NCBI RefSeq assembly: GCF_002081825.1
Contig: NZ_MUKU01000009.1
Coordinates: forward strand, 62,001 to 126,000
Direction: 5' to 3'
DNA length: 64,000 nt
Source: Chromobacterium haemolyticum
Lineage (GTDB): Bacteria; Pseudomonadota; Gammaproteobacteria; Burkholderiales; Chromobacteriaceae
Shown: positions 1-64,000 of the stretch, in pieces
How the letters are laid out: each line of letters opens with the position of its first letter
Position numbering within the stretch: position 1 is the stretch's first letter
Notes under the pieces: model-generated
The model's input: the letters and a program-made list of their open reading frames with translations, nothing else
What the model was told of the DNA's origin: nothing
Database searches by the model: none
Made by a program: the position numbers and the translations under genes

Positions 1-1049
1 GCTGGGCCGCCACGCATTCGGCAAAGCGCTGGGTGCCGATGCCGGTGTACATCTTGATATTAGCCAGCTGGCGGATCAGCTCCGGCTGGGCCAGCACATA
101 GCCGACGCGCAACGAGCAGCTGAGGGTTTTGGAGAAGCTGGACAGATAGATCACCCGCCGCAGCGAATCCAGCGCCGCCAGGCGCACGCCGGGGTGGTTC
201 TGGAAATCCGCGTAGATGTCGTCTTCCACAATCAGAAAATCGTGGGCCTCCGCCAGTTGCAGCAGGCGGTGCGCCACCGCCGGCGTCACACAGGTGCCGG
301 TGGGGTTGTGGAACAGGCTGTTGATGAACAGGCATTTGGGCCGATGCCGGGCGAGGATGGCTTCCAGCGCCGCCAGGTCCGGCCCGTTGCCGGCACGCGG
401 CACCGCCAGCATTTCTATACCGTGGAATTTCAGCAGGTTGAACAGATTGTAGTAGCCGGGGCTTTCCACCAGCACGGTGTCGCCGGGCTTGAGCAGCGCG
501 CGCCAACAGGTCCAGCGCGTGGCTGCCGCCGTTGGTGGTAAGGATTTGCTCCTGCTCCACATGGATGTCGATCTGGCGCAGCCGCTGCTGCAGTTGTCGG
601 CGCAAGGCCGGCAGGCCCAGCGGGGTACTGTAGTCGAACAGGTCCGACGGCTGGCAGCGGGTGATGTGGCGGATGGCGTAGCCCAGTTCTTCCTGGTCGC
701 GCCAGCTATCCGGCACCCAGCCGCAACCCAGCTTCAGCTGCTCGCCGCTGTCGCTGAACTGGCCCCAGGCCGGCTCCATGGTTTCCCGCCATTCGCTTTC
801 TTCGCGGCCCGGCGGCGCGGCCACGAAGAAGCCGGCGCCGTGGCGCGATTCCAGCAGGCCCAACGCCACCAGCCGGTCGTAGGCGTCGATCACGCAGGAT
901 TGGCTGAGCTGCTGCTCCTTGGCCAGTTGGCGGATGGAGGGCAGCCGGGTGCCGGGGCGGACGCGGCTGCGCCGTATCCAGGCGCGCAATTGATCGGCGA
1001 TTTGCTGCGCCAGCGGCTGCCGGCTGGCGCGGTCGAGTTCTAGCCGCAT
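1..1049 (-). pseudogene. MocR/PdxR-type GntR-aminotransferase regulator, frameshifted and cut by window edge
   Basis: The N-terminus is a GntR winged helix (about residues 1-75: LAQQIADQL, LPSIRQLAKEQ, VIDAYDRLVALGLLESRHGAGF). It is followed by a class-I aminotransferase-like fold, the MocR architecture of PLP-sensing transcription regulators. After HALDLLARA (about position 493-506) the frame is lost. The protein continues in another minus-strand frame with LKPGDTVLVESPGYYN and the PLP-lysine motif SSFSKTLS, down to position 1. A one-base deletion in the GC-rich run there would explain this. I chose the ATG at 1049 (MRLELDRASRQPLAQQ) because the GntR domain begins there and a palindromic operator lies just upstream. 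The gene is divergent from an MFS exporter, its likely target. The frameshift could be a real lesion or a sequence error. Confidence 0.85.
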
Positions 1050-1058
1050 GACGGGCTC

Positions 1059-1085
1059 ACTGTTTGCTAATAACGAGCAAACAGT
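1059..1085. promoter_or_regulatory. Candidate MocR operator: palindrome ACTGTTTGCT-N7-AGCAAACAGT
   Basis: A perfect 10-bp inverted repeat with a 7-bp spacer ends 10 bp before the regulator's ATG, inside the divergent intergenic region. The half-site core ACTGTT recurs in direct orientation at 1193-1198, 1201-1206 and 1214-1219, in front of the MFS gene. This suggests one protein binds both promoters. That MocR proteins bind such repeated sites next to their own gene is family knowledge; the assignment here is inferred. Confidence 0.6.
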
Positions 1086-1254
1086 TAAGCGCAAATGACT
1101 GTCGCTGTCACTTGTTGTCGTCATAGGTCGGCCGGATAGTGGTGTGCCGCGCGGCCCGCCGCGCTCTCCTCATCGCCAGGCCATAGCTTATGACTGTTCC
1201 ACTGTTTACCCCCACTGTTCGCTCCGCCGCCTCCCTGTTATTCCCGGAGGCCGC

Positions 1255-2439
1255 ATGAGCACGCGCCGCCACCCTGCCCGGCTGGCCTTCGGCCTGTGCC
1301 TGATCACTTGCGCGGTGAACCTGCAAGCGCCGCTGTACACCGCTTACGCGCAGCTGGCCGGCCAGGGCGCGGCGGCCACCGCCACCGCGTTTTCCGCCTA
1401 TGTGCTGGGAGTGTTGCCGGTGCTGTTGGCGCTGGGCGGCCTGCCGGACCGGCTAGGGCGCAAGCCCTTGATCCTGGCGGCGCTGACGCTGGCGATGCTG
1501 GCCACCGCCGTCATGGCGCTGTGGCCGCGGCTGGAGGCCTTGGCCGTGGCGCGCTTTCTGCTGGGCAGCGGCACCGCGCTGGCTTCCGCCGCCGGCGCCG
1601 CTTATATGGGGGAATTGATGGCGGAGCCGGACGGCCGCCGCGCCACCTTGTGGGTGACGGCCAGCACCTCGCTGGGCTTTGGCCTGGGCGCGGCGCTGAC
1701 CAGTGTGTGCCTGCTGTGGCAGAGCACGCTGACGCCGGCCAGCTTCTGGCTGCACTTGGCGCTGGCCGGCGCGGCGCTGCTGGCGGTGGCGGGCTTGCCG
1801 GAGCCGGCCCCGCGCGGCCGCCATACGGCGATGCTGCGCCCGCCCTATTTCCCCGCCGGCAGCCTGCCTTTCGGCTGCGCCATCCTGCTGGCCTGGGCCG
1901 CGGTGGGGCTGGTGATCGCCTTATTGCCGTCGGTGCTGGCCGCGCACGGGCTGGCGCGCTGGTCCGGTTTTTCCACTTTCACCGTGATCAGTTGCGGCCT
2001 GTTGTTCCAGCCGCTGGCTCGCGCGATGCCGCCCAGCCGCGCCGCCCGCCTGGGCATGTTGGTGCTGCCGCCCAGCTACGCGCTGCTGGCCTGGGGCGCG
2101 ACCCAAGGTTCGCTGGCGGCGGTGTTGTTGGGCGCGCTGGGCGCGAGCAGCTCTTGCTACGGCTTCACTTATCTGGGCGGTTTGTCCGCGGTGAACGCGC
2201 TGGCTGGCACGGAGAAGCCGCGCGCCAGTGCTGGCTTCTTTCTACTGGCTTATATCGGCTTCAGCCTGCCGGTGATTTTTACCGGCCTGCTGCTGGACCG
2301 CCTGGGCGCGCCCATGGCCTTGCTGCTGTTCGGCCTGGCGCTGGCCGCCGGCGCGGCTGTGGTTGCCTGGGCGATTGGACGGGGCGCGGCGGCAAGCGCC
2401 GCTGTCCCCGCCATGGCGGCGGCCGGCCGGCGCGATTAA
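1255..2439 (+). CDS. MFS transporter (12-TM, drug/metabolite exporter type)
   Basis: This 394-residue integral membrane protein has about 12 hydrophobic segments. The MFS motif A after TM2 reads GGLPDRLGRKPLI (residues about 60-75), and a second loop in the middle separates the two six-helix halves. The start at 1255 (MSTRRHPARLAFGLC) is preceded by the strong ribosome-binding site CCCGGAGG and leads straight into TM1. Further upstream in-frame ATGs lack a ribosome-binding site and would add a non-hydrophobic tail. The gene is divergent from the MocR-type regulator, which probably controls it. Substrate unknown. Confidence 0.85.
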   Translation: MSTRRHPARLAFGLCLITCAVNLQAPLYTAYAQLAGQGAAATATAFSAYVLGVLPVLLALGGLPDRLGRKPLILAALTLAMLATAVMALWPRLEALAVARFLLGSGTALASAAGAAYMGELMAEPDGRRATLWVTASTSLGFGLGAALTSVCLLWQSTLTPASFWLHLALAGAALLAVAGLPEPAPRGRHTAMLRPPYFPAGSLPFGCAILLAWAAVGLVIALLPSVLAAHGLARWSGFSTFTVISCGLLFQPLARAMPPSRAARLGMLVLPPSYALLAWGATQGSLAAVLLGALGASSSCYGFTYLGGLSAVNALAGTEKPRASAGFFLLAYIGFSLPVIFTGLLLDRLGAPMALLLFGLALAAGAAVVAWAIGRGAAASAAVPAMAAAGRRD

Positions 2440-2563
2440 GCAATTAAGCTGGCCAGGCCGCCATCCTCCTTCAGAGCCATTCACAACGCCTCGCAGCAGA
2501 CCTGAGCCAAAGCGCGCCGACGCGAGGCGCGCCAGTGACACGGCAAGGAGGCTTAACGCAGGA

Positions 2564-3073
2564 TCAGGGGTTGACCGGGTAGGCGGTCAGCAAGACCCAA
2601 CTGCCCCGCACCACTTCAAAATCCAGCTGCACGCTGGAGAATTGCGAGCGGGTCTGCGCGGTGCATTTGCCCGCCGCGTCCGCCGCGGTGCAGCTGTAGC
2701 CGCCTATCTTGTCTTTCTTCAGCACGCTGTAGACGGTGACGCTCTGGCGGGCGTGGTTGCCGGAACACTGGACGGCCACGCCGGTGTATTTCTTGGGGTC
2801 CACGTAGTTGTTCCAAAAGCCGGAGTACTCCTCCACGCTGGTGAACAGAGTCTTGCCCACCTGGCTGGTGCCGGCCGGCGGCGTGGCTCCATAGATATGC
2901 TGGTTGAGATGGCCGCCCGCGGCGTTGTTGTTGGCGGACACACCGCTGGTCTTGACGCTGGGGATGGCCCGACATTCTACGGCGTGAGCCAGACTGGGCA
3001 GGCCGGCGGCGATCAGCAGCGCGATGGCCATGGACAAGCGGTTAAGGGGGGCTTTCTGGGCGTTTTGGCGCAT
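2564..3073 (-). CDS. Small secreted cysteine-containing protein, unknown function
   Basis: The 169-residue product has a classic Sec signal peptide (basic MRQNAQKAPLNR, hydrophobic core, AHA cleavage site near residue 31). The mature domain has four cysteines (VECRA, VQCSG, YSCTA, GKCTA) that could form two disulfides. It is rich in Ser/Thr/Asn and has no recognised catalytic motif. The start is supported by AGGAG 8 bp upstream. It stands alone, convergent with the MFS gene, with a long AT-rich region upstream that probably carries its promoter. I do not recognise the family. Confidence 0.7.
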   Translation of the reverse strand: MRQNAQKAPLNRLSMAIALLIAAGLPSLAHAVECRAIPSVKTSGVSANNNAAGGHLNQHIYGATPPAGTSQVGKTLFTSVEEYSGFWNNYVDPKKYTGVAVQCSGNHARQSVTVYSVLKKDKIGGYSCTAADAAGKCTAQTRSQFSSVQLDFEVVRGSWVLLTAYPVNP

Positions 3074-3740
3074 GGTGAAACTCCTAGTGGTGAATGGGAA
3101 GGCCGGATGGCTTTGCCGCTAGCCGCAGGGCGGCAAGGAGGCTTCCGCCAAGACCGCGCAAACATTCGTGGACTCGCTTTTGACACCGCAGCGCTGACAT
3201 GTGGCGGCGTCCAAATTACTCATACAGCATTGTTTATAATTCACCCAAAATGAATGTCAAATGGATTTTTTCCGTCACCATGCCGTGCATTTCAGTTAAT
3301 CGCCCAGCCCATGTTCATTGCCCCGCCTTCGGTGGCGGCTAGCCTTGGCGTCTCCGTTGCTGGCCAGGTTTGGCTGGCGAAAAAATGCCATCGCAAAATT
3401 GTTTATATTGAAATATTCGCCCAACAGAATATATGATTCGTCATTGTAAAATTAAATCTCAAAGCCCACACTATTTGCCCACCCCCTATATTCACTGCTG
3501 ATTTTTCTCACTCACAATAGCATCGCTATGTATGCATTTTGTCCTCGCTTTGTTTTTAATGTGCAGATTGGGGAAATTAATATCGAAAACCCAGACTCCA
3601 AACCGTGTCCGTCATGATTTACGCATTTGATTGCCACGCATTTTCCGCAGCAATAACACGCAATGCGTCGTCAAACGCATGGGATTGACGGCAATTGGTT
3701 TTGCCCTGGTTTTTCGCTGAACACCAATGGAGGATTCCCC
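3074..3740. other. AT-rich divergent intergenic region
   Basis: These 667 bp separate the small secreted protein gene from the subtilase gene. Base composition is clearly more AT-rich than the flanking genes, with runs such as TTTATATTGAAATATTCG (about 3400-3418) and TTTTTAATGTG (about 3551-3561). I see no convincing ORF or RNA gene. The region presumably holds promoters for both flanking genes. The composition is compatible with H-NS-like silencing or recent acquisition, but that is inference. Confidence 0.5.
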
Positions 3741-5426
3741 ATGGAAGTCAAATTTGGCAAAAAGAACGAGCCCTCGTTTTTTCTGGAAAAGAGCAAGGAT
3801 TTAATTGCGGTGCGCACTCGAGACAATCAGCCGATTTCCACCAAGCTCAGCGCTACAATGCCAGCCGGCATCGCCAGTGGCGAATTGGTATTGCAGTTTC
3901 CGGATGCGGGTTTGGAGGTGTACCGGGTGCCGCAGGGCCAGCAATCCGTCAATACGCGGAAAACCAGTTTGCGCGGTTTGCCTGAGGTGCGTTTCGCCGG
4001 CAGCGCGCTGGTTGACCGGCTCACTGGCGAGCCGGTGATTTACACCGAGAATATTTTCATCAAGTTTATTGATTCGCTGGATGAGCAAAGCTGCCTGGCC
4101 ATCCTCCACGCCGCCGGCCTCACGGTGAAGCAGCGGCCGGCTTACGCCACCAACGCTTATTTTGCCGCGGCCCAAGAGGGCAGCGGCACGCAGGTGTTTC
4201 AAACCGCGCTGGATTTGCTGCGACGCAAGGAGGTGGAGTACTGCCACCCTGAGCTGCTGCGCCAGCGCAAGCAGCGCGCCATTCACCCGAATCAGTGGCA
4301 TCTGAAGAAAACCACGGTCAGTTATCAGGCGGAAATCGACGCCAGCGCCAATGTGGAGGCGGCGCATCGCCTGAGTCAGGGGGAAGGCGTTGTGATCGCG
4401 GTGATCGACGACGGCGTGGATATCGAGCACCCGGAGTTTGCCGTGCCTGGCAAAATCGTGGCGCCGGCGGATGTCAGCGATCCCGCCGCCAGCACGGACC
4501 CCCGGCCCAAGCAAGCGGGGGACAACCATGGCACGGCGGTGGCGGGCGTGGCTTGCGCCAGCGGCCGCTACGGCGCCAGCGGCGTGGCCCCCAAGGCGCG
4601 GCTGATGCCGATCCGCCTGGCCAGCGATTTGGGCTCGATGGCAGAGGCCTTCTCTTTCTTATGGGCGGCCAATCAAGGCGCCGACGTCATTTGTTGCAGT
4701 TGGGGACCTAGGGACGGCGTTTGGTTCGACCCGGCCGACCCGCTGCACCACCAGGTGGCGGCCTTGCCTGCAAGTACGCGGCTGGCGATGGATTACGCCG
4801 TCCAGCAAGGACGGGGCGGCAAGGGTTGCGTAATCTTTTTTGCGGCCGGCAATGGCAATGAAAGCGTGGATAACGATGGTTACGCCAGCTATGAAAAGGT
4901 GACGGCGGTGGCGGCTTGCAATGAGTACAGCCGACGCAGCATCTACAGCGATTACGGCCATGCGGTCTGGTGCGCTTTTCCCAGCGCCGATATTCCGCAC
5001 CCGGACCCGAGCATTCGGCCAGAGCCCGAGCCGGATGGCCGGCCGCCACGCAGCCGCGGCATATGGACATCGGATCGCAGCGGCGGGGCCGGCTACAATT
5101 CTGGCAGCATCGACAGCGGGGACCAGTGGGGCAATTACACCGATGATTTTGGCGGCACTTCCAGCGCTTGCCCCGGCGCGGCGGGGGTAGCGGCCTTGAT
5201 CCTGGCGGCACATCCGGCCTTGGGTTGGCAGGAGGTGCGCAACATCATCGCGCAGAGTTGCGACAAGATTTCGCACCCTGGCGATGGCGAAGGCGGCCAG
5301 TACGATGGCAAGGGCCACAGCCGTTTTTACGGCTATGGGCGGGTAAACGCCGAAAACGCGGTACTCATCGCCAAGCGGCTGGCTCAGGCCGAGCCGCAGC
5401 CCGCGCCAGCCCTCCCCGTCGATTGA
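3741..5426 (+). CDS. Subtilisin-like (S8) serine protease without a signal peptide
   Basis: The 561-residue product has an N-terminal domain of about 195 residues (probable propeptide/chaperone domain) followed by an S8 peptidase domain. The catalytic triad is complete: Asp223 (VIAVIDDGVD), His263 (GDNHGTAVAG) and Ser474 (GGTSSACPG). The oxyanion Asn371 is in FFAAGNGN. The start at 3741 (MEVKFGKKNE) has GGAGG 8 bp upstream; the longer upstream frame lacks one. No Sec signal or TM segment is visible, so the enzyme is either intracellular or exported by another route. It stands alone, with no inhibitor or immunity gene beside it. Confidence 0.88.
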   Translation: MEVKFGKKNEPSFFLEKSKDLIAVRTRDNQPISTKLSATMPAGIASGELVLQFPDAGLEVYRVPQGQQSVNTRKTSLRGLPEVRFAGSALVDRLTGEPVIYTENIFIKFIDSLDEQSCLAILHAAGLTVKQRPAYATNAYFAAAQEGSGTQVFQTALDLLRRKEVEYCHPELLRQRKQRAIHPNQWHLKKTTVSYQAEIDASANVEAAHRLSQGEGVVIAVIDDGVDIEHPEFAVPGKIVAPADVSDPAASTDPRPKQAGDNHGTAVAGVACASGRYGASGVAPKARLMPIRLASDLGSMAEAFSFLWAANQGADVICCSWGPRDGVWFDPADPLHHQVAALPASTRLAMDYAVQQGRGGKGCVIFFAAGNGNESVDNDGYASYEKVTAVAACNEYSRRSIYSDYGHAVWCAFPSADIPHPDPSIRPEPEPDGRPPRSRGIWTSDRSGGAGYNSGSIDSGDQWGNYTDDFGGTSSACPGAAGVAALILAAHPALGWQEVRNIIAQSCDKISHPGDGEGGQYDGKGHSRFYGYGRVNAENAVLIAKRLAQAEPQPAPALPVD

Positions 5427-5446
5427 TCCGTCGCGGCGGCGCGCCT

Positions 5447-6118
5447 TCAGCCGGCAGACGGCTTGACGGCGCGTAGCACAGTCTCCGCCAGGGTGCGCAG
5501 CAGTAATTCGCATGACGCGGCCCCGGCGTCCAGCACCCCCACGGAACGCGGGCCCAGGCGGGCGGCGCGCCCCAACCGGGCCTGCATCATCCGGGTGGAC
5601 TCCAAGCCCTGCGCCGCCGCCGCTTGCATCGCCCGCAGACACTGCGGCCACCCCTCCCCGCTGGCCAGCGCTTGCTGATAGGCATCCCGCGCCGGCAACA
5701 ACACGTCAACCAGGGTTTTGTCGCCGGCGCGCGCGCCGCCCATGTCCAGCACCGCCTCCGTGCCGGCGGCCAGCGCCGCGCCGAAGCCGGCGGCATCCAG
5801 CCGGAGCCGCGAATCCAGCGTGTCCGCCATGGCCAGGAACAGGCTGCCGTACAGCGGGCCCATCGAGCCGCCGATATCGTCCATCAAGCCGCGAGCCAGC
5901 AGCCGCAGCGCCTGCGGCAGCGGCGGCAAGGCCGGCAAGGCGTCCAGCGCTTGCCGGCACAGGCCAAAGCCCTTGTTCATATTGACGCCGTGGTCACCGT
6001 CGCCAATCGCGCCGTCGATCTCGCTGAGATGGTCGCGCTGGCGGCGGATGGCTTCTATCAGCGCTGGCGCCATATGGATGGTGGCGGACCATGACAGGCT
6101 CGCGTCCACGCTCAACAT
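5447..6118 (-). CDS. dhaL: DhaL-type ADP/ATP-binding subunit of a dihydroxyacetone (keto-sugar) kinase
   Basis: This 223-residue protein matches the Dak2/DhaL domain. The metal/nucleotide-binding signature IDGAIGDGDHGVNMNKG (residues 34-50) supplies the three Asp that hold two Mg ions in this family. Later motifs include GGSMGPLYGSLF and DMGGARAGDKTLVDVL. It overlaps dhaK by 7 bp, so the two are translationally coupled. In known systems DhaL hands phosphate from ATP (or from DhaM in PTS-type kinases) to the sugar held by DhaK. No DhaM gene is in this window, so the donor cannot be decided here. Context points to a four-carbon keto-sugar substrate. Confidence 0.85.
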   Translation of the reverse strand: MLSVDASLSWSATIHMAPALIEAIRRQRDHLSEIDGAIGDGDHGVNMNKGFGLCRQALDALPALPPLPQALRLLARGLMDDIGGSMGPLYGSLFLAMADTLDSRLRLDAAGFGAALAAGTEAVLDMGGARAGDKTLVDVLLPARDAYQQALASGEGWPQCLRAMQAAAAQGLESTRMMQARLGRAARLGPRSVGVLDAGAASCELLLRTLAETVLRAVKPSAG

Positions 6119-7122
6119 GGCAGCGCTCCCACCGTCAAGGCTGGGGATTGGCAGGGGTGGTCCAAGCCGGCGGCCAATTCCGGCGTCAACTTCATCAGGG
6201 TGACGCTGGCGCCCATCATCTCCAGCGCGGTGAAGTAGTTGCCCACCAGCGGCCGGTTCACCTGTATCCCGCGCGCCTGCAGTTGGGCGAACAGCTCGCC
6301 ATAGAGAATGTATTGCTCCATCAACGGGGTGGCGCCCATGCCGGACAAGAGCAAGGCCACTTGGTCGCCCCGCTGCAAGGGCAGGTCGGCAAGCAGGGTT
6401 TCCAGCATCAGCTCCGCCATTTGTCTGGCGCTGGCGGTGGGCAGCACCTGGACGCCGGGCTCGCCATGGTGCCCTATTCCCACCTCCATCTGACCATCGG
6501 CGATGTGGAAATTGGCCTTGCCCGCCGCCGGGATGGTGCAGGCGGACAGGCCGATGCCCATGCTGCGGGTATGGGCGATGGCCTGACGCGCGGCGTCCGC
6601 CACCTGTTCCAGGCTACCGCCCGCCGCGGCGCGGGCCGCTGCGGCCTTCCACATCAGGATTTCACCGGCTACGCCGCGGCGGCGCTCGCTCTCTTGAGCC
6701 GGGGCGGAGGGCACGTCGTCGTTGGCCACCACCGCCTCGACTCGCACGCCGGCCTGCTCGGCCAGGCGCATCGCCATTTTCACATTCATATTGTCGCCGG
6801 CGTAATTACCGTATAGGCAGACCACGCCCTCGCCGCCGTCGGCGGCGGCGAAAGCATCGGCAAAGCTCTTGGCGCTGGGCGAGGAGAACACTTCGCCGAC
6901 TGCCACGGCGTCCAGCAGGTGGCGGCCCAGATAGCCGAGAAATGCCGGCTCGTGACCGGAGCCGCCGCCGCTGACGATGCCGACGCGGCCGGGCGCGCCG
7001 GCGTAGATGGATTTGATCACGCGCGGGTTGGCGGTGGCGGCGACACGGTCGCCGTGCGCGGCCAGGAAGCCGACCAACATGTCTTCGACCATGCGATCGG
7101 GATGATTGAGGATGCGGTTCAT
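6112..7122 (-). CDS. dhaK: DhaK-type substrate-binding subunit of a dihydroxyacetone/erythrulose kinase
   Basis: The 336-residue DhaK-family protein carries GGGSGHEPAF (His equivalent to E. coli His56), YAGDNMNVKMA (Asp109 equivalent) and MEVGIGHHGEPG. The last contains the His that binds the substrate carbonyl as a hemiaminal. I start at MNRILNHPDRMVEDML (7122) because AGGAG precedes it and the family begins there. It sits between the SDR gene and dhaL in a minus-strand operon with an ABC importer and two dehydrogenases. DHA itself is possible. Erythrulose is more likely because the same locus encodes polyol-type dehydrogenases and an RpiB-like isomerase. Confidence 0.85.
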   Translation of the reverse strand: MNRILNHPDRMVEDMLVGFLAAHGDRVAATANPRVIKSIYAGAPGRVGIVSGGGSGHEPAFLGYLGRHLLDAVAVGEVFSSPSAKSFADAFAAADGGEGVVCLYGNYAGDNMNVKMAMRLAEQAGVRVEAVVANDDVPSAPAQESERRRGVAGEILMWKAAAARAAAGGSLEQVADAARQAIAHTRSMGIGLSACTIPAAGKANFHIADGQMEVGIGHHGEPGVQVLPTASARQMAELMLETLLADLPLQRGDQVALLLSGMGATPLMEQYILYGELFAQLQARGIQVNRPLVGNYFTALEMMGASVTLMKLTPELAAGLDHPCQSPALTVGALPC

Positions 7123-7132
7123 GGTGTAGCTC

Positions 7133-7924
7133 CTATAAGACGGTGTAGCCGCCATCTATTAACAGGTTCTCGCCGGTGATCATTGCGGCGTGCTCGCTGG
7201 CCAGGTAGGCCGCCAGCGCGGCTACCTCATCCGGACGGACAAAGCGGCCCAGCGGTATCCGTCGCCGCATGTCCTCGCCCGCCACGCCGGCCCAGGCCTG
7301 ACGGCCCAACTCAGTGGCCACCACGGTGGGGGAAATGGCGTTGACGGTAATGCCGTAGGGCGCCCACTCAGCCGCCAGCACCCGAGTCAGCGCCACCAGG
7401 CCCGCCTTGCTGGCGCAGTAGGCGCTGTGGCGCTCCAGCGCCACCACGCTGGCTTGGGAGGCGATGCTGACGATGCGGCCGCCACCCTGCCCTCGCATCA
7501 AGCGGCCGGCGGCCTGGGCCAGGAAGAACGGCGCCTTCAGATTGAGCGTCATGGTGGCGTCCCACGCCGCTTCGCTAACATCGTCGGCGCGGTCCAGCAG
7601 CGCGATGCCGGCATTGTTGATCAGGATGTCCAGGCGCTTGCCCCAGCCGTGTGTCTGACGCACCACTTGCTCGGCGTTGCCGCTGACGCCAAGGTCGGCG
7701 ACTATCGCCAGATGGCGCCGCGGGCCGCCGGCCAGTTGCGGCAGGCGCTCCTTCACGCCGCTGCTGATGTCCGCCAGCGCCACTGCCGCGCCCAGTTCCG
7801 CCAGCCGCTCGGCGATGGCCAGGCCGATGCCGGCGGCGGCCCCGGTCACCAGGGCCACCTTGCCGTCAAGCTTGAATCCGGCGTCCCAAGCCCGGTTTGC
7901 ATGTCCTTCCATTGCGTTCTCCAT
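7133..7924 (-). CDS. Short-chain dehydrogenase/reductase (polyol/sugar SDR)
   Basis: This classical SDR is about 263 residues. The NAD(P)-binding motif is TGAAAGIG, the structural motif NNAG, and the catalytic residues are Ser (IVSIAS), Tyr and Lys (YCASK). The C-terminus (TGENLLIDGGYTVL) is typical. The acidic residue ending strand 2 (ALADIS) suggests NAD rather than NADP. The ATG at 7924 overlaps the stop of the zinc dehydrogenase gene. It probably oxidises a polyol or keto-sugar in the same pathway as the neighbouring DhaKL kinase. The exact substrate cannot be read from sequence. Confidence 0.85.
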   Translation of the reverse strand: MENAMEGHANRAWDAGFKLDGKVALVTGAAAGIGLAIAERLAELGAAVALADISSGVKERLPQLAGGPRRHLAIVADLGVSGNAEQVVRQTHGWGKRLDILINNAGIALLDRADDVSEAAWDATMTLNLKAPFFLAQAAGRLMRGQGGGRIVSIASQASVVALERHSAYCASKAGLVALTRVLAAEWAPYGITVNAISPTVVATELGRQAWAGVAGEDMRRRIPLGRFVRPDEVAALAAYLASEHAAMITGENLLIDGGYTVL

Positions 7925-9018
7925 CAGGCCTCTCCCGGCAACAACATGACCTTGAGCGAGCGGTCGCCGCTGCGCACCAGGTCGAAACCCTCTCGAAAGC
8001 GCGCCAGCGGCAGCGCGTGGGTGACCACGCCCTGAGTGGGCAAGCTTTGGTCCAGGATGCCGTCGATCACGTGCGGATAGCAGTAAGGCCCCAGATGGGA
8101 CCCCAGGATGTCCAGCTCCTTGCGGTCGCTGATGATGCTCCAGTCTTCGCACACCGGGTCCTTGAACACGCCCACTTCCACAAAACGGCCCAGCTTGCGC
8201 AGCATGGCCAGGCCCTGGCTGACGGATTTTGGATGGCCGGTAACCTCGATGTAGATGTCGCAGCCATAGCCGTCGGTCAGCCGCTTGACCTCGGCATTGA
8301 CGTCGTCGCGGCGCGGGTTCAGGGTCAGGTCGGCGCCAAAGCGGCGCGCCAGCTCCAAACGATCATCGAACAGATCAAGCGCAATCAGCTTGCCCGGCCC
8401 GGCCTTGCGCGCGGCGCCGATAATGCCCAGGCCCAGGGTGCCGGCGCCGGACACCACCACCACGTCGCCCAACTGGATCTGCGCGCGCTGCACCGCGTGA
8501 AAGGAGCAGGCATAGGGTTCGATCAGCACTGCCTGCTCCAGCGGCAGCGAGTCCGGCACTCGATAGGTAATCGCTTCCTTGGTGAACTTCATGTATTCGG
8601 CCATGCCGCCGTTGACGTTGTGCTGGAAACCGTACAGATCGTGTTTCTCGCACATCCAGTACTGGCCGCGGCGGCAAAAACGGCAGGCCCAGCACGGCAC
8701 AATCTGTTCGGAGATCACCCGTTCCCCAATGGCGAACTGGGTCACGCCGGCGCCCAGCTTGACGATGCGGCCGATGAATTCGTGGCCGGGTATCATCGGC
8801 GCCTTGATGTAGGCGGGCTGGTTCTCGTCGCCCCAGAAGCTGGGCGCGCCGTCATAGGCTTTCAGATCGCCTGCGCAGATGCCGCAGCCTTCCACCTTTA
8901 CCAGAATTTCACCCGGCCCCGGCTCCGGCACCGCCACGGTTTCCAGCCGGTAATCGCCCGGGGCGTAGGCCACCACCGCCTGCATGCCGGCGGGAATGAG
9001 GGTTTCACTTGCGCTCAT
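7924..9018 (-). CDS. Zinc-dependent medium-chain alcohol/polyol dehydrogenase
   Basis: The product is 364 residues. The catalytic zinc site is in GCGICAGD and GHE (HEFIGRIVKLGAGV). The structural zinc cluster is CWACRFCRRGQYWMC. The Rossmann motif GAGTLGLG is followed by the acidic ALDLFDD, pointing to NAD. The family includes threonine, sorbitol and tetritol dehydrogenases. The start at 9018 (MSASETLIPAG) has AAGGAGAC upstream. It lies 11 bp after the ABC binding-protein gene and overlaps the SDR gene. I infer the first oxidation step of an imported polyol. Confidence 0.85.
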   Translation of the reverse strand: MSASETLIPAGMQAVVAYAPGDYRLETVAVPEPGPGEILVKVEGCGICAGDLKAYDGAPSFWGDENQPAYIKAPMIPGHEFIGRIVKLGAGVTQFAIGERVISEQIVPCWACRFCRRGQYWMCEKHDLYGFQHNVNGGMAEYMKFTKEAITYRVPDSLPLEQAVLIEPYACSFHAVQRAQIQLGDVVVVSGAGTLGLGIIGAARKAGPGKLIALDLFDDRLELARRFGADLTLNPRRDDVNAEVKRLTDGYGCDIYIEVTGHPKSVSQGLAMLRKLGRFVEVGVFKDPVCEDWSIISDRKELDILGSHLGPYCYPHVIDGILDQSLPTQGVVTHALPLARFREGFDLVRSGDRSLKVMLLPGEA

Positions 9019-9029
9019 GGCCGTCTCCT

Positions 9030-10031
9030 TCAAGCGCCGGGCTTGAGTTTGGCCAGCAGCGCGTCGGCATTGGCCGGGGTGATGGTGGTCCAGGGCACGT
9101 CGTAACGCTTGGCCGCGCCGCCGGCCCAGGGCATCGGCTTGGCGTATTCGCGCCAGATGTCGGAACGCGGTTGGTAAGCCGGCCCCTTGACCGCGCGCAG
9201 GGCCAGGTCCAAGGCGCCCTGCGCCTGGGCCTTGGCGTCCTGGAAGAAGCTGACCATCAAGGTGCCGTTTTTCACCGCCAGGATGCCGTCGCGAATGCCG
9301 TCGATGCCGGAGGCCGGCATCTTTCTGGGGTCCAGGCCCTTGCCGCGCACCGCTTCCAGTCCGCCCAGCGCGATGTCGTCGTTCTGGCCGATCAGGCCGT
9401 TGATCTGGCCCGGCCGCGCGGTCAGCCAGTTTTCCATCAGCGTCAGCGCCTCCGCCCGCGACCAGTTGGCCGGCTTGTGCTCCAGCACCTTGATGCCGGG
9501 ATAACGCGCCAGCGCCTTCTGGTTGCCCACACTGCGCTCCAACTGGGCGGACTGGCCGATAGGGCCTTCCATGATCACCACATTGCCCTTGCCCTTCAGC
9601 GCCTTGGCCACGGCTTCCGCCTGCAGCTCGCCGGCCACGGTGTCGTTGTTGCCGATATAGGCGGTGAGTTGGTCGCCGTTGACGCGGGTATTGGACCCTA
9701 TCACCGGAATCTTGGCGCGCACGGCTTTGGCCACCGCTTCCGCCCCGGCGGCGATGTCGATGGGCACAAACAGAATGGCGTCGTACTTCTGGGTGATCAT
9801 GGTGTCGAACTGGTTGTTCTGCGTCAGCGCGTCGTAGCGGCCGTCAAACACCGTGATCTGCACCGAACCGTCCTTCACCGCCGGATGCCGCTTCAACGCG
9901 TCCACCCACATTTGCATGAATTCGCCCTTGAGTCCGTAGACCGCGGCGCCGATGCGCAACGGCTGGGCCGCCCAGGCCGGGAGCGCCAGTGCGCAGAGCA
10001 GCGCCGCAGCGCCAAATTTGAACCGTTGCAT
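9030..10031 (-). CDS. Periplasmic sugar-binding protein of a ribose-type ABC importer
   Basis: The 333-residue RbsB-like (periplasmic binding protein type 1) protein has a signal peptide: MQRFK, hydrophobic core, cleavage near AWA-AQ at about residue 22. Typical segments are QKYDAILFVPID, IPVIGSNTRV, and GQNDDIALGGLEAVRGKG in the hinge/second lobe. It is the first-captured-substrate component of the importer encoded by the two upstream genes. It is followed within 11 bp by the dehydrogenase genes, so uptake and oxidation are co-expressed. A good ribosome-binding site (GGAGGAATGGAGC) precedes the start. Confidence 0.9.
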   Translation of the reverse strand: MQRFKFGAAALLCALALPAWAAQPLRIGAAVYGLKGEFMQMWVDALKRHPAVKDGSVQITVFDGRYDALTQNNQFDTMITQKYDAILFVPIDIAAGAEAVAKAVRAKIPVIGSNTRVNGDQLTAYIGNNDTVAGELQAEAVAKALKGKGNVVIMEGPIGQSAQLERSVGNQKALARYPGIKVLEHKPANWSRAEALTLMENWLTARPGQINGLIGQNDDIALGGLEAVRGKGLDPRKMPASGIDGIRDGILAVKNGTLMVSFFQDAKAQAQGALDLALRAVKGPAYQPRSDIWREYAKPMPWAGGAAKRYDVPWTTITPANADALLAKLKPGA

Positions 10032-10084
10032 GCTCCATTCCTCCTTTGAGATTGCGCCGTGACTGGCGCGGCAAGGCGTTTGGC

Positions 10085-11065
10085 TCAGGCTTGCCTGTGA
10101 CGCGAACCATCCAGCAACACCGCCGCCACGATGATCACGCCCTTGATCAACTGCTGGTAATAGGACGACACCCCCATCAGATCGAGCCCGTTGTTGATCA
10201 CGCCGATGATCAAGGCCCCCATCACGGTGCCAAGCACCGAGCCGACGCCGCCGGAAAGGCTGGCGCCGCCAATCACCACCGCGGCGATGGCGTCCAGTTC
10301 ATAAGCCACGCCGGCCTGCGGCAGCGCCGCGGTGGTGCGAGCGGTGAGGATGAGGCCGGCCAGCCCGGACAGGCCGCCGGCAATCAGGTAGACACAGAAA
10401 GTGATCCAGCGGGTGCGGATGCCGCTGGTGCGGGCGCTTTTTTCATTGCCGCCCACCGCGTAGACATAGCGGCCGAACACGGTGTGGGTCAGCGTGAACC
10501 AGGCCAGCGCGGCCACCAGCGCGAAGATCAGCACCGGCAAGGGCACGCCCGCCCATTCCCCCTGACCGATCAGGCGGAAGCCGTCCGGCAGGCTGGAAAC
10601 CGGCATGCCGTCGCTGTAGATGTAGGTCAGCCCGCGCGCGGCGCTGAGCATGCCCAGGGTGGCGACGAAGGACGGCACCGCCAGCCGCGCCACCAACACG
10701 CCATTGACCGCGCCCAGCGCCAGGCCGCAGCCCAGCCCGGTCAACAACGCCGGAAGCACGCCTGCCTCCGGCCGGACGGCCATGCTGGCGGCCACCATGC
10801 CGGCGAAGGCCAGCACCGCGCCCACCGATAGATCAATGCCGCGGCTGAGAATGACAAAGGTCATGCCCACCGCCAGAATGCCGTTGATCGAAGTCTGGCG
10901 CAGGATGTTGGCCCAATTGTCCCAGCTGAGGAAATACGGACTGGCCAGACTCAGCAACAGGCATAACAGCAAGAACACGGCGACAATGCCATAGCGGGAC
11001 AACGCGGCGCGGCCGGGCAAGCGGGCGGTAAAGGCCGGCGATTTGGGACTCAGGGAATCGTCCAT
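10085..11065 (-). CDS. Permease of a ribose-type ABC importer
   Basis: The 326-residue RbsC-family inner-membrane permease has about 8-10 hydrophobic segments. Family signatures are GMTFVILSRGIDLSVG and AAVVIGGASLSGGVGSVLGTVMGALIIGVINNGL. I start at MDDSLSPKSPAF (11065), preceded by GAAAGGAAA; the longer frame adds only five residues. It lies between the ATPase and binding-protein genes, the usual order in this transporter class. Confidence 0.9.
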   Translation of the reverse strand: MDDSLSPKSPAFTARLPGRAALSRYGIVAVFLLLCLLLSLASPYFLSWDNWANILRQTSINGILAVGMTFVILSRGIDLSVGAVLAFAGMVAASMAVRPEAGVLPALLTGLGCGLALGAVNGVLVARLAVPSFVATLGMLSAARGLTYIYSDGMPVSSLPDGFRLIGQGEWAGVPLPVLIFALVAALAWFTLTHTVFGRYVYAVGGNEKSARTSGIRTRWITFCVYLIAGGLSGLAGLILTARTTAALPQAGVAYELDAIAAVVIGGASLSGGVGSVLGTVMGALIIGVINNGLDLMGVSSYYQQLIKGVIIVAAVLLDGSRHRQA

Positions 11066-11104
11066 CGGGTTTCCTTTCAAGATGATCGCTTGGGACGAAG
11101 AAGC

Positions 11105-12589
11105 TCAGGAGGCCAAGTGCAGCAAACCCTGCTGGCTGGCCTCCGCGCCGTCCAACATCGCCACTAGCCTGCCGGCTTTGAACACGGCGATGCGGTCGCT
11201 CAGCTCCAGGATTTCCGGCGCTTCCGACGACACCAGCAGCACGGCGCCGCCCTCTCGAGCAAAGTCGTCCAGAAAGGCGTACACCTCGCGCTTGGCGCCT
11301 TCGTCGATGCCGCGGGTAGGTTCATCGCACAGCAGGCAGCGCGGCCGAGCGGCCAGACAGCGGGCCAGCACCACTTTCTGCTGATTGCCGCCGCTCATTC
11401 GTCCAGCGGGCATATTCGGCGAGGCGGCTTTGACGCGCAGCCTCCGGCACAGCGCCGTCACCAGCGCTCGTTGCGCCGCGCGCCGCACCACGCCGCAGCG
11501 GGCCAGGCGCGGCAGCACCGGGTAGGCGATGTTGTCGGCCACCGAGGCCGACAGCACCAGGCCGCTGTCCTTGCGGTCCTCCGTCACCAGAGCCAGGCCG
11601 GCGCGGATGGCGCCCGCCGGGCTGGCCGGCACTTCCCGGCCAGCCAGCCGCACACTGCCGCGCTGACGCCGGCTCAAGCCGTACAGGCAGTTGAGCAGTT
11701 CGCTGCGGCCGGAACCCAGCAGGCCGTAAATGCCGACGATTTCACCAGGACGCACCGCCAGACTGATGTCCTTGAACTCTCCATCGCGCCCCAACCCCTC
11801 CACTTGCAGCAGCGGGGCGACGGCGGTCGTGGTGGCGGGGCGGCGGCCGCGCTCGCCGCGCAGTTCCCGGCCAACGATCTGACTGACCAGGTGGGGACGG
11901 TCGATATCGGCCAGCCGGCCGCTTTCGACAAAGGCGCCGTCGCGGAACACGGTATAGCAATCCGCAATTTCGAAAATTTCGGACAGCCGGTGTGAAACGT
12001 AGATGATGCCGGCCCCATGGGCGGCAAGGCGGCGGACCGCGGCGAACAAGGCTTCAGTTTCCCGTTCGCCCAACGATGAGGTGGGTTCGTCCATGATCAG
12101 GATGTCGCTGTCGCGGTTGAAGGCTTTGGCGATTTCCACCAGCTGGGTCTGCGCCAGGCTGAGCCGCGACATCGGCCAGCGTGGGTCGAGATCGAAATCC
12201 AACCGCTGCAGCAGCGCCTCGGCGTCGGCCAGTTGGCGGCGACGGTCCACCAAAGCGCCCCAGCGGCGCGGCTCGCGGCCCAGGGTCAGATTTTCCGCCA
12301 CACTCAAACCCGGCACCGGCGACAGCTCTTGCGTGATCATGGCGATGCGCCGGTTCAAAGCCGCCAGTGGCGAGGAGAAATCCACTTCCCGCCCCCGCAG
12401 CCGCAGGCTGCCGCCGTCTCGCCGCAGCAAGCCCATCACAATGCTCAAAAAGGTGGATTTGCCGGCGCCGTTGCCCCCGCATAGCGCATGCACGCTGCCG
12501 GCGCCCAACTCCAGGCAGCCGTTGCGCAGGGCCGCCACGCCGTTAAAGGATTTCGCAATGCCCATCGCCTGCAGTAGCACGGTTTTCAT
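11105..12589 (-). CDS. Double-domain ATPase of a ribose-type ABC importer
   Basis: This 494-residue RbsA/MglA-like protein has two ABC domains. Domain 1 carries Walker A GGNGAGKS, signature LSLAQ and Walker B ILIMDEPTSSLG. Domain 2 carries the degenerate Walker A GLLGSGRSE, signature SGGNQQK and CLLCDEPTRGID. The asymmetric second Walker A is usual for carbohydrate importers of this class. The ATG at 12589 is preceded by GGAGG. It is the first gene of the minus-strand catabolic operon and is divergent from the RpiB-like gene. Confidence 0.92.
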   Translation of the reverse strand: MKTVLLQAMGIAKSFNGVAALRNGCLELGAGSVHALCGGNGAGKSTFLSIVMGLLRRDGGSLRLRGREVDFSSPLAALNRRIAMITQELSPVPGLSVAENLTLGREPRRWGALVDRRRQLADAEALLQRLDFDLDPRWPMSRLSLAQTQLVEIAKAFNRDSDILIMDEPTSSLGERETEALFAAVRRLAAHGAGIIYVSHRLSEIFEIADCYTVFRDGAFVESGRLADIDRPHLVSQIVGRELRGERGRRPATTTAVAPLLQVEGLGRDGEFKDISLAVRPGEIVGIYGLLGSGRSELLNCLYGLSRRQRGSVRLAGREVPASPAGAIRAGLALVTEDRKDSGLVLSASVADNIAYPVLPRLARCGVVRRAAQRALVTALCRRLRVKAASPNMPAGRMSGGNQQKVVLARCLAARPRCLLCDEPTRGIDEGAKREVYAFLDDFAREGGAVLLVSSEAPEILELSDRIAVFKAGRLVAMLDGAEASQQGLLHLAS

Positions 12590-12892
12590 TAGCGCCTCCG
12601 CCAAGAACAAATGATCATAAATTGAACACATGCTAAGCAACGGATTTTGCTAACGTCAATTCAAACCAGCTATACAACAGTCATGCAGCGCATGATAAAC
12701 CCAATGAAAATCAGCAATTTCATCTGTTAAATTATTGCAGGATGGTCGCTTCAGTACATGCTGCAACCGCAATAAACTCCTGTTGTCTTTTCGGCAACAG
12801 CAATGAAAAACTTTTCAATAAATGAAAATAAGTTCATTGTATTGTTCACCAAGCGCCACCCGCGCGCCCCTCATCCCGCCAAGGAGAGCCCG
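12590..12892. promoter_or_regulatory. Divergent promoter region of the polyol locus, with candidate operator at 12780-12800
   Basis: This 303-bp AT-rich stretch separates the divergent transporter/dehydrogenase operon from rpiB-sorC. It has the inverted repeat CTGTTG-N9-CAACAG (12780-12800). Similar half-sites CAACAG (about 12675) and CTGTTA (about 12723) also occur. A SorC-family regulator encoded downstream is the likely binder. No core promoter matches well enough to call. Confidence 0.45.
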
Positions 12893-13366
12893 ATGCACAT
12901 CGCCATCGCTTGCGACGAGGCCGCGTTCGACCTCAAGGAAATCCTGTTGCGCCACCTGCATGCGCAAGGCCGTCATGTCAGCGACTGCGGTGTATTCGAC
13001 CGCCAGCCGGCGCTGTACGCCGATATCGCCATCCCCATCGCCGAGCAGATCATCGCCGGGCGCTACAGCCATGCGGTGCTGTTGTGCGGCACCGGCATAG
13101 GCATGGCCATCGCCGCCAACAAGGTGACCGGCATACGGGCCGCACAATGCCATGACACCTATTCCGCCGAGCGGGCCAAGCGCAGCAACGACGCGCAAAT
13201 CATCACCCTGGGCGCACGCGTGGTGGGGCCGGAATTGGCCAAGCGCATTGTGGACACTTGGCTGGAGGCGCGGTTTGACGGCGGCGCATCGCAACCTAAA
13301 CTGGACAGAATCCGCCAATACGAACAAGCCTCTCCCCGCCGCGACGGCGGTGACGAGCCAAACTGA
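12893..13366 (+). CDS. RpiB/LacAB-family sugar-phosphate isomerase
   Basis: The 157-residue cytoplasmic enzyme has the RpiB fold. Asp9 lies in the N-terminal ACDEAAF motif. The catalytic Cys and phosphate loop are in LLCGTGIGMAIAANKVTGIRAA, and the region CHDTYSAERAKRSNDAQIITLGARVVG is conserved. The family covers ribose-5-P, allose-6-P, galactose-6-P and erythrulose/erythrose-4-P isomerases. The locus has DhaKL and dehydrogenases, so conversion of an erythrulose phosphate to D-erythrose-4-P is the favoured role. The ATG at 12893 has AAGGAGA upstream and starts the conserved MHIAIACDE; the longer frame does not align. Confidence 0.85.
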   Translation: MHIAIACDEAAFDLKEILLRHLHAQGRHVSDCGVFDRQPALYADIAIPIAEQIIAGRYSHAVLLCGTGIGMAIAANKVTGIRAAQCHDTYSAERAKRSNDAQIITLGARVVGPELAKRIVDTWLEARFDGGASQPKLDRIRQYEQASPRRDGGDEPN

Positions 13367-13450
13367 GACCGGACCACGTTCCGCCGATTTGGCATAAAAT
13401 GGCGGCCCCGCCATCTGCCGACGGCCAGGCATGAGCACAATGAGGAAGGC

Positions 13451-14413
13451 ATGAATCAAGACGAGCTGACAGAGCTGGCAACCCTTTACTATGTGGACAA
13501 CCACACCCAGGAAGCGCTGGCCAAACGCTTTGGCATCTCGCGCGCCACCGTCAGCCGCATGCTGCGCAAGGCCCAGGAAGAAGGCGTGGTGGAAATCCGG
13601 GTGCGCCAACACCCGGCTTACGCCAGCGGCCTGGAACAGGAACTGCGCCAACGCTTCGGCATCTCGCGCGCCATCATCGCCATCGACCATCAGGACGGCG
13701 ACAAGCAGCGCGCGCTGCTAGCGGCGCAGGTGGCCGCCTATCTGGACCAGAGCTTGGACGACGGCATGGTGGTGGCGGTGGGCATGGGCCGCAACATCAG
13801 CGCCGTGTCCGACTATATTTCCACCCCCACGCGGCGCGAATGCGCCTTCATCTCCGCCATAGGCGGCGCTTACCGCGGCGGCGAAGCCATGAACGCCGAT
13901 CATATCTGCCGTCGGCTGGCAGCGCGCTTCGGCGGGGAAAGCGAAACGCTGTACGCACCGGCGCTGATCCAGGACCCGGCCTTGCGCCAATGCCTGCTGG
14001 AGAACGACACCGTGCGCCAGACGCTGGACCGCGCGCGCCGCGCAGACATGGCGCTGATCGGCGTCGGCGACATGTCCGAGGACAGCAATATCGTGCGCAT
14101 GGGCTGGTTCAGCCCGGCCGAGATCGCCACAGCCAAGCGCGGCGGCGCCATCGGCGACGTGATGGGTTATGACTTCTTCGACATTTACGGTCAGCCGGCC
14201 AATACCACGCTGCAGGGCCGCGTGCTGGGCATCAATCGAGGTGATTTGGAACGCATTCCCAATGTGATCGCCATCGCCAGCGAGCAGTCCAAAGCCACCG
14301 CGCTGCTGGGTGCGCTGCGCACCGGGGTGATCGATACCCTGGCCACCACCACGGTCAATGCGATGACGGTAATCAGCCTGGACGATATCACCCGCAAAAC
14401 GCCAGTGAGCTAG
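13451..14413 (+). CDS. SorC/DeoR-type sugar-binding transcriptional regulator
   Basis: The 320-residue product has an N-terminal helix-turn-helix (LATLYYVDNHTQEALAKRFGISRATVSRMLRKAQEEG written in two parts: residues 8-22 and 23-45). A SorC effector domain follows, with GMGRNISAVS, FISAIGGAY, IGVGDMSEDS and the C-terminal LLGALRTGVIDTLATT. Such regulators sense phosphorylated sugars made by the pathway they control. It lies 84 bp after the isomerase gene, probably in the same transcript. It is the obvious controller of the divergent operons. Confidence 0.9.
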   Translation: MNQDELTELATLYYVDNHTQEALAKRFGISRATVSRMLRKAQEEGVVEIRVRQHPAYASGLEQELRQRFGISRAIIAIDHQDGDKQRALLAAQVAAYLDQSLDDGMVVAVGMGRNISAVSDYISTPTRRECAFISAIGGAYRGGEAMNADHICRRLAARFGGESETLYAPALIQDPALRQCLLENDTVRQTLDRARRADMALIGVGDMSEDSNIVRMGWFSPAEIATAKRGGAIGDVMGYDFFDIYGQPANTTLQGRVLGINRGDLERIPNVIAIASEQSKATALLGALRTGVIDTLATTTVNAMTVISLDDITRKTPVS

Positions 14414-14551
14414 GCCACCCCTCCGACTGCTCGAGATGCACGCGGATGGTTTGCTCTCGCCCATTCCGGCAACTATGGTTCAGCAAGGGCCGCCGCTCTG
14501 GCAGGCGCACCGCTGCACAATAGGCACAATATCTGTACGGGGGAGCGCTCT

Positions 14552-16306
14552 ATGCTGCACCAGTTGACCGTCAAGCAATAACTGCTGGCCGGCTTTGGCC
14601 TGCTGATCATTCTGATCGCCATCATCGTGGCGGTGGCGATGATGAAGTTGAACACCATAAGCGACAAAATCCGCGATGTGACCGAGGATCGCTATCCCAA
14701 GATCATCCTGGCCAACAAGATTCAGCGTCACCACGCTGGATGTGGGCCGCTCCATCCGCAACGCCATCATCGTGCAAACGCCGGAAGAAACTGAGACTCA
14801 TATCAAGAAGGTGGAGGAGTTCCGCGCCGCCAACGCGTCCAATCTGGATCAGATGGAAAAACTGCTGTCCACGCCCAAGGGGAAGGAGCTGTTCGACAAA
14901 CTCAAGACAGCTAGCGCCAATTTGGGCGGTCAGTTCGAGCCCTTGTACGCCTTGGCACGCGCCAATAAGAACGAGGAAGCCAAAACCTTTTTGATGAAAA
15001 CCTTTGCGCCGGCCAACAACATGTTTTTGAAGTCGCTGAAAGAGATGTCGGACTTTCAGGAAGACTTGATGCAAAAGTCGATTGAGGCCAGCAAAACCGC
15101 GCAAAGCGAGGCGGTGGCGGTGATCGCCTTGATCGCGGCGGTGGCGATTGCGATATTCATCGCCAATCTGGTGACGGTGCTGCAGCAGAAATCCGCGCAG
15201 CTGGTGCGCAATATCAAGCAGGGCGATTTGTCCGGCCACGATGAGCCGATTCCTGAGGCGCGCGACGAGGCCATCGCTATGGCCAAAGATATTCAGGAGA
15301 TGCGCCAGGGCCTGCGCGAGGTGGTGGCCAGCATCCAGAAAAACGCCAACGAAGTGTCCGACTCCGCTCACGAGCTGGCCAGCATGTCCGAGCAAGTGGC
15401 CCACGGCGCGCAGCGCCCGTCCGAGGCCACCTCGGAGACCGCCACCACCATCGAGGAGCTGACGGTCAGCATCAACCACGTGGCGGACAACTCCAACGAG
15501 GCTTCCCGCCAGGCGGCGATGGCCGGCGATCTGGCCTGCCGCGGCGGCCATGCGGTGAAGGCGTCGGTGGGCAATATCGAGACGGTGTCGTCCTCGGTGG
15601 CGGCCACATCAGACCAGATGAAGGGCCTGACTCAGGAGGTGCAGAAGATAGGCAATATCGTCACGGTGATCCGCGACGTGGCGGACCAAACCAACCTCCT
15701 GGCCTTGAATGCGGCGATCGAAGCGGCGCGCGCCGGCGAGATGGGCCGCGGCTTTGCGGTGGTGGCGGACGAGGTGCGCAAGTTGGCGGAACGCACCGCC
15801 AGTTCCGCTCAGGAAATCACTCAGAACCTGTTCAAAGTCTGCTGCGCTTCAGCGATACGGCGTTAAAAACAAGCTCAAAATGCTCATGTACCACTTGTAC
15901 ATTCCGCTTTTTCGCTTGTTTTCGCCTTGTCTCGCCCTCGCTCGCGAGACTTTGAACAGGCTCTCAGATGATCGGCTCCATCCAAGGCAGCGCCAACCGG
16001 GTGGTGGGCAGCATGGAGCAAAGCCTGTCCAGCGTGGGCACGGTGTCCGACGGCGCCAGCCAGGCCACCGACTCCATGCAGGAGATTGAAGGCAGCACTC
16101 ACTCCATCGTGCACTCCATCGGCAACATCACCAGCGCGCTGAGCGAACAGCGCACCGCCAGCCTGAACCTGGCGCAGAGCATGGAGCGGGTATCTCAGAT
16201 GGCGGAGGAAAACAGCGCCACGGTGGAAGAACTGGCCACCACCTCCAGCCAGGTCAACGCGCTGGCGCAAAACCTGCAGGGCGTGACCGCGCGCTTCCGT
16301 CTCTAA
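14552..16306 (+). pseudogene. Methyl-accepting chemotaxis protein gene, broken by a stop, a frameshift and a MITE
   Basis: The gene begins MLHQLTVKQ and immediately meets TAA (14579-14581), where related proteins have Lys, so a single base change is likely. TM1 follows (LLAGFGLLIILIAIIVAVAMM). The frame then shifts near 14725: one extra base in AAGATTCAGCGTC separates [12 protein letters not shown] from the preceding part. The periplasmic four-helix domain, TM2 and the signalling hairpin ([24 protein letters not shown] in the core) are intact. At 15820 a 138-bp element splits AQEITQ from MIGSIQGSANRV. The rest runs to 16306. Three independent lesions make it a genuine pseudogene. Confidence 0.9.
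15825..15962. mobile_element. MITE-like element inserted in the chemoreceptor gene, 5-bp target duplication CTCAG
   Basis: The element has terminal inverted repeats AACCTGTTCAAAGTCT and AGACTTTGAACAGGCT (one mismatch). CTCAG flanks it on both sides (15820-15824 and 15963-15967). Removing the element plus one CTCAG restores E-I-T-Q-M-I-G in frame, which fixes the boundaries. The interior carries the palindrome-like core ATGTACCACTTGTACAT shared with the other copies. It encodes no protein. Confidence 0.9.
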
Positions 16307-16345
16307 AAGCGGTTTCAAACGAGGCGGGCCCGCCCATCTCCGCGC

Positions 16346-16452
16346 TCAGTCGTACTGGGTGCCCTTCTGGATCAATTCCACCTTGTAACCGTCCGGGCCC
16401 TGCAAAAAGGCGATCACGGTGCGGCTGTGTTTCATCCGCTCCGCCTCGCGCG
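16346..16452 (-). pseudogene. 3' remnant of gloA (lactoylglutathione lyase)
   Basis: The minus strand reads REAERMKHSRTVIAFL followed by QGPDGYKVELIQKGTQYD and a stop at 16346. GPDGYKVELI holds the last metal-ligand Glu region of glyoxalase I. Only about 34 C-terminal residues remain; upstream the similarity stops abruptly at about 16452, where a fragment of another gene begins. It is non-functional and part of the decay zone next to the broken chemoreceptor gene. Confidence 0.7.
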
Positions 16453-16456
16453 CCCC

Positions 16457-16588
16457 CCTGTCGCCCAGGACTGGGGCCGCGGCTTCGCGCTGCCGGACCT
16501 GGCGATCAGCGATATTCACTGCATCTGGCGCAAGCAGCAGGAGTCGGCCCTGGTCGACGGTTTCATCCAGTCCATCGCCACGGATTAA
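16457..16588 (+). pseudogene. 3' remnant of a regulator gene, probably LysR-type
   Basis: The plus frame reads PVAQDWGRGFALPDLAIS then DIHCIWRKQQESALVDGFIQSIATD, with a TAA at 16586-16588. The style resembles the C-terminal end of a LysR-family effector domain, but the match is from memory and short. It starts directly at the gloA remnant and ends directly at a MITE-like end. This suggests a rearrangement scar rather than a gene. Confidence 0.4.
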
Positions 16589-16589
16589 A

Positions 16590-16672
16590 AGCCTGTTCAA
16601 TGCCTGCCACGCTAGCGCCTGCACCCGCTTTCCCCGCCATACGCCTAGTCTCGTTCTTGCCCGCGAGACTGC
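16590..16672. repeat. Degenerate MITE-like repeat
   Basis: It begins AGCCTGTTCAATGCCTGCC, close to the start of the partial copy at 30599. It ends with CGTTCTTGCCCGCGAGACT, a decayed version of the right arm (CTCTTGCTCGCGAGATCG) of the full elements. The interior is diverged. It directly follows the stop of the regulator remnant. Confidence 0.55.
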
Positions 16673-16825
16673 GCACCGGCGCAAAAAAACCACACCAGGC
16701 CGGGCAAGCGGGGAAACGGTATGGGCGCAATGAGCAAAAATCGCAATCGGCATAACATGATCTCGTCGTAAGGTCGGCCAGCCGGCATCCGTACGCCGGC
16801 CCTTCCTTTCACTTGGGACCCGATC

Positions 16826-18022
16826 ATGAAAACTCTTTTCGCCGCGCTTTCGCTCAGCCTGGCCGCAAGCAGTCCGGCCGTCCTCGCCCATGCCCATTCG
16901 GCGTATTCCCACGACAGCAACTTCAGCTACCGCCATCCCAAGTGGATGGGCCTGCTGGACGATGGCCTCACGGTCAGCCAGCTGTCGCTGCCCGGTACTC
17001 ACGACACCATGAGCCGCTACGGCGGCGACAGCGTCGCCACCCAAACCCTGCCCTTGCGCACCCAGCTGGACGCCGGCGTGCGCGCTTTCGATATCCGCCT
17101 GCGTTCCATAGCCAACAGCTTCGCCATCCATCACGGCCCGGTGTTCCAACAGGCGATGTTCGGCGATGTGCTCAACGACATGAGCGCCTTCCTTCGCGCC
17201 AACCCCAGCGAGACCCTCTTCGTCCGGGTCAAGGAAGAACACACGCCGGAAAACAGCTCAATGTCCTTCCAGCAGATTTTCGAGTCCTACTACAATCGCT
17301 ACAGCGGCTACATCGCCATTCCCGCCAGCAACAATCCCAGCTTGCGCGAGGTGCGCGGCAAAATCGTGTTCTTGCAGAACTTCTCCAGCAGCAAGCGTTA
17401 CGGCATTTCCTACGGCGCCTACAACATCCAGGACCAGTACAGCGTTTCCACCAACTGGGATTTGTACGGCAAATGGGAGAAGATCAAGGCCCACCTGAAC
17501 CAGGCCAATACGGGTCCGCGCGGCAACGGCTACATCAATTATCTGACCGCCTCCGGCGGCTCCTTTCCCTATTTCATCGCCAGCGGCCATTCCAATCCGG
17601 CTACCGGCGCGCCGCGGCTGGCCACCGGCCTGACAACCCCGGGCTGGAAAAACAGCTATCCTGATTTCCCTCGCGTCAATTGCTTCATCGGCATCTGCAC
17701 CATCGCCTTTGAAGGCAGCAATGTGCTGACCCAGGAATACATCCAGCGCCAGCGTCCGGCTTACGCGGGCATGGTGATGGCCGATTTTCCGGGGCCGGGG
17801 CTGATCGACACGCTGATCCAGCTCAATCTGAAAACCTGCAAACGCTGGAGCGCGGGCGACCGCGCCACCTTGGGCGACATCTACCGCTACGACAACCCCT
17901 ACTCCAAGACGGTGGACTATTTCCGCAGCCGCAAGAGCGGCGGCTATTGGTATTTCCCCACCAATCAGTCCAGCAACGGGGACTGGGAATACCTGGGCCA
18001 TGCCAGCGCCTGCCGCGATTGA
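16826..18022 (+). CDS. Secreted phosphatidylinositol-specific phospholipase C-like protein
   Basis: The 398-residue product has a signal peptide (MKTLFAALSLSLAASSPAVLA, cleavage near residue 21) and a PI-PLC X domain. The two catalytic His lie in LSLPGTHDTM and FAIHHGPVF. The general-acid/metal region is AGVRAFDIRLR. These match bacterial PI-PLC, which cleaves PI or GPI anchors without a Ca requirement. The enzyme is presumably exported and could act on host membranes. A short C-terminal region after residue 300 has further Cys (NCFIGIC, KTCKRW, SACRD) that may form disulfides. It is monocistronic; GGGACC precedes the start, so the ribosome-binding site is only moderate. Confidence 0.85.
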   Translation: MKTLFAALSLSLAASSPAVLAHAHSAYSHDSNFSYRHPKWMGLLDDGLTVSQLSLPGTHDTMSRYGGDSVATQTLPLRTQLDAGVRAFDIRLRSIANSFAIHHGPVFQQAMFGDVLNDMSAFLRANPSETLFVRVKEEHTPENSSMSFQQIFESYYNRYSGYIAIPASNNPSLREVRGKIVFLQNFSSSKRYGISYGAYNIQDQYSVSTNWDLYGKWEKIKAHLNQANTGPRGNGYINYLTASGGSFPYFIASGHSNPATGAPRLATGLTTPGWKNSYPDFPRVNCFIGICTIAFEGSNVLTQEYIQRQRPAYAGMVMADFPGPGLIDTLIQLNLKTCKRWSAGDRATLGDIYRYDNPYSKTVDYFRSRKSGGYWYFPTNQSSNGDWEYLGHASACRD

Positions 18023-18028
18023 CCGCGC

Positions 18029-18427
18029 TCAGCCGGGGCAAAGGGTTTCCTGCAAATGTCGCCAGCGCGGCGCCCCGGCCTCATCGTGTTCAAACACCGC
18101 GGTGGCAAGCCGCAGGCTGCTTAACCAGCCGCCCTGATATTGCGCTTCGCGATAAGCCACCGTCGCGCCGCCGGCGTGCCTGTCCAGCAGCGCCAGTTGA
18201 TCCACCACGATCTCCAGGCCTGGCTTGCCGCCGCCGGCTGCGGCGAACAGCCGCCGCAGCGCGTCTAGGTCCAATGGCGCGCCGCTGGGCGCCACCATGG
18301 TGAAGCGCGGCGAGAAACGCGCCATCAAGGCCGCCAGCGCGGCAGCGTCCACCGGGCCGGCAAACCATTGCCGGATGGCGATATGCGCGGCAATCACTTC
18401 TTCGAAATAAGGATTTTGGTCGGTCAT
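18029..18427 (-). CDS. NTF2-like (SnoaL/DUF4440-type) small protein
   Basis: The product is 132 residues (MTDQNPYFEEVIAAHIAIRQ...). It looks like the NTF2-like alpha+beta cone fold: an N-terminal helix followed by FSPRFTMVAPSGAPLDLDALRRLF and a C-terminal strand RWRHLQETLCPG. Such proteins bind small ligands or act as simple isomerases. Its ATG overlaps the stop of the DHA2 exporter gene, so the two are translationally coupled, possibly for handling a compound that is also exported. A much longer frame through this position is spurious. Confidence 0.75.
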   Translation of the reverse strand: MTDQNPYFEEVIAAHIAIRQWFAGPVDAAALAALMARFSPRFTMVAPSGAPLDLDALRRLFAAAGGGKPGLEIVVDQLALLDRHAGGATVAYREAQYQGGWLSSLRLATAVFEHDEAGAPRWRHLQETLCPG

Positions 18428-19818
18428 GACGTTTTCTCTGAGTGGGGGCGCCGCAGCAGGGCCAGCACAGTCGGGGTGTGGATGCGCAGCACGAAAACCG
18501 CCGGCGCCAGGGTCAGGCCGGCGGCGATGAAGAAACAGGCTTGGTAGACCTGGGCGGTGGCCGCCGGCGCGCCGCTGTAATGAGTCAGCGCGTTCAGCAG
18601 CAGGCTGATCACGGCCACGCCCAGGCCGAAACTGAACTGGCGGTTGATGTTCCACAGCGCGCTGGCCTGCCGCAGTTCCGGTTCCGCGACATCCAGAAAA
18701 GCCGCGCTTTGCGCCGCGCTGCTGCACAGGCTGCCGCCGAAGCCCATCAAGGCGTAAGCGGCGATCAGCGGCACCGGCGCGCTGGCGCCCAAGGCCAGCG
18801 CAACGATGCCGGCGCTCTGGAACAGCATGCCCAGCAGCAGCAGGGGCTTGGGGCCGCCATGGTTGAAACGGCCGCGGGTCAGGCTGATCGCCAGCGCGGA
18901 GGCCAGCGCCCAGGGCAGCATCAGGCCGCCGGCTGCGGCGGCGCTCAGCTTGAGCACCTCTTGCAGATAGAGCATGGCCGCCAGGCTGACGCCCATGAAC
19001 ACGCCGGGGACGAACAGATACACCAGCATGGCGGTGCGCAGCAGGCGCCCGCGCAACAGCGTCAGCTTCAGCGCCGGCTCGGCCTTGCCGGCGGCCGCCT
19101 GCGCGTAGCCGGCCAGCGCGGCGGCGGCCAATAACAGCGCGGCGAGCCCCCACGCCAGATGGCCGCTTTCGCCCAGCCAGGTCAAAGCCAGCAGCAGCGA
19201 GGCCATGCCGACGGCCAGCAAAGTCAGGCCGGACAGGTCCAGCGCCCCGCCCCGCGCCGGGGTCCGGTCTTCCGGCAGCCAGCGCGCCGCCAGCCATAGC
19301 GTCAGCAGGGCCAGCGGCACGCTGGCCAACAAGACCCAACGCCAGGACAAGGCGTCCACGATCACCCCGCCCAGCGCCGGCGACAGCGCCGGCACGATCA
19401 GCGCCACGCCCATGATCAGGGCGGTGAGCCGGGCGCGGAGCGCCGGCGGATAATGCCGGTAAACCATGGCCTGACCCACCGGGATCAGCAGGCCGCCGCC
19501 CAGGCCCTGCAGCGCGCGCCAGCCTATCAGCGCTTCGATGGACGGGGCCGCGCCCGCCAGCGCGGCCCCGGCGAGAAACAACGCCAGCGATCCCAGCAGC
19601 ACCCGCCGCTCGTCGTAAGCGCCGGCCAGCCACGTGCTGAGCGGAATCACCAGAGTCAGGCCCAGCATATAGGCGTTGCCCACCCAGGCCAGCTGCGCCA
19701 GCGACGCGCCCAGGCCGCGGCCGATGTCCGGATAGGCGACGCTGGCGATAAACATATTGATCAGGTCCAGCGCAAAGCCGAGCAGGTACACCAGGGTCAG
19801 TTTCGAACGAAGCGACAT
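18424..19818 (-). CDS. MFS exporter of the DHA2 (EmrB/QacA) type
   Basis: The 464-residue, roughly 14-TM transporter has DHA2 signatures: GNAYMLGLTLVIPLSTWLAG (motif A region), WRALQGLGGGLLIPVGQAMV (motif C-like) and a long second half. The family exports toxic organic compounds by proton antiport. It starts at 19818 and is divergent from a LysR-type regulator across a 109-bp region with a perfect palindrome. It is coupled to the downstream NTF2-like gene. Confidence 0.9.
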   Translation of the reverse strand: MSLRSKLTLVYLLGFALDLINMFIASVAYPDIGRGLGASLAQLAWVGNAYMLGLTLVIPLSTWLAGAYDERRVLLGSLALFLAGAALAGAAPSIEALIGWRALQGLGGGLLIPVGQAMVYRHYPPALRARLTALIMGVALIVPALSPALGGVIVDALSWRWVLLASVPLALLTLWLAARWLPEDRTPARGGALDLSGLTLLAVGMASLLLALTWLGESGHLAWGLAALLLAAAALAGYAQAAAGKAEPALKLTLLRGRLLRTAMLVYLFVPGVFMGVSLAAMLYLQEVLKLSAAAAGGLMLPWALASALAISLTRGRFNHGGPKPLLLLGMLFQSAGIVALALGASAPVPLIAAYALMGFGGSLCSSAAQSAAFLDVAEPELRQASALWNINRQFSFGLGVAVISLLLNALTHYSGAPAATAQVYQACFFIAAGLTLAPAVFVLRIHTPTVLALLRRPHSEKTS

Positions 19819-19893
19819 CGGCGCTCTCCACGGTAAAGCGGCCGAGTATAGACAGAGGGCGGCGCTGGAAATAGCGGCCGCCGCCGGCTAAAC

Positions 19894-19912
19894 TGTCAAA
19901 ATATTTTTGACA
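19894..19912. promoter_or_regulatory. Candidate LysR operator TGTCAAAA-TAT-TTTTGACA
   Basis: A perfect 8-bp inverted repeat with a 3-bp centre fits the T-N11-A LysR box. It lies in the divergent region between the DHA2 exporter and the LysR gene. It overlaps a possible TTG start at 19907 and therefore supports the later GTG start at 19928 for the regulator. Confidence 0.65.
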
Positions 19913-19927
19913 ATAACAGGCGATGCC

Positions 19928-20830
19928 GTGGTCAGTCTGGATCGTTTTGAAACCTTCAAGGCCGTGGCGGACGCCGGCTCCTTCACCGCCGCTGCCACCG
20001 CGCTGGGCCAGACCCGCGCCGTGGTCAGCTTCAACATCAAGCGCCTGGAGCAGGAAATCGGCGTCGCGCTCTTGATCCGCAATACCCGCAGCCTGGCGCT
20101 GACCGACGCCGGCGCGCGTTTTTACCAACGCTGCGCCGACATGCTGGAGCAGGCGCGGCTGGCGATAGACGACGCCCGCGCCGAACACGGCGAGCTCAGC
20201 GGCGCGCTGCGCGTCACCGCCACGCTGGAATATGGCTTGGCCAGGATAGCGCCGGCGATCGAAACCTTCGCCCTGCGCCACCCGGCGCTGCAACTGCAGT
20301 TGTCCACCTCCTCGCTGCACGCCGATCTGATCGCCGAACGCTTCGACGTCGCCATCCGCCTGGGCCGCCTGCCGGAAACCGATCTGCACGCGGTGCCGCT
20401 GGCCCAGTTCGATATTTTCCCGGTGGCGGCGCCGGCCCTGCTCGCGCAGCGGACGGATGGGGACGTCCGCGACCTGGCCGCGCTGAGCCGGCTGCCCTGG
20501 CTGGGACACAGCCGGCTCAAGCACGCCCAGCCCTGGCCGGTGGACACGCCGGACGGCGGCCAAGAAGCCTGGCGCCAGCATGGCCAGCCGCGGCTGAGTT
20601 CGGACAGCGCGTCCATCCTGCGCGCCTACGCGCTGGCCGGCCTAGGCGTCGCCCTGCTGCCGGACTGGCTGGTCAAGGCCGATCTGCAAGCCGGCCGGCT
20701 TTGTCGGCTGCTGCCCGATCACGGCTTTCCGCAGCAAGGCATCCACGCGCTCTACCCGCGCACCCGCCATGTGCCGGCCAAGGTGCGGGCCTTCATCGAT
20801 TTTTTGCGCGAGCGCGAGACGGCGGGCTAA
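19928..20830 (+). CDS. LysR-family transcriptional regulator
   Basis: The product is 300 residues. The N-terminal helix-turn-helix (RFETFKAVADAGSFTAAATALGQTRAVVS in two stretches, residues 5-19 and 20-34) is followed by the linker helix and a LysR substrate-binding domain (DVAIRLGRLPETDLHAVPLA; GLGVALLPDWLV). I chose GTG at 19928 (MVSLDRFETF) because the upstream TTG lies inside the palindromic operator and extends beyond the family's usual start. It probably regulates the divergent DHA2 exporter. Confidence 0.88.
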   Translation: MVSLDRFETFKAVADAGSFTAAATALGQTRAVVSFNIKRLEQEIGVALLIRNTRSLALTDAGARFYQRCADMLEQARLAIDDARAEHGELSGALRVTATLEYGLARIAPAIETFALRHPALQLQLSTSSLHADLIAERFDVAIRLGRLPETDLHAVPLAQFDIFPVAAPALLAQRTDGDVRDLAALSRLPWLGHSRLKHAQPWPVDTPDGGQEAWRQHGQPRLSSDSASILRAYALAGLGVALLPDWLVKADLQAGRLCRLLPDHGFPQQGIHALYPRTRHVPAKVRAFIDFLRERETAG

Positions 20831-20959
20831 CGCCGCCCTCGATTATCCCGGTCATTGCCAGCGGCGCGGACGCCGCGTCCACGCAGGCCTGCGCTGAACG
20901 GTGGGCAAAGCCGCGGCCTTGATGCAAAATATGCGCTTCACCCCCAATAAGCCACTCGA

Positions 20960-21205
20960 ATGTCCTATCTCCGCGCCGCCTCGCTCCTGCCCGCCCTCTT
21001 GCTCTTGTCCGAATGCTGTCTGGCCGACGTGGGCAGCATGGGCGAAAACATGCTCAATATGGCGCTGTTCGCCATCGCATTCTGGCTGGCACTGACTTGC
21101 TTGGTGTTCTGGAAGCTGCGCCGGCACACGGCCGGAGCCCAGTTCGGCTTCACTCTATTGTTTCTGCTGCTTCCCCTTTTGTGGGTGGTGAGCATGGGGC
21201 GCTGA
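20960..21205 (+). CDS. Small two-helix membrane protein, unknown function
   Basis: The 81-residue product has an N-terminal signal-like segment (LLPALLLLSECCLA), a short polar stretch, a TM helix (ALFAIAFWLALTCLVFW), a basic loop KLRRHTAGAQ and a second TM helix (LLFLLLPLLWVV). Hydrophobic periodicity and the positive-inside loop support a real gene. SECC resembles a lipobox loosely but lacks the usual LAxC pattern. No recognised family and no operon partner. Confidence 0.5.
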   Translation: MSYLRAASLLPALLLLSECCLADVGSMGENMLNMALFAIAFWLALTCLVFWKLRRHTAGAQFGFTLLFLLLPLLWVVSMGR

Positions 21206-21590
21206 TCCGCCGCCCATATCCAAAGTTTCATTAGGAAATGAGCGCCTAGAAACAGCTCACACCCCTTCCGTTTGGACCAATTTCCAGATACCTCGAATCC
21301 GCTTCGCGGATGATGATTTAGGGCCGGTTCCGCCCGGCAAACGGAAAGGGAGATTTGCGCGGCCAAATCTCCCTTTACCCTAAAGGCCGCCCTGCAAGCC
21401 TGGCCTACGGCTTCCCGCCGGGACCCGTCAGGCCCGAGGCGCGGCTGAACTCGCAGCGCGCTAACGTCGCGCTGCTCGAACAAGCAGCCGCTTAAGACCT
21501 CGGGCCTGCCACCCGACGGCAGGCTTGAAGGGAGTTTGGGTGCCTCGAATACGCGGTTTCCTGCGTATCAAATAGATCGTGAACAGCTTA
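21206..21590. other. Highly structured intergenic region with nested inverted repeats
   Basis: This 385-bp gap contains a perfect 13-bp hairpin (AAAGGGAGATTTG at 21345-21357 with CAAATCTCCCTTT at 21364-21376). A larger repeat pairs CCCTTCCGTTTG (about 21264) with CAAACGGAAAGGG (about 21338-21350). A long-range pair joins GGCCCGAGG (21431-21439) and CCTCGGGCC (21498-21506). CCTCGAATCCGC near 21293 is echoed by CCTCGAATACGC near 21543. No convincing ORF. It could be a structured RNA, a double terminator or a mobile-element remnant. Confidence 0.5.
21574..21590. repeat. Solitary MITE end next to frdD stop
   Basis: On the minus strand the frdD stop TAA is followed by TAAGCTGTTCACGATCT. This is the terminal repeat (A[A/G]CCTGTTCACGATCT) of the element family preceded by its TAAG flank. 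The rest of the element is absent. Confidence 0.55.
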
Positions 21591-21956
21591 TTAGAACCCC
21601 ATCGCCAGCAACAGCCCCGCCGCCGCCAGCGTGCCCAGCGCCGCCACCCCATAGGTGCAGGCCTTGGCCAGCGGCCCGCCGTGGACGCCGACATCGTGCA
21701 GGCTGTGGTAGATGCGGTGCGCCGCGTGCCACAGCAGCAGGGCGATCAGGCCGAACAGCAGCGCCTTGCCGATCAGGCTTTGCGCCAGCGCCTGCAGCGT
21801 GGCGTAATCGGCGGCGCCGTCCGGCAGCCAGCCCAGCGGCGCGGCGATGCCGGTGATGAACACCAGCATCGGCCCGAACAAGGCGGCCAGCATGCCGCCG
21901 GCGCCAAACAAGCCCCAGAAGATGGGCGCGTGAGAACGTTTCAATCCCGGTTTCAT
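21591..21956 (-). CDS. frdD: Fumarate reductase membrane anchor subunit D
   Basis: The 121-residue product has three TM helices (GLFGAGGMLAALFGPMLVF, IGKALLFGLIALLLW, TYGVAALGTLAAAGLLL) and the conserved HAAHRIYHSLHD at the quinone/cytoplasmic side, as in E. coli FrdD. With FrdC it anchors the FrdAB catalytic domain to the inner membrane and delivers electrons from menaquinol. Its start overlaps the frdC stop (ATGA). It is the last gene of frdABCD. Confidence 0.92.
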   Translation of the reverse strand: MKPGLKRSHAPIFWGLFGAGGMLAALFGPMLVFITGIAAPLGWLPDGAADYATLQALAQSLIGKALLFGLIALLLWHAAHRIYHSLHDVGVHGGPLAKACTYGVAALGTLAAAGLLLAMGF

Positions 21957-22351
21957 GCCGTCATCCCCCATACCAGCATCAAGAGCGCGGCGCTGCACAC
22001 CACGGCGGCGGCCAGGCCGCCGGCGGTGACGGCCAGCGCGGACACTCGCCGTCCGGCCAGCGTCAGCGGCGGCAGCGTGCGCGGCATGATCTTGAACCAG
22101 GTGTAGCTGTGGTAGACCATCATGAGCAGCGCCGCCGCGTGCAGCAACAGGGCCGGCGCGCTTTGCAGCGCGGCGACAAAGCCGTTCCAGGCCGCCTCGC
22201 CCTGGCTCAGCCGCCACAGCCCGCACAGCAGGGTCAGCGCGTAGCCGGCGACGAAGAGCGCCGTGCCTTCGTGCACCATGTACTCGATGAAGTAAGGATT
22301 CTTGCGCCACCAGCCTTCCATTGGCCGGACATACGGTTTGCGCTTGCTCAT
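21953..22351 (-). CDS. frdC: Fumarate reductase membrane anchor subunit C
   Basis: The 132-residue product begins MSKRKPYVRPM, almost the same as E. coli FrdC. The functional Glu equivalent to FrdC Glu29 is retained (MVHEGTALF). Three TM helices follow. This is the E. coli-type anchor without haem, using low-potential quinones. Both junctions (with frdB and frdD) are 4-bp overlaps. Confidence 0.93.
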   Translation of the reverse strand: MSKRKPYVRPMEGWWRKNPYFIEYMVHEGTALFVAGYALTLLCGLWRLSQGEAAWNGFVAALQSAPALLLHAAALLMMVYHSYTWFKIMPRTLPPLTLAGRRVSALAVTAGGLAAAVVCSAALLMLVWGMTA

Positions 22352-23109
22352 TTGCACTTCCCCTTGGGCCGGGCGAAGCGCAGGAAGTAATCCCTGGCCA
22401 CCGCCGTCTTGTTGAGGTTCACCGCATTGGCCGGGTCCACCATTTTGGGGCAGACCTCGGAGCAATAGCCCACCGCGGTGCAGTTGAACACACCCTCCTG
22501 CGCGGCCAGCAGTTCCATCCGCTCTTCGGCCGCGCCGTCGCGTGTGTCCATGTTGTAGCGGTGCAGCAGCGCGATGGCGCCGGGCCCCAGAAACTTGTCG
22601 TCCAAGCCGTATTGCGGGCAGGCGGCGTAGCACAGCAGGCAGTTGATGCAGCTGCTGAACTGGGCGTACCAATCCATCTGCGCCGGGGTTTGCAGGTATT
22701 CGCCGTCGGACAGCGGCTTGTCTTCCTTGGGCACGATATAGGGCTGAATGCTTTCCAGCTTGGCGATGAAGTCGTCCAGCACCACCACCAGATCGCGCTC
22801 TATCGGGAAGTGGTTCAGCGCCTCGATGCGCACCACGTCCGGGTAGTCGCGCAGAAAGGTCTTGCAGGCCAGCTTGGGCACGCCGTTCACCATCATGCCG
22901 CAGCTGCCGCAAATCGCCTGGCGACAGGACCAGCGGAAAGCCAGGCCGCCGTCCAGGTAGTCGCGGATGTATTGCAGCGCCTGCAACACCGACATGTCGT
23001 CGCGGTACGGCACTTCAAAGCTTTGCAGCCACGGCTCCTTGTCCTGCTCCGGCCGGTAGCGCATCACGGCTATGGTCTTGGTCTGTTCCGTCATAGTCTG
23101 TTCGCTCAT
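22348..23109 (-). CDS. frdB: Fumarate reductase iron-sulfur subunit
   Basis: The 253-residue product has a plant-type ferredoxin domain (CRQAICGSCGMMVNG...LAC for the 2Fe-2S cluster) and a C-terminal domain with CINCLLCYAACP and CTAVGYCSEVCP for the 4Fe-4S and 3Fe-4S clusters. It passes electrons from the membrane quinol to FrdA. It starts at 23109 (MSEQTMTEQTKT), overlapping the frdA stop by 4 bp. Confidence 0.94.
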   Translation of the reverse strand: MSEQTMTEQTKTIAVMRYRPEQDKEPWLQSFEVPYRDDMSVLQALQYIRDYLDGGLAFRWSCRQAICGSCGMMVNGVPKLACKTFLRDYPDVVRIEALNHFPIERDLVVVLDDFIAKLESIQPYIVPKEDKPLSDGEYLQTPAQMDWYAQFSSCINCLLCYAACPQYGLDDKFLGPGAIALLHRYNMDTRDGAAEERMELLAAQEGVFNCTAVGYCSEVCPKMVDPANAVNLNKTAVARDYFLRFARPKGKCK

Positions 23110-24890
23110 GCCTTGCCCTCCTTGGCCGCGGCTTCCGCCGCCAGGCCGGCGGCGCCGTAGGCGCGCACCGCCGGCTGCGATTTGGTGATCTTCACCGCGC
23201 CGTAGTCTATGCGCGGCGCGTCCGCGCCCTGGTAGACGGCGAGGCTGTGCTTGAGGAAGTTGACGTCGTCGCGTTGCTCGCAACCGTCCAGCCGCTGGTG
23301 GGCGCCGCGCGATTCGCGGCGTTGCAGCGCGGAATGCGCCATCGCCTCGGCCACGTCCAACTGGTAGCCCAGTTCGATGGCCAACAGCCAGTCGCTGTTC
23401 CAGACGCTGGATTTGTCTTCCACGTGCACGTTGCGGAAGCGCTGCTTCAGCTCCGCCAGCTTGTCGCAAGTGGCCTGCATCGAGGCTTCCAAACGGTAGA
23501 TGCCGCAGCCGGCTTCCATGGTTTCCGCCATTTCGCGGCGCAGTTCGGCGATGCGTTCGCCGCCTTCGCGCGCGCGCAGCGCGTGGAGGCGGGCCTCGGC
23601 GGCCTCGGCCTGCTTTTGCAGCGCTTCGCGCCTCGCCGGACGGCGTGATCGCGCGCAGCGGGCGGCCTCCTCGCCGGCCACTTTGCCGAACACCGACAGC
23701 TCCGCCAATGAGTTGGAGCCCAGGCGGTTGGCGCCGTGAATGCCCACGCTGGAGCATTCGCCGGCGGCGAACAGGCCGGGTATGGGCGCGGCGCAGCGGC
23801 CGTCCACCAGGATGCCGCCCATGGTGTAGTGCACCGCCGGCCTAACCGGAATCGGCGCCTTGGCCGGGTCTATGCCCAGGAATTCCTCGGCCAGCTCGCA
23901 GATTTGCGGCAGCCGTTCGCGCAGCTTGGCATGCCCCAGGTGGCGCAGGTCCAGATACACCGCGGAGCCCCAAGGGCCTTCCACGGTGCGGCCCTGTTGC
24001 TGCTCGTACCAGAAGGCCTGGCTCAGGCGGTCGCGCGGGCCCAGTTCCATGAATTTATTGCGAGGTTTGTCCTCCGCCGGCCCCAGGCCGTAGTCCTGCA
24101 GATAACGGTAGCCGTCCTTGTTGACCAGCAGCCCGCCTTCGCCGCGGCAGGCCTCGGTGAACAACAGGCCGGTGCCGGGCATGCAGGTGGGATGATATTG
24201 GACGAACTCCATATCGCGCAGCGGCACGCCGTGGCGGTAGGCCAGCGCCATGCCGTCGCCGGTGACGATGCCACCGTTGGTGTTCTCGCGGAACACCCGG
24301 CCGGCGCCGCCGGTGGCCATCACCACCGCGCCGGCTTCGATCAGCAGGCTGTCGCCGCTGGCGATGTCGATGGCCAGCACGCCGCGCGCCTCGCCATCTT
24401 CCACGATCAGGTCGGCGCAGAAGTATTCGTCGAAGCGGCGGATGGATGGGAAGCGGATGGAGGTCTGGAACAGGGTGTGCAGCATGTGGAAGCCGGTTTT
24501 GTCGGCGGCGAACCAGGTGCGTTCAATCTTCATGCCGCCGAAGGCGCGCACATTGACGCTGCCGTCCTCCTTGCGGCTCCACGGGCAGCCCCAGTGTTCC
24601 AGCTGCACCATTTCCTCCGGGCATTGGGCCACGAAGTATTCCACCACGTCCTGCTCGCACAGCCAGTCGCCGCCGGACACGGTATCGTTGAAATGGGCGT
24701 CGAAGCTGTCATGCGCCTGTTTGACCCCGGCGGAGCCGCCTTCGGCCGCCACCGTGTGGCTGCGCATCGGGTAAACCTTGGACACCAGCGCGATGCGCAG
24801 GTCCGGGTCCGCCTGGGCGGCGGCGATGGCGGCGCGCAAGCCCGCGCCCCCCGCTCCCACGATCACAATGTCTGCTTGGTAAGTTTCCAC
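23106..24890 (-). CDS. frdA: Fumarate reductase flavoprotein subunit
   Basis: The 594-residue product has the FAD-binding motif VGAGGAGLRAA, the covalent-FAD His in RSHTVAAEGG, active-site segments YHPTCMPGTG, EACRGEGG (catalytic Arg) and RPAVHYTMGG, and SLAELSVFGKVAG. It reduces fumarate to succinate as terminal acceptor in anaerobic respiration. The start is GTG (24890), with AGGA 7 bp upstream. Gene order frdA-B-C-D preceded by dcuB couples fumarate uptake to its reduction. Frd rather than Sdh is indicated by the FrdC/FrdD-type anchors and by dcuB. Confidence 0.94.
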   Translation of the reverse strand: METYQADIVIVGAGGAGLRAAIAAAQADPDLRIALVSKVYPMRSHTVAAEGGSAGVKQAHDSFDAHFNDTVSGGDWLCEQDVVEYFVAQCPEEMVQLEHWGCPWSRKEDGSVNVRAFGGMKIERTWFAADKTGFHMLHTLFQTSIRFPSIRRFDEYFCADLIVEDGEARGVLAIDIASGDSLLIEAGAVVMATGGAGRVFRENTNGGIVTGDGMALAYRHGVPLRDMEFVQYHPTCMPGTGLLFTEACRGEGGLLVNKDGYRYLQDYGLGPAEDKPRNKFMELGPRDRLSQAFWYEQQQGRTVEGPWGSAVYLDLRHLGHAKLRERLPQICELAEEFLGIDPAKAPIPVRPAVHYTMGGILVDGRCAAPIPGLFAAGECSSVGIHGANRLGSNSLAELSVFGKVAGEEAARCARSRRPARREALQKQAEAAEARLHALRAREGGERIAELRREMAETMEAGCGIYRLEASMQATCDKLAELKQRFRNVHVEDKSSVWNSDWLLAIELGYQLDVAEAMAHSALQRRESRGAHQRLDGCEQRDDVNFLKHSLAVYQGADAPRIDYGAVKITKSQPAVRAYGAAGLAAEAAAKEGKA

Positions 24891-24903
24891 AAGCTTTCCT
24901 CAC

Positions 24904-26250
24904 TTAGAAGTACAAATGCGTCAATCCGTACGCCGCCAGCGTGGACACCCCCACCCCTATCAGCCCCGGCATCATGAAGCTGTGGTTGAGCAGGTATTTG
25001 CCGATGCGGGTGGTGCCGCTGCGGTCCATATTGATGGCCGCCAGGTCGCTGGGATAAAAGGCGAAGAAGAAATAGGCGTAGCAGGAGGGCATGATGGCCA
25101 GCAGCTGGTGCGGGCTCAGGCCCAGGGCCAGACCGAAGGGCACCATGATGGTGAGCGTGGCGGCCTGGCTCTTGACGAAGGCGGACACGGCGAACATCGC
25201 CAGCGCGAAGGTCCACGGCGCGTAGGCCACCATGGCCTTGATATTGGCCACCAGCAGCGGCTCGTTGGCCTTGACGAAGGTGTCGCTCATCCAGGCGATG
25301 CCGAAGATGGACACCACGGCGATCATGCCGGCGGTGAACACCTCGGAACGGGCGATCACCGCGGCCTTGGCGTTGGAACGGAACAGGATGAAGGCGCCGA
25401 AGGCCAGCATCACGAACTGCACCACCGTGGTCATGGGCACCGGCTTGCCCTGGCTGACCGGCAGCCATTGCGGAAACAGCGCCAGCAGCACGATGACCAA
25501 GATGCCGGAGAAGAACAGCGCCACCGATTGCCGCGCCGCCGCCGGCAGGGTCTTGTCCAGGGTGGTGACGGATTTTTCCACCGAGGCGCGGAAATCCGGG
25601 TCTTGCATCCGGGCCAGGAATTCCGGATCGCGGTCCAGCTCCACGCCGCGGCGCAGGCTCCAGCAGGCGGCGGCCAGCACGCCCAGCAGGCCGGACGGCG
25701 CGGTCACCATCAGGATTTGCCACAGGGTCAGCGGCTGACCGCTATGGGCGGTCATCGCCAGCAGCGAGGTCACCGCCGCCGCCGCCGGGCTGGCGGTAAT
25801 ACCCATCTGCGAGGCCACGCTGGCCATGGCCATCGGCCGTTCCGGGCGGATGCGGGTTTTCAGAGAAACGTCGGCGATCACCGGCAGCAGCGAATACACC
25901 GCGTGACCAGTGCCCACGCACATGGTGAGCAGGAAGGTGGACAGCGGCGCCAGGAAGGTGATTTGCTGCGGATGCCGGCGCATCAACCGCTCCGCCTGCT
26001 GCACCAGGAAGTCCAGCCCGCCGGCCACTTGCAGCGTGGCCGAGGCGGTGACCACCGCCAGGATGATCAGCATCACGGTGATGGGCGGCTCCGCCGGCGC
26101 CACGCGGAACACGAAACACAGCACCGCCACGCCCAGCCCGCCTATCATGCCCAGGGCCACGCCGCCGCGGCGTATGCCCATCAGTATCGCTGTCAGCAAC
26201 AGCGCGAATTGTATCCAGAAAATCCACATGATCTTGTCCCTATTAGCCAT
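24904..26250 (-). CDS. dcuB: Anaerobic C4-dicarboxylate (fumarate/succinate) antiporter, DcuA/DcuB family
   Basis: The 448-residue inner-membrane carrier has about 12 hydrophobic segments. Family motifs are LQVAGGLDFLVQQAERLMR, TMCVGTGHAVYSLLPVI, GITASPAAAAVTSLLA and the C-terminal PFGLALGLSPHQLLAIMPSC. It exchanges external fumarate for succinate during fumarate respiration. It ends 13 bp before frdA, so it is the first gene of a dcuB-frdABCD operon. I cannot separate DcuA from DcuB with certainty; context favours DcuB. Confidence 0.9.
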   Translation of the reverse strand: MANRDKIMWIFWIQFALLLTAILMGIRRGGVALGMIGGLGVAVLCFVFRVAPAEPPITVMLIILAVVTASATLQVAGGLDFLVQQAERLMRRHPQQITFLAPLSTFLLTMCVGTGHAVYSLLPVIADVSLKTRIRPERPMAMASVASQMGITASPAAAAVTSLLAMTAHSGQPLTLWQILMVTAPSGLLGVLAAACWSLRRGVELDRDPEFLARMQDPDFRASVEKSVTTLDKTLPAAARQSVALFFSGILVIVLLALFPQWLPVSQGKPVPMTTVVQFVMLAFGAFILFRSNAKAAVIARSEVFTAGMIAVVSIFGIAWMSDTFVKANEPLLVANIKAMVAYAPWTFALAMFAVSAFVKSQAATLTIMVPFGLALGLSPHQLLAIMPSCYAYFFFAFYPSDLAAINMDRSGTTRIGKYLLNHSFMMPGLIGVGVSTLAAYGLTHLYF

Positions 26251-26469
26251 TGTTTTCCGCTGTTATAGGGGATTAACAGCTTCTGCTAATAGACCTTGAT
26301 CAAGTCCGGCTCACAACGATTTCAAAACAGACCATTGGCATTGAACGCAGCCTGTATTCCAAGGCTTCCCGCCTGCTCTACCAACCTTGATAACAGCTAA
26401 GCAAGATATTCCGCATAGCTAAAACAGGCGACATGCGGCTCGCGCATGTGCAACCGACCACAAGAGCTT
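26251..26469. other. Upstream region of the dcuB-frd operon
   Basis: This stretch must contain the operon promoter (minus strand). TTGATCAA-like words occur at about 26299 and 26387 (TTGATAACAGCTAA), but neither fits the FNR consensus TTGAT-N4-ATCAA well. I see no ORF. Confidence 0.35.
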
Positions 26470-26614
26470 AGAAGCTGTTTACGATCTCGCGAGCAAGAGC
26501 GAGACAAGGCGAAAACCGCTGAGAAAGCGGAATGTACATGTGGTATATGAGCATTTCGAGGGCGTATTCACCGTGTCAAGTTCCACAACGCGCAGCAGAT
26601 CGTGAACAGGTTCT
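26470..26614. mobile_element. MITE-like element, full length
   Basis: The ends are AGAAGCTGTTTACGATCTCG and AGATCGTGAACAGGTTCT in inverted orientation. The flanks are CTTAG (26467-26471) and CTCAG (26613-26617). The left arm contains GCGAGCAAGAGCGAGACAAGG and the core has TGTACATGTGGTATATGAGC. The right flank supplies the TGA stop of the GNAT gene on the minus strand. Confidence 0.85.
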
Positions 26615-27165
26615 CAGCCCTGCGCATCCGAATCGGTGACCAGCCGCGAGAACATCTTGAAATCGCCCGGCTCGCCTCGCACCTGACGATATGCGCGCAG
26701 CAGGCCCTCGTATTGGAAACCGCAGCCGCGCAGCAATTGCTCGGCGCGCCGGTTGCCCTCGCGCGACACCGCCTGCACCCGGTACAAGCGGCAGCCGGCA
26801 AACGCCCAAGCCGTAACCGCCTTGCAGGCCGCCAGCCCCAGGCCGCGCCCCCAATAGGCCGGCGCCAGGTCGAAATCCATTTCAGCGCTGCGGTCCGCCG
26901 GCCAGACGGCGTCAAAACCAATGGAACCGGCCAAGCATCCCAGATCATCATCCACAATGGCCAGCCGCAACGGCGCGCCCGGCTCATCGGAACGATAGGC
27001 CTGCACCAAGGGAGCCAGATCCGCAGCCGATTGCAGCTCCCAGCGCAGATGCTGCGCCACTTCCGGCAGGCGCAGATAACCGTACCAGTCAGGAATATCC
27101 AGCATTTCCATTGGACGCAGGCTGAAACCCTGCAAATCGATAGACGGCGGGGGGATCACATTCAT
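26614..27165 (-). CDS. GNAT-family N-acetyltransferase (RimJ/RimL type)
   Basis: The 183-residue product shows GNAT features: SLRPMEMLDIPDWYGYLRLPEV at the start, CLAGSIGFDAVW, and the acetyl-CoA loop WGRGLGLAACKAVTAWAF followed by RVQAVSREGNRRAEQLLRGCGF. RimJ/RimL-type enzymes acetylate N-termini or small molecules; the substrate here is unknown. I start at MNVIPPPSIDLQ (27165) because the upstream part of the frame is low-complexity. Its stop codon TGA lies in the CTGAG flank of a MITE copy. Confidence 0.8.
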   Translation of the reverse strand: MNVIPPPSIDLQGFSLRPMEMLDIPDWYGYLRLPEVAQHLRWELQSAADLAPLVQAYRSDEPGAPLRLAIVDDDLGCLAGSIGFDAVWPADRSAEMDFDLAPAYWGRGLGLAACKAVTAWAFAGCRLYRVQAVSREGNRRAEQLLRGCGFQYEGLLRAYRQVRGEPGDFKMFSRLVTDSDAQG

Positions 27166-27290
27166 CACGAGCACCAGAATGAGGCGACCGGCCCCCGCGC
27201 CTGCAAGCACAGTGGACCCGGCCGCGCTTTATTGTGTACGGCGAAAGACCGCACTCCATTCTAGAAGATAGCTCGCCAATAGAAAGCCTA

Positions 27291-27353
27291 TCTAGGCCCG
27301 CTCAAGGTCTCGCGAACAAGAGCGGGACTAGACGCAAACGGCTGAAGAAGCGG
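27291..27353. repeat. Half copy of the MITE-like element
   Basis: GGTCTCGCGAACAAGAGCGG followed by GACTAGACGCAAACGGCTGAAGAAGCGGAT matches the left arm of the full copies (ATCTCGCGAGCAAGAGCGAG, ACAAGGCGAAAAC...GAAAAAGCGGAAT) with several substitutions. The terminal CCTGTT is decayed and the right half is missing. It abuts the 3' end of the small membrane protein gene. Confidence 0.6.
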
Positions 27354-27354
27354 A

Positions 27355-27657
27355 TCAGGCGGTCAAGGCCGGGCTGCCGGCTGGCGCGGCGGGCGCAGGC
27401 TGGGGAGCCTGGGCTTGCGCGTTGGCGGCCTGGATTTGCGGGCTATCGCCGGGGCTGAAGCTTTGCGTCACTTTGCCTGTCATCAGAATACCCAGCACCA
27501 CGATCACCGAATTGTCTATCGGCAAGGACGGCGAGCCTTTCTGGATCGAGGTGTAGGCCCAGACCAGCAGCACCCCCAGCGCCCACAGCAGGAAAGCCAG
27601 CCGCGTGGCGGAAAAGCTGCCGAAACCATCCTGCAAGAATTCTGAAACCTTCATCAT
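27355..27657 (-). CDS. Small membrane protein with Ala/Pro/Gln-rich tail, phage-like style
   Basis: The 100-residue product starts MMKVSEFLQDGFGSFSATR and has two TM helices (LAFLLWALGVLLVWAYTSI and NSVIVVLGILMTGKVTQSF). A disordered tail follows, AQAQAPQPAPAAPAGSPALTA at the end. The layout, a short amphipathic start, two helices and a conserved VxxLGILMTGKVxQ-like stretch, recalls small inner-membrane proteins carried by phages, but no other phage gene is nearby. GGATGG upstream is the only ribosome-binding candidate. Function unknown. Confidence 0.6.
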   Translation of the reverse strand: MMKVSEFLQDGFGSFSATRLAFLLWALGVLLVWAYTSIQKGSPSLPIDNSVIVVLGILMTGKVTQSFSPGDSPQIQAANAQAQAPQPAPAAPAGSPALTA

Positions 27658-27747
27658 CCATCCTTTCCCGTTGAACCGGCGGGCAGGCCGCCTGCTATTT
27701 AGCGATATAGCGCCGCGGCCAAGGGCCGGCAAAACCGGAAAACACTT

Positions 27748-27895
27748 AGAACCTGTTCTAAGAACCTGTTTACGATCTACTGCGCGTCAGCGATACGGCA
27801 TTGAAAACCCCTTCGAAATACTCATGTACTATGTACATTCCGCGTTCTCAGCTGTCTTCGCCTTGTCTCGCTCTCCTGGCGTGAAAGCTAGTCTT
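27748..27895. mobile_element. MITE-like element preceded by a remnant end
   Basis: CTTAG-AACCTGTT-CTAAG-AACCTGTTTACGATCT shows an 8-bp remnant of one copy directly abutting a second copy at 27763. The second copy runs through GCGATACGGCATTGAAAAC and the core ATGTACTATGTACATTCC to a decayed right end near 27895. The abutting CTNAG pattern repeats what is seen in the tandem copies at 56141-56421. Confidence 0.75.
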
Positions 27896-28106
27896 TAGGC
27901 CGGCGCCTTCTCCGCCGGGCTTGGCCATAATACGGAAAGACAAGCGCTCAGCCGCCGCAGAAGCATCCCATTGCCTGTTTCAAGACTGCCGCCGCGGCGG
28001 CCATCCGCCCTCATGCCCGCTCCATATCAACAAGCCGCCGCGCCCACGGGCCGAGCGGCGGTCCAGCTCGCTCTTTGATTGACCCTAACTTGGAAGGAGT
28101 CTCGCC
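27896..28106. other. Intergenic region upstream of the ImmA/IrrE-like gene
   Basis: About 210 bp with no ORF I can support. It ends with GGAAGGAG 10 bp before the ATG at 28107, a strong ribosome-binding site. No clear promoter or terminator. Confidence 0.4.
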
Positions 28107-28841
28107 ATGAATCTAGATCAAGCCGTGCTGGACGACCCTATCGTCGAAGACACCGACGCTCAGATCGAAAAAGTGCTGGCCATGATGTCTGCCCAGGAAT
28201 TGCAACGGCTGCAAGCCAAGTTGCGACAACTGTATCAGTTGGAGTATTCCGAAACCGACGCGCATCCCTTCAATATCAAAACCATCATCAAGGGACGCGA
28301 TATCCGCTTTGCGCGCGGGGTGTCGCCGGCTTCCCGCGCCTTCATGATTCTGCACAGCCTGGGGCATTATTTTTTCATCTGCGCGGCCAGGCGCAAGAAC
28401 ATCGAGCGTTATGACTATATTTACGATCTGCGCGGGGTGCAGACGGCGCTGCACTATTACGAAACCGCCGGCCAGGGCAGCGGCCTGGATCAGCCGCCGC
28501 CGATGACGGCGCAGAAGCGCAAGGACCGGGTGTCCTTCGAAGTGGGCGCCAACCGTTTTGCCGCCGATCTGCTGGCCGACATCGGCTTCGGCCAGGCGGC
28601 GGCGCTGATTCAGCGCTATCAGGTGGGCGACATCAACTATATTCTTGATGTGTCGAGCGGCGGCAAGGCCGCCATCGTGCCCAGCGACCACGACTATCTG
28701 CGCCGCTATATTTGCGCCGGCTTGTCCATTGATCCCGACGACGCTTACGATGACGGCGTCTACGATCCGGACGCCTACCGCCGGGACGGCATAGATTGGC
28801 AACACATCGAGGATATCCGGCTTGAGATCCATTTCTTCTGA
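28107..28841 (+). CDS. ImmA/IrrE-like protein with an altered peptidase motif (HSLGH)
   Basis: The product is 244 residues. Residues 80-90 read MILHSLGHYFF, the position where ImmA/IrrE metallopeptidases have HELGH. Residues 144-156 (FEVGANRFAADLL) match the family's second conserved helix, ExxANxFAAxLL, with the third zinc-ligand Glu (Glu145). So His83, His87 and Glu145 could still bind zinc, but the catalytic Glu is Ser84. The C-terminus is acidic (DPDDAYDDGVYDPDAY). There is no HTH domain and no XRE partner next to it, unlike typical ImmA systems. It lies 9 bp before an MFS gene. The family call is from motifs only. Confidence 0.55.
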   Translation: MNLDQAVLDDPIVEDTDAQIEKVLAMMSAQELQRLQAKLRQLYQLEYSETDAHPFNIKTIIKGRDIRFARGVSPASRAFMILHSLGHYFFICAARRKNIERYDYIYDLRGVQTALHYYETAGQGSGLDQPPPMTAQKRKDRVSFEVGANRFAADLLADIGFGQAAALIQRYQVGDINYILDVSSGGKAAIVPSDHDYLRRYICAGLSIDPDDAYDDGVYDPDAYRRDGIDWQHIEDIRLEIHFF

Positions 28842-28850
28842 TTCTTCTGG

Positions 28851-30035
28851 ATGCGCATGGGCGGAATAAGCCGCCCACAACTGGGCGCCTTGTTCTGCTG
28901 CATGTTCATCATCGGCTCGGCCGAAGTGGCGGCCGGTCCGATGATGGCCTTGATGGGCCGCCATTTTGGCGTGCCTTCCAGCGCCATCGCCTATCTGCCC
29001 GCCGCTTACGGCCTGTGCTACGGCGTGTTCGCGCTGCTGGCCGGCCCCTTGTCCGACCGCTTCGGCCGCAAACCGCCGTTGCAGCTGGGCCTGCTCGGCT
29101 TCGCCTTGTGCTGCGCGCTGCTGCCCGCGGCGCCCAACCTGAACGCGGCCGTCGCGCTATCCGCGCTGAGCGGCCTTTGCGCGGCGGTGATCCAGCCCAA
29201 CGCGCTGGCGCTGGTGGCAGACTTGGCCCCTCGCGCCCAGCTGGGTCAAAGGCTGGGTCAGGTCTTCATCGGCTTGATGCTGGCCTTTGTGCTGACGCCG
29301 GCGCTGGCCGGGAGGCTGGCGGACACCGCGGGCTGGCAGGCCAGTTATTACGCGCTGGCGGCGGCAGGCCTGCTGGCCTGGGCCGCGGTGCGGCGGCTGT
29401 TCCGCGCCGACGGCGGCCGCCTGACGGCGGACAGCGGCTTCCTGGCCACGTTGACCGGCGCCTGGCGCACGCCCGGCGCGCGGCGGCGCCTGTGCGTCAG
29501 CTATCTGTGGCTGGGCTGGGTGGCAGGCTTCGGCGCCGTCGTGGCCGAGGTGGCCGCGCGCAAGCTCACGCTCAGTTCCACCGGCGGCGGTCTGCTCGCC
29601 GGCGGTTTCGGCCTGGTGGTTGTGCTGGGCAATCTGTGCGGGCCGCCGCTGCAACGGCGGCTGGGCGAGGCGGCCTTGCCGGCGGCGGCGCTGGCGGCGG
29701 CGCTGGGCATCTTGTCCTTCCTGCTGCCGCTGACCGCTCTGTGGCAACTGGCGCTGGCCGGCTGTCTTTGGGCCTTCGGCTACGGCTGCGCCGGTCCCTT
29801 GCACCACGCGCGCCTCAGCACCCTGTCCGAACGCTATCGCGGCACCCTCAATTCCTATCACGCCAGCTTGTTGAACCTGGGCATTTTTTCGGCTTCCCTG
29901 CTGCTGGGCCTGAGCAGCGAGCCTAGGCCCATCGCCTGGTTCTGTGCCGCAACCGGGCTCTTGACCCTGGCCGGCGCGCTTTTGTTGCTGCCCTTCGGGC
30001 CGGGCTTGCGGCCGGCGAGCGCCACCCCGTCCTGA
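28851..30035 (+). CDS. MFS transporter (DHA1-type exporter)
   Basis: The 394-residue, 12-TM protein has motif A as LLAGPLSDRFGRKPPLQLG (residues about 62-80), an AVIQPNALALVADLAP segment in TM4-5 and a central loop near residue 190. The start is at 28851 or 28857 (MGGISRPQLG). It follows the IrrE-like gene by 9 bp, suggesting co-transcription. DHA1-type proteins export drugs or metabolites; the substrate is unknown. Confidence 0.85.
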   Translation: MRMGGISRPQLGALFCCMFIIGSAEVAAGPMMALMGRHFGVPSSAIAYLPAAYGLCYGVFALLAGPLSDRFGRKPPLQLGLLGFALCCALLPAAPNLNAAVALSALSGLCAAVIQPNALALVADLAPRAQLGQRLGQVFIGLMLAFVLTPALAGRLADTAGWQASYYALAAAGLLAWAAVRRLFRADGGRLTADSGFLATLTGAWRTPGARRRLCVSYLWLGWVAGFGAVVAEVAARKLTLSSTGGGLLAGGFGLVVVLGNLCGPPLQRRLGEAALPAAALAAALGILSFLLPLTALWQLALAGCLWAFGYGCAGPLHHARLSTLSERYRGTLNSYHASLLNLGIFSASLLLGLSSEPRPIAWFCAATGLLTLAGALLLLPFGPGLRPASATPS

Positions 30036-30154
30036 CAGGTTTCAAAACTATCGCCGGCATTGAGAAATACAATTTCGGCATCCGCTTGCAAATCCGCTCG
30101 CCAGACAAATCATGACAAATACGAAATGAAATGCCGTTCAACTAAGGAATTGTC

Positions 30155-30562
30155 ATGATCTCCATTCGGGAAATTGATCATATCGTGCTGCGGGTCAGCA
30201 ACCTGGCCAAGATGGAGCGTTTTTACGGCGAGGTATTGGGCTGCACCGTGGAGCGTCGACGCGAGGACTTGGGGCTGGTGCAACTGCGCGCCGGTCATTC
30301 GCTGCTGGACCTAGTGCCGGTGGACGGGCCTCTGGGCCGGGAAGGCGGCCGCGCGCCGTCCGCGGAAGGCCGCAATCTGGATCACTTCTGCTTCCGCGTC
30401 GAGCCTTTCGACGAGGAGGCGATACGCGCCCACCTCGCAAGCCACGGCCTCAGCGCCGGGGAAACCGCCCAGCGCTACGGCGCCGAGGGCGACGGCCCCT
30501 CCTTGTACTTGCAGGACCCTGAGGGCAATGTCGTGGAGCTGAAAGGCCCGCCCTCCCCTTAG
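30155..30562 (+). CDS. VOC-family (glyoxalase/dioxygenase fold) metalloprotein
   Basis: The 135-residue protein has paired beta-alpha-beta-beta-beta motifs of the vicinal-oxygen-chelate family. Candidate metal ligands are His9 (EIDHIVLRV), His in LDHFCFRV and Glu in DPEGNVVELKGP. AAGGAA precedes the ATG. VOC proteins include glyoxalases, fosfomycin-resistance enzymes and dioxygenases; nothing here picks one. The TAG stop lies in the CTTAG flank of a truncated MITE copy. Confidence 0.8.
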   Translation: MISIREIDHIVLRVSNLAKMERFYGEVLGCTVERRREDLGLVQLRAGHSLLDLVPVDGPLGREGGRAPSAEGRNLDHFCFRVEPFDEEAIRAHLASHGLSAGETAQRYGAEGDGPSLYLQDPEGNVVELKGPPSP

Positions 30563-30790
30563 AACCTGTTTACGACCTGCTGCGCTGCGGCGATACCATA
30601 GAACCTGTTCAATGCCTGCCGCGCTTCCTGACGGCGCGGCGAGCACCGCTTCGGCCCTCTGAGCCGTCTCCGCGGCCGCAAAGCCTGGGCTCCAAGACCC
30701 CAAACCGCTGTTGAACCCGCCGTCACCGCGCCCGCCTTGGGCTGGGTCTTTAGGCTTTTGGGCCGCTCCGGCAAACATGGTCGGCGGCTT
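30563..30790. repeat. Truncated MITE copies after the VOC gene
   Basis: AACCTGTTTACGACCTGCTG and CGCTGCGGCGATAC (30563-30596) is the first quarter of an element. It is broken off and followed at once by a second end AGAACCTGTTCAATGCCTGCC (from 30599), the same variant as at 16590. The following 180 bp (CGGCGCGGCGAGCACCGC...) show no gene. Together with 30791-31000, which is AT-rich and empty, this forms a gap of about 490 bp. Confidence 0.6.
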
Positions 30791-31000
30791 TAATATTACT
30801 GGTTTGGATTTTTTTATTTAGGCATAAATACTCTAGTCCAGACCGCTTTGATAATAGGGCGTTTAATCCGCCAGCCCTGAACGCCTTAATTCAAACAATC
30901 GTTTGGAGTCAATACAGAAATTCAAACTGGCATTGAATTGGTATTAAACATCATCAGTGGTCTCTATTTGCAACGAAACCAGTCACGTCCGGCAAATATA

Positions 31001-31039
31001 AAAAACCCCTGAAGCAGCCAGCGCCTTCAGGGGTTTTTG
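31001..31039 (-). terminator. Rho-independent terminator after the flagellar minus-strand operon
   Basis: The stem AACCCCTGAAG/CTTCAGGGGTT encloses a short GC loop and ends in a run of T on the minus strand (TTTTTTATA). It lies about 17 bp beyond the stop of the FlgJ-like gene. The plus strand also has TTTTTG, so it may act both ways. Confidence 0.85.
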
Positions 31040-31055
31040 TTACGTGAGTCCGCGC

Positions 31056-31772
31056 TCAGGGCTGTTTGCGCGCCTGAATGCCCTCGGCCACTTTCCGCAG
31101 CTTGTCCGCATAGCCCGGATCCGTGGCGTAGCCGCCCTGGGCCAGCGCCTGAGCGAAAGCCTGGGCGTTACCGCCCACGCCCAGCGCGCCGCGGTAACGC
31201 GGGTTGCCGGCCAACAACTGCGCGTAATCGGCGAAAGCGTCCTGCAGGCCGGAATACGCGCGGAAGTTTTCAGTCCGCTTCACATCGCGGCCGTCCACAT
31301 GCTCGGTGGTCAAGGCACGTGTGACTTCGCCCTGCCAGCCCATGCCGGCCTTGATGCCGAACAGATTGTGATTGCTGCCGCCGTCGGCGCGGGTCAGCGG
31401 ACGCTGACCCCAGCCGGACTCCAGCGCCGCATGCGCGGACACCAGCTCCGGCGCCACGCCCAGCTTGGCGGCGGCTTGTTGCGCGTAAGGCGCGATGCTG
31501 TCGAGAAAGGCTTGCTGATCCGCGCCGTAGGGCATGCTGCCGCCCAGCGTGGCGTCCTGGACCCGCTGACGCGCCCAGGCGCCTTCCGGCGACAGACTGG
31601 CCCAGCTATCCGAACCGTTCTCGATGAAGTCGCGCACCTCGCTGCGCAGCTGGCCGCTCCATTGGTCGGCGAAACGCTCGCCGTCCCCGCCGCCCTGGCC
31701 CATCAGCGGCAAAGCGACGGTGTCGGCGCCGAAGTCCGGCCCGGCGCCGATGTCATTGCGCACAGTAAACAT
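31056..31772 (-). CDS. flgJ: FlgJ-like flagellar glucosaminidase, C-terminal domain type
   Basis: The product is 238 residues. The N-terminal 90 residues are low in recognisable structure and do not show the rod-binding domain of dual-domain FlgJ. Residues about 95-235 form a glucosaminidase/muramidase domain with the catalytic Glu in AHAALESGWGQRPL and the family motifs NHNLFGIKAG and FRAYSGLQDAFADYAQLL. It would cut peptidoglycan for the flagellar rod. The start at 31772 (MFTVRNDIG) is preceded by GGAG inside the end of flgN. It is the last gene of the minus-strand flagellar set. Confidence 0.8.
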   Translation of the reverse strand: MFTVRNDIGAGPDFGADTVALPLMGQGGGDGERFADQWSGQLRSEVRDFIENGSDSWASLSPEGAWARQRVQDATLGGSMPYGADQQAFLDSIAPYAQQAAAKLGVAPELVSAHAALESGWGQRPLTRADGGSNHNLFGIKAGMGWQGEVTRALTTEHVDGRDVKRTENFRAYSGLQDAFADYAQLLAGNPRYRGALGVGGNAQAFAQALAQGGYATDPGYADKLRKVAEGIQARKQP

Positions 31773-32178
31773 CGCTGTCTCCATTCAGCACGCGGTTCAT
31801 CAGGTCCTGCTGCTGTTGCAGTAGTTGGCCGTTGCGCAGGTTCAGGGTCTGGCACAGGCGGATTTGCTCCACCAGCGCATTCCAACGCTGACGGCAGGCT
31901 TGCTCCGCGGCGGCGGGCAAGAGCTTGAGCACCGCGTCCATAGAGGCGGCGCGGCCCGCGCCCAGCAATTGGCCGGCCAGTTGCAGCCGCTGGTCGCGGC
32001 TGAGCTGCAAGGCGTCGCACTGGGCGACGATGTCCGAACCCAATTGCCGCAGTTCGTCGGCCTGGTGCGCCAGCGCGGCGGCGAACTGCTGTTCCAGCAG
32101 TTGCTCCAAGCGGCCATAGCCTTGTAGGTCCTGCCCCACAGTGGCCAGCAGTTGTTTGAAGGCTTGCTCGCGATTCAT
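31753..32178 (-). CDS. flgN: FlgN-like flagellar export chaperone
   Basis: The 141-residue, nearly all-helical protein has MNREQAFKQLLATVGQDLQGY at its start and heptad-like Leu/Gln runs (LQLSRDQRLQLAGQLL; RNGQLLQQQQDLMNRVL). Size, helical content and position after flgM match FlgN, the chaperone for hook-filament junction proteins FlgK and FlgL. It overlaps the start of the FlgJ-like gene by 20 bp. Sequence identity in this family is low, so the call leans on context. Confidence 0.75.
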   Translation of the reverse strand: MNREQAFKQLLATVGQDLQGYGRLEQLLEQQFAAALAHQADELRQLGSDIVAQCDALQLSRDQRLQLAGQLLGAGRAASMDAVLKLLPAAAEQACRQRWNALVEQIRLCQTLNLRNGQLLQQQQDLMNRVLNGDSDVYCAQ

Positions 32179-32448
32179 TCAGCGGCTCCGGTGATATTGC
32201 TCCACCAGGTCGGCCAGCCGGGCGGCGTCGAAGCGCACTTCGCCGCGCGCTAGCGCGGCACGCACTTCTTCCACCCGTTTCATGTCGATGTCCGGCAGCG
32301 CGCGCAGCTCCGCCACCGCCGGCGCCATGTCCTGGCTCGCGGCGGGCGCGGCGACGGACGCGGGCGCGCGGGCCGGCGTTTCCGCGGCGGCGCTCTGGCC
32401 GCCGACCGCCAGTTCGCGGCGTTGCGACGAGGTCGAGTTGATTTGCAT
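32179..32448 (-). CDS. flgM: Anti-sigma-28 factor FlgM
   Basis: The 89-residue product starts MQINSTSSQRRELA; the first 45 residues are Ala/Pro-rich and probably disordered. The C-terminal half (DMKRVEEVRAALARGEVRFD, AARLADLVEQYH) matches the sigma-binding helices of FlgM. It would hold the FliA-type sigma factor encoded at 35371-36063 until hook completion lets it leave through the export gate. The start at 32448 is preferred because upstream frame residues are atypical. flgN follows immediately. Confidence 0.85.
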   Translation of the reverse strand: MQINSTSSQRRELAVGGQSAAAETPARAPASVAAPAASQDMAPAVAELRALPDIDMKRVEEVRAALARGEVRFDAARLADLVEQYHRSR

Positions 32449-32573
32449 AGTTTGAAATCCGTCTGGGTTGGCTGTGCGAGCGGCTGGGGCGCTTGATGCC
32501 GCGTTGCGCGGCCGCTCGGAGCGGGCTTTGCGGCCCGCCCTCACCCCTTCAAGGCGACAGTCTGGAAAAAAAC

Positions 32574-33266
32574 TTAAAAATTTACCGGTAACATTTTCAG
32601 AACGACAATGCGCCGGTTTTCCAGACGGATATATCGGCCAAACACCAGTTCCTTCAGGATGCGCGCCACCATCTCGCGGGAGGAGCCGATCTGGTCCGCG
32701 ATTTCCTGCTGGGTCAGCTGCTTTTTCAGCACCATCTCATCGCCGTCCTGCTCTTCCAGCATTTGATTGATCAGGATGCGCACGCGGCCGTACACGTCCA
32801 TCAGCGCCAGGTTCTTGGCCTTGTTGGACATGCGGCGCACCACTTGCACCAGATGGCACATGATGCGGGTGCGGGCCTCCGGGCTGTGCGGCAGGCCGTC
32901 TTCGGTATCGAAAAGCTGCATCAGGCTGTCGCGGCTAAACACCAGCAAGTGGCTGTCCTCGTCCGCCGCGCAATTGGAACTGCGCTCGCCGCTGTCGATG
33001 AAGCCGACCATGCCGATCAGCTCGCCGGAGGCGCAGATTTGCAGAATATATTTTTTGCTGAGCCCATCCGAAACAAAGACTTGCATGCAGCCGCTGGCCA
33101 GCAGGTAGACCTCGTTGGCGCTGTCGCCTTCGTTGTACAGCACCTCGCCCTTGCTCAAGCGGCGGCTTTCGGCCAGCTCCAGCGCTTTGTCCAGCTTGTC
33201 ATTGTCCAGATGTCCGAACAAATGTGTGCCTCTTAACAAGGCTTTGATATTGTGGTTTTCATTCAT
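32574..33266 (-). CDS. Crp/Fnr-family transcriptional regulator inside the flagellar locus
   Basis: The 230-residue product has an N-terminal cNMP-binding beta-roll (LFGHLDNDKLDKALELAESRRL; YNEGDSANEVYLLASG) and a C-terminal winged helix (QLTQQEIADQIGSSREMVARI). There is no N-terminal cysteine cluster, so it is not FNR-like; whether it binds cAMP is not clear. A terminator at 33437 separates it from motB, and an AT-rich 170-bp leader suggests its own promoter. flgM starts 125 bp downstream. Such a gene in the middle of a flagellar locus is unusual and may tie motility to a metabolic signal. Confidence 0.85.
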   Translation of the reverse strand: MNENHNIKALLRGTHLFGHLDNDKLDKALELAESRRLSKGEVLYNEGDSANEVYLLASGCMQVFVSDGLSKKYILQICASGELIGMVGFIDSGERSSNCAADEDSHLLVFSRDSLMQLFDTEDGLPHSPEARTRIMCHLVQVVRRMSNKAKNLALMDVYGRVRILINQMLEEQDGDEMVLKKQLTQQEIADQIGSSREMVARILKELVFGRYIRLENRRIVVLKMLPVNF

Positions 33267-33435
33267 GACCACGTCGTCCCCGATAGTCTTGCGATTGAAT
33301 CGACTTTCCCGCAGATGTTTGCCGCCTTTTGGCGTCTTTTTTTGTCAACATCATCCGAGTCTTTCGCTCGGATTTTTATTAATCAGGTGCGGATTATAAT
33401 ATTAGCGGTTAACAAAAGTGTGAAAAAACACACAT

Positions 33436-33466
33436 AAAAAAAGCCTGAAACGAATCAGGCTTTTGT
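33436..33466 (-). terminator. Rho-independent terminator after motB
   Basis: The stem AAAAGCCTGA/TCAGGCTTTT has a 6-nt loop and a long T run on the minus strand. It lies 25 bp beyond the motB stop. It ends the motA-motB transcript before the Crp-family gene. Confidence 0.85.
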
Positions 33467-33489
33467 TTCGAACCCAAAAAAATAAAAGT

Positions 33490-34473
33490 TCATCGGGTAG
33501 TTAGGCCATCTTGCAGCGCGCTATCCAGATCGGATTTCTGTAGTGGCGAACTTACAACACTGGTCTCGCGATTGCCGCTCTGCCCCGGCGGCCCGAACAT
33601 GGCCACCACCGCCTGCGCTTGCTTGCTGGTCATCACCAAAAGCTCGATGCGGCGGTTGTAAGCGGCCAAGGGATGCGCGGCGTCCAGCGGCGCCCGGTCC
33701 GCCATGCCCACCACTTGCAGGATGCCCGCGGCGTTCATGCCGCCTTCCAGCAAGTGCAGCCGCGCCGCCATCGCGCGGTTGCTGGACAAGCCCCAGTTCG
33801 AAAACGAACCGAAGCCGGCGGTGCGGTATTGCGCGGCGTCCGTATGTCCGACAATCAGCAATTGATTGTCGATATGGCTGAACATATCGCCCATTTCATG
33901 CAGCAGCCGCTTGAAGCGCGGCTCTACGATGGCGCTGCCGCGCTCGAACATGCCCTGGTTGTCGGTATCGTGCAGCATCACCCGCAAGCCGTAAGGCGTG
34001 ACCACGGTCTGCAGATTGCTTGCCAAGCCGGCGTCCTGGCTCATTTTGGCCAGCAAGCCGGCCAGCTTTTCCAGGTCCGCCACGCTGTCCAGGCTGCGCT
34101 GACCTTGGCCGTCGAAGGTCTTTTTGGCCACCTTGTTGCTCTCCTGCAGCATGGAGTCCGCCTTGGTGGTGGTGGTGGGCTGGCCCGGAATCGGATCGCG
34201 CGGGATCAGGCTGCCCGGCGGGGTGCCGGTGTGTTCAATGCTGCGCGAGCCGCCGGCCTTCAGCGGGCTGCCGCCGCCCGCGGTCAGCAATTGCTGCAGG
34301 TTTTCCTGATCGCGCGCGGCCAGCACCCACAACACCAGGAACAAACACATCAGCGCCAGCACGAAGTCGGCGAACGCCACTTTCCAGGCGCCGCCGTGCC
34401 CTTCGGAATCCTGGCGGCGCGACACCTTCTTGATCACCGCGGCTTCATGCTCGCGATTGGGTTTATTCGCCAT
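33490..34473 (-). CDS. motB: Flagellar motor stator protein B (MotB/LafU type)
   Basis: The product is about 327 residues with a basic N-terminus, then one TM helix (FADFVLALMCLFLVLWVLAA) containing the proton-binding Asp of MotB proteins. A plug/linker region follows, then an OmpA-like peptidoglycan-binding domain (LLIVGHTDAAQY; NWGLSSNRAMAARLHLL; YNRRIELLV). It forms the stator with MotA. The Asp-plus-hydrophobic TM fits proton coupling, as in lateral flagella, but the coupling ion is inferred. It starts at MANKPNREHE; the ATG upstream gives three extra residues. Confidence 0.9.
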   Translation of the reverse strand: MANKPNREHEAAVIKKVSRRQDSEGHGGAWKVAFADFVLALMCLFLVLWVLAARDQENLQQLLTAGGGSPLKAGGSRSIEHTGTPPGSLIPRDPIPGQPTTTTKADSMLQESNKVAKKTFDGQGQRSLDSVADLEKLAGLLAKMSQDAGLASNLQTVVTPYGLRVMLHDTDNQGMFERGSAIVEPRFKRLLHEMGDMFSHIDNQLLIVGHTDAAQYRTAGFGSFSNWGLSSNRAMAARLHLLEGGMNAAGILQVVGMADRAPLDAAHPLAAYNRRIELLVMTSKQAQAVVAMFGPPGQSGNRETSVVSSPLQKSDLDSALQDGLTTR

Positions 34474-34486
34474 GCCCGCCATCCGA

Positions 34487-35353
34487 TTAGTTCACGCCTT
34501 CCAGCGCGTTGATCCAGGTTTCCAGCTGAGAGAAGCTGGGCTTGGTGTTCAGTTGCACCAGGCGGCGGCCGGCGTCGATGGCCAGCAGCGGCGGCTTGCC
34601 GGATACGTGGGTGGTCAGCACCACTTTCACCGATTCGTAGTTGGACAGCTCCTGTTTGACCAGCTGGTGCATCATATTGGACAGCGGGTCCAGCACGCCG
34701 TAGCAGAAGAAGATGCCGATGAAGGTGCCCACCATGGCGGCGGCCACTTTTTCGCTGATCTCGCCCGCGGTGGCGCCCTGGCTGACGCTGTTCATCGCCA
34801 TCACGATGCCCAGCACCGCGGCCAGGATGCCGAAGCCCGGCATCGCCTCGGCGATCTTGTGCAGCGACTTGGACGGCTGGTTCAGTTCTTCATGAATCGC
34901 GTCCAGTTCCTGATCCAGCACGCCCTCCAATTCATGGGCGCTGATCTTGCCCATGGCCATCAAGCGGAAATTGTCCACGATGAAGGCCAGCAGCTTGGGT
35001 TCTTCCAGCACCAGCGGGTAGCGGTTGAACAAGGGGCTTTGACGCGGGGCCTCCACGTGTTCGTCCAGCGCCTTCAGGCCCTGGCTGGCGGTAATCAGCA
35101 GTTCGTACATCAGCAGCAGCAGCTGGCGCTGGAATTCCGCGTCGTACTTCTTGCGCATGCCGACGCGCTTGATCTGGCCCCCCATTTCCGTGAGCACGTG
35201 CTGCGGGTTGCCCAGCACGATGGCGCCGACGGCGGCGCCGCAAATGATCAGCAGCTCCACCGGCTGCCAGATCACCGACATGATGCCGCCATGCAGCATG
35301 AAGCCGCCAAAGACACAAACCAGCACGATCAGAATGCCGAATAATTGCTGCAT
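34487..35353 (-). CDS. motA: Flagellar motor stator protein A (MotA/LafT type)
   Basis: The 288-residue protein has four TM helices: two at the start (LFGILIVLVCVFGGFMLHGG, ELLIICGAAVGAIVLG) and two after the cytoplasmic loop (PGFGILAAVLGIVMAMNSV, VGTFIGIFFCYGVLDPL). The cytoplasmic domain carries charged torque-generating residues around RKKYDAEFQRQL. It is upstream of motB, 14 bp apart, and 17 bp downstream of the fliA-type gene. Confidence 0.92.
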   Translation of the reverse strand: MQQLFGILIVLVCVFGGFMLHGGIMSVIWQPVELLIICGAAVGAIVLGNPQHVLTEMGGQIKRVGMRKKYDAEFQRQLLLLMYELLITASQGLKALDEHVEAPRQSPLFNRYPLVLEEPKLLAFIVDNFRLMAMGKISAHELEGVLDQELDAIHEELNQPSKSLHKIAEAMPGFGILAAVLGIVMAMNSVSQGATAGEISEKVAAAMVGTFIGIFFCYGVLDPLSNMMHQLVKQELSNYESVKVVLTTHVSGKPPLLAIDAGRRLVQLNTKPSFSQLETWINALEGVN

Positions 35354-35370
35354 GTTTTCTTTCCTCGGAC

Positions 35371-36063
35371 TCAGGCCGCTTGTAGGCGAGCCTGCATTTT
35401 TTTGAGAGCGCTCTTGTTGATCTGGCAGACGCGGGCTTCGGTCAGCGCCAGCACCGCCGCGATCTCCTTGAGGCTCAGTTCAAATTCGTAATACAGTTGG
35501 ATCACTTGCTGCTCGCGCGGGTTAAGCGCCTGCAAGGCCACGGTCAACGCGCTTTTCAGCGCCAGCCGCTGTTCAGGATTGTCTTCCGCCGCCGGCTCCA
35601 GCCCCTGGGCCATCAGTTCGTCGAAGCTGGACAGCGCTTCGGCGTTGTCCGCCAGCAGCGCTTCCTGATAGGCCTCGGCGCTGAGTCCCAGCAGCTGCAT
35701 CGCCTCCGTCTCGCTGGGTTCGCGCCCCAGCTTGCGGCTGAGCAGGCGCAGGCCGTCGCGCACGCGGTGCGCTTCCTGTCGCACCGAGCGCGGCCGCCAG
35801 TCCAGCCGGCGCAGTTCGTCGAGAATGGCGCCGCGGATGCGCAAAATGGCGAAGCCGGCGAACTTGTCGTCCGGCTCGCCATAGCGGCGCAGGCTCTCCA
35901 GCAAGGCCATCAGCCCCACCTGCTCCATGTCCTCCCGATCAAACACGCCGCCGGCCTGGGATGACAGCTGACGCGCCACTCGCTTGACCAGGTGGGCGTA
36001 CTGGCGCAGCGCCTCGGCTTCGCCGCCGGCGCTGGCCGGGGCCTCGTCGTAACAGGCGTACAT
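35371..36063 (-). CDS. fliA: Flagellar sigma factor, FliA (sigma-28) family
   Basis: The 230-residue product shows region 2 (FDREDMEQVGLMALLESLRRY, FAGFAILRIRGAILDELRRLDW), region 3 (EAHRVRDGLRLLSRKLGREPSE) and region 4 HTH (LSLKEIAAVLALTEARVCQIN). The RLDW sequence at the region 2.4/3 border is typical of FliA. It should direct late flagellar genes of this second system and be held by the FlgM encoded nearby. It lies 5 bp after fliL and 17 bp before motA. Confidence 0.92.
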   Translation of the reverse strand: MYACYDEAPASAGGEAEALRQYAHLVKRVARQLSSQAGGVFDREDMEQVGLMALLESLRRYGEPDDKFAGFAILRIRGAILDELRRLDWRPRSVRQEAHRVRDGLRLLSRKLGREPSETEAMQLLGLSAEAYQEALLADNAEALSSFDELMAQGLEPAAEDNPEQRLALKSALTVALQALNPREQQVIQLYYEFELSLKEIAAVLALTEARVCQINKSALKKMQARLQAA

Positions 36064-36068
36064 AGGGC

Positions 36069-36512
36069 TTACTCGATGATCAACTTGCTAACCATCACCT
36101 CGCTGAACGGCGCGTCGCGTCGCTCGCGCAGGAAACCGCCGGCATAGGCCTTGGCCAACAAGCGCTGGTAATCGTCTATGCTCATCGCCAGCGCCTTGTC
36201 CGCCGGCAGCTCCGACAACGCTCGTACGGCGATGCTCTTCAGAAAGGGCAGTTGGGCCTTGACCTCCGCCTCCTGCTTTTCATTGCTGCGGAACACCAGG
36301 TCCACCGCCATGAAGCGGGTGGCGGATTCGCCGCCGCGCAGCATCACGATCACCTTGTCCATGCTGACGAAGCGCGCGTCCAGCGCCGCCGCCGGCTTGG
36401 GCGCTTCCGCGGCCTGCGGCGCATGCGAACTCAGCCACCACCAGGCGCCGCCGCCCGCGGCCAGCGCCACCACGATGGCCACGATCAAAATCACTACGAT
36501 GTTTCGGTTCAT
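36069..36512 (-). CDS. fliL: Flagellar basal-body associated protein FliL
   Basis: The 147-residue single-pass membrane protein has a TM helix at residues 5-27 (VVILIVAIVVALAAGGGAWWW) and a periplasmic domain with FVSMDKVIVMLRG, FMAVDLVFRSNEKQE and the C-terminal EVMVSKLIIE. The C-terminus ends like other FliL proteins, which support stator-rotor coupling. It is between fliK and fliA. Confidence 0.85.
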   Translation of the reverse strand: MNRNIVVILIVAIVVALAAGGGAWWWLSSHAPQAAEAPKPAAALDARFVSMDKVIVMLRGGESATRFMAVDLVFRSNEKQEAEVKAQLPFLKSIAVRALSELPADKALAMSIDDYQRLLAKAYAGGFLRERRDAPFSEVMVSKLIIE

Positions 36513-36529
36513 TCTTGTGCTTCCGCTGC

Positions 36530-37537
36530 TCAGCCCTGGCCCAGCCAGAAGCCTTGTCCATCACCCTGCCCCGCTTCCGCCAGCGCCCGCCCCGGCGCGC
36601 GTTGCGGCTGCTGTTGCCCCTGGCGTTCCTGACGCTGCTGACCGTGGCCGCCCTGCCCCGGCGCGCCTTCGCGCACTTCCACCGCCACCTGCGTGTATTG
36701 GCGATTGGACAGGTCCTGGCGCAGCGCGTCGCCTATGGCTTGCAGCTGCCGCACCACTTCACCGTGCGAGGCGGTCAACTGCACTTGCAGTGCGCCGGCT
36801 TCGTGGCGGATGGAGATTTCCAGAGAGCCCAGAGACGGCGGGTCCAGGCGGATCAGCGCGCGGTCCATGCCGTGGCTGCTTTGCACTTGCAGACGTTCGC
36901 CCAGCGCGGCGCTGAGTTTGTCGCCCCACTTGGCCGGCTGCTCCGCCGGCAGCTGGATCGGCGCCCACTCCGGCAGCGGCGCGCCGGCCTTGTCCTGCGG
37001 CTGCGGCGCAATGGCGGCCAATAGCGGCGAGGCGGGCTGCGCCTGCGCCGGGAGTTCGCGGCCGGCCTGGGTCTCGCCGGCCGCGGCAGGCTTGGCCGGC
37101 AGCGGCGCCAGGGTGTTGATCGCGGCGGACAAGGCGTCCGACGGCATCGCCGCCTCGGCGTTTTGACGTGGCGTCGCCGCCGTGGCGACGCGCGCGGCCG
37201 CGTCCACGCCGGCTTGCGCCAGCGCGCCGGCCTGAGACGCAAGGACCGGCGGCTGCGGCGCAACCGGCATCAGCGGCAGAGGCTGCGCGACGGGGACGCC
37301 GGGCTGCGCGGCCGGCGTTTCGGCCTTGGCTTCGTCGCCCGCGGGGGCTTCGGCGTCGGTTGCGACTGTCGGCGCGGCGTTCTGCCCGTCCATCAGGCTG
37401 GCCAGCAAGGCGCTGGCGAAATCGCCGCCGGCATCCGGCGCCGCCGCGTTCGGGTCCAGCAAGGGATCGGCCGGCGCGGCGTCGGCGGGCGTTGACGCGC
37501 CGCCGGCGAGAAGATTGGGGGGCAAGGATACGTTCAT
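36530..37537 (-). CDS. fliK: Flagellar hook-length control protein FliK
   Basis: The 335-residue product has a long Ala/Pro/Gln-rich, likely disordered N-terminal ruler region. A C-terminal FliK domain follows, with SSHGMDRALIRLDPPSLGSL, EISIRHEAGALQVQLTASHG and EVVRQLQAIGDALRQDLS. A Gln/Gly-rich tail follows. The start at 37537 (MNVSLPPNLLAGG) overlaps the stop of fliT. It would signal the export-gate switch through FlhB when the hook reaches length. Confidence 0.88.
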   Translation of the reverse strand: MNVSLPPNLLAGGASTPADAAPADPLLDPNAAAPDAGGDFASALLASLMDGQNAAPTVATDAEAPAGDEAKAETPAAQPGVPVAQPLPLMPVAPQPPVLASQAGALAQAGVDAAARVATAATPRQNAEAAMPSDALSAAINTLAPLPAKPAAAGETQAGRELPAQAQPASPLLAAIAPQPQDKAGAPLPEWAPIQLPAEQPAKWGDKLSAALGERLQVQSSHGMDRALIRLDPPSLGSLEISIRHEAGALQVQLTASHGEVVRQLQAIGDALRQDLSNRQYTQVAVEVREGAPGQGGHGQQRQERQGQQQPQRAPGRALAEAGQGDGQGFWLGQG

Positions 37538-37821
37538 GCTTGATTCCAGTCGCTGACTTCGGCGTAGGCGATTTGCGCTTCGCGCTGATGGCTCAGCGCG
37601 GCGATTTTTTCTTGCAGTTCCGCGGAGTCGGCGCGGCAAACTTCCAGCGCGTCGCGGTAGACGGCGCGCAAGGCGGCGCGCGCGGCGGCGTCCAGCGCCT
37701 GAGGCTGGGTGCGCAGCAGTTCCGCCAAGAGTTGGTCCAGCGCGGCCAGGCGTTCCCAGTCGCGCTCGGCGCAGGCGCGGCGGATGGCGGCTTCCAGCGC
37801 GGCCGGCTCAGGCGGCTTCAT
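37534..37821 (-). CDS. fliT: FliT-like flagellar chaperone
   Basis: The 95-residue, all-helical protein is Ala/Leu/Glu-rich (ERDWERLAALDQLLAELL; ADSAELQEKIAALSHQREAQI). Position between fliS and fliK and size match FliT, the FliD chaperone. Sequence conservation in this family is weak, so the call rests on context. It overlaps fliS by 14 bp and fliK by 4 bp. Confidence 0.7.
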   Translation of the reverse strand: MKPPEPAALEAAIRRACAERDWERLAALDQLLAELLRTQPQALDAAARAALRAVYRDALEVCRADSAELQEKIAALSHQREAQIAYAEVSDWNQA

Positions 37822-38200
37822 GCTGGTCCCGCACGCCTATCCAGCCGCCCTTAAGCTTGATCAGCAGCTGTTCGGCCTCGTCCAGCGCCGCCACGTCCAG
37901 ATTGACGCTGGCGTGGTAGAGCCGGTAGGCGCAGTAGTCGTAGAGCCGCGCCAGATTGGTAACCACCTCGCCGCCGGTGTCGAAGTCCAGCGCGCTGGAC
38001 AGGCCGTTGAGGATATTGATGCACTTGCTGATGCTCTCGCCCTTTTGCTCGTAGCGCTGGTTTTCCAGATGGCCGCGCGCGCGCGCCATTTCTTCCAGCA
38101 GGCCGTCGAACAGCACCAGCACCAACTGCACCGGCGAGGCGGAGTGGGTCTGCGCTTCCAGATTGACCGCGTGATAGCTGCGGTAGGCGTCGTAATCCAC
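37808..38200 (-). CDS. fliS: Flagellin export chaperone FliS
   Basis: The 130-residue product has typical FliS features: MDYDAYRSYHAVNLEAQTHS, ASPVQLVLVLFDGLLEEMARA, KCINILNGLSSALDFDTGG and NLARLYDYCAYRLYHASVN. It holds flagellin in the cytoplasm before export. It is followed by the overlapping fliT-like gene. Confidence 0.92.
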   Translation of the reverse strand: MDYDAYRSYHAVNLEAQTHSASPVQLVLVLFDGLLEEMARARGHLENQRYEQKGESISKCINILNGLSSALDFDTGGEVVTNLARLYDYCAYRLYHASVNLDVAALDEAEQLLIKLKGGWIGVRDQHEAA

Positions 38201-38227
38201 GTTGTCGTGCTCCTGTTCTAATCAATA

Positions 38228-38250
38228 GGCGGGAGGTCGTTCCTCCCGCC
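38228..38250. terminator. GC-rich hairpin between fliD and fliS
   Basis: GGCGGGAGG-TCGTT-CCTCCCGCC forms a 9-bp stem with a 5-nt loop in the 84-bp gap. There is no T tract on either side, so it may be an attenuator or mRNA-stability hairpin rather than a full terminator. Confidence 0.5.
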
Positions 38251-38284
38251 GAATTCAATGCGGCCAAGCAAATCCGGGACGGAT

Positions 38285-39628
38285 TCAGAAGGAAAGCATG
38301 CCCAGAGTCTTCTGCATGTCTTCCTGCATCTTCTGCAGCTGGGTGAACTGCGTCAGGTAACGCTTGTAGCTCTGGTCGTACTGGGTCTTCAGCCGCACCT
38401 GGCGGCTATCCAGATCTTTCTGGATGCGGGATTCGGAATCCTTGCGCAGCTTGAGCAGGCCGCTGCTGCCGTTCAGCCATTTGTCCAGGTAGTCGCTGCT
38501 TTGCTTGACCACGCCGTTCTTGTTGTCGCCGTTGACGAAACGATCCAGCGCGTCCGGCTTGTCCTTCAGGGTGTCGTTCAGCTTCTTGCTGTCCAGGCTC
38601 AAGCTGCCGTCGCGGTTGGCCTTGATGCCCAGCTGGTTCAAAGTGATGCCGTCGTAGGACTGGCGCAGCAGACCGTTGATGCCGTCTTTCAGACTGCGGA
38701 TGCCGGAGTCGCTGGCGAAGGGGCCGCCGGTCTTGCCTTCCTTGCCCGGCGCGGACAGGTCGGAGATGGCGCTGGCCAGCTTGTTGTAGCTGTCGACGAA
38801 GCCTTGCACATTGCTCACGGTGTCGGCCTCGTTGCGCGACACCGACAGCTGCAAGGGGGTGTCGCCCGGCTTCATCGCCTTGCTGATGGTCAGGTTGACG
38901 CCGTCTATGCTTTCGAAGGTGTTGGACGCCTGCTTCATTTGCACGCCGGTGTCCTTATTGCCCAGCCAGACGATGGCGTCCTGACCCTTGGTCAGCTCTT
39001 TGGGGCTGGCAAGACCGGTCTTGAGGCCGGCGTCGCTGACTTGGCTCAGGTCCAGCGTGACGACGCCGCTCTCGCCGGTCTTGCCGGAAGACATCACCAG
39101 CTGGCTGGTGCCGCCGTTGTTCAACACCATGGCGTTGACCTTGCCGCTGTTGCCGCTGGCGCGGTTGATGGCCAAAGCCAGCTCCGACGGAGACAGATTG
39201 CCGTCGCCGTCGCGGTCCGCGCTGCTCAGGTCCACTTCAAAGCTGTCGCTGCCCTGGCGGATGGTGATCTTATCGCCGGCCTGGGCCTTGGCGCCGGACA
39301 GGCTGCCAAAGGACAGCTGGTGGGCGGTGGCCACTTGTTCGATGAACAGCGAGTAGTTGCCCGGCTGGGCGTTGCCCTTGGCGCTGACGCTGCCGAAGCC
39401 TTCCTGGCTGATGCTGGCGCTCATCGCCACCAGGCTTTTCTTGGTGGTGATGCCGGACAGCGCGCTGCGATAGTCTTGCAAGGTTTTTTGCAGCTTGTTC
39501 AGCGCGTCGCCGCGCGCCTGCGCCGCCTTACTCTGGTTGTCCAGTTGGTTCTGGGCGTCTTGCAGGTACAGGCTGGCGGCGTTTTGGGCCAGCGCCGAGG
39601 GCGGGGTCTTGCTGAAATCGATAGCCAT
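38285..39628 (-). CDS. fliD: Flagellar filament cap protein FliD
   Basis: The 447-residue product has the FliD N-terminal coiled coil (AQNAASLYLQDAQNQLDNQS) and a middle domain with SLFIEQVATAHQLSFGSLSG, KPGDTPLQLSVSRNEADTV and the conserved FVDSYNKLASAISDLS. The C-terminal helix is KRYLTQFTQLQKMQEDMQKT. It caps the filament and folds exported flagellin. It is preceded by a 110-bp gap after fliJ in which a late flagellar promoter is expected but not clearly seen. Confidence 0.92.
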   Translation of the reverse strand: MAIDFSKTPPSALAQNAASLYLQDAQNQLDNQSKAAQARGDALNKLQKTLQDYRSALSGITTKKSLVAMSASISQEGFGSVSAKGNAQPGNYSLFIEQVATAHQLSFGSLSGAKAQAGDKITIRQGSDSFEVDLSSADRDGDGNLSPSELALAINRASGNSGKVNAMVLNNGGTSQLVMSSGKTGESGVVTLDLSQVSDAGLKTGLASPKELTKGQDAIVWLGNKDTGVQMKQASNTFESIDGVNLTISKAMKPGDTPLQLSVSRNEADTVSNVQGFVDSYNKLASAISDLSAPGKEGKTGGPFASDSGIRSLKDGINGLLRQSYDGITLNQLGIKANRDGSLSLDSKKLNDTLKDKPDALDRFVNGDNKNGVVKQSSDYLDKWLNGSSGLLKLRKDSESRIQKDLDSRQVRLKTQYDQSYKRYLTQFTQLQKMQEDMQKTLGMLSF

Positions 39629-39738
39629 TTGGAATCCTTTCGCTGTGCGCGGACCGGATCGGCGTCCGGGCGGAAGATGGATGGTAGTGACTGTTCAGTG
39701 CGACCGCCGTCCGGCTTTTCTTGAGCCGCCGTGAATAA

Positions 39739-40173
39739 TCACGCTCCGCGCAGCCAGGCTTGCCCGGCCAGTTCATCAGTTTGTTTCTGTTCTTTCTTCA
39801 GCCGCAGACGCAGCAGGCTTTCCGCCGCCTGATCGCGCACCTGGACCATCACCTCGCGGCGCAGACTGGCTTGCAGCAGCGCGCGCTGGCTGACCGCGGC
39901 GTCCGCCTCGGCCAGTTGCAGATCCTGCTGCTGCGAGGCCATCAGGCCCAGCAGCGCGCCCTTGTAGTCGGCGCAGTTGCGCGCCAAAGCCGGGTGGCCG
40001 GCATCGGCGCTGGCGCCGCTCTGGCCACACAGCTCGCCCATGCGCAGGATGTTGCGGCGGTAGCGCTCCTGCAACTGACGCTTGCCTTCCACCTCGCTTT
40101 GCAGGCGGTCCACGTCCTGCTGCCGCAATTGGACCATCAGGCCCAGGCGGCGCACGTCTTCGGGCTGGTTCAT
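39739..40173 (-). CDS. fliJ: Flagellar export ATPase accessory protein FliJ
   Basis: The 144-residue product is one long predicted coiled coil (LMVQLRQQDVDRLQSEVEGK; QQDLQLAEADAAVSQRALLQ), as in FliJ, the stalk of the FliI ATPase. It overlaps the fliI stop by 4 bp. Identification is by size, coiled coil and place in the fliEFGHIJ order. Confidence 0.85.
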   Translation of the reverse strand: MNQPEDVRRLGLMVQLRQQDVDRLQSEVEGKRQLQERYRRNILRMGELCGQSGASADAGHPALARNCADYKGALLGLMASQQQDLQLAEADAAVSQRALLQASLRREVMVQVRDQAAESLLRLRLKKEQKQTDELAGQAWLRGA

Positions 40174-41483
40174 GTCGCTATCATCTCCATCAAACCGTTC
40201 CGGCTGTCTTCATAACTCGCGGCCTCGGTCGCGCCCTGGCGCAGGAAAGCCTCCAGCCGGGGCATCAGCCGCACCGCGCGGTCGGTGTCGGCGTCGGCGC
40301 CGGCGACATAGCCGCCCAAGGGGATCAGGCTGCGCACTTCCTGATAACGGGACCAGGCGCCGCGCGCGCCGCGCGCCGCCTCCGCGTGTTCCGCCTCGGT
40401 CAGCTGGCTCATGCAGCGGCTGACCGAACGGCCGATGTCGATGGCCGGATAGTGACCGCGCTCGGCCAGTTCGCGCGACAGCACGATGTGGCCGTCCAGA
40501 ATGGCGCGCGCGGTGTCCACCACCGGGTCTTGCTGGTCGTCGCCCTCGGCCAGCACGGTGTAGATGGCGCTCATGCTGCCGACCCCGCCCTCGCCGTTGC
40601 CGGCGCTCTCCGCCAGCGAGGGCAAGAGACCGAACACCGACGGCGGATAACCGCGGGTGGCCGGCGGCTCGCCCAGCGCCAGCGCCACTTCGCGCTGCGC
40701 CATCGCATAGCGGGTCAGCGAATCCACCAGCAGCAGCACATTGCGCCCCTGGTCGCGGAAGTGGGCGGCGATGGTGTGGGTCAATTCGGTGGCCTTCAGC
40801 CTCATCAGCGGCGACTCGTCGGCCGGCGCCACCACCAGCACCGCCTTGGCCAGGCCGGCTTCGCCCAGCGAGTGCTCGACGAACTCCCGCACTTCGCGGC
40901 CCCGCTCGCCGATCAGGCCCACCACCACCACGTCGGCTTCGGTATGGCGGGTGATCATGCCCAGCAACACGCTCTTGCCGACGCCGGAGCCGGCGAACAG
41001 GCCGACGCGCTGGCCGCGGCCTATGGTGAGCAGGCTGTTGATCGCGCGCACGCCCACGTCCAGCGGCGCGGACACCGGCTGTTTTTTCAAAGGATTGATT
41101 TGCGGCGGGTGGGCGGCCAGCGGCTGTTCGCCGCCAAGGCGGCCCAGGCCGTCCAGCGGCTCGCCCAGACCGTTGACGATGCGGCCCAGCCAGGACGGTC
41201 CTATCATCAGGCCGCCGCTGTCGGCGGCCGGCAGCACCCGCGCGCCGGTGCTCAGACCCACCGGCTTCTTGAACGGCATCAGATAGGAGACTTCGCGCTT
41301 GAAGCCCACCACCTGGGCTTGCAGCCAGCCGCCGCCGGTGGTTTCGATCACGCAGCGCTGGCCGGTTTCCAGCGGACAGCCCACGCTTTCCAGCAGCAGA
41401 CCGGACGCGCCCACCAGGCGGCCGCTGACGGTAGCCACCGGCACCTCGGGCAGTTCCAGCCGTCCCAACGCCTGGCGCAGCAT
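40170..41483 (-). CDS. fliI: Flagellum-specific ATPase FliI
   Basis: The 437-residue product resembles F1-ATPase beta. Walker A is GLFAGSGVGKSVLLG; Walker B VLLLVDSLTRYAMAQREV; further LALGEPPATRGYPPSVFGLL. It powers unloading of export substrates at the flagellar type III gate, with FliH and FliJ. It lies 3 bp after fliH. Confidence 0.95.
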   Translation of the reverse strand: MLRQALGRLELPEVPVATVSGRLVGASGLLLESVGCPLETGQRCVIETTGGGWLQAQVVGFKREVSYLMPFKKPVGLSTGARVLPAADSGGLMIGPSWLGRIVNGLGEPLDGLGRLGGEQPLAAHPPQINPLKKQPVSAPLDVGVRAINSLLTIGRGQRVGLFAGSGVGKSVLLGMITRHTEADVVVVGLIGERGREVREFVEHSLGEAGLAKAVLVVAPADESPLMRLKATELTHTIAAHFRDQGRNVLLLVDSLTRYAMAQREVALALGEPPATRGYPPSVFGLLPSLAESAGNGEGGVGSMSAIYTVLAEGDDQQDPVVDTARAILDGHIVLSRELAERGHYPAIDIGRSVSRCMSQLTEAEHAEAARGARGAWSRYQEVRSLIPLGGYVAGADADTDRAVRLMPRLEAFLRQGATEAASYEDSRNGLMEMIAT

Positions 41484-41486
41484 GGC

Positions 41487-42194
41487 TTAAGCCTCCGCCT
41501 CGGCCGCCGCCGGCTCGTCGGCGTCGTGTTGCAGTTGTTCGCGCACCGTGGCGATGCAAGCTTCCAGCCGCTGCTGACAACCGGCGTCGGCCTCGGACTC
41601 CGGCGTGCGGATCCGGCATTCGCCGTGCGGCAGCTGCGCGTCGGCCACCAAGCGCCAGCGCGCGGCGCGCTCCGGCGCCAGTTCGCGGATGCGCTGGCAT
41701 TCCTCGGCGTTGAGCAGGACTTCCACCTCGTCCTGCTGATATTGGCCCGGCGGCAGCGCGGCCAGGGTTTCGTCCACCAGGTCCAGGATCTGCACCGGCT
41801 TGAGCGCCAGCTCGCAACGGATGACCTGGCGCGCCACTTTGGCCACCAGTTCCACCACCTCGTCGCGCATCGCCGCCTGGTATTCCTCGCTGACGCGGCG
41901 CAGCTCGGTCAGCGCGGCCTCCAGCGGCCGGCCCAGGTCGGCCAGCTCGGCCAGGGCTTCGCGGCGCGCCGCCGCCTGCCCTTCCTGGCGGCCCTGTTCC
42001 AAGCCCGCCGCGTAGCCGGCTTCGCGGCCGGCGGCTTCCCCGCTGGCCAGGCCTTCGTTGTAACCGGCGTCCATGCCCTGGCGGAAGCCGTCGGCGGCGG
42101 AGGCCTGGATCTGGGCGGAGTCCTGCGCGTCCAGCGGCAGGTCCAGCGCGCTGTGGATCAGCGGCGGGAAACGGAAGGGGCGCCAGGCCTTCAC
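41487..42194 (-). CDS. fliH: Flagellar assembly protein FliH
   Basis: The 235-residue product has an N-terminal region followed by Gly/Ala-x3-rich helices (GYNEGLASGEAAGREAGYAA), a hallmark of FliH/YscL GxxxG repeats. The C-terminal domain (DEVVELVAKVARQVIRCELALK; GECRIRTPESEADAGCQQRL) binds FliI. It regulates the ATPase and docks it at the C-ring. The 4-bp overlap with fliG indicates translational coupling. Confidence 0.88.
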   Translation of the reverse strand: MKAWRPFRFPPLIHSALDLPLDAQDSAQIQASAADGFRQGMDAGYNEGLASGEAAGREAGYAAGLEQGRQEGQAAARREALAELADLGRPLEAALTELRRVSEEYQAAMRDEVVELVAKVARQVIRCELALKPVQILDLVDETLAALPPGQYQQDEVEVLLNAEECQRIRELAPERAARWRLVADAQLPHGECRIRTPESEADAGCQQRLEACIATVREQLQHDADEPAAAEAEA

Positions 42195-43243
42195 TCGACC
42201 ACTTCCTCGGGGAATAGCTGCAGGTCGATTTCACCGGCCTGAGCCAACTGTTTGACCTGGGCCATGATGTCGGCGCGCACTTCTTCCACGCGGCTCAGCG
42301 GCACCGGGCCGGAGCGGCGCATCATGCCGTCGAAGTTCTGCGCCTGACGGCGCGGCATGGTCTGGACGATGGCTTCGCGCACCGCCGGCTCCGCGCCCTT
42401 GAGCGCGATGGCCCATTGCTCCAGCGGAATGTCTTCGCTGATGCGCATCAGCACGGCTTCGGTCTGGCGCGACAGGATGAAGAAGTCGTACATGCGGGTT
42501 TCGATTTCCTCGACGATGTCCGGATCGTGGGCGCGCAGCAGTTCCATCATGCGCTGGCGGTCGCCCGGCAGGCGGTTGAGGATGTCGGCGGTCTGCTGCA
42601 TGCCTTCCACCGCGGTGCTCTGGGTGTGCAGGCTTTCCAGACAGCGATTGACCAGTTCTTCCAGTTCTTCCAAGAGTTCGCGGTCCACGTCCTTGAGCCG
42701 GGCCACGTTGACCAGCACGCTGTCGCGGCTGTCCGCCGGCAACGCGTCCACCACCAGGCCGGCCAAGGCCGGCGGCAGGAAGGCGAGGAAGACCGCCTGC
42801 ATGCGCACGTGCTCGCCGGCGATGCGGTCCGCCAGCCATTGCGGCGACACCCATTGCAGCCGCGCCATCTTGGGACGGATGGCGTCGCCGTAGATGGTGT
42901 CCAGCACGCTGTTGGCGATGTCGCTGCCCAGCGCCAGGTCCAGCGAGCGCTTGAGGAAGGCGCGGCTGGCGCCATGCACCCCGCTCTGCTCGCGGTATTC
43001 GTCGAAGAATTTCTGAATCGTGGTCTTGACCGCGTCCACCTTGATGCCGCTCATGCCGGACATCGCCTGGGTCACTTGCAACAGTTCTTCGCGGCTCAGA
43101 CAGCGCAGCACGGCGGCGGCGGGCTCTTCGCCCATGCACAACAGCAGCACGGCGGCCTGCTCGATGGTGTTCATCGCTTCTGCGGCGGGCGCGGCGGCGG
43201 CCGGCGGCAAGGCCGGCGCTACGGCGTTATTGGTTTCGTCCAT
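42191..43243 (-). CDS. fliG: Flagellar motor switch protein FliG
   Basis: The 350-residue product shows FliG N, middle and C domains: EQAAVLLLCMGEEPAAAVLR, then EHVRMQAVFLAFLPPALAGL (EHPQ-like region) and the torque helix region MYDFFILSRQTEAVLMRISEDI. It forms the rotor ring contacting MotA and carries the direction switch with FliM and FliN. It overlaps fliF by 17 bp. Confidence 0.93.
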   Translation of the reverse strand: MDETNNAVAPALPPAAAAPAAEAMNTIEQAAVLLLCMGEEPAAAVLRCLSREELLQVTQAMSGMSGIKVDAVKTTIQKFFDEYREQSGVHGASRAFLKRSLDLALGSDIANSVLDTIYGDAIRPKMARLQWVSPQWLADRIAGEHVRMQAVFLAFLPPALAGLVVDALPADSRDSVLVNVARLKDVDRELLEELEELVNRCLESLHTQSTAVEGMQQTADILNRLPGDRQRMMELLRAHDPDIVEEIETRMYDFFILSRQTEAVLMRISEDIPLEQWAIALKGAEPAVREAIVQTMPRRQAQNFDGMMRRSGPVPLSRVEEVRADIMAQVKQLAQAGEIDLQLFPEEVVE

Positions 43244-44933
43244 TTTTCTGCACCCATTGTTTGACGACTTCGGCGACGCGTTCCGGTTCTTTGGCGGCCA
43301 GGCCCTTCAGGTGGTCTACCAGCACATCGACGCTGGAGCCAGCCGGCGGCAGATCGTAGTTTTCCAGCAGCGGCACCACCGGGCTGGCGCCGGCGCCGGC
43401 CGCGGCGGCCAAGGCCGCCGGTTGCGGCGCGGAGGACAGCTGAGCCTGGCGCGCGGCGCGCAGGTCGGCGCCGTCCATCAGCGGATCGGGTTTCAGTTCC
43501 AGCGCTTCCGGCTGCTGATATTCGCGCAGTTGGCGGTCGGTCAGCTGGCGCAGCATCTTCAGCAGCGGACGCGCCAGCAACAGGTAGGCCAGCAGCAGGC
43601 CGAAGGCGTAGACGGCCCAGCGCGCGGCTTCGAACCAGGTGTCTTGCTGCATCCAGATCGGCTCCGGCTCGGACAGCGCGGAGAAGTTGAGCGTGGACAC
43701 CGCCAGGGTGTCGCCGCGCTCGGCGTGGATGCCCAGGCCGTTGCGCAGCACCTTGTCCACATTGGCCAGTTCAGCCGGCTTCCAGCCGCCCTTGGCCGGC
43801 GCGGCGGCCTGGTTCAGCACCACGGCCACGCTCAGGCGGCGCAGCGTGCCGCGCGCCTTCTTGATCTGGGTGACGCTGCGGTCGTAAGCGTATTGGCGGG
43901 TGACGGCGTTCTTGCTGTTGCCGGCTTTTTCCGAGGCGGAACCGGAGGCGTCGGTGTTGACCGGGCGGTTGCTCAGCGAACCGGGCACGCCCAAAGCCAT
44001 TTTCTCGGTGGAGGTTTCCTCGCGGGAGGCCTCGTTGGTGACTTTGGGCGCTTCGCCGTATTTCTCGCGGGTTTCCTCCACGCGGTCGTTGTCCACGTCG
44101 GCGGTGACGCTCACCTTGAAATTGTCCTTGCCCAGCACCGGGGTCAGCAGGTCGCGGACGTTTTGCAGCGCTTCCTCGCGGAAGCGGCGCGCGGCGTCGC
44201 TCTCATTGCCGCCCAGCATACCGTCGTCGCTCAAGTCCACGCGGGAGGACAGCAGATTGCCGGCCTGGTCCACCAGGGTGACCTGGGACGGCGACAGCGT
44301 GGACACGCTGCCGGCCACCAGCTTGATCACCGCGGCCACTTGTTCGTTGTTCAGTTGCTGACCGGGCTTAAGGGTCACCACCACCGAGGCGGAGCCCTTG
44401 TCGTTGGCCGCGCCGACGAAGGACGTGGCGCGCGGCAGCGACAGATGCACGCGCGCGGCGGACACCGGCTCCAGCGCCAGAATGCTTTGCACCAGCTCGC
44501 CTTCCAGGCCGCGGCGGAAACGCACGTCCTGCACGAACTGGCTAACGCCCAGCGGGTCGTTCTTGTCCAACAGCTCCAGGCCGGACGGCAGCTGCGCCAC
44601 CACGCCCTTGGCCGCCAGCTGCATGCGCACGCGGCCCAGCTGGCTGTCCGGCACCAGCACCTGGCCGGTTTGCGGATGGAGGCGATAGGGGATTTTTTCG
44701 GCGTCCAGCACCGCCATCATGTCGGCGGCCACCACTTTTTCCTGGGCGCCGAACACCGGCTTGTAGCTGGCGTCGTCGCGCCACAGCCACAGGCTGATCA
44801 TCACGGTGACACCTATGGCCAGCGCGACGATGGGAAGCGCCAGGCGCAGGGAATGTCCGGAAACGGGCCAAGGGCCGCCCAGACGGGTTTGCACGGCCGC
44901 GACGCCGCTGCGAAAACGATTCAACACGGGCAT
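43227..44933 (-). CDS. fliF: Flagellar MS-ring protein FliF
   Basis: The 568-residue product has an N-terminal TM (LALPIVALAIGVTVMISLWL), ring-building domains typified by GQVLVPDSQLGRVRMQLAAKG, FVQDVRFRRGLEGELVQSI and ARVHLSLPRATSFVG, a second TM (WAVYAFGLLLAYLLLARPLL) and a cytoplasmic C-terminal tail for FliG. This is the MS-ring of the basal body. It lies 12 bp after fliE. Confidence 0.94.
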   Translation of the reverse strand: MPVLNRFRSGVAAVQTRLGGPWPVSGHSLRLALPIVALAIGVTVMISLWLWRDDASYKPVFGAQEKVVAADMMAVLDAEKIPYRLHPQTGQVLVPDSQLGRVRMQLAAKGVVAQLPSGLELLDKNDPLGVSQFVQDVRFRRGLEGELVQSILALEPVSAARVHLSLPRATSFVGAANDKGSASVVVTLKPGQQLNNEQVAAVIKLVAGSVSTLSPSQVTLVDQAGNLLSSRVDLSDDGMLGGNESDAARRFREEALQNVRDLLTPVLGKDNFKVSVTADVDNDRVEETREKYGEAPKVTNEASREETSTEKMALGVPGSLSNRPVNTDASGSASEKAGNSKNAVTRQYAYDRSVTQIKKARGTLRRLSVAVVLNQAAAPAKGGWKPAELANVDKVLRNGLGIHAERGDTLAVSTLNFSALSEPEPIWMQQDTWFEAARWAVYAFGLLLAYLLLARPLLKMLRQLTDRQLREYQQPEALELKPDPLMDGADLRAARQAQLSSAPQPAALAAAAGAGASPVVPLLENYDLPPAGSSVDVLVDHLKGLAAKEPERVAEVVKQWVQKNGRNQ

Positions 44934-44945
44934 GGTCCTCGCGGC

Positions 44946-45287
44946 TTACAGCTGCATCTTGATCAAGTCGTCCACGGCGCCCACCACCTTATTGCGCACT
45001 TGCATCAGCATGGAGAACGACAGGCTGGCTTCCTGGCTCATCAGCATGGCGCCGACCAGGTCGTCGCTTTTGCCGCTGTCCACGTCGACCATTTTTTCGG
45101 AAGCCGCGCGGTTCTGCGCGTCCACATCGCGGATGGCCGCGCCCATGGCGTCGGTGAAGCTGGCTGTGGTGGCCGGCTCTTCGCTGTGCTGCGGCGGCGC
45201 AATCGGCGCGCTGCGCGCCATCCCGGCCATTTCGCCGAGCATCTGCTTGCGGTCGGCATGAATCATCAAACCCAGGTTGGTCGCCAT
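44946..45287 (-). CDS. fliE: Flagellar hook-basal body protein FliE
   Basis: The 113-residue product has the FliE C-terminal pattern DVDSGKSDDLVGAMLMSQEA, SLSFSMLMQVRNKVVGAVDD, joining the MS-ring to the rod. AAGGA lies 6 bp before the ATG at 45287 (MATNLGLMIHAD); the longer frame has no ribosome-binding site. It heads the minus-strand fliEFGHIJ run. Confidence 0.88.
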   Translation of the reverse strand: MATNLGLMIHADRKQMLGEMAGMARSAPIAPPQHSEEPATTASFTDAMGAAIRDVDAQNRAASEKMVDVDSGKSDDLVGAMLMSQEASLSFSMLMQVRNKVVGAVDDLIKMQL

Positions 45288-45759
45288 CGGAAATCCTTGT
45301 CGGGCGGAGCCCGTTATTATTGAGTGGCCAATCAAGGCCGGTTTCACGTCTGCGGCCCGCCACCCTGCGGCGGCGAGCGTATCGAAGCGGCAGCCCCGAG
45401 ATGAGGACTTGTAACCATGCCATCATCCTGACGCCAGGATACGAGCGGCGATTTTAAACTTTATGCTTAAACCAACAGCCGTGAATTTTCACAAAGTGTG
45501 ACGTGAATTTTCCCCCTTTACCCAGCGGCGGCAGCCAGTAAGATGCACACTCCATAAGGTTTAGCCTGCCGTTTGCCTCCGCCCGCGAGCCGCGAATTTA
45601 GTACCTTCTAGTACAGTTCGCATCCAGCGCCGCAGAGGGCGGGCCGGCCTTGATGAACACCAGGCCGCCGCGGTTTAAGCGCCGCGCCCCTTCCGTCGCC
45701 CGCGCGCGCCGGCCGGGCGCGCCGGCGGCGCCAAGTCCACGCCTTCACCGAGAATCGAG
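45288..45759. promoter_or_regulatory. Divergent promoter region between fliE and fliM
   Basis: This 472-bp region must drive the two halves of the locus. The centre (about 45440-45520) is AT-rich. I looked for sigma-54 (GG-N10-GC) and sigma-28 sites; a weak TGGCATGGTTAC occurs on the minus strand near 45416 but lacks the GC at -12. The part 45590-45720 is GC-rich with no credible gene. No promoter is called with confidence. Confidence 0.4.
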
Positions 45760-46626
45760 ATGCCAAGAGCCAGAATCATTTCGCAGCATGACGGCGCCCA
45801 ATTGCCGGCTCTCGACCTGCGCACGCTGGGACGACCGTTCCATCTGCTGCCTGTCTTCGGCAAAGCCCTGCAAGAAGAGCTGGCGGATTTCCTGCAGCAA
45901 GAACTGAACCGCCGCTACCACGCGCGTTTCCACATCCGGGCCTTGGAACAGACGCAGCCGGCCGCCGACGAGCGCCGCTGGCTGTGGCACGCGCTGGACG
46001 GCTGCCAGCTGGGCAGTCATATCGAACGGCCGCTGTTGCTGCGCTTGCTGGATTACCGCTTCGGCGCGCCGGCGACGCAGCCGGACGCCGGCGCCGGCGC
46101 ACCGGCGGAAACCGAGACCGAGCGCCGCTTGGCGCGCAGCCTGGCGGAGCGCTTGCTGCCCCGGCTATTGCAATGCGTGTTGCGCTTGGACCGCCAGGCC
46201 GGCGGCCTGCCGCCCGGCCCGGCCGACTGCGCGCTGCTGCCCTTCGTGCCGCCCGGCACCGGCGTCTGGGAGATCCGCCTGGACATCGGCGACGGCGATC
46301 ACGCGGTCGGCGCGCTGCGCCTGCAATTGGACGCCGCCTGCTTCGAACGCCTGCTGAAAAACCTGTCCGGCCGCCGCGACAGCGCCGACGCCCAGGCCGC
46401 GCCGGCAGAGACCTTCCGCGACCGGCTGCGGGTGCGGTTGCAGGCGCGCTTGCTGGACCGCGAAATGGCGCTGGGCGACATCATGGACCTGCGCCCCGGC
46501 AGCGTGCTGCCGGTGAAGCTGCACGCCAGGAGCGAAGTGATGGTCGGCGCTTCGCGGCTGTTCGACGCCGAAGTGGCCGAACAGCACGGCAAGCTGTGCC
46601 TGACCGCTTTTGTCGTCAGCGAATAA
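45760..46626 (+). CDS. fliM: Flagellar motor switch protein FliM (second system)
   Basis: The 288-residue product is shorter than primary FliM and lacks the N-terminal CheY-binding peptide (LSQxEIDALL). It starts directly with MPRARIISQHDGAQLPALDL. The CheC-like middle domain and C-terminal FliN-like domain (MALGDIMDLRPGSVLPVKL) are present. Loss of the CheY peptide suggests that this motor may not switch direction in the usual CheY-dependent way, as reported for some lateral flagella. It is the first gene of the plus-strand half. Confidence 0.85.
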   Translation: MPRARIISQHDGAQLPALDLRTLGRPFHLLPVFGKALQEELADFLQQELNRRYHARFHIRALEQTQPAADERRWLWHALDGCQLGSHIERPLLLRLLDYRFGAPATQPDAGAGAPAETETERRLARSLAERLLPRLLQCVLRLDRQAGGLPPGPADCALLPFVPPGTGVWEIRLDIGDGDHAVGALRLQLDAACFERLLKNLSGRRDSADAQAAPAETFRDRLRVRLQARLLDREMALGDIMDLRPGSVLPVKLHARSEVMVGASRLFDAEVAEQHGKLCLTAFVVSE

Positions 46627-46651
46627 CTCTACACACACAGAACAAGCAAGG

Positions 46652-47020
46652 ATGAGCATGGACTTGAACGACGATTTCGATCTGGGCGGCGTGCTGGACG
46701 GCCTGGACGGGCAAAACGACGCGGACGCCAAGCCGGCTGACGACGCCGCGGCGCGGCGGCCGCAACGCGACATGACCCAGTTCCTGCGCAAGATCCCGGT
46801 CCGGCTGACGCTGGAAGTGGGCGGCGCCGACATCTCGCTGGCCGATCTGGTCAATATCGAGAACGGTTCGGTGGTGGAGTTGGACAAGCTGGCCGGCGAA
46901 CCGCTGGACATCAAGGTCAACGGTACGGTGATCGGCCGCGGCGAGGTGGTGGTGGCCGGCGAGAACTACGGCCTGCGGGTGGTGGAGCTGAACGATCTGG
47001 AACTGGACAGCCTGACCTGA
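46652..47020 (+). CDS. fliN: Flagellar motor switch protein FliN
   Basis: The product is 122 residues. An acidic N-terminus (MSMDLNDDFDLGG) is followed by the SpoA/FliN domain: FLRKIPVRLTLEVGGADISL, DLVNIENGSVVELDKLAGEP, LDIKVNGTVIGRGEVVVAGE. It forms the lower C-ring and binds FliH. AAGGA precedes the ATG at 46652. It overlaps the fliP start by one base (TGATG). Confidence 0.92.
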   Translation: MSMDLNDDFDLGGVLDGLDGQNDADAKPADDAAARRPQRDMTQFLRKIPVRLTLEVGGADISLADLVNIENGSVVELDKLAGEPLDIKVNGTVIGRGEVVVAGENYGLRVVELNDLELDSLT

Positions 47021-47916
47021 TGGAAGCCTTGAAGAAATTGAGGGACCTCGAAAAACCGTCGCGAGCGGTTCGAGAGCAAGGCGCACCGCGCGCAGCGACC
47101 GAGATAGTACAAACCGTACAGCGAGGGAGCGAGCACGGAGCAACGCCGCTATCGGACCGCGCAGCAGGTTTTTCGAGGTCCCTCCACCCCAGCCTGCTCG
47201 CTGCCGGGCTGTGGGCGCTGGCCGCCGCCTGTCAGGCAGAACCGCTGAAACTGCTGTCGGCCAACGCCGGCGGCACGCCGGTGGACTTCACCATCAAGAC
47301 CCAGATCCTGATCCTGATGACCCTGCTCGGGCTCTTGCCCGTGCTGGTGCTGATGATGACCAGCTTCACCCGCTTCATCATCGTGCTCTCGCTGCTGCGC
47401 CAGGCGCTAGGCCTGCAACAGGGCCTGCCCAACCGCATCGTCACCGGCGTGTCCTTGATCCTGACCCTGCTGGTGATGCGGCCGGTGGGGCTGGAGGTGT
47501 GGAACCAGGCCTTGCAGCCCTTCGATCAGGACAAGATCACCATGCAGCAGGCGCTGGAGATCGCGCAGAGGCCCATCAGCCGCTTCATGCTGGCGCAAAC
47601 CAGCAAAACCGCGCTGGCGCAGATCGCCAGGCTGTCCGGCGAGGAAAAGATCAGCAATCCGCAGGACCACGCCTTCGCGGTCAAGCTCGCGGCCTTCGTG
47701 CTGTCGGAATTGAAAACCGCGTTCCAGATCGGCTGCATGCTGTTCATCCCCTTCCTGGTGATAGACCTGGTGGTGTCCAGCGTGCTGATGGCGATGGGCA
47801 TGATGATGCTGTCGCCGCTGGTGATTTCGCTGCCGCTCAAGCTGCTGCTGTTCGTGCTGGTGGACGGCTGGTCGCTGACGGTGAACACCCTGGTCACCTC
47901 GATACAGGCTTATTGA
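47020..47916 (+). CDS. fliP: Flagellar export gate protein FliP with a repeat-derived N-terminal insert
   Basis: The 298-residue product includes a normal FliP: a hydrophobic signal-like segment (LLAAGLWALAAACQA), then four TM helices with ILILMTLLGLLPVLVLMMTS, FTRFIIVLSLLRQALG, FQIGCMLFIPFLVIDLVVSS and MGMMMLSPLVISLPLKLLL. The first seven residues MEALKKL are followed by about 48 residues encoded by a 145-bp inverted-repeat element (RDLEKPSRAVREQGAPRAAT and so on). Frame is kept. No in-frame start exists downstream of the element before the signal segment, so the insert is probably translated and displaces the signal sequence from the N-terminus. Confidence 0.85.
   Translation: MEALKKLRDLEKPSRAVREQGAPRAATEIVQTVQRGSEHGATPLSDRAAGFSRSLHPSLLAAGLWALAAACQAEPLKLLSANAGGTPVDFTIKTQILILMTLLGLLPVLVLMMTSFTRFIIVLSLLRQALGLQQGLPNRIVTGVSLILTLLVMRPVGLEVWNQALQPFDQDKITMQQALEIAQRPISRFMLAQTSKTALAQIARLSGEEKISNPQDHAFAVKLAAFVLSELKTAFQIGCMLFIPFLVIDLVVSSVLMAMGMMMLSPLVISLPLKLLLFVLVDGWSLTVNTLVTSIQAY
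47040..47184. mobile_element. MITE-like element inside fliP, second subfamily
   Basis: GAGGGACCTCGAAAAACC (47040-47057) and GGTTTTTCGAGGTCCCTC (47167-47184) are perfect 18-bp inverted repeats. The interior keeps the layout of the other family: CGCGAGC...GAGAGCAAGGCG in the left arm, a GTACAAACCGTAC core and CGCCGCTATCGGACCGCGCA in the right arm (compare CGCCGTATCGCCGCAGCGCA). No clear target duplication. Length 145 bp. Confidence 0.85.
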
Positions 47917-47941
47917 GCGCGCTTTTGAGAATGGACTTGCC

Positions 47942-48214
47942 ATGCTGACTCCCGACATCGCCGTCGACATCGTCAACGACAGCCTGCGCGTCGTCGTCAC
48001 CCTGGTGGTGCTGCTGATCCTGCCCAGCCTGATCGTCGGCGTCATCGTCAGCCTGATTCAGGCCGCCACCCAGATCAACGAACAGACGCTGTCCTTCCTG
48101 CCGCGGCTGCTGGTGACCCTGCTGACCATCGCCATCGCCGGCCACTGGATCACCGGCTTCCTGATGGATTTCTGCGTGGCGATGTTCCAGCGCGCCGCCA
48201 GTTTGGTCGGATAG
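47942..48214 (+). CDS. fliQ: Flagellar export gate protein FliQ
   Basis: The 90-residue product has two TM helices (VVVTLVVLLILPSLIVGVIV; LPRLLVTLLTIAIAGHWITG) and the conserved LIQAATQINEQTLSFLPR loop. It assembles with FliP and FliR in the export core. It lies 25 bp after fliP and 2 bp before fliR. Confidence 0.94.
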   Translation: MLTPDIAVDIVNDSLRVVVTLVVLLILPSLIVGVIVSLIQAATQINEQTLSFLPRLLVTLLTIAIAGHWITGFLMDFCVAMFQRAASLVG

Positions 48215-48216
48215 CC

Positions 48217-48996
48217 GTGACCGGCCTCTACGCCCAACTGCTGGACTTGATCCCGGCCTTCTGGTGGCCGTTTTGCCGGCTGATGGCCGCCTTCAGCGTC
48301 GCGCCCTTCATCGGCGAGGGCATGGTGCCGGTGCGGGTGCGCATCGGCCTGGCGCTGGCGCTGTCCGCCGCCACGCTGCCGGCCACCCTGCCGCTGCCCA
48401 AGCTGGACCTGTTCTCGCTGGCCGGCGTCGCCGCCAGCATCGAGCAGGCGGTGATTGGCCTCGTCTTCGGCCTCGCCTTCCAACTGGTGCTGGCGGTGCT
48501 GGCCGTGCTCGGCTTCCTGGTGTCCTCGCAGATGGCGCTGTCCATGGCGGTGATGAACGACCCCGGCAACGGCAACTCCTCCGACGTGGTGTCCAGCCTG
48601 CTCTACCTGCTGGGCGCCATGATCTTCTTCGCGCTGGACGGCCATTTGCTGCTGATCCAGGTGGTTTACGCCAGCTTCCAGGCCTGGCCGGTGGGCGGCG
48701 GCGTGCCGGCCGCCTCGCTGTCCATGCTGGCCGGCGGCGTGGCCTGGGTGCTGTCCGCCGCCATGCTGTTGGCGCTGCCGGCGGTGTTCGCCACCTTCGT
48801 GGTGCAGGCCGGCGTGGGCATGATCAACCGGGTGGCGCCGTCGCTGAACCTGTTCTCGCTGGGCTTCCCTCTGATTACTCTGTTCGGCCTGGGCACGCTG
48901 GGCCTGGTGGCGCGCTTCATCCCGCAGCAATACCTGAACCTGAACGAACAGATGCTGCGCCTGCTGGGCGGCATGCTGAGAGCCGGCCATGGCTGA
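48217..48996 (+). CDS. fliR: Flagellar export gate protein FliR
   Basis: The 259-residue, about six-TM protein has FliR segments FSVAPFIGEGMVPVRVRIGL, GLVFGLAFQLVLAVLAVLGF and INRVAPSLNLFSLGFPLITL. The start is GTG at 48217, directly behind fliQ. It overlaps flhB by 8 bp. Confidence 0.92.
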   Translation: MTGLYAQLLDLIPAFWWPFCRLMAAFSVAPFIGEGMVPVRVRIGLALALSAATLPATLPLPKLDLFSLAGVAASIEQAVIGLVFGLAFQLVLAVLAVLGFLVSSQMALSMAVMNDPGNGNSSDVVSSLLYLLGAMIFFALDGHLLLIQVVYASFQAWPVGGGVPAASLSMLAGGVAWVLSAAMLLALPAVFATFVVQAGVGMINRVAPSLNLFSLGFPLITLFGLGTLGLVARFIPQQYLNLNEQMLRLLGGMLRAGHG

Positions 48997-50131
48997 GGGG
49001 CGCGGCGGCGATAAAACCGAAAAGGCCACACCGCACAAGCTGCGGCAGGCGCGCCAGCAAGGCCAGGTGCCGCGCTCGCGCGATCTGGCCGCCGCGCTGG
49101 GCCTGCTGCTGGCGCTGAAACTGGCTTTCTGGCTGATGCCGCAGTGGCTGGATGAGTTCCGCCAACTGTTCGCGCTGGCCTTCGCCCCGCTCTCCGGTAA
49201 CGGCGCGCTGGACAACAGCTGGTCCAAGCTGTTTGCCGGCACCTTGTTGCTGCTGGTCAAGATGGTGCTGCCGCTGGCGGTGATTCCACTGTGCATGATC
49301 GTGGTTTCGCTCTACCCCGGCGGCTGGGTCTTCAGCTTCAACCATCTGCAACCCAAGCTGGAGCGCTTCAACCCGCTGGCCCACTTCGGCCGCATCGCCT
49401 CGGCGCGGCACGCCAGCGAAATCGGCAAATCCATCGCCAAGGCGCTGTTGCTGGGCTGGGTGCTGTACCGGCTGAGCCAGAGCGCGCTGGAGGATTTCTT
49501 CGCCTTGCAGGGCGCGCCCTTCGCCACCGCGCTGGCCGGCAGCGCCGAGCTGCTGATCAACGCCCTGCTGACGCTGACCGCGGTCTTCATGCTGTTCGCG
49601 CTGATCGACCTGCCGCTGCAAATCCTGCTGTTCATGAAGCAGCAGAAAATGAGCAAGCAGGAGATCAAGGAAGAGTACAAAAGCACCGAGGGCCGGCCGG
49701 AGATCAAACAGCGCATTCGCCAAATCCAGATGCAGATGGCCCAGCGCGGCGTGCGCAAGGCCGTGCCCACCGCCGACGTGGTCATCGTCAACCCGGAGCA
49801 CTACGCGGTGGCGTTGAAATACGATGAGGAGCGCGCCGAAGCGCCCTTCATCATCGCCAAGGGCCTGGACGAGATGGCGCTCTACATCCGTCAGGTGGCC
49901 CAGGAGCATCAGGTGGACATCGTGCCGCTGCCGCCGCTGGCGCGCGCCGTCTACCACACCACCCAGGTCAACCAGCAAATTCCCGCGCCGCTGTACCGAG
50001 CGGTGGCGCAAGTCCTGACCTATGTCATGCAACTCAAGGCCTTCCGCAACGGATCGCGCCGCAGCCAGCCGCGGCTGCCGGACGATTTGCCGATCCCGCG
50101 CGACATGGCCGATCCCAGAACCGCACCATGA
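48989..50131 (+). CDS. flhB: Flagellar export switch protein FlhB
   Basis: The 380-residue product has the basic N-terminus GGDKTEKATPHKLRQARQQG, four TM helices and a cytoplasmic domain. The autocleavage site is NPEH (VVIVNPEHYAVALKY) instead of the common NPTH; the Asn-Pro and His needed for cleavage are kept. FlhB changes export specificity from hook to filament proteins, on signal from FliK. It overlaps flhA by 4 bp. Confidence 0.93.
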   Translation: MAEGRGGDKTEKATPHKLRQARQQGQVPRSRDLAAALGLLLALKLAFWLMPQWLDEFRQLFALAFAPLSGNGALDNSWSKLFAGTLLLLVKMVLPLAVIPLCMIVVSLYPGGWVFSFNHLQPKLERFNPLAHFGRIASARHASEIGKSIAKALLLGWVLYRLSQSALEDFFALQGAPFATALAGSAELLINALLTLTAVFMLFALIDLPLQILLFMKQQKMSKQEIKEEYKSTEGRPEIKQRIRQIQMQMAQRGVRKAVPTADVVIVNPEHYAVALKYDEERAEAPFIIAKGLDEMALYIRQVAQEHQVDIVPLPPLARAVYHTTQVNQQIPAPLYRAVAQVLTYVMQLKAFRNGSRRSQPRLPDDLPIPRDMADPRTAP

Positions 50132-52218
50132 ACGCTTTCACCCGACTGCTGGCCGACATCGGCCGCCACAAGATCGCCGCCCCGCTGTTTTTGCTGGCCA
50201 TACTGGCCATGGTGATGCTGCCGCTGCCGCCGATGGCGCTGGACATGCTGTTCACCTTCAACATCGTGCTAGCCATCATCGTCATCCTGGTCAGCGTCTC
50301 CGCCAAGCGGCCGCTGGACTTCTCCGCCTTCCCCACCATCATCCTGGCCACCACCCTGCTCAGGCTGTCGCTGAACGTGGCCTCCACCCGAGTGGTGCTG
50401 CTGCACGGCCATGAGGGCACTCACGCCGCCGGCCGGGTGATCGAGGCCTTCGGCCAGGTGGTGATAGGCGGCAATTTCGTTGTCGGCATGGTGGTGTTCG
50501 TCATCCTGATGATCATCAACTTCATGGTGGTGACCAAGGGCGCGGAACGGATCTCGGAAGTCTCCGCCCGCTTCACTCTGGACGCGCTGCCCGGCAAGCA
50601 GATGGCCATCGACGCCGACCTCAACGCCGGCCTGATCAACCAGGAGCAAGCACAGCAGCGCCGCCGCGACATCGCCACCGAGGCCGACTTCTACGGCGCG
50701 ATGGACGGCGCCTCCAAGTTCGTGCGCGGCGACGCCATCGCCGGCATCCTGATCCTGATCATCAATCTGTTCGGCGGCGTGGCCATCGGCGCGCTGATGC
50801 ACGGCCTGTCCGCCGGCGACGCCTTCCGCCAATACGCGCTGATGACCATAGGCGACGGCCTGGTGGCGCAGATCCCGGCACTGCTGCTGTCCTCCGCCGC
50901 CGCCATCATCGTCACCCGCATCAGCGACGACGGCGACATGCAGGAACAGGTGAGCAAGCAGATGCTGGCCTCCCCCACCGTGCTGATGAGCGCCGCCGGC
51001 ATGATGCTGGTGCTGGCCGCCATCCCCGGCATGCCCTGGCCCACCTTCCTCGGCTTCGCGCTGCTGCTGGGCTTCGTCGCCTGGCGGCTGCACCAACGAC
51101 AGCAAGTGCTGCCGAACCAGCCGGACCCGGCGCTGGCGAAAAGCGCGCTGGCCGGCGACGCCGACATCGAACTGGAATGGGGCGCCCTGCCCTATGTGGA
51201 CGCCCTGGGCGTCAACCTGGGCTACAAACTGGTGTCGCTGCTGGACAAGAGCCAGGGCGCGCCGCTGGCCAAGCGCGTGCGCGGCGTGCGCCAAAGCCTG
51301 AGCGAGAGCATGGGCGTGCTGATGCCGCAAGTGAATCTGCGCGACGATCTGCGCCTCAAGCCCTCGCAGTACGCCATCCTGCTCAGCGGCAACACCGTGG
51401 CCGAAGGCGAGGTCTACGCCGACCGGCTGATGGCCATCCCCTCGCCGGAACTGTACGGCGAAGTGGACGGCATGCCCGGCGTGGACCCGGCCTACGCCAT
51501 GCCGGTGACCTGGATTCTGCCGGACGACAAGAGCAAGGCGCTGGGCCTGGGCTACCAAGTCGTGGACTGCGCCAGCGTGGTGGCCACCCATCTGAATAAA
51601 GTGATGCGCGAGCATTTGTCCGAGTTGTTCCGCCACGACGACGTGGCCGCCATCAACGAACGGCTGTCCGCGCTGGCGCCCAAGCTCGCCTCCGCGCTGA
51701 ACCAGGCGCTGCCGGCGCCCTTGCAGCTCAAGGCCTACCGCCAACTGCTGACCGACAATGTGTCGCTGAAAGACATCGCCCCCATCGCCAACGCCCTGCT
51801 GGACGCCAGCGAAAGCAGCAAGGATCCCATCATGCTGGCGGCTGAAGTGCGTTGCGCGCTGAAGCGCCAGATCGTGCAGTCCATCCTGGGCCCGCGCGGC
51901 GAGATGAAGGCCTTCAACCTGTCCGCTGACCTGGAAAACCTGCTGCTGGGCGCTTTGAGCCAAGCGCAGCAAACCGGCAAGCCGCAGCTGGACAGCTTCC
52001 CCATCGACCCCAATGTGCTGCAGCAGCTGCAGGCCAATATGCCGGTGGTGCGCGACCAGATGAAGCAACTGGGCCACGCGCCCATCCTGCTGGTGATGCC
52101 GCAGATCCGCCCGCTGCTGGCGCGCTACGCGCGCTTGTTCGCGCCAGGCCTGCACGTGCTGTCCTACAACGAAGTGCCGGAGACCCGCGAAGTCAGCTTG
52201 ACCGGCACTCTGGGCTGA
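50128..52218 (+). CDS. flhA: Flagellar export protein FlhA
   Basis: The 696-residue product has about eight TM helices, the conserved FHIPEP-type cytoplasmic loop region (FVVTKGAERISEVSARFTLD, ALPGKQMAIDADLNAGLI) and a large C-terminal chaperone-docking domain (ILPDDKSKALGLGYQVVDCA). It is the last gene of the plus-strand flagellar set and the major export-gate component. Confidence 0.95.
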   Translation: MNAFTRLLADIGRHKIAAPLFLLAILAMVMLPLPPMALDMLFTFNIVLAIIVILVSVSAKRPLDFSAFPTIILATTLLRLSLNVASTRVVLLHGHEGTHAAGRVIEAFGQVVIGGNFVVGMVVFVILMIINFMVVTKGAERISEVSARFTLDALPGKQMAIDADLNAGLINQEQAQQRRRDIATEADFYGAMDGASKFVRGDAIAGILILIINLFGGVAIGALMHGLSAGDAFRQYALMTIGDGLVAQIPALLLSSAAAIIVTRISDDGDMQEQVSKQMLASPTVLMSAAGMMLVLAAIPGMPWPTFLGFALLLGFVAWRLHQRQQVLPNQPDPALAKSALAGDADIELEWGALPYVDALGVNLGYKLVSLLDKSQGAPLAKRVRGVRQSLSESMGVLMPQVNLRDDLRLKPSQYAILLSGNTVAEGEVYADRLMAIPSPELYGEVDGMPGVDPAYAMPVTWILPDDKSKALGLGYQVVDCASVVATHLNKVMREHLSELFRHDDVAAINERLSALAPKLASALNQALPAPLQLKAYRQLLTDNVSLKDIAPIANALLDASESSKDPIMLAAEVRCALKRQIVQSILGPRGEMKAFNLSADLENLLLGALSQAQQTGKPQLDSFPIDPNVLQQLQANMPVVRDQMKQLGHAPILLVMPQIRPLLARYARLFAPGLHVLSYNEVPETREVSLTGTLG

Positions 52219-52246
52219 TCCGCCGCCCCCAATCCCGCGGGGCGCC

Positions 52247-52270
52247 GCGGGCGCGCGTCGTCGCGCCCGC
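52247..52270 (+). terminator. GC-rich hairpin after flhA
   Basis: GCGGGCGCG-CGTCGT-CGCGCCCGC forms a 9-bp stem 29 bp after the flhA stop. No T tract follows, so termination efficiency is uncertain. Confidence 0.45.
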
Positions 52271-52689
52271 ACGCCCTTCGCATGATATGCGAAATTACAA
52301 CACCCCCACTCCTGCGCCCGCCGTCGCCTTCATTTCTTAAACATCCCCAAATAATCAATCCTCTAGCGGCTGAGATTCGGACATGACCCGCTAAGGCAGA
52401 GGCATAATCCAGCCCGGATCTGTACCAAGGAACAGGTTTCAATCTGTATGCCTAATTTTAAAATGAAAGCCTTTTTTGCATTTTCGGCGAAAACTTTTCG
52501 CAAATTTTGCAAAATCTGACTAATATCGGCTAAAACCTAAAGTAAAGCGTCGACGTGCCCGCCCCTGCCCGGAAGGCCATCCGCCTTCCGCTCGCCGCCG
52601 CCGATAATGAACAAAGACAGCAGCCCTCCGCCCGCGCCGGCGGCAAGCTGCGGACCAGAACGACCCGATAGTCGCCCTACTCCAAAGAC
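52271..52689. promoter_or_regulatory. Upstream region of the BetR-REC gene with tandem palindromes
   Basis: GCGAAAA-C-TTTTCGC (52487-52501) is a perfect palindrome, and GCAAA-T-TTTGC (52500-52510) overlaps its end. They lie about 190 bp before the regulator start in an AT-rich block. They are candidate operators for a dimeric HTH protein, perhaps the BetR-type regulator itself. No ORF is supported in this stretch. Confidence 0.4.
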
Positions 52690-53559
52690 ATGCAAATGAC
52701 ACAGAACAAGCCAACCACGGAAATCATCAACGCCAATATCCGCACCCATCTGGAGCAGCGCGGTCTGGCGGAGTCTCAACAGGTCAGCCTGATCGAAGAA
52801 GTGCTGGGCCTGAGCGCGTCGCAAACCTACCGCAAGCTCAACGGCAGCAGCCAGTGGCAGCTGGGTCAATTGGAGAAGCTGGCGCAATACCTGGGCCTGC
52901 CCACGTCCGAACTGCTGGTGTCGCAGGACAACCGCCGGCCGGTGCGGGTGCCGGACGCCGACCTGATCCCGGCCATCCTCCACCTGACCGACCACACCGA
53001 GGAAGCCCATTGCTGGATACAGCTGGGCGACGTGGTGCAGGACGATTCCATCTCGCCGCTCTTGCTGGCGCGTCGTCAGGGCGACAGCTGGCACGTGTAT
53101 CCGGGCAGCCACGACCGCTGCATCAACGGCCACGAAGTCACCTATCTGGCGGTACAGCCGCCCAAGCGCGCCAACAACAAGCGCTTGCTGGTGGCGGTGC
53201 TGGACGATATGGACGCCGACATCCTGGCCGCGGTGCTGGTGCGCCAGGGCCTGTTCGCCCTGCCCTACGAATCCCCGTCCGAACTGCTGGCCGCGCTGCC
53301 GCACGAGGAGTTCGACGCTTTCGTGCTGGACTGGGTGCTGGGCGACGAGGACTGCATGAAGGTCATCGAGACCATACGCCAGCGCTCGTCCACCGTGCCC
53401 ATCATCGTGCTGACCGGCCATGCGGAGGAATACGAATCCGCGCTGCAGCAGGCCTTACGCATTCAGGGCGTCTACTACATCGGCAAACCGACGCCGGGCT
53501 CCATTCTGGCGTTGCAGATCACCAATGTGGTCACCGCCGCCCACGATCTGGAAGTCTGA
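52690..53559 (+). CDS. BetR-type HTH protein with C-terminal response-regulator receiver domain
   Basis: The product is 289 residues. The N-terminal 70 residues form a Cro/C1-like HTH of BetR type (ANIRTHLEQRGLAESQQVSL; LGLSASQTYRKLNGSSQWQL). Residues about 165-285 are a receiver domain with the acidic pair (VAVLDDMDAD), phospho-acceptor Asp (FDAFVLDWVLGDED), Thr in IIVLTGH and Lys in YYIGKPTPG. DNA binding at the front and REC at the back is the reverse of common response regulators. It converges on a hybrid histidine kinase 220 bp away, a possible partner. The stop TGA lies in the CTGAG flank of a MITE copy. Confidence 0.82.
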   Translation: MQMTQNKPTTEIINANIRTHLEQRGLAESQQVSLIEEVLGLSASQTYRKLNGSSQWQLGQLEKLAQYLGLPTSELLVSQDNRRPVRVPDADLIPAILHLTDHTEEAHCWIQLGDVVQDDSISPLLLARRQGDSWHVYPGSHDRCINGHEVTYLAVQPPKRANNKRLLVAVLDDMDADILAAVLVRQGLFALPYESPSELLAALPHEEFDAFVLDWVLGDEDCMKVIETIRQRSSTVPIIVLTGHAEEYESALQQALRIQGVYYIGKPTPGSILALQITNVVTAAHDLEV

Positions 53560-53710
53560 GAACCTGTTTACGATCTGCTCCGCTACTGCGCTGCGGCGAT
53601 ACAGCGTTGAAACCAAGCTCAAAAATGCTCATGTACCACGTGTACATTCCGCTTTTTCGCTCGTTTTCGCCTTGTCTCGCCTTGGCTCGCGAGATGTTGA
53701 ATAGGCAGCT
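53559..53710. mobile_element. MITE-like element after the BetR-REC gene
   Basis: It begins AGAACCTGTTTACGATCTGC directly at the stop codon (flank CTGAG, 53556-53560). It runs through GCGATACAGCGTTGAAACC and the core ATGTACCACGTGTACATTCC. The right end (GAGATGTTGAATAGGCAGCT) is decayed. About 150 bp. Confidence 0.8.
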
Positions 53711-53737
53711 GTTCACTATCGCCGCGGCGCGGCATTG

Positions 53738-53770
53738 AAAAAGCCCTGGAGGACATCCAGGGCTTTTTTG
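53738..53770. terminator. Bidirectional rho-independent terminator between BetR-REC and the kinase
   Basis: The stem AAAAGCCCTGGA/TCCAGGGCTTTT has a GGACA loop, T tract on the plus strand (TTTTTTG) and T run on the minus strand. It lies between two convergent genes, 12 bp beyond the kinase stop. Confidence 0.85.
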
Positions 53771-53781
53771 CGCGACGCGGG

Positions 53782-55584
53782 TCAAGCCCGCTTGCTGACC
53801 ACGGTCAACATCTGCCGCAATTGACCGGCGTCGAAGGGCTTGGCCAGGATGCCGGCGAAGCGGCTCGCGCGCGGATCGTCAAAGGCCTCCGGATAAGCGC
53901 TCATCCCAACGACGGCGGTATGCTCGGCGCGCAGGCCGTTCCAGGCCCGCTCCGCCACCTGGTAGCCGCTGTCCGCGCCCAGATGCATATCCAGCAGCAC
54001 GGCGTCGAAATCGGCTTGCTCCAGCGCCCGTTCCGCCAAGGCCGCCGTCTCCGCGGTGGCCACCTGATAGCCGTCGCGCTGCAGCAACTCGGCCAGAGTG
54101 TCGCGAATGTCGGCGTCGTCGTCCACGATCAACACCGATTGCGAGCCCGGCGTCTCCGCCGCCTGCACCGGTATGCGCACGGTGAAGCAGGCGCCCTTGC
54201 CCTCGGCGCTGTCCAGCGCTATGCAGCCGCCAAACAGATTGACCAGCTCCTTGACGATGGACAGGCCCAGCCCGCAGCTGCCGGCGCGTCTATGCTTGCC
54301 CTGGATGAAAGGCTGAAAAATACGCTGCTGGTACTCCAGCGGAATGCCCACCCCGGTGTCGCGCACTTGCAGCACCAGCTCGTGATGGCCGGTGGCGCGC
54401 AGGCAAGACACGCTGACCGTGACCGTGCCGCTATCGGTGTAGCGGATGGCGTTGGACACCAGATTGCCCACGACCTGACGCAGCCTGACCTCGTCCAGCA
54501 GCACCGTCGCCGGCAGCGGCCCGGCCTGGTAATTCAGCGCCAGGCCCTTGGCGTCGGCCAAGGGCCGCATCACATCCATGGTGGCTTGCAACACCTCGGC
54601 CAGCGGCATCGGTTGCGGATTCATCCGCAGCTTCATATTGCGGATGGCGCTGATGTCCATGATGTCGTGCACCTGGGCGGATAAATGCGACACGCTGGTT
54701 TTCAAGCGCTGCAAGGCGGTGCGCGCGGTTTTCTGGCCGTCCGCCACCGGCTCCAGCAATTCGATGCAAACCTGCATCGACTGCAAGGGGGAACGGATCT
54801 CGTGGCTCAACGTGGCCAGGAAGGTGGTGCGGTCCAGCTCCATCGCCACCGTGGCCTGGTGCGCGGACTGCTCCTTCTCTAGCAAGGCCTGCTTGGCGCT
54901 GGCCAGACGCTTGACCGAGCTATAGCGCGACAGCAGCAAAATCACGGCGCAGATCACGCCCCACAACACCGACTGCAGATACAGCACATTGCTGCGCTGT
55001 CGGTCCAGATCCTCCAGCCGCTCGGTGCGGCTTTTGACCTCCGCCACCCTCGCCTCCACCGCGAAAGCCATCAGTTGCGGCCGCAGCAGGTCGATGCGCT
55101 CCAACAGCGCCGGCACCGAGGCCAGCGCAGGATGGCTAAAAGCGGGATCGTTGAATAATTGCTGGTAATCCACCACCAGGGTGTCGAAACCCTTCACCTG
55201 GCGCAGCAACATCTGCACCCGCACCGGCGCCGGTTCGGAAAACACATGAAAACGGCTGCTGGCCACTTCCAAGCGCCGCAACAGCTCGTCTTGCTTGATG
55301 CGGCCGGCCTGGAAACCCACCAGCGCGGACTTGGCGCGCTCCATTTCCAGCTGGAATTGCGCCACCGACCAATACAAATCCTCGCTGCTGTTGGCCACTG
55401 AATTGACCTTGCCCAGCTGGCTGATGCTGTAATACATGCCGCCGGCGGCGGTGATCAGCACCAGCAGGCCCACCCATAGCATGCGCCGGCCTTCCGGCCA
55501 GCCGCCCCAGCCGGAAACCAGCCCCCGCAGGCGGCCGGCCCAGCCCGGCTCTACGCCGGATGACGCTTGATTGTCCTGGTTCAT
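53782..55584 (-). CDS. Hybrid sensor histidine kinase with C-terminal receiver domain
   Basis: The product is 600 residues. Two TM helices (LWVGLLVLITAAGGMYYSIS; LYLQSVLWGVICAVILLLS) enclose a periplasmic helical sensor region of about 150 residues. Then come the H-box (TFLATLSHEIRSPLQSMQV, His phospho-site), N-box (VVGNLVSNAIRYTDSG), G-boxes (DTGVGIP; CGLGLSIV) and a receiver domain (VLIVDDDADIRD, LLDMHLGADSGY, LAKPF). The ATG overlaps the stop of the upstream periplasmic SUOX-like gene, so that protein is the likely input module. Its output partner may be the BetR-REC protein facing it. Confidence 0.92.
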   Translation of the reverse strand: MNQDNQASSGVEPGWAGRLRGLVSGWGGWPEGRRMLWVGLLVLITAAGGMYYSISQLGKVNSVANSSEDLYWSVAQFQLEMERAKSALVGFQAGRIKQDELLRRLEVASSRFHVFSEPAPVRVQMLLRQVKGFDTLVVDYQQLFNDPAFSHPALASVPALLERIDLLRPQLMAFAVEARVAEVKSRTERLEDLDRQRSNVLYLQSVLWGVICAVILLLSRYSSVKRLASAKQALLEKEQSAHQATVAMELDRTTFLATLSHEIRSPLQSMQVCIELLEPVADGQKTARTALQRLKTSVSHLSAQVHDIMDISAIRNMKLRMNPQPMPLAEVLQATMDVMRPLADAKGLALNYQAGPLPATVLLDEVRLRQVVGNLVSNAIRYTDSGTVTVSVSCLRATGHHELVLQVRDTGVGIPLEYQQRIFQPFIQGKHRRAGSCGLGLSIVKELVNLFGGCIALDSAEGKGACFTVRIPVQAAETPGSQSVLIVDDDADIRDTLAELLQRDGYQVATAETAALAERALEQADFDAVLLDMHLGADSGYQVAERAWNGLRAEHTAVVGMSAYPEAFDDPRASRFAGILAKPFDAGQLRQMLTVVSKRA

Positions 55585-56072
55585 CAGTTCACCACCAGAC
55601 CGTCAATCTGCCAGATCAGCTTGGCGTCCAAGGCCGGCCCCTTGGCCGAATCCGGCATCTGCTCCAGCGGATACATCAGCCACAACGGGCCGTAACGGGC
55701 TACGTTCATCGGCTGCTGGTTGAAGCGGCGGGCCAGGATGGCGCGGTACTTGACCAACTCGCCGATAGGAATGGAATAGGTATAGTCGTTGAGCGCCACA
55801 AACTGGGCCTGATGGCCGTAGGCGCCCACTTTATTGAGGATGTCCCGCACCAGCGGCCCGCTGAAAGTGGCCTTGGGCGTCCAGCTGGTGGCGGTGACCA
55901 GCGAGGTTTGAGGCAAGGCCATCAGCGCGCTTTCGCGGAATTCGTACACGCTGCGCGCCGAATCGGTGAAATGACTGATCTTGCCCGACACCACCAGCAA
56001 AACCGGGTCGTCGCCCGCCCGGCACGCTTGCGCCAGCAGGACGAAAACCAGCAAGCAAAAGACTCTCTTCAT
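55584..56072 (-). CDS. Periplasmic protein with a molybdopterin-oxidoreductase (SUOX-like) fold, no Mo-ligand Cys
   Basis: The 162-residue product has a signal peptide (MKRVFCLLVFVLLAQACRAG) and a short oxidoreductase molybdopterin-binding-like domain: PVLLVVSGKISHF, SLVTATSWTPKATFSGPLVRD, ILNKVGAYGHQAQFVALNDY, TYSIPIGELVKY, YGPLWLMYPLEQ. In true sulfite-oxidase-type enzymes a Cys near the TSW position binds Mo; the mature protein here has no Cys at all. It is therefore probably a non-enzymatic ligand sensor. The ATGA overlap with the kinase gene supports a sensory partnership. Family call from motifs. Confidence 0.7.
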   Translation of the reverse strand: MKRVFCLLVFVLLAQACRAGDDPVLLVVSGKISHFTDSARSVYEFRESALMALPQTSLVTATSWTPKATFSGPLVRDILNKVGAYGHQAQFVALNDYTYSIPIGELVKYRAILARRFNQQPMNVARYGPLWLMYPLEQMPDSAKGPALDAKLIWQIDGLVVN

Positions 56073-56140
56073 CTTGGCCAACGCTTCACTTGATTGAAAA
56101 ACCATACCGCCGCACTGCTCATCAACAGTCAGACAACTAT

Positions 56141-56278
56141 AGAACCTGTTCACGATCTCGCGAGCTAAGGCGAGACAAGACGCCGCGGTGGAAATAGCGG
56201 ATTGCGCCGACGGCGCATGAGCGTTTCGAAAACACGCTCGCCATATCGGCAACGCTCAGCAGATTTTGAACAGGTTCT
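56141..56278. mobile_element. MITE-like element, first of a tandem pair
   Basis: It has ends AGAACCTGTTCACGATCTCG and AGATTTTGAACAGGTTCT, flanked by TATAG and CTAAG. The interior is diverged from the other copies (no GTACAC core), so it is probably an older insertion. It abuts the next copy in the same orientation, sharing a single CTAAG. Confidence 0.8.
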
Positions 56279-56279
56279 A

Positions 56280-56421
56280 AGAGCCTGTTCACGATCTCGC
56301 GAGCAAGAGCGAGACAAGGCGAAAACAAGCGAAAAAGCGGAATGTACACGTGGTACATGAGCATTTTGAGCTGGTTTTTAACGCCGTATCGCCGCAGCGC
56401 AGCAGATAGTGAACAGGTTCT
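56280..56421. mobile_element. MITE-like element, second of a tandem pair
   Basis: A well-preserved 142-bp copy: AGAGCCTGTTCACGATCTCG at the left, AATGTACACGTGGTACATGA in the core, CGCCGTATCGCCGCAGCGCA and AGATAGTGAACAGGTTCT at the right. Flanks CTAAG and CTAAA. Confidence 0.85.
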
Positions 56422-56519
56422 AAAAAAACGGCACGCTAGTCTGGTGCCGGTTCGCCGCCGAAAACGGCGCTGCCCGCGGGCGCTCCGTTTCAGCGGCAGG
56501 GGTCGGCCGCGGCCGGCTT

Positions 56520-56661
56520 AGCGCCTGTTTACGATCTCGCGAGCTAAGGCGAGACAAGGCGAAAACGAGCGAAAAAGCGGAATGTACAGGTGGTACATGA
56601 GCATTTTGAGCCGGTTTTCAACGCCGTATCGCCGACGCGCAGCAGATCGTAAACAGGTTCT
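56520..56661. mobile_element. MITE-like element ending at the acyl-CoA-binding protein stop
   Basis: A 142-bp copy: AGCGCCTGTTTACGATCTCG left, AATGTACAGGTGGTACATGA core, AGATCGTAAACAGGTTCT right. The left flank is CTTAG; the right flank CTTAC contains the TAA stop of the minus-strand gene. The 100 bp between this and the previous copy hold no gene. Confidence 0.85.
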
Positions 56662-56921
56662 TACTCTTCCAGCAGACGCTTCACCACGTCCACGTATTCC
56701 TGCTTCGCCTCGTCGCTGCCCTTGCCCTTCAGCTTTTCCCAGGCGTCGAACTTGGCGCGGTTGATGAAGTCCATCATGCCCGGGCGTTCGCCGGCGGCGT
56801 CGCCTTCGGTAGCCTGTTTGAACAGCGCGTACAGTTGCAACAGAGTCTGGTTGTCCGGACGCTCGGACAGGGTCTTGACATCGGCCTGGGCCTGGGTGAA
56901 CAGAGTCTGCAGATCAGACAT
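56661..56921 (-). CDS. Acyl-CoA-binding protein (ACBP)
   Basis: The 86-residue product spans the whole ACBP four-helix domain: QADVKTLSERPDNQTLLQLY (ligand Lys/Tyr region), ALFKQATEGDAAGERPGMMD, NRAKFDAWEKLKGKGSDEAK, QEYVDVVKRLLEE. The YALFKQATEGD and KFDAWEKLKG blocks are diagnostic. It would bind and buffer long-chain acyl-CoA esters. The protein is nearly universal in eukaryotes and scattered in bacteria. AAGGAA precedes the ATG at 56921. Its stop lies in a MITE flank. Confidence 0.92.
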   Translation of the reverse strand: MSDLQTLFTQAQADVKTLSERPDNQTLLQLYALFKQATEGDAAGERPGMMDFINRAKFDAWEKLKGKGSDEAKQEYVDVVKRLLEE

Positions 56922-57050
56922 GGGAATTCCTTTGTTGAAGACCGGGACGTTGGTGCGCCCCTGATTGGAGATGTTAGCCGCCGGCAGCCAGTGCCGGAGA
57001 GCGGAATTTACCACGAACCCGCGCTGCGGTCAGCCCGCAGGCCCACACCG

Positions 57051-57764
57051 TCAGCGCTGTCCGGGCTGCGGCGTCGAAGCCGCTCCGTCGCCAGGTTCGG
57101 ACTCGATCAAAATACGTTTATAGCTCTTCACCGCGATGCCATCCTTGCGCGCCGGCGAAAACCCCGCCTGACGAAAACGCTCGAGCAAGGGCTGTTCGCT
57201 GCCGGCCGGCTGGGCGCTGACCCATTGCACCGCATCCACTTCGCCCCGCTCATTGATATAGACGCGCAATTCGATCCGGATCGCCCCCCCCGTCAAATCG
57301 GCCAGTTCAGGCAGTTCGATCGGCCGCAGCGGCACGGCCAGTTGCTCCAGTTGGCTGGCCGGATAATACAGGTCCAGACCCAAACGCTGCGGCAGTTCGT
57401 CCCCCGGCTGCGTGGCCTCCGCAAGGGGCGCAGACGCAGCGGCGGGAAGCTCAGCGGCTGGAGCCGAGGCGCTTGGCCTCGGCGCCGGCTCTGGTTCCGC
57501 CTCAAACGCCGCCTCCGGCAGGGTCTGCTCCGCCCTCGGCGCGGTCCATGCCGGCGGCGCTGCGGCCGGCTCCAGCCGCAGCGGCGGCCTGGCCGCCGTC
57601 AGACGCACGCTCAGTCCCGCCGGCTCTCCGCGCGCGCCGCCCACCGGCCACGGCGCAAAAATCGCCAGGCCATGCACGGCCAGCGAAAACGACAGGCCCA
57701 GCAAGATGCGGTCGCCGTTGGACAGGCCGCGCCAGCGCGCGCTCCAGCCCGGCCGCGCCGTCAT
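57051..57764 (-). CDS. TonB-like periplasm-spanning protein
   Basis: The 237-residue product has one N-terminal TM anchor (RILLGLSFSLAVHGLAIFAP), a long Pro/Ala/Glu-rich linker (residues 55-120) and a C-terminal domain IRIELRVYINERGEVDAVQW, SAQPAGSEQPLLERFRQAGF that resembles the TonB beta-alpha-beta domain. No exbB/exbD genes are adjacent, so a role in energising an outer-membrane receptor is only suggested. It could also be a TonB-related envelope protein without that task. Confidence 0.6.
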   Translation of the reverse strand: MTARPGWSARWRGLSNGDRILLGLSFSLAVHGLAIFAPWPVGGARGEPAGLSVRLTAARPPLRLEPAAAPPAWTAPRAEQTLPEAAFEAEPEPAPRPSASAPAAELPAAASAPLAEATQPGDELPQRLGLDLYYPASQLEQLAVPLRPIELPELADLTGGAIRIELRVYINERGEVDAVQWVSAQPAGSEQPLLERFRQAGFSPARKDGIAVKSYKRILIESEPGDGAASTPQPGQR

Positions 57765-57860
57765 CGCCGCCCGCCAGGCGCGACAACGGCCTGAGCCGGC
57801 GTCGCGAGAACGCAGGAACAGGCCGTGGAAACCCGCTTAGCGGCGCATGTCTTCATGCGC

Positions 57861-58595
57861 TCACTTGGCGTTGAGCAGCTTCTCGATATCGTCGCCATCG
57901 ATCGCGCCCGGCACCAGCTGGCCGTTGGCGAAGATCAGGCCCGGCGTGCCGGTGATGCCCAGCTTCTCGCCCAGTTGCTGAATCTTCTCCAGCGGAGTGT
58001 CGCAATTGTCCGGGCCGGTCAGCGGCTTGCCGTCGCGCATGAAGCCGGACCAGGCCGCCACTTTGTCCGGCGAGCACCAGATCTGCTTGGACTTGCGCAT
58101 CGCGTCCGGGTGCAGCTGGCTAAGCGGATAGAGGAAGGTGTAGATGGTGACGTTGTCCAGATTCTTCAGGCCTTCGCGCTCCAGCTTCTTGCAGAACGGG
58201 CAGTCCGGATCGGAGAATACCGCCAGCTTGCGCTCGCCCTTGCCGCGCACTTCCTTCAGCGCGTACTCGAACGGCAGCGACTTGAAATCCACTTTGTTCA
58301 GCTCGGCCATTTTCTTCTCGGTCAGGCTTTCCTTCTTCACCGCGTCGATCAGATCGCCGACGAAGAGATAGCTGGCGTCGGCGTTGGTGTACACCACCTG
58401 CTTATTGTCCACCACCACCTCGTAAATGCCTTTCACCGGCGTGGCGGTCACCGCCTTGACCGGCTTGCCCGGGAAGCGGCCTTCAAACGCCTTTTTCACA
58501 TCGCCGGCGTTGCCGCTGCCGGCGGCTTGCGAGCAAGCGGCCAGCGCCATCATCAGGGAGGCACCCAGCGCCAGGGACTTCAGGTTCTTCTTCAT
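57861..58595 (-). CDS. dsbC: Disulfide isomerase DsbC
   Basis: The 244-residue product has an N-terminal dimerisation domain (VTATPVKGIYEVVVDNKQVV) and a thioredoxin-like domain with the active site CPFC (FSDPDCPFCKKLE) and the cis-Pro loop GITGTPGLIFANG. It corrects wrong disulfides in the periplasm. The signal sequence ends LMMALAACSQA, a lipobox (LAAC), so it may be membrane-anchored, as for some Neisseriales DsbC. A second Cys pair (IWCSPDK, DNCDTP) is also present, as in DsbC. It is convergent with nothing and lies 24 bp after the ubiI-like gene. Confidence 0.92.
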   Translation of the reverse strand: MKKNLKSLALGASLMMALAACSQAAGSGNAGDVKKAFEGRFPGKPVKAVTATPVKGIYEVVVDNKQVVYTNADASYLFVGDLIDAVKKESLTEKKMAELNKVDFKSLPFEYALKEVRGKGERKLAVFSDPDCPFCKKLEREGLKNLDNVTIYTFLYPLSQLHPDAMRKSKQIWCSPDKVAAWSGFMRDGKPLTGPDNCDTPLEKIQQLGEKLGITGTPGLIFANGQLVPGAIDGDDIEKLLNAK

Positions 58596-58619
58596 CAATC
58601 TTTATCCTCAAGGGAAGGT

Positions 58620-59786
58620 TCAGTAACCAATTGCCTGGCGAGCGAATTGCCGCTTCAAAGGCTTCAGGCAATTGGTCAGGTTCAAGCCGGTATTGCGCAA
58701 CCAAGGCAGACCCGGCACCTTGGCCTGAAACAACTGAAACAGGCCGTCGCAGCCCAACTGCATGGTTTTCACCGCTTCGCGCCGCTGACGCTCGTAGCGA
58801 CGCAGCAACATCCAGTCTCCGGCGTCGCGCTCGCCGGCCAGCAAGGCGGCCAATTGCGCCGCGTCCTGGAAACCCAGATTCACGCCCTGGCCGGCCAAGG
58901 GGTGCACGGTGTGGGCGGCGTCGCCCACCAGCACCACCCGCTCCGCCGCCACCCGCTCCGGCTGGATCAAGCGCAGCGGAAACGCCGCCGCGGGAGTGAT
59001 AACCGCCAATGCGCCCAGCGCCCGTCCTCCGGCCGCGGCCACCGTCTCCGCCAGTTGCTCCGGCGACAGTTGCAGCAAACGCTCGGGATCAGAGCTTGAC
59101 CACACCATGGAAATTCGGTTCCCGGCCATGGGCAGCCAGGCCAGGATGCTGTCGCCGGTGAACCATTGCCGCGCCACGCCGCCGTGCGGGCGTTCGCAGT
59201 CGAAATTGGCCACCACCCCGCTCTGGCCGTAAGGCTTGACGCTGGCGTCCAGGCCGGCCTGCTCGCGCACCCAGGAGTTGGCGCCGTCCGCGCCGACCAG
59301 CAAGGCGGCGCTCAGCCGGCGGCCGTCGTCCAGCGTCAACTCCGCGCCAAGCGCGTCGGCGCTCAGCGCCTGCGGCTTAAGCCCCGGCAGACAATCGACG
59401 CCGGACGTCGCCAGACGCCGCCACAGCGCGGCCAGCAGCCAGCGGTTTTCGGCAATCCAGGCCAGCGCGTGCTCGCCGGCGTCGCTGGCGGCGAACTGGA
59501 TGCGGCCGCCGGCGTCCCCGCGCACATCCATCGCTTCAATCGCCCCCAGCCGCTCGGCGCCGGGCCAGGCGTCCAGGCTCTCCAGGAAGCGGCGGTTGGC
59601 CGGGCTCACCGCGTAGATACGCGCGTCCCAGCCCTGCTCCAGCCCCTCTAGCTGAGGCGGCCGCCCTTCGAGCAAGGCCACTCGCTTGCCCGCGCGGTCC
59701 AAGGCCAGCGCCAGGCTGGCGCCCACCAGGCCGCCGCCCACGACGATCACATCGTACTGCCATGCTTTCACATCCGCTCCCATCAA
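58620..59786 (-). CDS. Ubiquinone-biosynthesis FAD hydroxylase, UbiI/VisC type
   Basis: The 388-residue product has the FAD motif VVGGGLVGASLALAL, the internal GADGANSWVREQAG (DG motif) and the FAD-ribityl motif LVGDAAHTVHPLAGQGVNLGF. It hydroxylates the aromatic ring of a polyprenyl intermediate (C5 in UbiI, other carbons in UbiF/UbiM); the exact position cannot be read here. It overlaps the preceding UbiH-type gene by 4 bp, as in the pepP-ubiH-ubiI operon of enterobacteria. Confidence 0.87.
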   Translation of the reverse strand: MMGADVKAWQYDVIVVGGGLVGASLALALDRAGKRVALLEGRPPQLEGLEQGWDARIYAVSPANRRFLESLDAWPGAERLGAIEAMDVRGDAGGRIQFAASDAGEHALAWIAENRWLLAALWRRLATSGVDCLPGLKPQALSADALGAELTLDDGRRLSAALLVGADGANSWVREQAGLDASVKPYGQSGVVANFDCERPHGGVARQWFTGDSILAWLPMAGNRISMVWSSSDPERLLQLSPEQLAETVAAAGGRALGALAVITPAAAFPLRLIQPERVAAERVVLVGDAAHTVHPLAGQGVNLGFQDAAQLAALLAGERDAGDWMLLRRYERQRREAVKTMQLGCDGLFQLFQAKVPGLPWLRNTGLNLTNCLKPLKRQFARQAIGY

Positions 59787-60946
59787 ACGCCGAACACCAA
59801 ATGGCTGGCGAACTTGCGCCGCAGCGGCGGCAACGCGTCCAGCGCGCTGAGGCCGACACTGCGCATGGCGCTGACCACCGGATGATGGCCGTCGAATAAT
59901 TTAATCAAACCATGGGTGAAACCCACCACCGCGTGGCTGTCCACCCGTCGCAACGCGGCATAGGCCGCCAGCGCGGCGGCGTCGCCGGGATCGGCCGCGC
60001 CGGCCAGCGCCGCGCTGAGGCCGGCGGCGTCGCGCAGGCCCAGGTTCAGGCCCTGCGCCGCCACCGGGTGCATGGTTTGCGCGGCGTTGCCTATCATCGC
60101 CACCCGGCCGCTGACCACGCGGTTGAGCTGCTTCAGCGCCAGCGGGAACGCCGCGCGCGGCCCCACGCTCAGAATGCGGCCCTGGCGCTCGCCGAAGGCC
60201 TGCTGCAAAGCAGCGGCCACCTCGGCGTCGTCCGCAGCCTGCAAGCGGGCAGCGTCCTCGGCGCTGCGGGTCCACACCAACATATAAGCGTCGCCGTGCG
60301 GCAACAGGGCCAACGGCCCGTCATGGGCGAAGCGCTCGTAGGCCACGCCCTTGGGAGGCAATTCGGTGCTCACCTCGGCCAGCACCGCGCACTGGCGGTA
60401 ATCGTGGCTCAGGCGCTTGACGCCGGGCAGGCTTTCCGCCAGCGCGCCGCCCTCGGCCATCACCGCCAGCCGGCAGGTCAAGACGCTCTCGCCGGCGTCG
60501 GACGCCACCGTCACCACCGCGTAATGACTGAGGCTCTTGACCGCCCTCACCCGGTGACGCCACAGCACGCGCACGCCGGCGCGCTCCAGCGCGCCGCCCA
60601 GCGCCGCCACCAGCGCCGGATAGTCCACCACCGCGCCCAAGTGCGGCAGCCCCACATCCTCGCCTTGCAACAGGGTGCGGCCGCAAGCGCTTTGCTGCGA
60701 CACGTGCACGCTGTCGATCAAGGACGCCGGCAAATCCTCCGGCCAGGCGCCGGCTTCGCGCAGCAGCTCGCGGCTGTGCCAGGACAGCGCCAGCGCGCGC
60801 GCGTCGCGCACCGCCTCGTCGCGGCCTCGGGCCTCCACCAGCGTCACCTCGCGGCCGGCGCGCGCCAGCCGCAGCGCGGCCAGCGCCCCCACCGGGCCGC
60901 CGCCTATGATCACCACGTCCGCATGTTCATTTGTCTGTTGCTGCAT
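59783..60946 (-). CDS. ubiH: Ubiquinone-biosynthesis FAD hydroxylase, UbiH type
   Basis: The 387-residue product has IIGGGPVGALAALRLARAG at the N-terminus, a central VMAEGGALAESLPG and the family motif MIGNAAQTMHPVAAQGLNLGL. GNAAQTMHPVAGQG is characteristic for UbiH, as opposed to GDAAHTVHP of UbiI/UbiF. It is followed by a second hydroxylase and preceded by pepP. The start at 60946 has GGAAGGAAG upstream. Confidence 0.85.
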   Translation of the reverse strand: MQQQTNEHADVVIIGGGPVGALAALRLARAGREVTLVEARGRDEAVRDARALALSWHSRELLREAGAWPEDLPASLIDSVHVSQQSACGRTLLQGEDVGLPHLGAVVDYPALVAALGGALERAGVRVLWRHRVRAVKSLSHYAVVTVASDAGESVLTCRLAVMAEGGALAESLPGVKRLSHDYRQCAVLAEVSTELPPKGVAYERFAHDGPLALLPHGDAYMLVWTRSAEDAARLQAADDAEVAAALQQAFGERQGRILSVGPRAAFPLALKQLNRVVSGRVAMIGNAAQTMHPVAAQGLNLGLRDAAGLSAALAGAADPGDAAALAAYAALRRVDSHAVVGFTHGLIKLFDGHHPVVSAMRSVGLSALDALPPLRRKFASHLVFGV

Positions 60947-60989
60947 GTCTGCTTCCTTCCTGTTTCCTCGGGACACAGGCTCCGGATAC

Positions 60990-62285
60990 TCAATTCTCGT
61001 TCATCAGCGCTTCGATCTGATCAATCTGCTTGGGCACGCCGCCGGTATAGACCTCGCAGCCCTGCTCGGTAATCAGCACGTCGTCTTCGATGCGCACGCC
61101 GATATTGTGCAAGGCGGCCGGCACGCCGTCCGCCGGGCGGATATACAAGCCCGGCTCCACCGTCACGCACATGCCGGGCTGGTAAGCGCGCCACAGGCCG
61201 TTGCGCTTGCGCGCGCCCACGTCGTGCACATCCAGGCCGATCAAATGACCGATGCCGTGCATGTAGAACTGGCGGTAAGCGCCGGATTCGATCACCCCGT
61301 CCACGCTGCCTTGCAGCAGCCCCAGGTCCAGCATGCCCTGAGCCAGCACCGCCAGCGCGGCGTCGCCGGACGCGTTCCAGGGCACCTTGGGGCCCAGCGC
61401 GGCGATGGCCGCCGCCTGCGCCGCCAGCACCACTTCATAGACGTCGCGCTGCGGGCCGCTGAAGCGGCCGTTGATCGGGAAGCTGCGGGTGATGTCGCCG
61501 GCGTAGCCTTCCAGCTCGCAGCCGGCGTCGATCAACAGCATCTCGCCGTCGCGCAGCAGGCCGTTGTTGGCGCAGTAATGCAGAGTGCAGGCATGGGCGC
61601 CGCCGGCGACGATGCTTTCGTAGGAAGGCTGGCGCGCGCCGCGGCTGACGAAGGCGTGCAGGATTTCCGCCTCGATCTGGTATTCATGCAGGCCGGGCCG
61701 GGTGGTCCGCATCGCCTGCACATGACCGGCGGCGGAAATCTCGCCGGCGCGGCGCAGCAGCGCGATCTCGCTGTCGTCCTTGATCAAGCGCATCTCGTCC
61801 AGCAGCGCGTGCACGTCGCCGTAGCAACTGGGCGCCGGCGCGCCGTGGTAGGCGCGCTGGCGCAGGCTGTCCAGCCAGCCGTTGACGCGCGCGTCGAATT
61901 TGGCGTCGCGGCCCAGGCTCCAGCACAGCCGGCCGCAGCCGGACAGCAGCTCCAGCATCCGCGCGTCCAGCTCGGCGACGGGATAAGCCTCCTCGAAGCC
62001 GAAAGCCTCGGCCGCCGCCTGCGGCCCGTGGCGGAAGCCTTCCCAGATTTCCATGTCCGGATTCTTGTCGCGGCAGAACAGGATGGACTTGCCGCTGCGG
62101 CCGTCCAGCACCAGCACCGCTTCCGGTTCGGCGAAACCGGTCAGGTACAGGAAATGGCTGTCCGGGCGATAGGGATAGAAATTATCGGCGTTGCGCACCG
62201 CTTCCGGCGCGGTGGGCAGCACCGCGACGGCCTCGCCCAGGGCGGACAGCAGGCGGGCGCGGCGTGCGGCATGAGGCGTGGGCAT
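60990..62285 (-). CDS. pepP: Xaa-Pro aminopeptidase (aminopeptidase P)
   Basis: The 431-residue product is of the M24B family with an N-terminal AMP-N domain (YRPDSHFLYLTGFAEPEAVL) and a pita-bread C-terminal domain. Metal ligands are seen in LLIDAGCELEGYAGDITRSF (two Asp), HGIGHLIGLDVHD (His), VTVEPGLY (Glu) and GVRIEDDVLIT (Glu). It removes N-terminal residues preceding Pro. It heads the pepP-ubiH-ubiI-like run. Confidence 0.94.
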   Translation of the reverse strand: MPTPHAARRARLLSALGEAVAVLPTAPEAVRNADNFYPYRPDSHFLYLTGFAEPEAVLVLDGRSGKSILFCRDKNPDMEIWEGFRHGPQAAAEAFGFEEAYPVAELDARMLELLSGCGRLCWSLGRDAKFDARVNGWLDSLRQRAYHGAPAPSCYGDVHALLDEMRLIKDDSEIALLRRAGEISAAGHVQAMRTTRPGLHEYQIEAEILHAFVSRGARQPSYESIVAGGAHACTLHYCANNGLLRDGEMLLIDAGCELEGYAGDITRSFPINGRFSGPQRDVYEVVLAAQAAAIAALGPKVPWNASGDAALAVLAQGMLDLGLLQGSVDGVIESGAYRQFYMHGIGHLIGLDVHDVGARKRNGLWRAYQPGMCVTVEPGLYIRPADGVPAALHNIGVRIEDDVLITEQGCEVYTGGVPKQIDQIEALMNEN

Positions 62286-62372
62286 GGCGGAATCCAGGCA
62301 AGAGACCGGCGCGGTCGTAAAAGCGGCAGTTTACACCGCCGCCCGCGCCAACCCAAGCCCCGCCGCCGCGCC

Positions 62373-63182
62373 TCAGGTCGCGGCGGACAGCATCCACTCA
62401 TGCGCCGGGTCGTTGTGGAAGCGCCATTCGCGGCGCGGCCCGGCCATCACGTTGAGGTAGTAGGATTCATAGCCGTGCGGCACGCACACCGGATGATAGC
62501 CGCGCGGCACCAGCACCACGTCGCCGTCCTCCACCGCGTGGGATTGGTCCAGATCGCGCTCGTCGGTGTAGACGCGCTGGAACACGAAGCCCTGCGCCGG
62601 GCTCACCCGGTGGTAATAGGTTTCCTCCAGCTGGCTTTCCGCCGGCAGCGCGTCGCGGTCGTGCTTGTGCGGCGGATAGCTGGACGAATGGCCGGACGGG
62701 GTGCGCACTTCCACCACCAGTAGGCCGTCCGCCTCCGCCTGCTGCGGCAGAATGTCGGTGACGTAGCGGGTGTTGCTCCCCTGCCCGCGCACGCTCTGCG
62801 CCATGTCCTGCGGCCGGATCAGCCGCGGCGGCCGGATCAGCGGCCGGCCCGGCGCCGAGCACAAAGCCACTTCGGCCGCGCCGCGGGCGACGATGCGCAA
62901 TGCACAGCCGGCGGGAATATAAGCCGCCCACGGCGCTTGCCCGTCGAACACGTCGGCGCGGCCGCCCACGCCCGGCCAATGTTGGTCGCCGGCGACGATG
63001 TCGACGACGCCGGCCAGCACCACCACGCAGCATTCCCGCTCCGCTTGCAGCCAGTCCTCGGCCTCGCCGTCGGCCAGGCGCAAGGCGCGGAAGCCGACAT
63101 GGCGCCAGCCGGCGGAGGCCGGCGTCACATCGGCGGCGACGCGGCCGGCCGCCGCTCTCACGCGCAAATCAGGCTGATTCAT
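62373..63182 (-). CDS. iolB: 5-deoxy-glucuronate isomerase IolB
   Basis: The 269-residue double-cupin product has HVGFRALRLADGEAEDWLQA, EVRTPSGHSSSYPPHKHDRD (His-rich metal site), LEETYYHRVSPAQGFVFQRV and VPRGYHPVCVPHGYESYYLN. It converts 5-deoxy-glucuronate to 5-dehydro-2-deoxy-D-gluconate in myo-inositol breakdown. It overlaps the iolE gene by 4 bp. It seems to be the last gene of an iol operon that enters from beyond the window. Confidence 0.94.
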   Translation of the reverse strand: MNQPDLRVRAAAGRVAADVTPASAGWRHVGFRALRLADGEAEDWLQAERECCVVVLAGVVDIVAGDQHWPGVGGRADVFDGQAPWAAYIPAGCALRIVARGAAEVALCSAPGRPLIRPPRLIRPQDMAQSVRGQGSNTRYVTDILPQQAEADGLLVVEVRTPSGHSSSYPPHKHDRDALPAESQLEETYYHRVSPAQGFVFQRVYTDERDLDQSHAVEDGDVVLVPRGYHPVCVPHGYESYYLNVMAGPRREWRFHNDPAHEWMLSAAT

Positions 63183-64000
63183 GCGCAACTCCTTTCCGAC
63201 GCGCCGGCGCGGATGGCGGCCACCAGCCCGGCCAGGGTGCGGAAGCCCAGCTCGGCGTAGCGGTAGCTGGGCGCCACCACCGGGTCCTGTTCCGCCTCCA
63301 CCACCAGCCAGCCGCGATAGCCGTGCTCGGCCAGCGTGCGCAGCAGGGCTTCGAAATCGATGACGCCGTCGCCGGGCACGGTGAACACGCCGTTGAGCAC
63401 CGCCTCCAGAAAACTCCAGCCGCGGTTGCGCGCCAGCCGCGCCACCTGCGGGCGGATGTCCTTGCAATGAACGTGAACCACGCGGCCGATATGACGGCGC
63501 AGCACCGCCAGCGGTTCGCCGCCGGCGAAGGCGATGTGGCCGCTGTCGAACAGCAGGCCCACTTCCGGGCCGGTGACCGCCATCAGCGCGTCCACATCGT
63601 CCGGGGTTTCGACGTAGGCCCCCATATGGTGATGGTAGGCCAGCGTCAGGCCGTGGCTTTGCAGATGGCGGCCGAAGGCGTTCAGCCGCTCGCCGTAGTC
63701 GCGCCATTGCCGCTCCGAGCCAAAGCGCGGGCGCTGGCTCAAGGGCCTCGGCTGGCCCTGTATCGCCTGGGCCACTTCGCCGTAGACCATCACCCGGCAG
63801 CCGCTGGCGGCCAGCAAACGCACATGCGGCTCCGCCGCGGCGATTTCCTCATCCACGCCGCGCTCGGCCAGCCTGCCGGAATGCCAGCCGGACACGCATT
63901 GCAGGCCGTGCGGCGCCAGCGCCGCCGCCAGCGCTTCCGGCTGGCGCGGGAATTTATTGCCCAGCTCAAAACCGCGGTAGCCTATGGCCGCGCCTTCGGC
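63179..64000 (-). CDS. iolE: myo-Inosose-2 dehydratase IolE, N-terminus beyond window
   Basis: The TIM-barrel protein is open at the right edge. Visible segments include GYRGFELGNKFPRQPEALAA, LAYHHHMGAYVETPDDVDAL (metal-binding region), LLFDSGHIAFAGGEPLAVLR, VVHVHCKDIRPQVARL and WLVVEAEQDPVVAPSYRYAE. It dehydrates 2-keto-myo-inositol. Translationally coupled to iolB by an ATGA overlap. About 273 residues are inside the window. Confidence 0.93.
   Translation of the reverse strand, partial: AEGAAIGYRGFELGNKFPRQPEALAAALAPHGLQCVSGWHSGRLAERGVDEEIAAAEPHVRLLAASGCRVMVYGEVAQAIQGQPRPLSQRPRFGSERQWRDYGERLNAFGRHLQSHGLTLAYHHHMGAYVETPDDVDALMAVTGPEVGLLFDSGHIAFAGGEPLAVLRRHIGRVVHVHCKDIRPQVARLARNRGWSFLEAVLNGVFTVPGDGVIDFEALLRTLAEHGYRGWLVVEAEQDPVVAPSYRYAELGFRTLAGLVAAIRAGASERSCA

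Follow-up and report, generated by a model that had tools for sequence, protein, structure and literature searches.

A family of palindromic MITEs in Chromobacterium haemolyticum shares its ends with an IS5-family-like element and frequently lies on stop codons

Results

The window, i.e., the whole 64-kb stretch of Chromobacterium haemolyticum DNA analysed here, carries six near-complete and three partial copies of one MITE family (family HMM, E<=1e-3), the near-complete copies starting at 15824, 26471, 53560, 56142, 56281 and 56521. The initial annotation had listed eleven places, nine of which are recovered at this threshold; the other two match weakly and may be remnants. The copies, the weak candidates and the folded core of one copy are as follows.

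15824..15963, minus strand: full MITE copy with the target site duplication (TSD) TCA on both sides (HMM and covariance-model core)
16584..16688, minus strand: weak candidate, possibly a degenerate remnant (E 0.0015)
21574..21598, minus strand: weak candidate, possibly a lone 25-bp end (E 0.006)
26471..26613, plus strand: full MITE copy with flanks TTA/TCA (covariance-model core)
27297..27354, plus strand: MITE fragment, left part (HMM)
27762..27883, minus strand: MITE copy without about 15 bases of the left end (HMM, covariance-model core)
30562..30596, minus strand: MITE fragment, right end (HMM)
53560..53706, minus strand: MITE copy with a degraded left end, on a TGA stop (covariance-model core)
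56142..56277, plus strand: older MITE copy, also present in relative G001 (HMM, covariance-model core)
56281..56420, plus strand: full MITE copy in tandem with the 56142 copy (covariance-model core)
56298..56396, plus strand: conserved folded core of the 56281 copy (covariance model)
56521..56660, plus strand: full MITE copy with TSD TTA (covariance-model core)

A stray end fragment adjoins the 27762..27883 copy. Several copies touch the end of a gene: ORF 26614..27210 (minus strand) has its stop codon in the right-flank TCA of the 26471 copy, the 53560..53706 copy occupies the TGA (53557-53559) that terminates ORF 52690..53559 (plus strand), and the TTA duplicated around the 56521 copy is the stop codon of ORF 56661..57014 (minus strand).

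The proposal of a gene-less, palindromic family of about 140 bp is borne out by length, inverted ends, fold, TSDs and empty sites. Full copies have a median length of 140 bp (n=113), lack coding capacity and carry terminal inverted repeats in which on average 14.3 of the 17 end bases match, as expected for a MITE. The element is laid out as C-TNA-[GARCCTGTT...AACAGGYTC]-TNA-G. The preference for CTNAG, as originally described, holds, but the outer G and C of this motif belong partly to the MITE, and the duplicated part is therefore the 3-bp TNA rather than CTNAG. Both flanks carry an identical TNA in 73 of 113 full copies, and since the copies in this and the stop-codon counts were partly picked for well-kept ends, the share among all copies is probably lower. 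In a smaller set, 39 of 60 copies have identical 3-bp flanks, against a mean of 14.8 and a maximum of 27 in 10,000 permutations.

Copies are numerous, palindromic and mostly extragenic. The expectation of hundreds per genome agrees with 282 genome-wide matches to the left-end pattern at up to three mismatches (none for the reversed pattern), about ten of which may be IS ends, because the right end of the source insertion sequence (IS, see below) fits the pattern with exactly three mismatches. A 400-kb sample outside the window yields 26 HMM matches, fragments included, which extrapolates to about 340 per genome.

Comparison with empty sites, by which the initial annotation proposed that duplication of the flanks could be refuted, confirmed it in relatives. 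At the 56521 site, G001, G014 and G005 read an uninterrupted GGC-TTA-CTCTTCC where the window has TTA-element-TTA. At the 53560 site the element is absent from G005 and G002 and present in G014 and G001. For the 26471 site, some 1.5 to 3.3 kb separate the two flanks in four relatives, judged by coordinates only. The 56142 copy has a TAA at its right end, in which the 56281 copy sits, and G001 possesses the former without the latter, which gives the order of insertion. Such tandem junctions occur 27 times genome-wide, versus none for the reversed pattern. Because CTNAG stands at either side after every insertion, elements also insert next to resident MITEs and next to IS copies. Six of 18 congeners gave no match.

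The transposase had been placed outside the window, and a search for a full-length IS with the same ends and the CTNAG target had been suggested. An IS5-family-like element of about 850 bp with matching ends is indeed found elsewhere in the same genome, no intact copy being assembled. In this draft assembly the source IS appears mainly as pieces at contig ends, and the sole complete copy read (L031) is degenerate. The IS ends, GAGCCTGTTCACGATCT with TNA flanks, match those of the MITE, and all 21 ends read (23 loci looked at) abut TNA. The N-terminal part of the partner transposase matches PF13340 (E 1.7e-21) and PF01609 matches as well; the combination of an N-terminal DUF4096 part with a DDE_Tnp_1 part is that of the IS5 family. 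Within that family we tentatively place the element in the IS1031 group, whose members have ends beginning GAG/GAA, a 3-bp TNA duplication and a DUF4096/DDE_Tnp_1 transposase, all of which the partner IS shares. Of 70 IS loci from other species, 30 show inverted ends next to identical TNA flanks, two features that the search itself required. When 80 IS loci of other species were scanned with the covariance model, two weak cores came up, so that in those species the IS and the core as a rule do not lie close together.

Placement relative to genes is strongly skewed. Among the 73 TSD-bearing copies, 35 lie exactly on the stop codon of a gene, versus 9.4 expected from pentamer-matched positions among 69 non-coding sites. 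Within 100 bp of gene 3' ends, 33 of 53 copies lie on the stop codon, where 26.2 would be expected (sd 3.5). Among 31 cases from other genera, 25 have as the longest of their three frames the one that ends on TNA, and at loci with YTAR-type targets a gene ends on the duplicated target in 9 of 17. For full-length IS copies, frame 0 is longest in 12 of 26 and reaches at least 100 codons in 2 of 26. Copies at stop codons run opposite to the gene in 27 of 35 cases here, in 16 of 19 in congeners and in 8 of 25 in other genera.

Of 274 genomes sampled from the class, 62 contain a match to the inner 80-100 bp or so of the MITE, and about ten types of ends, labelled by hand and by eye, accompany the cores that were read. 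Ends were read at 78 loci, 15 of which had no inverted repeat or core anchor; another 14 of the remaining 63 were set aside because they were duplicates or doubtful, and 33 of the resulting 49 were picked by hand for the core alignment. Core identity is 80.6% within end types versus 77.7% between them. End identity falls from 83.7 to 54.8% (shuffled, 49.1%), a fall that is partly by construction as the types are defined by their ends. In the 400-kb sample all 20 core matches lie in copies with the same, type-A, ends, so that within a single genome the ends were not seen to change. Scans of viral contigs found a type-B end in three contigs and the core in two, and no IS-sized pair of type-B ends in the contigs matched; searches of phage records with two elements and of E. 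coli genomes with one core gave no match.

For the strand of copy 56281-56420 the folding energy is -58.4 kcal/mol (z -6.6), a value that none of 200 shuffles equals. In the core, 21 of 30 pairs covary, although covariation in palindromes can also come from template switching, and the covarying helices flank near-invariant tandem G/A internal loops. G.T cells exceed A.C cells on one strand (33 versus 14, p 0.008), in a count that omits one conserved G.T pair and draws on related, hence not independent, sequences. At gathering score, neither the window nor any of 20 core loci matched an Rfam family. Under relaxed limits only sX9 and families with E above 1 appeared; the match of this Xanthomonas sRNA to the MITE minus strand (19 bits, E 0.12) is far under the gathering score of 44 and is a lead only. 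Between 52400 and 57200, a segment with four copies, six terminator-like calls were found versus 4.6 expected by chance, one of them inside a MITE copy (56252-56238).

Discussion

We propose that this family is a non-autonomous MITE of about 140 bp, mobilized in trans by an IS5-family-like transposase, surviving preferentially on stop codons and carrying a core selected for its fold; we put the probability of this account as a whole at roughly 85%. Matching ends, a matching target, TSDs, empty sites and IS copies in the same genome together point to transposition by the partner enzyme, which would recognize the 17-bp MITE ends, insert at CTNAG and duplicate TNA. Such an origin leaves very little room for a REP/BIME-like or Correia-like repeat unrelated to a DDE transposase. 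High copy number, palindromy and extragenic position are common to both, but TNA duplications, empty sites and ends shared with a resident IS speak strongly against it. REP/REPIN sequences are RAYT-linked palindromes of 20-30 bp without TSD; with a 140-bp unit and TSDs, the present family does not belong to them.

TNA reads as a stop codon on one strand in every case and is duplicated, so that an insertion on a stop rebuilds it; stop-codon insertions probably survive for this reason. Survival accounts for the placement better than targeting does. Active targeting of stop codons or translation-termination regions by the transposase could be read from the 35 of 73 copies and the 9 of 17 YTAR-type loci, yet near gene ends the excess over pentamer-matched expectation is only 1.9 sd, full-length IS copies show none, and selection against insertions in genes and promoters covers most of it. 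We consider targeting improbable and have not adopted it. Somewhat less improbable, though still unlikely, is a hairpin domesticated for regulation (as 3'-UTR stabiliser, terminator or small RNA), spreading by transposition because it is useful to host genes at their 3' ends. Position, the strong fold and the one-sided G.T excess would suit such a role; against it, orientation to the gene varies between genera, a third of the congeners sampled have no match, and terminator-like calls hardly exceed chance, a single one lying inside a copy in a segment with four copies. The most serious competitor, which we nevertheless regard as the weaker reading, is an ordinary MITE with a neutral interior, its core shared by descent or horizontal transfer while the ends drifted with local transposases. 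Several end types are broadly IS5-like, YTAR and TNA targets are related, and ends are constant within the 400 kb sampled from one genome. A neutral filler would not be expected to keep near-invariant loop columns and covarying pairs; the nearly level core identity, with that of the ends dropping, also speaks against this reading.

The core of the MITE appears to be selected for a single-stranded fold and not merely for linking two ends, and this fold may act as a transcribed 3'-end hairpin or as an ssDNA hairpin. The folded core, which is retained throughout the class and joined to varying ends, could be a passenger module that changes vehicles, these being IS5-like transposon ends. The wider idea of a class-wide mobile hairpin, with a fold-selected core of about 80-100 bp repeatedly re-equipped with IS5-like ends and accumulating on stop codons, is tentative, and we rate its chances as slightly below even. 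The usual view of MITEs is that they are collapsed derivatives of a single transposon and that their interiors carry no meaning; in this family the interior outlives the ends, an indication that something within it is under selection. It becomes directly testable what brings certain bacterial MITEs to copy numbers in the hundreds, and whether stop codons are safe landing sites because the duplicated target restores them. Stop-codon sites that are occupied in one sister species and empty in another provide natural replicates for the effect of a 3'-end hairpin on expression.

In the open-access literature searched we recognised no description of the family or of its core, nor of such elements being placed on stop codons. 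Correia/NEMIS, RUP and YPAL are likewise mobile repeats, short and non-coding, and inverted ends and hairpins occur in several of them, but the ends and targets described for them differ: they have mostly TA ends, and YPAL duplications measure 3 to 26 bp (PMC2229807). MITEAba12, 111-114 bp long and known from 90 copies in some 30 genomes, with 22 of them in a single named strain, has another sequence and a 9-bp rather than a 3-bp TSD, yet is similarly attributed to a co-resident IS by its inverted repeats and TSD length (PMC6382973). MITEPsy1 of Pseudomonas syringae, with six copies in the genome studied, has other ends, and the portion of its description used here mentions neither a conserved core nor stop-codon placement. 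This 100-bp, gene-less element with 18-bp inverted repeats and a duplicated CTAG/YTAA is thought to derive from the IS5-family ISPsy2, and a wide distribution of similar sequences was suspected by its authors (PMC3189936); in its shortness, lack of genes, inverted repeats, duplicated target and proposed IS5-family origin, it resembles the MITE described here.

Copies and Target Site

The window (64 kb, 65% G+C) belongs to G000, a 5.29-Mb draft genome in 88 contigs. An HMM built on 32 copies of the MITE, a palindromic element of about 140 bp without a gene, recovers nine of the eleven places listed in the initial annotation (E ≤ 1e-3), while 16590 (E 0.0015) and 21574 (E 0.006) are weak. The expectation of hundreds of copies per genome is borne out by 282 matches to a left-end pattern in the whole of G000 at no more than three mismatches, against none for the reversed control; about ten of them may be IS ends, since the right end of the partner IS, an IS5-family-like element of about 850 bp, fits the pattern with exactly three mismatches. 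A 400-kb G000 sample outside the window holds 26 HMM matches, fragments included, which extrapolates to about 340 per genome and is a lower density than in the window (9 in 64 kb). Within the order, G057 from a different, distant family gave 247 first-look candidates and 13 scored matches, and 20 of 24 genomes sampled from the other families had no MITE match. The places in the window discussed here are:

27735-27790, truncated MITE copy with the short element end TTAGAACCTGTTCTAAGAACCTG directly before it, as if an element had been deleted
53560, MITE site
56142-56420, two MITEs in tandem
56521-56660, MITE in the context GGC-TTA-element-TTA-CTCTTCC

CTNAG, previously proposed as the duplicated target, is indeed the target, but the duplicated part is only TNA, the order being C-TNA-element-TNA-G. 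In 60 distinct copies, TNA occupies 104 of 120 flanks and the immediate three bases are identical on both sides in 39, compared to a mean of 14.8 and a maximum of 27 when right flanks were permuted (10,000 trials). In a larger set, 73 of 113 full copies have identical TNA on both sides; many of these were fetched via a full-query match or a well-kept left end, and the share among all copies is therefore probably lower.

The comparison with relatives, which the initial annotation had called for, gives a precise empty site for 56521-56660: G001, G014 and G005 read GGC-TTA-CTCTTCC without interruption, and G002 lacks the element with TCA in the place of TTA. At 53560 the element is missing from G005 and G002, which retain an intact GTC-TGA-GCA. 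Of the tandem at 56142-56420, G001 carries only the first MITE, followed directly by TAAAAAAA; the TAA at its end was therefore the insertion site of the second. Because the element starts with G and ends with C, each insertion into CTNAG leaves CTNAG on both of its sides, as follows from the sequence. Element-TNA-element junctions number 27 in G000, 25 in G001, 24 in G002, 10 in G005 and 19 in G014; the reversed junction pattern has no matches in these five genomes.

Probable Partner Insertion Sequence

DDE_Tnp_1 matches in G000 include a degenerate though complete IS (L031), and others are copies interrupted by contig ends, several in number; the N-terminal part of the transposase matches DUF4096. 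The exact end, of type GAGCCTGTTCACGATCT with TNA adjoining, was searched for at 23 loci. TNA abuts all 21 ends that were read, and at least nine of these adjoin a MITE end directly. Of 80 loci fetched from other species, 46 and later 70 were examined for ends; a search that demanded both features found such inverted ends, flanked by identical TNA, in 30 of the 70. The full-length IS with shared ends and CTNAG target that the initial annotation suggested looking for is matched in G000 as regards ends and TNA flanks, the one complete copy read being degenerate. The source IS of the MITE has likely been found. The assembly breaks repeatedly at pieces of this IS (contig ends, L038-L047 and L083-L104), which suggests that the strain holds several near-identical copies. 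The closed genome G005 has 354 first-look MITE candidates and 17 scored matches, and DNA and protein searches of it with the N-terminal part of the transposase gave no match; the source of its MITEs may have been lost, or a different enzyme may move them.

A Folded Core under Different Ends

Copies on Halomonas and Pseudomonas plasmids share the inner part of the MITE and have different ends. A Pseudomonas veronii element used as query has matches in 62 of the 274 genomes sampled across the class and in 52 of 222 genera, its own genome included and with at least one match (G188) spanning only an end; another class element matches 38 of 398 sampled phylum genomes, in some cases at the ends only. 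Among 78 loci read for ends, 63 have an inverted repeat; removal of 14 duplicate or doubtful ones left 49 from which the core was extracted, and 33 of these were picked by hand. Ten end types were labelled by eye.

End types around the core
A: TNA-GARCCTGTTYACGATCT
B: YTAR-CAGGCTGTTGAAAAA
C: CTAG-CAGGCTGTGGATTTTC
D: CTAG-GAGGCTGTCCGAGAACT
E: YTAA-GGAGCCTCTGATTAAC
F: CTAGGCTCTGTCTGAAAAA-like
G: AGCGCTTTGCACGAA-like
H: TTAG-TTCTACTGYGTCACAAAGCG
J: CAATGCCTTCGCAGG
K: GAGCTGTATAAAATC-like

Cores of the same end type are on average 80.6% identical, and those of different types 77.7%. The best 16-base end identity falls from 83.7% to 54.8% (49.1% for shuffled ends), partly by construction because the types are defined by their ends; the telling point is how little core identity drops. 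Elements of types E and H have direct repeats at their two ends that are not palindromic, CTAA and TTAG, which implies that the end change accompanies a switch in duplication length, from 3 bp to 4 bp. No end change was seen within one genome, all 20 cores of the 400-kb G000 sample lying in type-A elements. L465, a type-B element on a Pseudomonas aeruginosa plasmid (LT969519.1), has extra bases on both sides of the core loop, giving a longer hairpin.

RNAalifold on the core alignment gives 30 pairs, 21 of them with changes on both sides. Paired cells amount to 95.0%, where shuffled alignments reach 79.8% and slid controls 36-41%, and the covariation score of 0.438 (0.159 in shuffles) was reached by 0 of 500 shuffles; deriving the structure from the same alignment gives it an advantage over its slid versions, and the shuffles ignore relatedness. 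Covariation between the arms of a palindrome could also arise by template switching, with no selection involved, but that process should not preserve the fixed mismatches of the core: the unpaired columns G38 A39 facing G76 A77, and G46, A48 facing G67 A68, are invariant or nearly so (32 or 33 of 33). We infer that the GA/GA columns form tandem sheared G.A pairs. On this strand of the core, G.T cells exceed A.C cells (33 vs. 14, p 0.008, with non-independent cells and one pair omitted, itself G.T in 27 of 33 sequences). The minus strand of 56286-56358 bears a weak likeness (19 bits) to the Xanthomonas sRNA sX9, which might itself be the transcript of a related element.

Concentration on Stop Codons

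Each of the four forms of TNA reads as TAA or TGA on one of the two strands. When the insertion sites of G000 were emptied in silico and genes assigned by a simple codon-usage caller, 35 of the 73 TSD-bearing insertions lay exactly on the stop codon of a gene, 34 were intergenic and 4 lay in genes. Unoccupied CTNAG sites were called as 98 stop, 417 intergenic and 828 coding, some of these 'intergenic' sites lying in missed genes as the caller gives genes to only 79% of the sequence. With matching for pentamer, 9.4 stop-codon insertions would be expected among the 69 non-coding ones. Sites are shared within three tandem pairs, of which two lie on a stop codon; counting each site once gives 33 of 70. 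A caller-free test agrees: of the three reading frames, the one that ends on TNA is longest in 43 of 73 TSD-bearing copies in G000, 20 of 33 in three congeners and 25 of 31 in ten genomes of other genera, where another frame is often long too (the three frames reach at least 100 codons in 25, 19 and 3 copies, respectively).

Such an excess could be read as active targeting of stop codons by the transposase, and the evidence is against it. Of the 53 insertions no more than 100 bp from the 3' end of a gene, 33 are on stop codons, compared to 26.2 (sd 3.5) expected, and for full-length ISs with enough flank the TNA-ending frame is longest in only 12 of 26 and reaches 100 codons in 2 of 26, seven of the 26 insertions coming from one genome. 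We prefer survival of insertions as the explanation: those in genes and promoters would be lost, and those on stop codons would remain, since the duplicated target rebuilds the stop and leaves the insertion silent. Class-wide, for 49 loci with an inverted repeat and the gene taken as a frame that is both the longest of three and at least 60 codons long, 17 have identical 4-bp YTAR at both ends, and in 9 of these the gene's frame ends on the repeat. Counted by sides this is only suggestive (16/34, p 0.07; frames of at least 100 codons: 10, 4 and 1).

Relative to the gene whose stop codon it occupies, the plus strand of the element runs in the opposite direction in 27 of 35 copies in G000 and in 16 of 19 from congeners, where some sites may be shared by descent, but in just 8 of 25 from other genera. 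As the direction differs between genera, a single fixed transcript function for the MITE is not supported.

Relation to Known Systems

In the parts of the comparison literature consulted (PMC3189936, PMC6382973, PMC2229807, PMC9769881), MITEPsy1 (PMC3189936) is the nearest described kind. We recognised no report of the core, the end exchange or the stop-codon placement among the papers listed by searches of an open-access library. The MITE is ordinary in mechanism; what is unusual is that its folded core persists with different ends and that its insertions are concentrated at stop codons.
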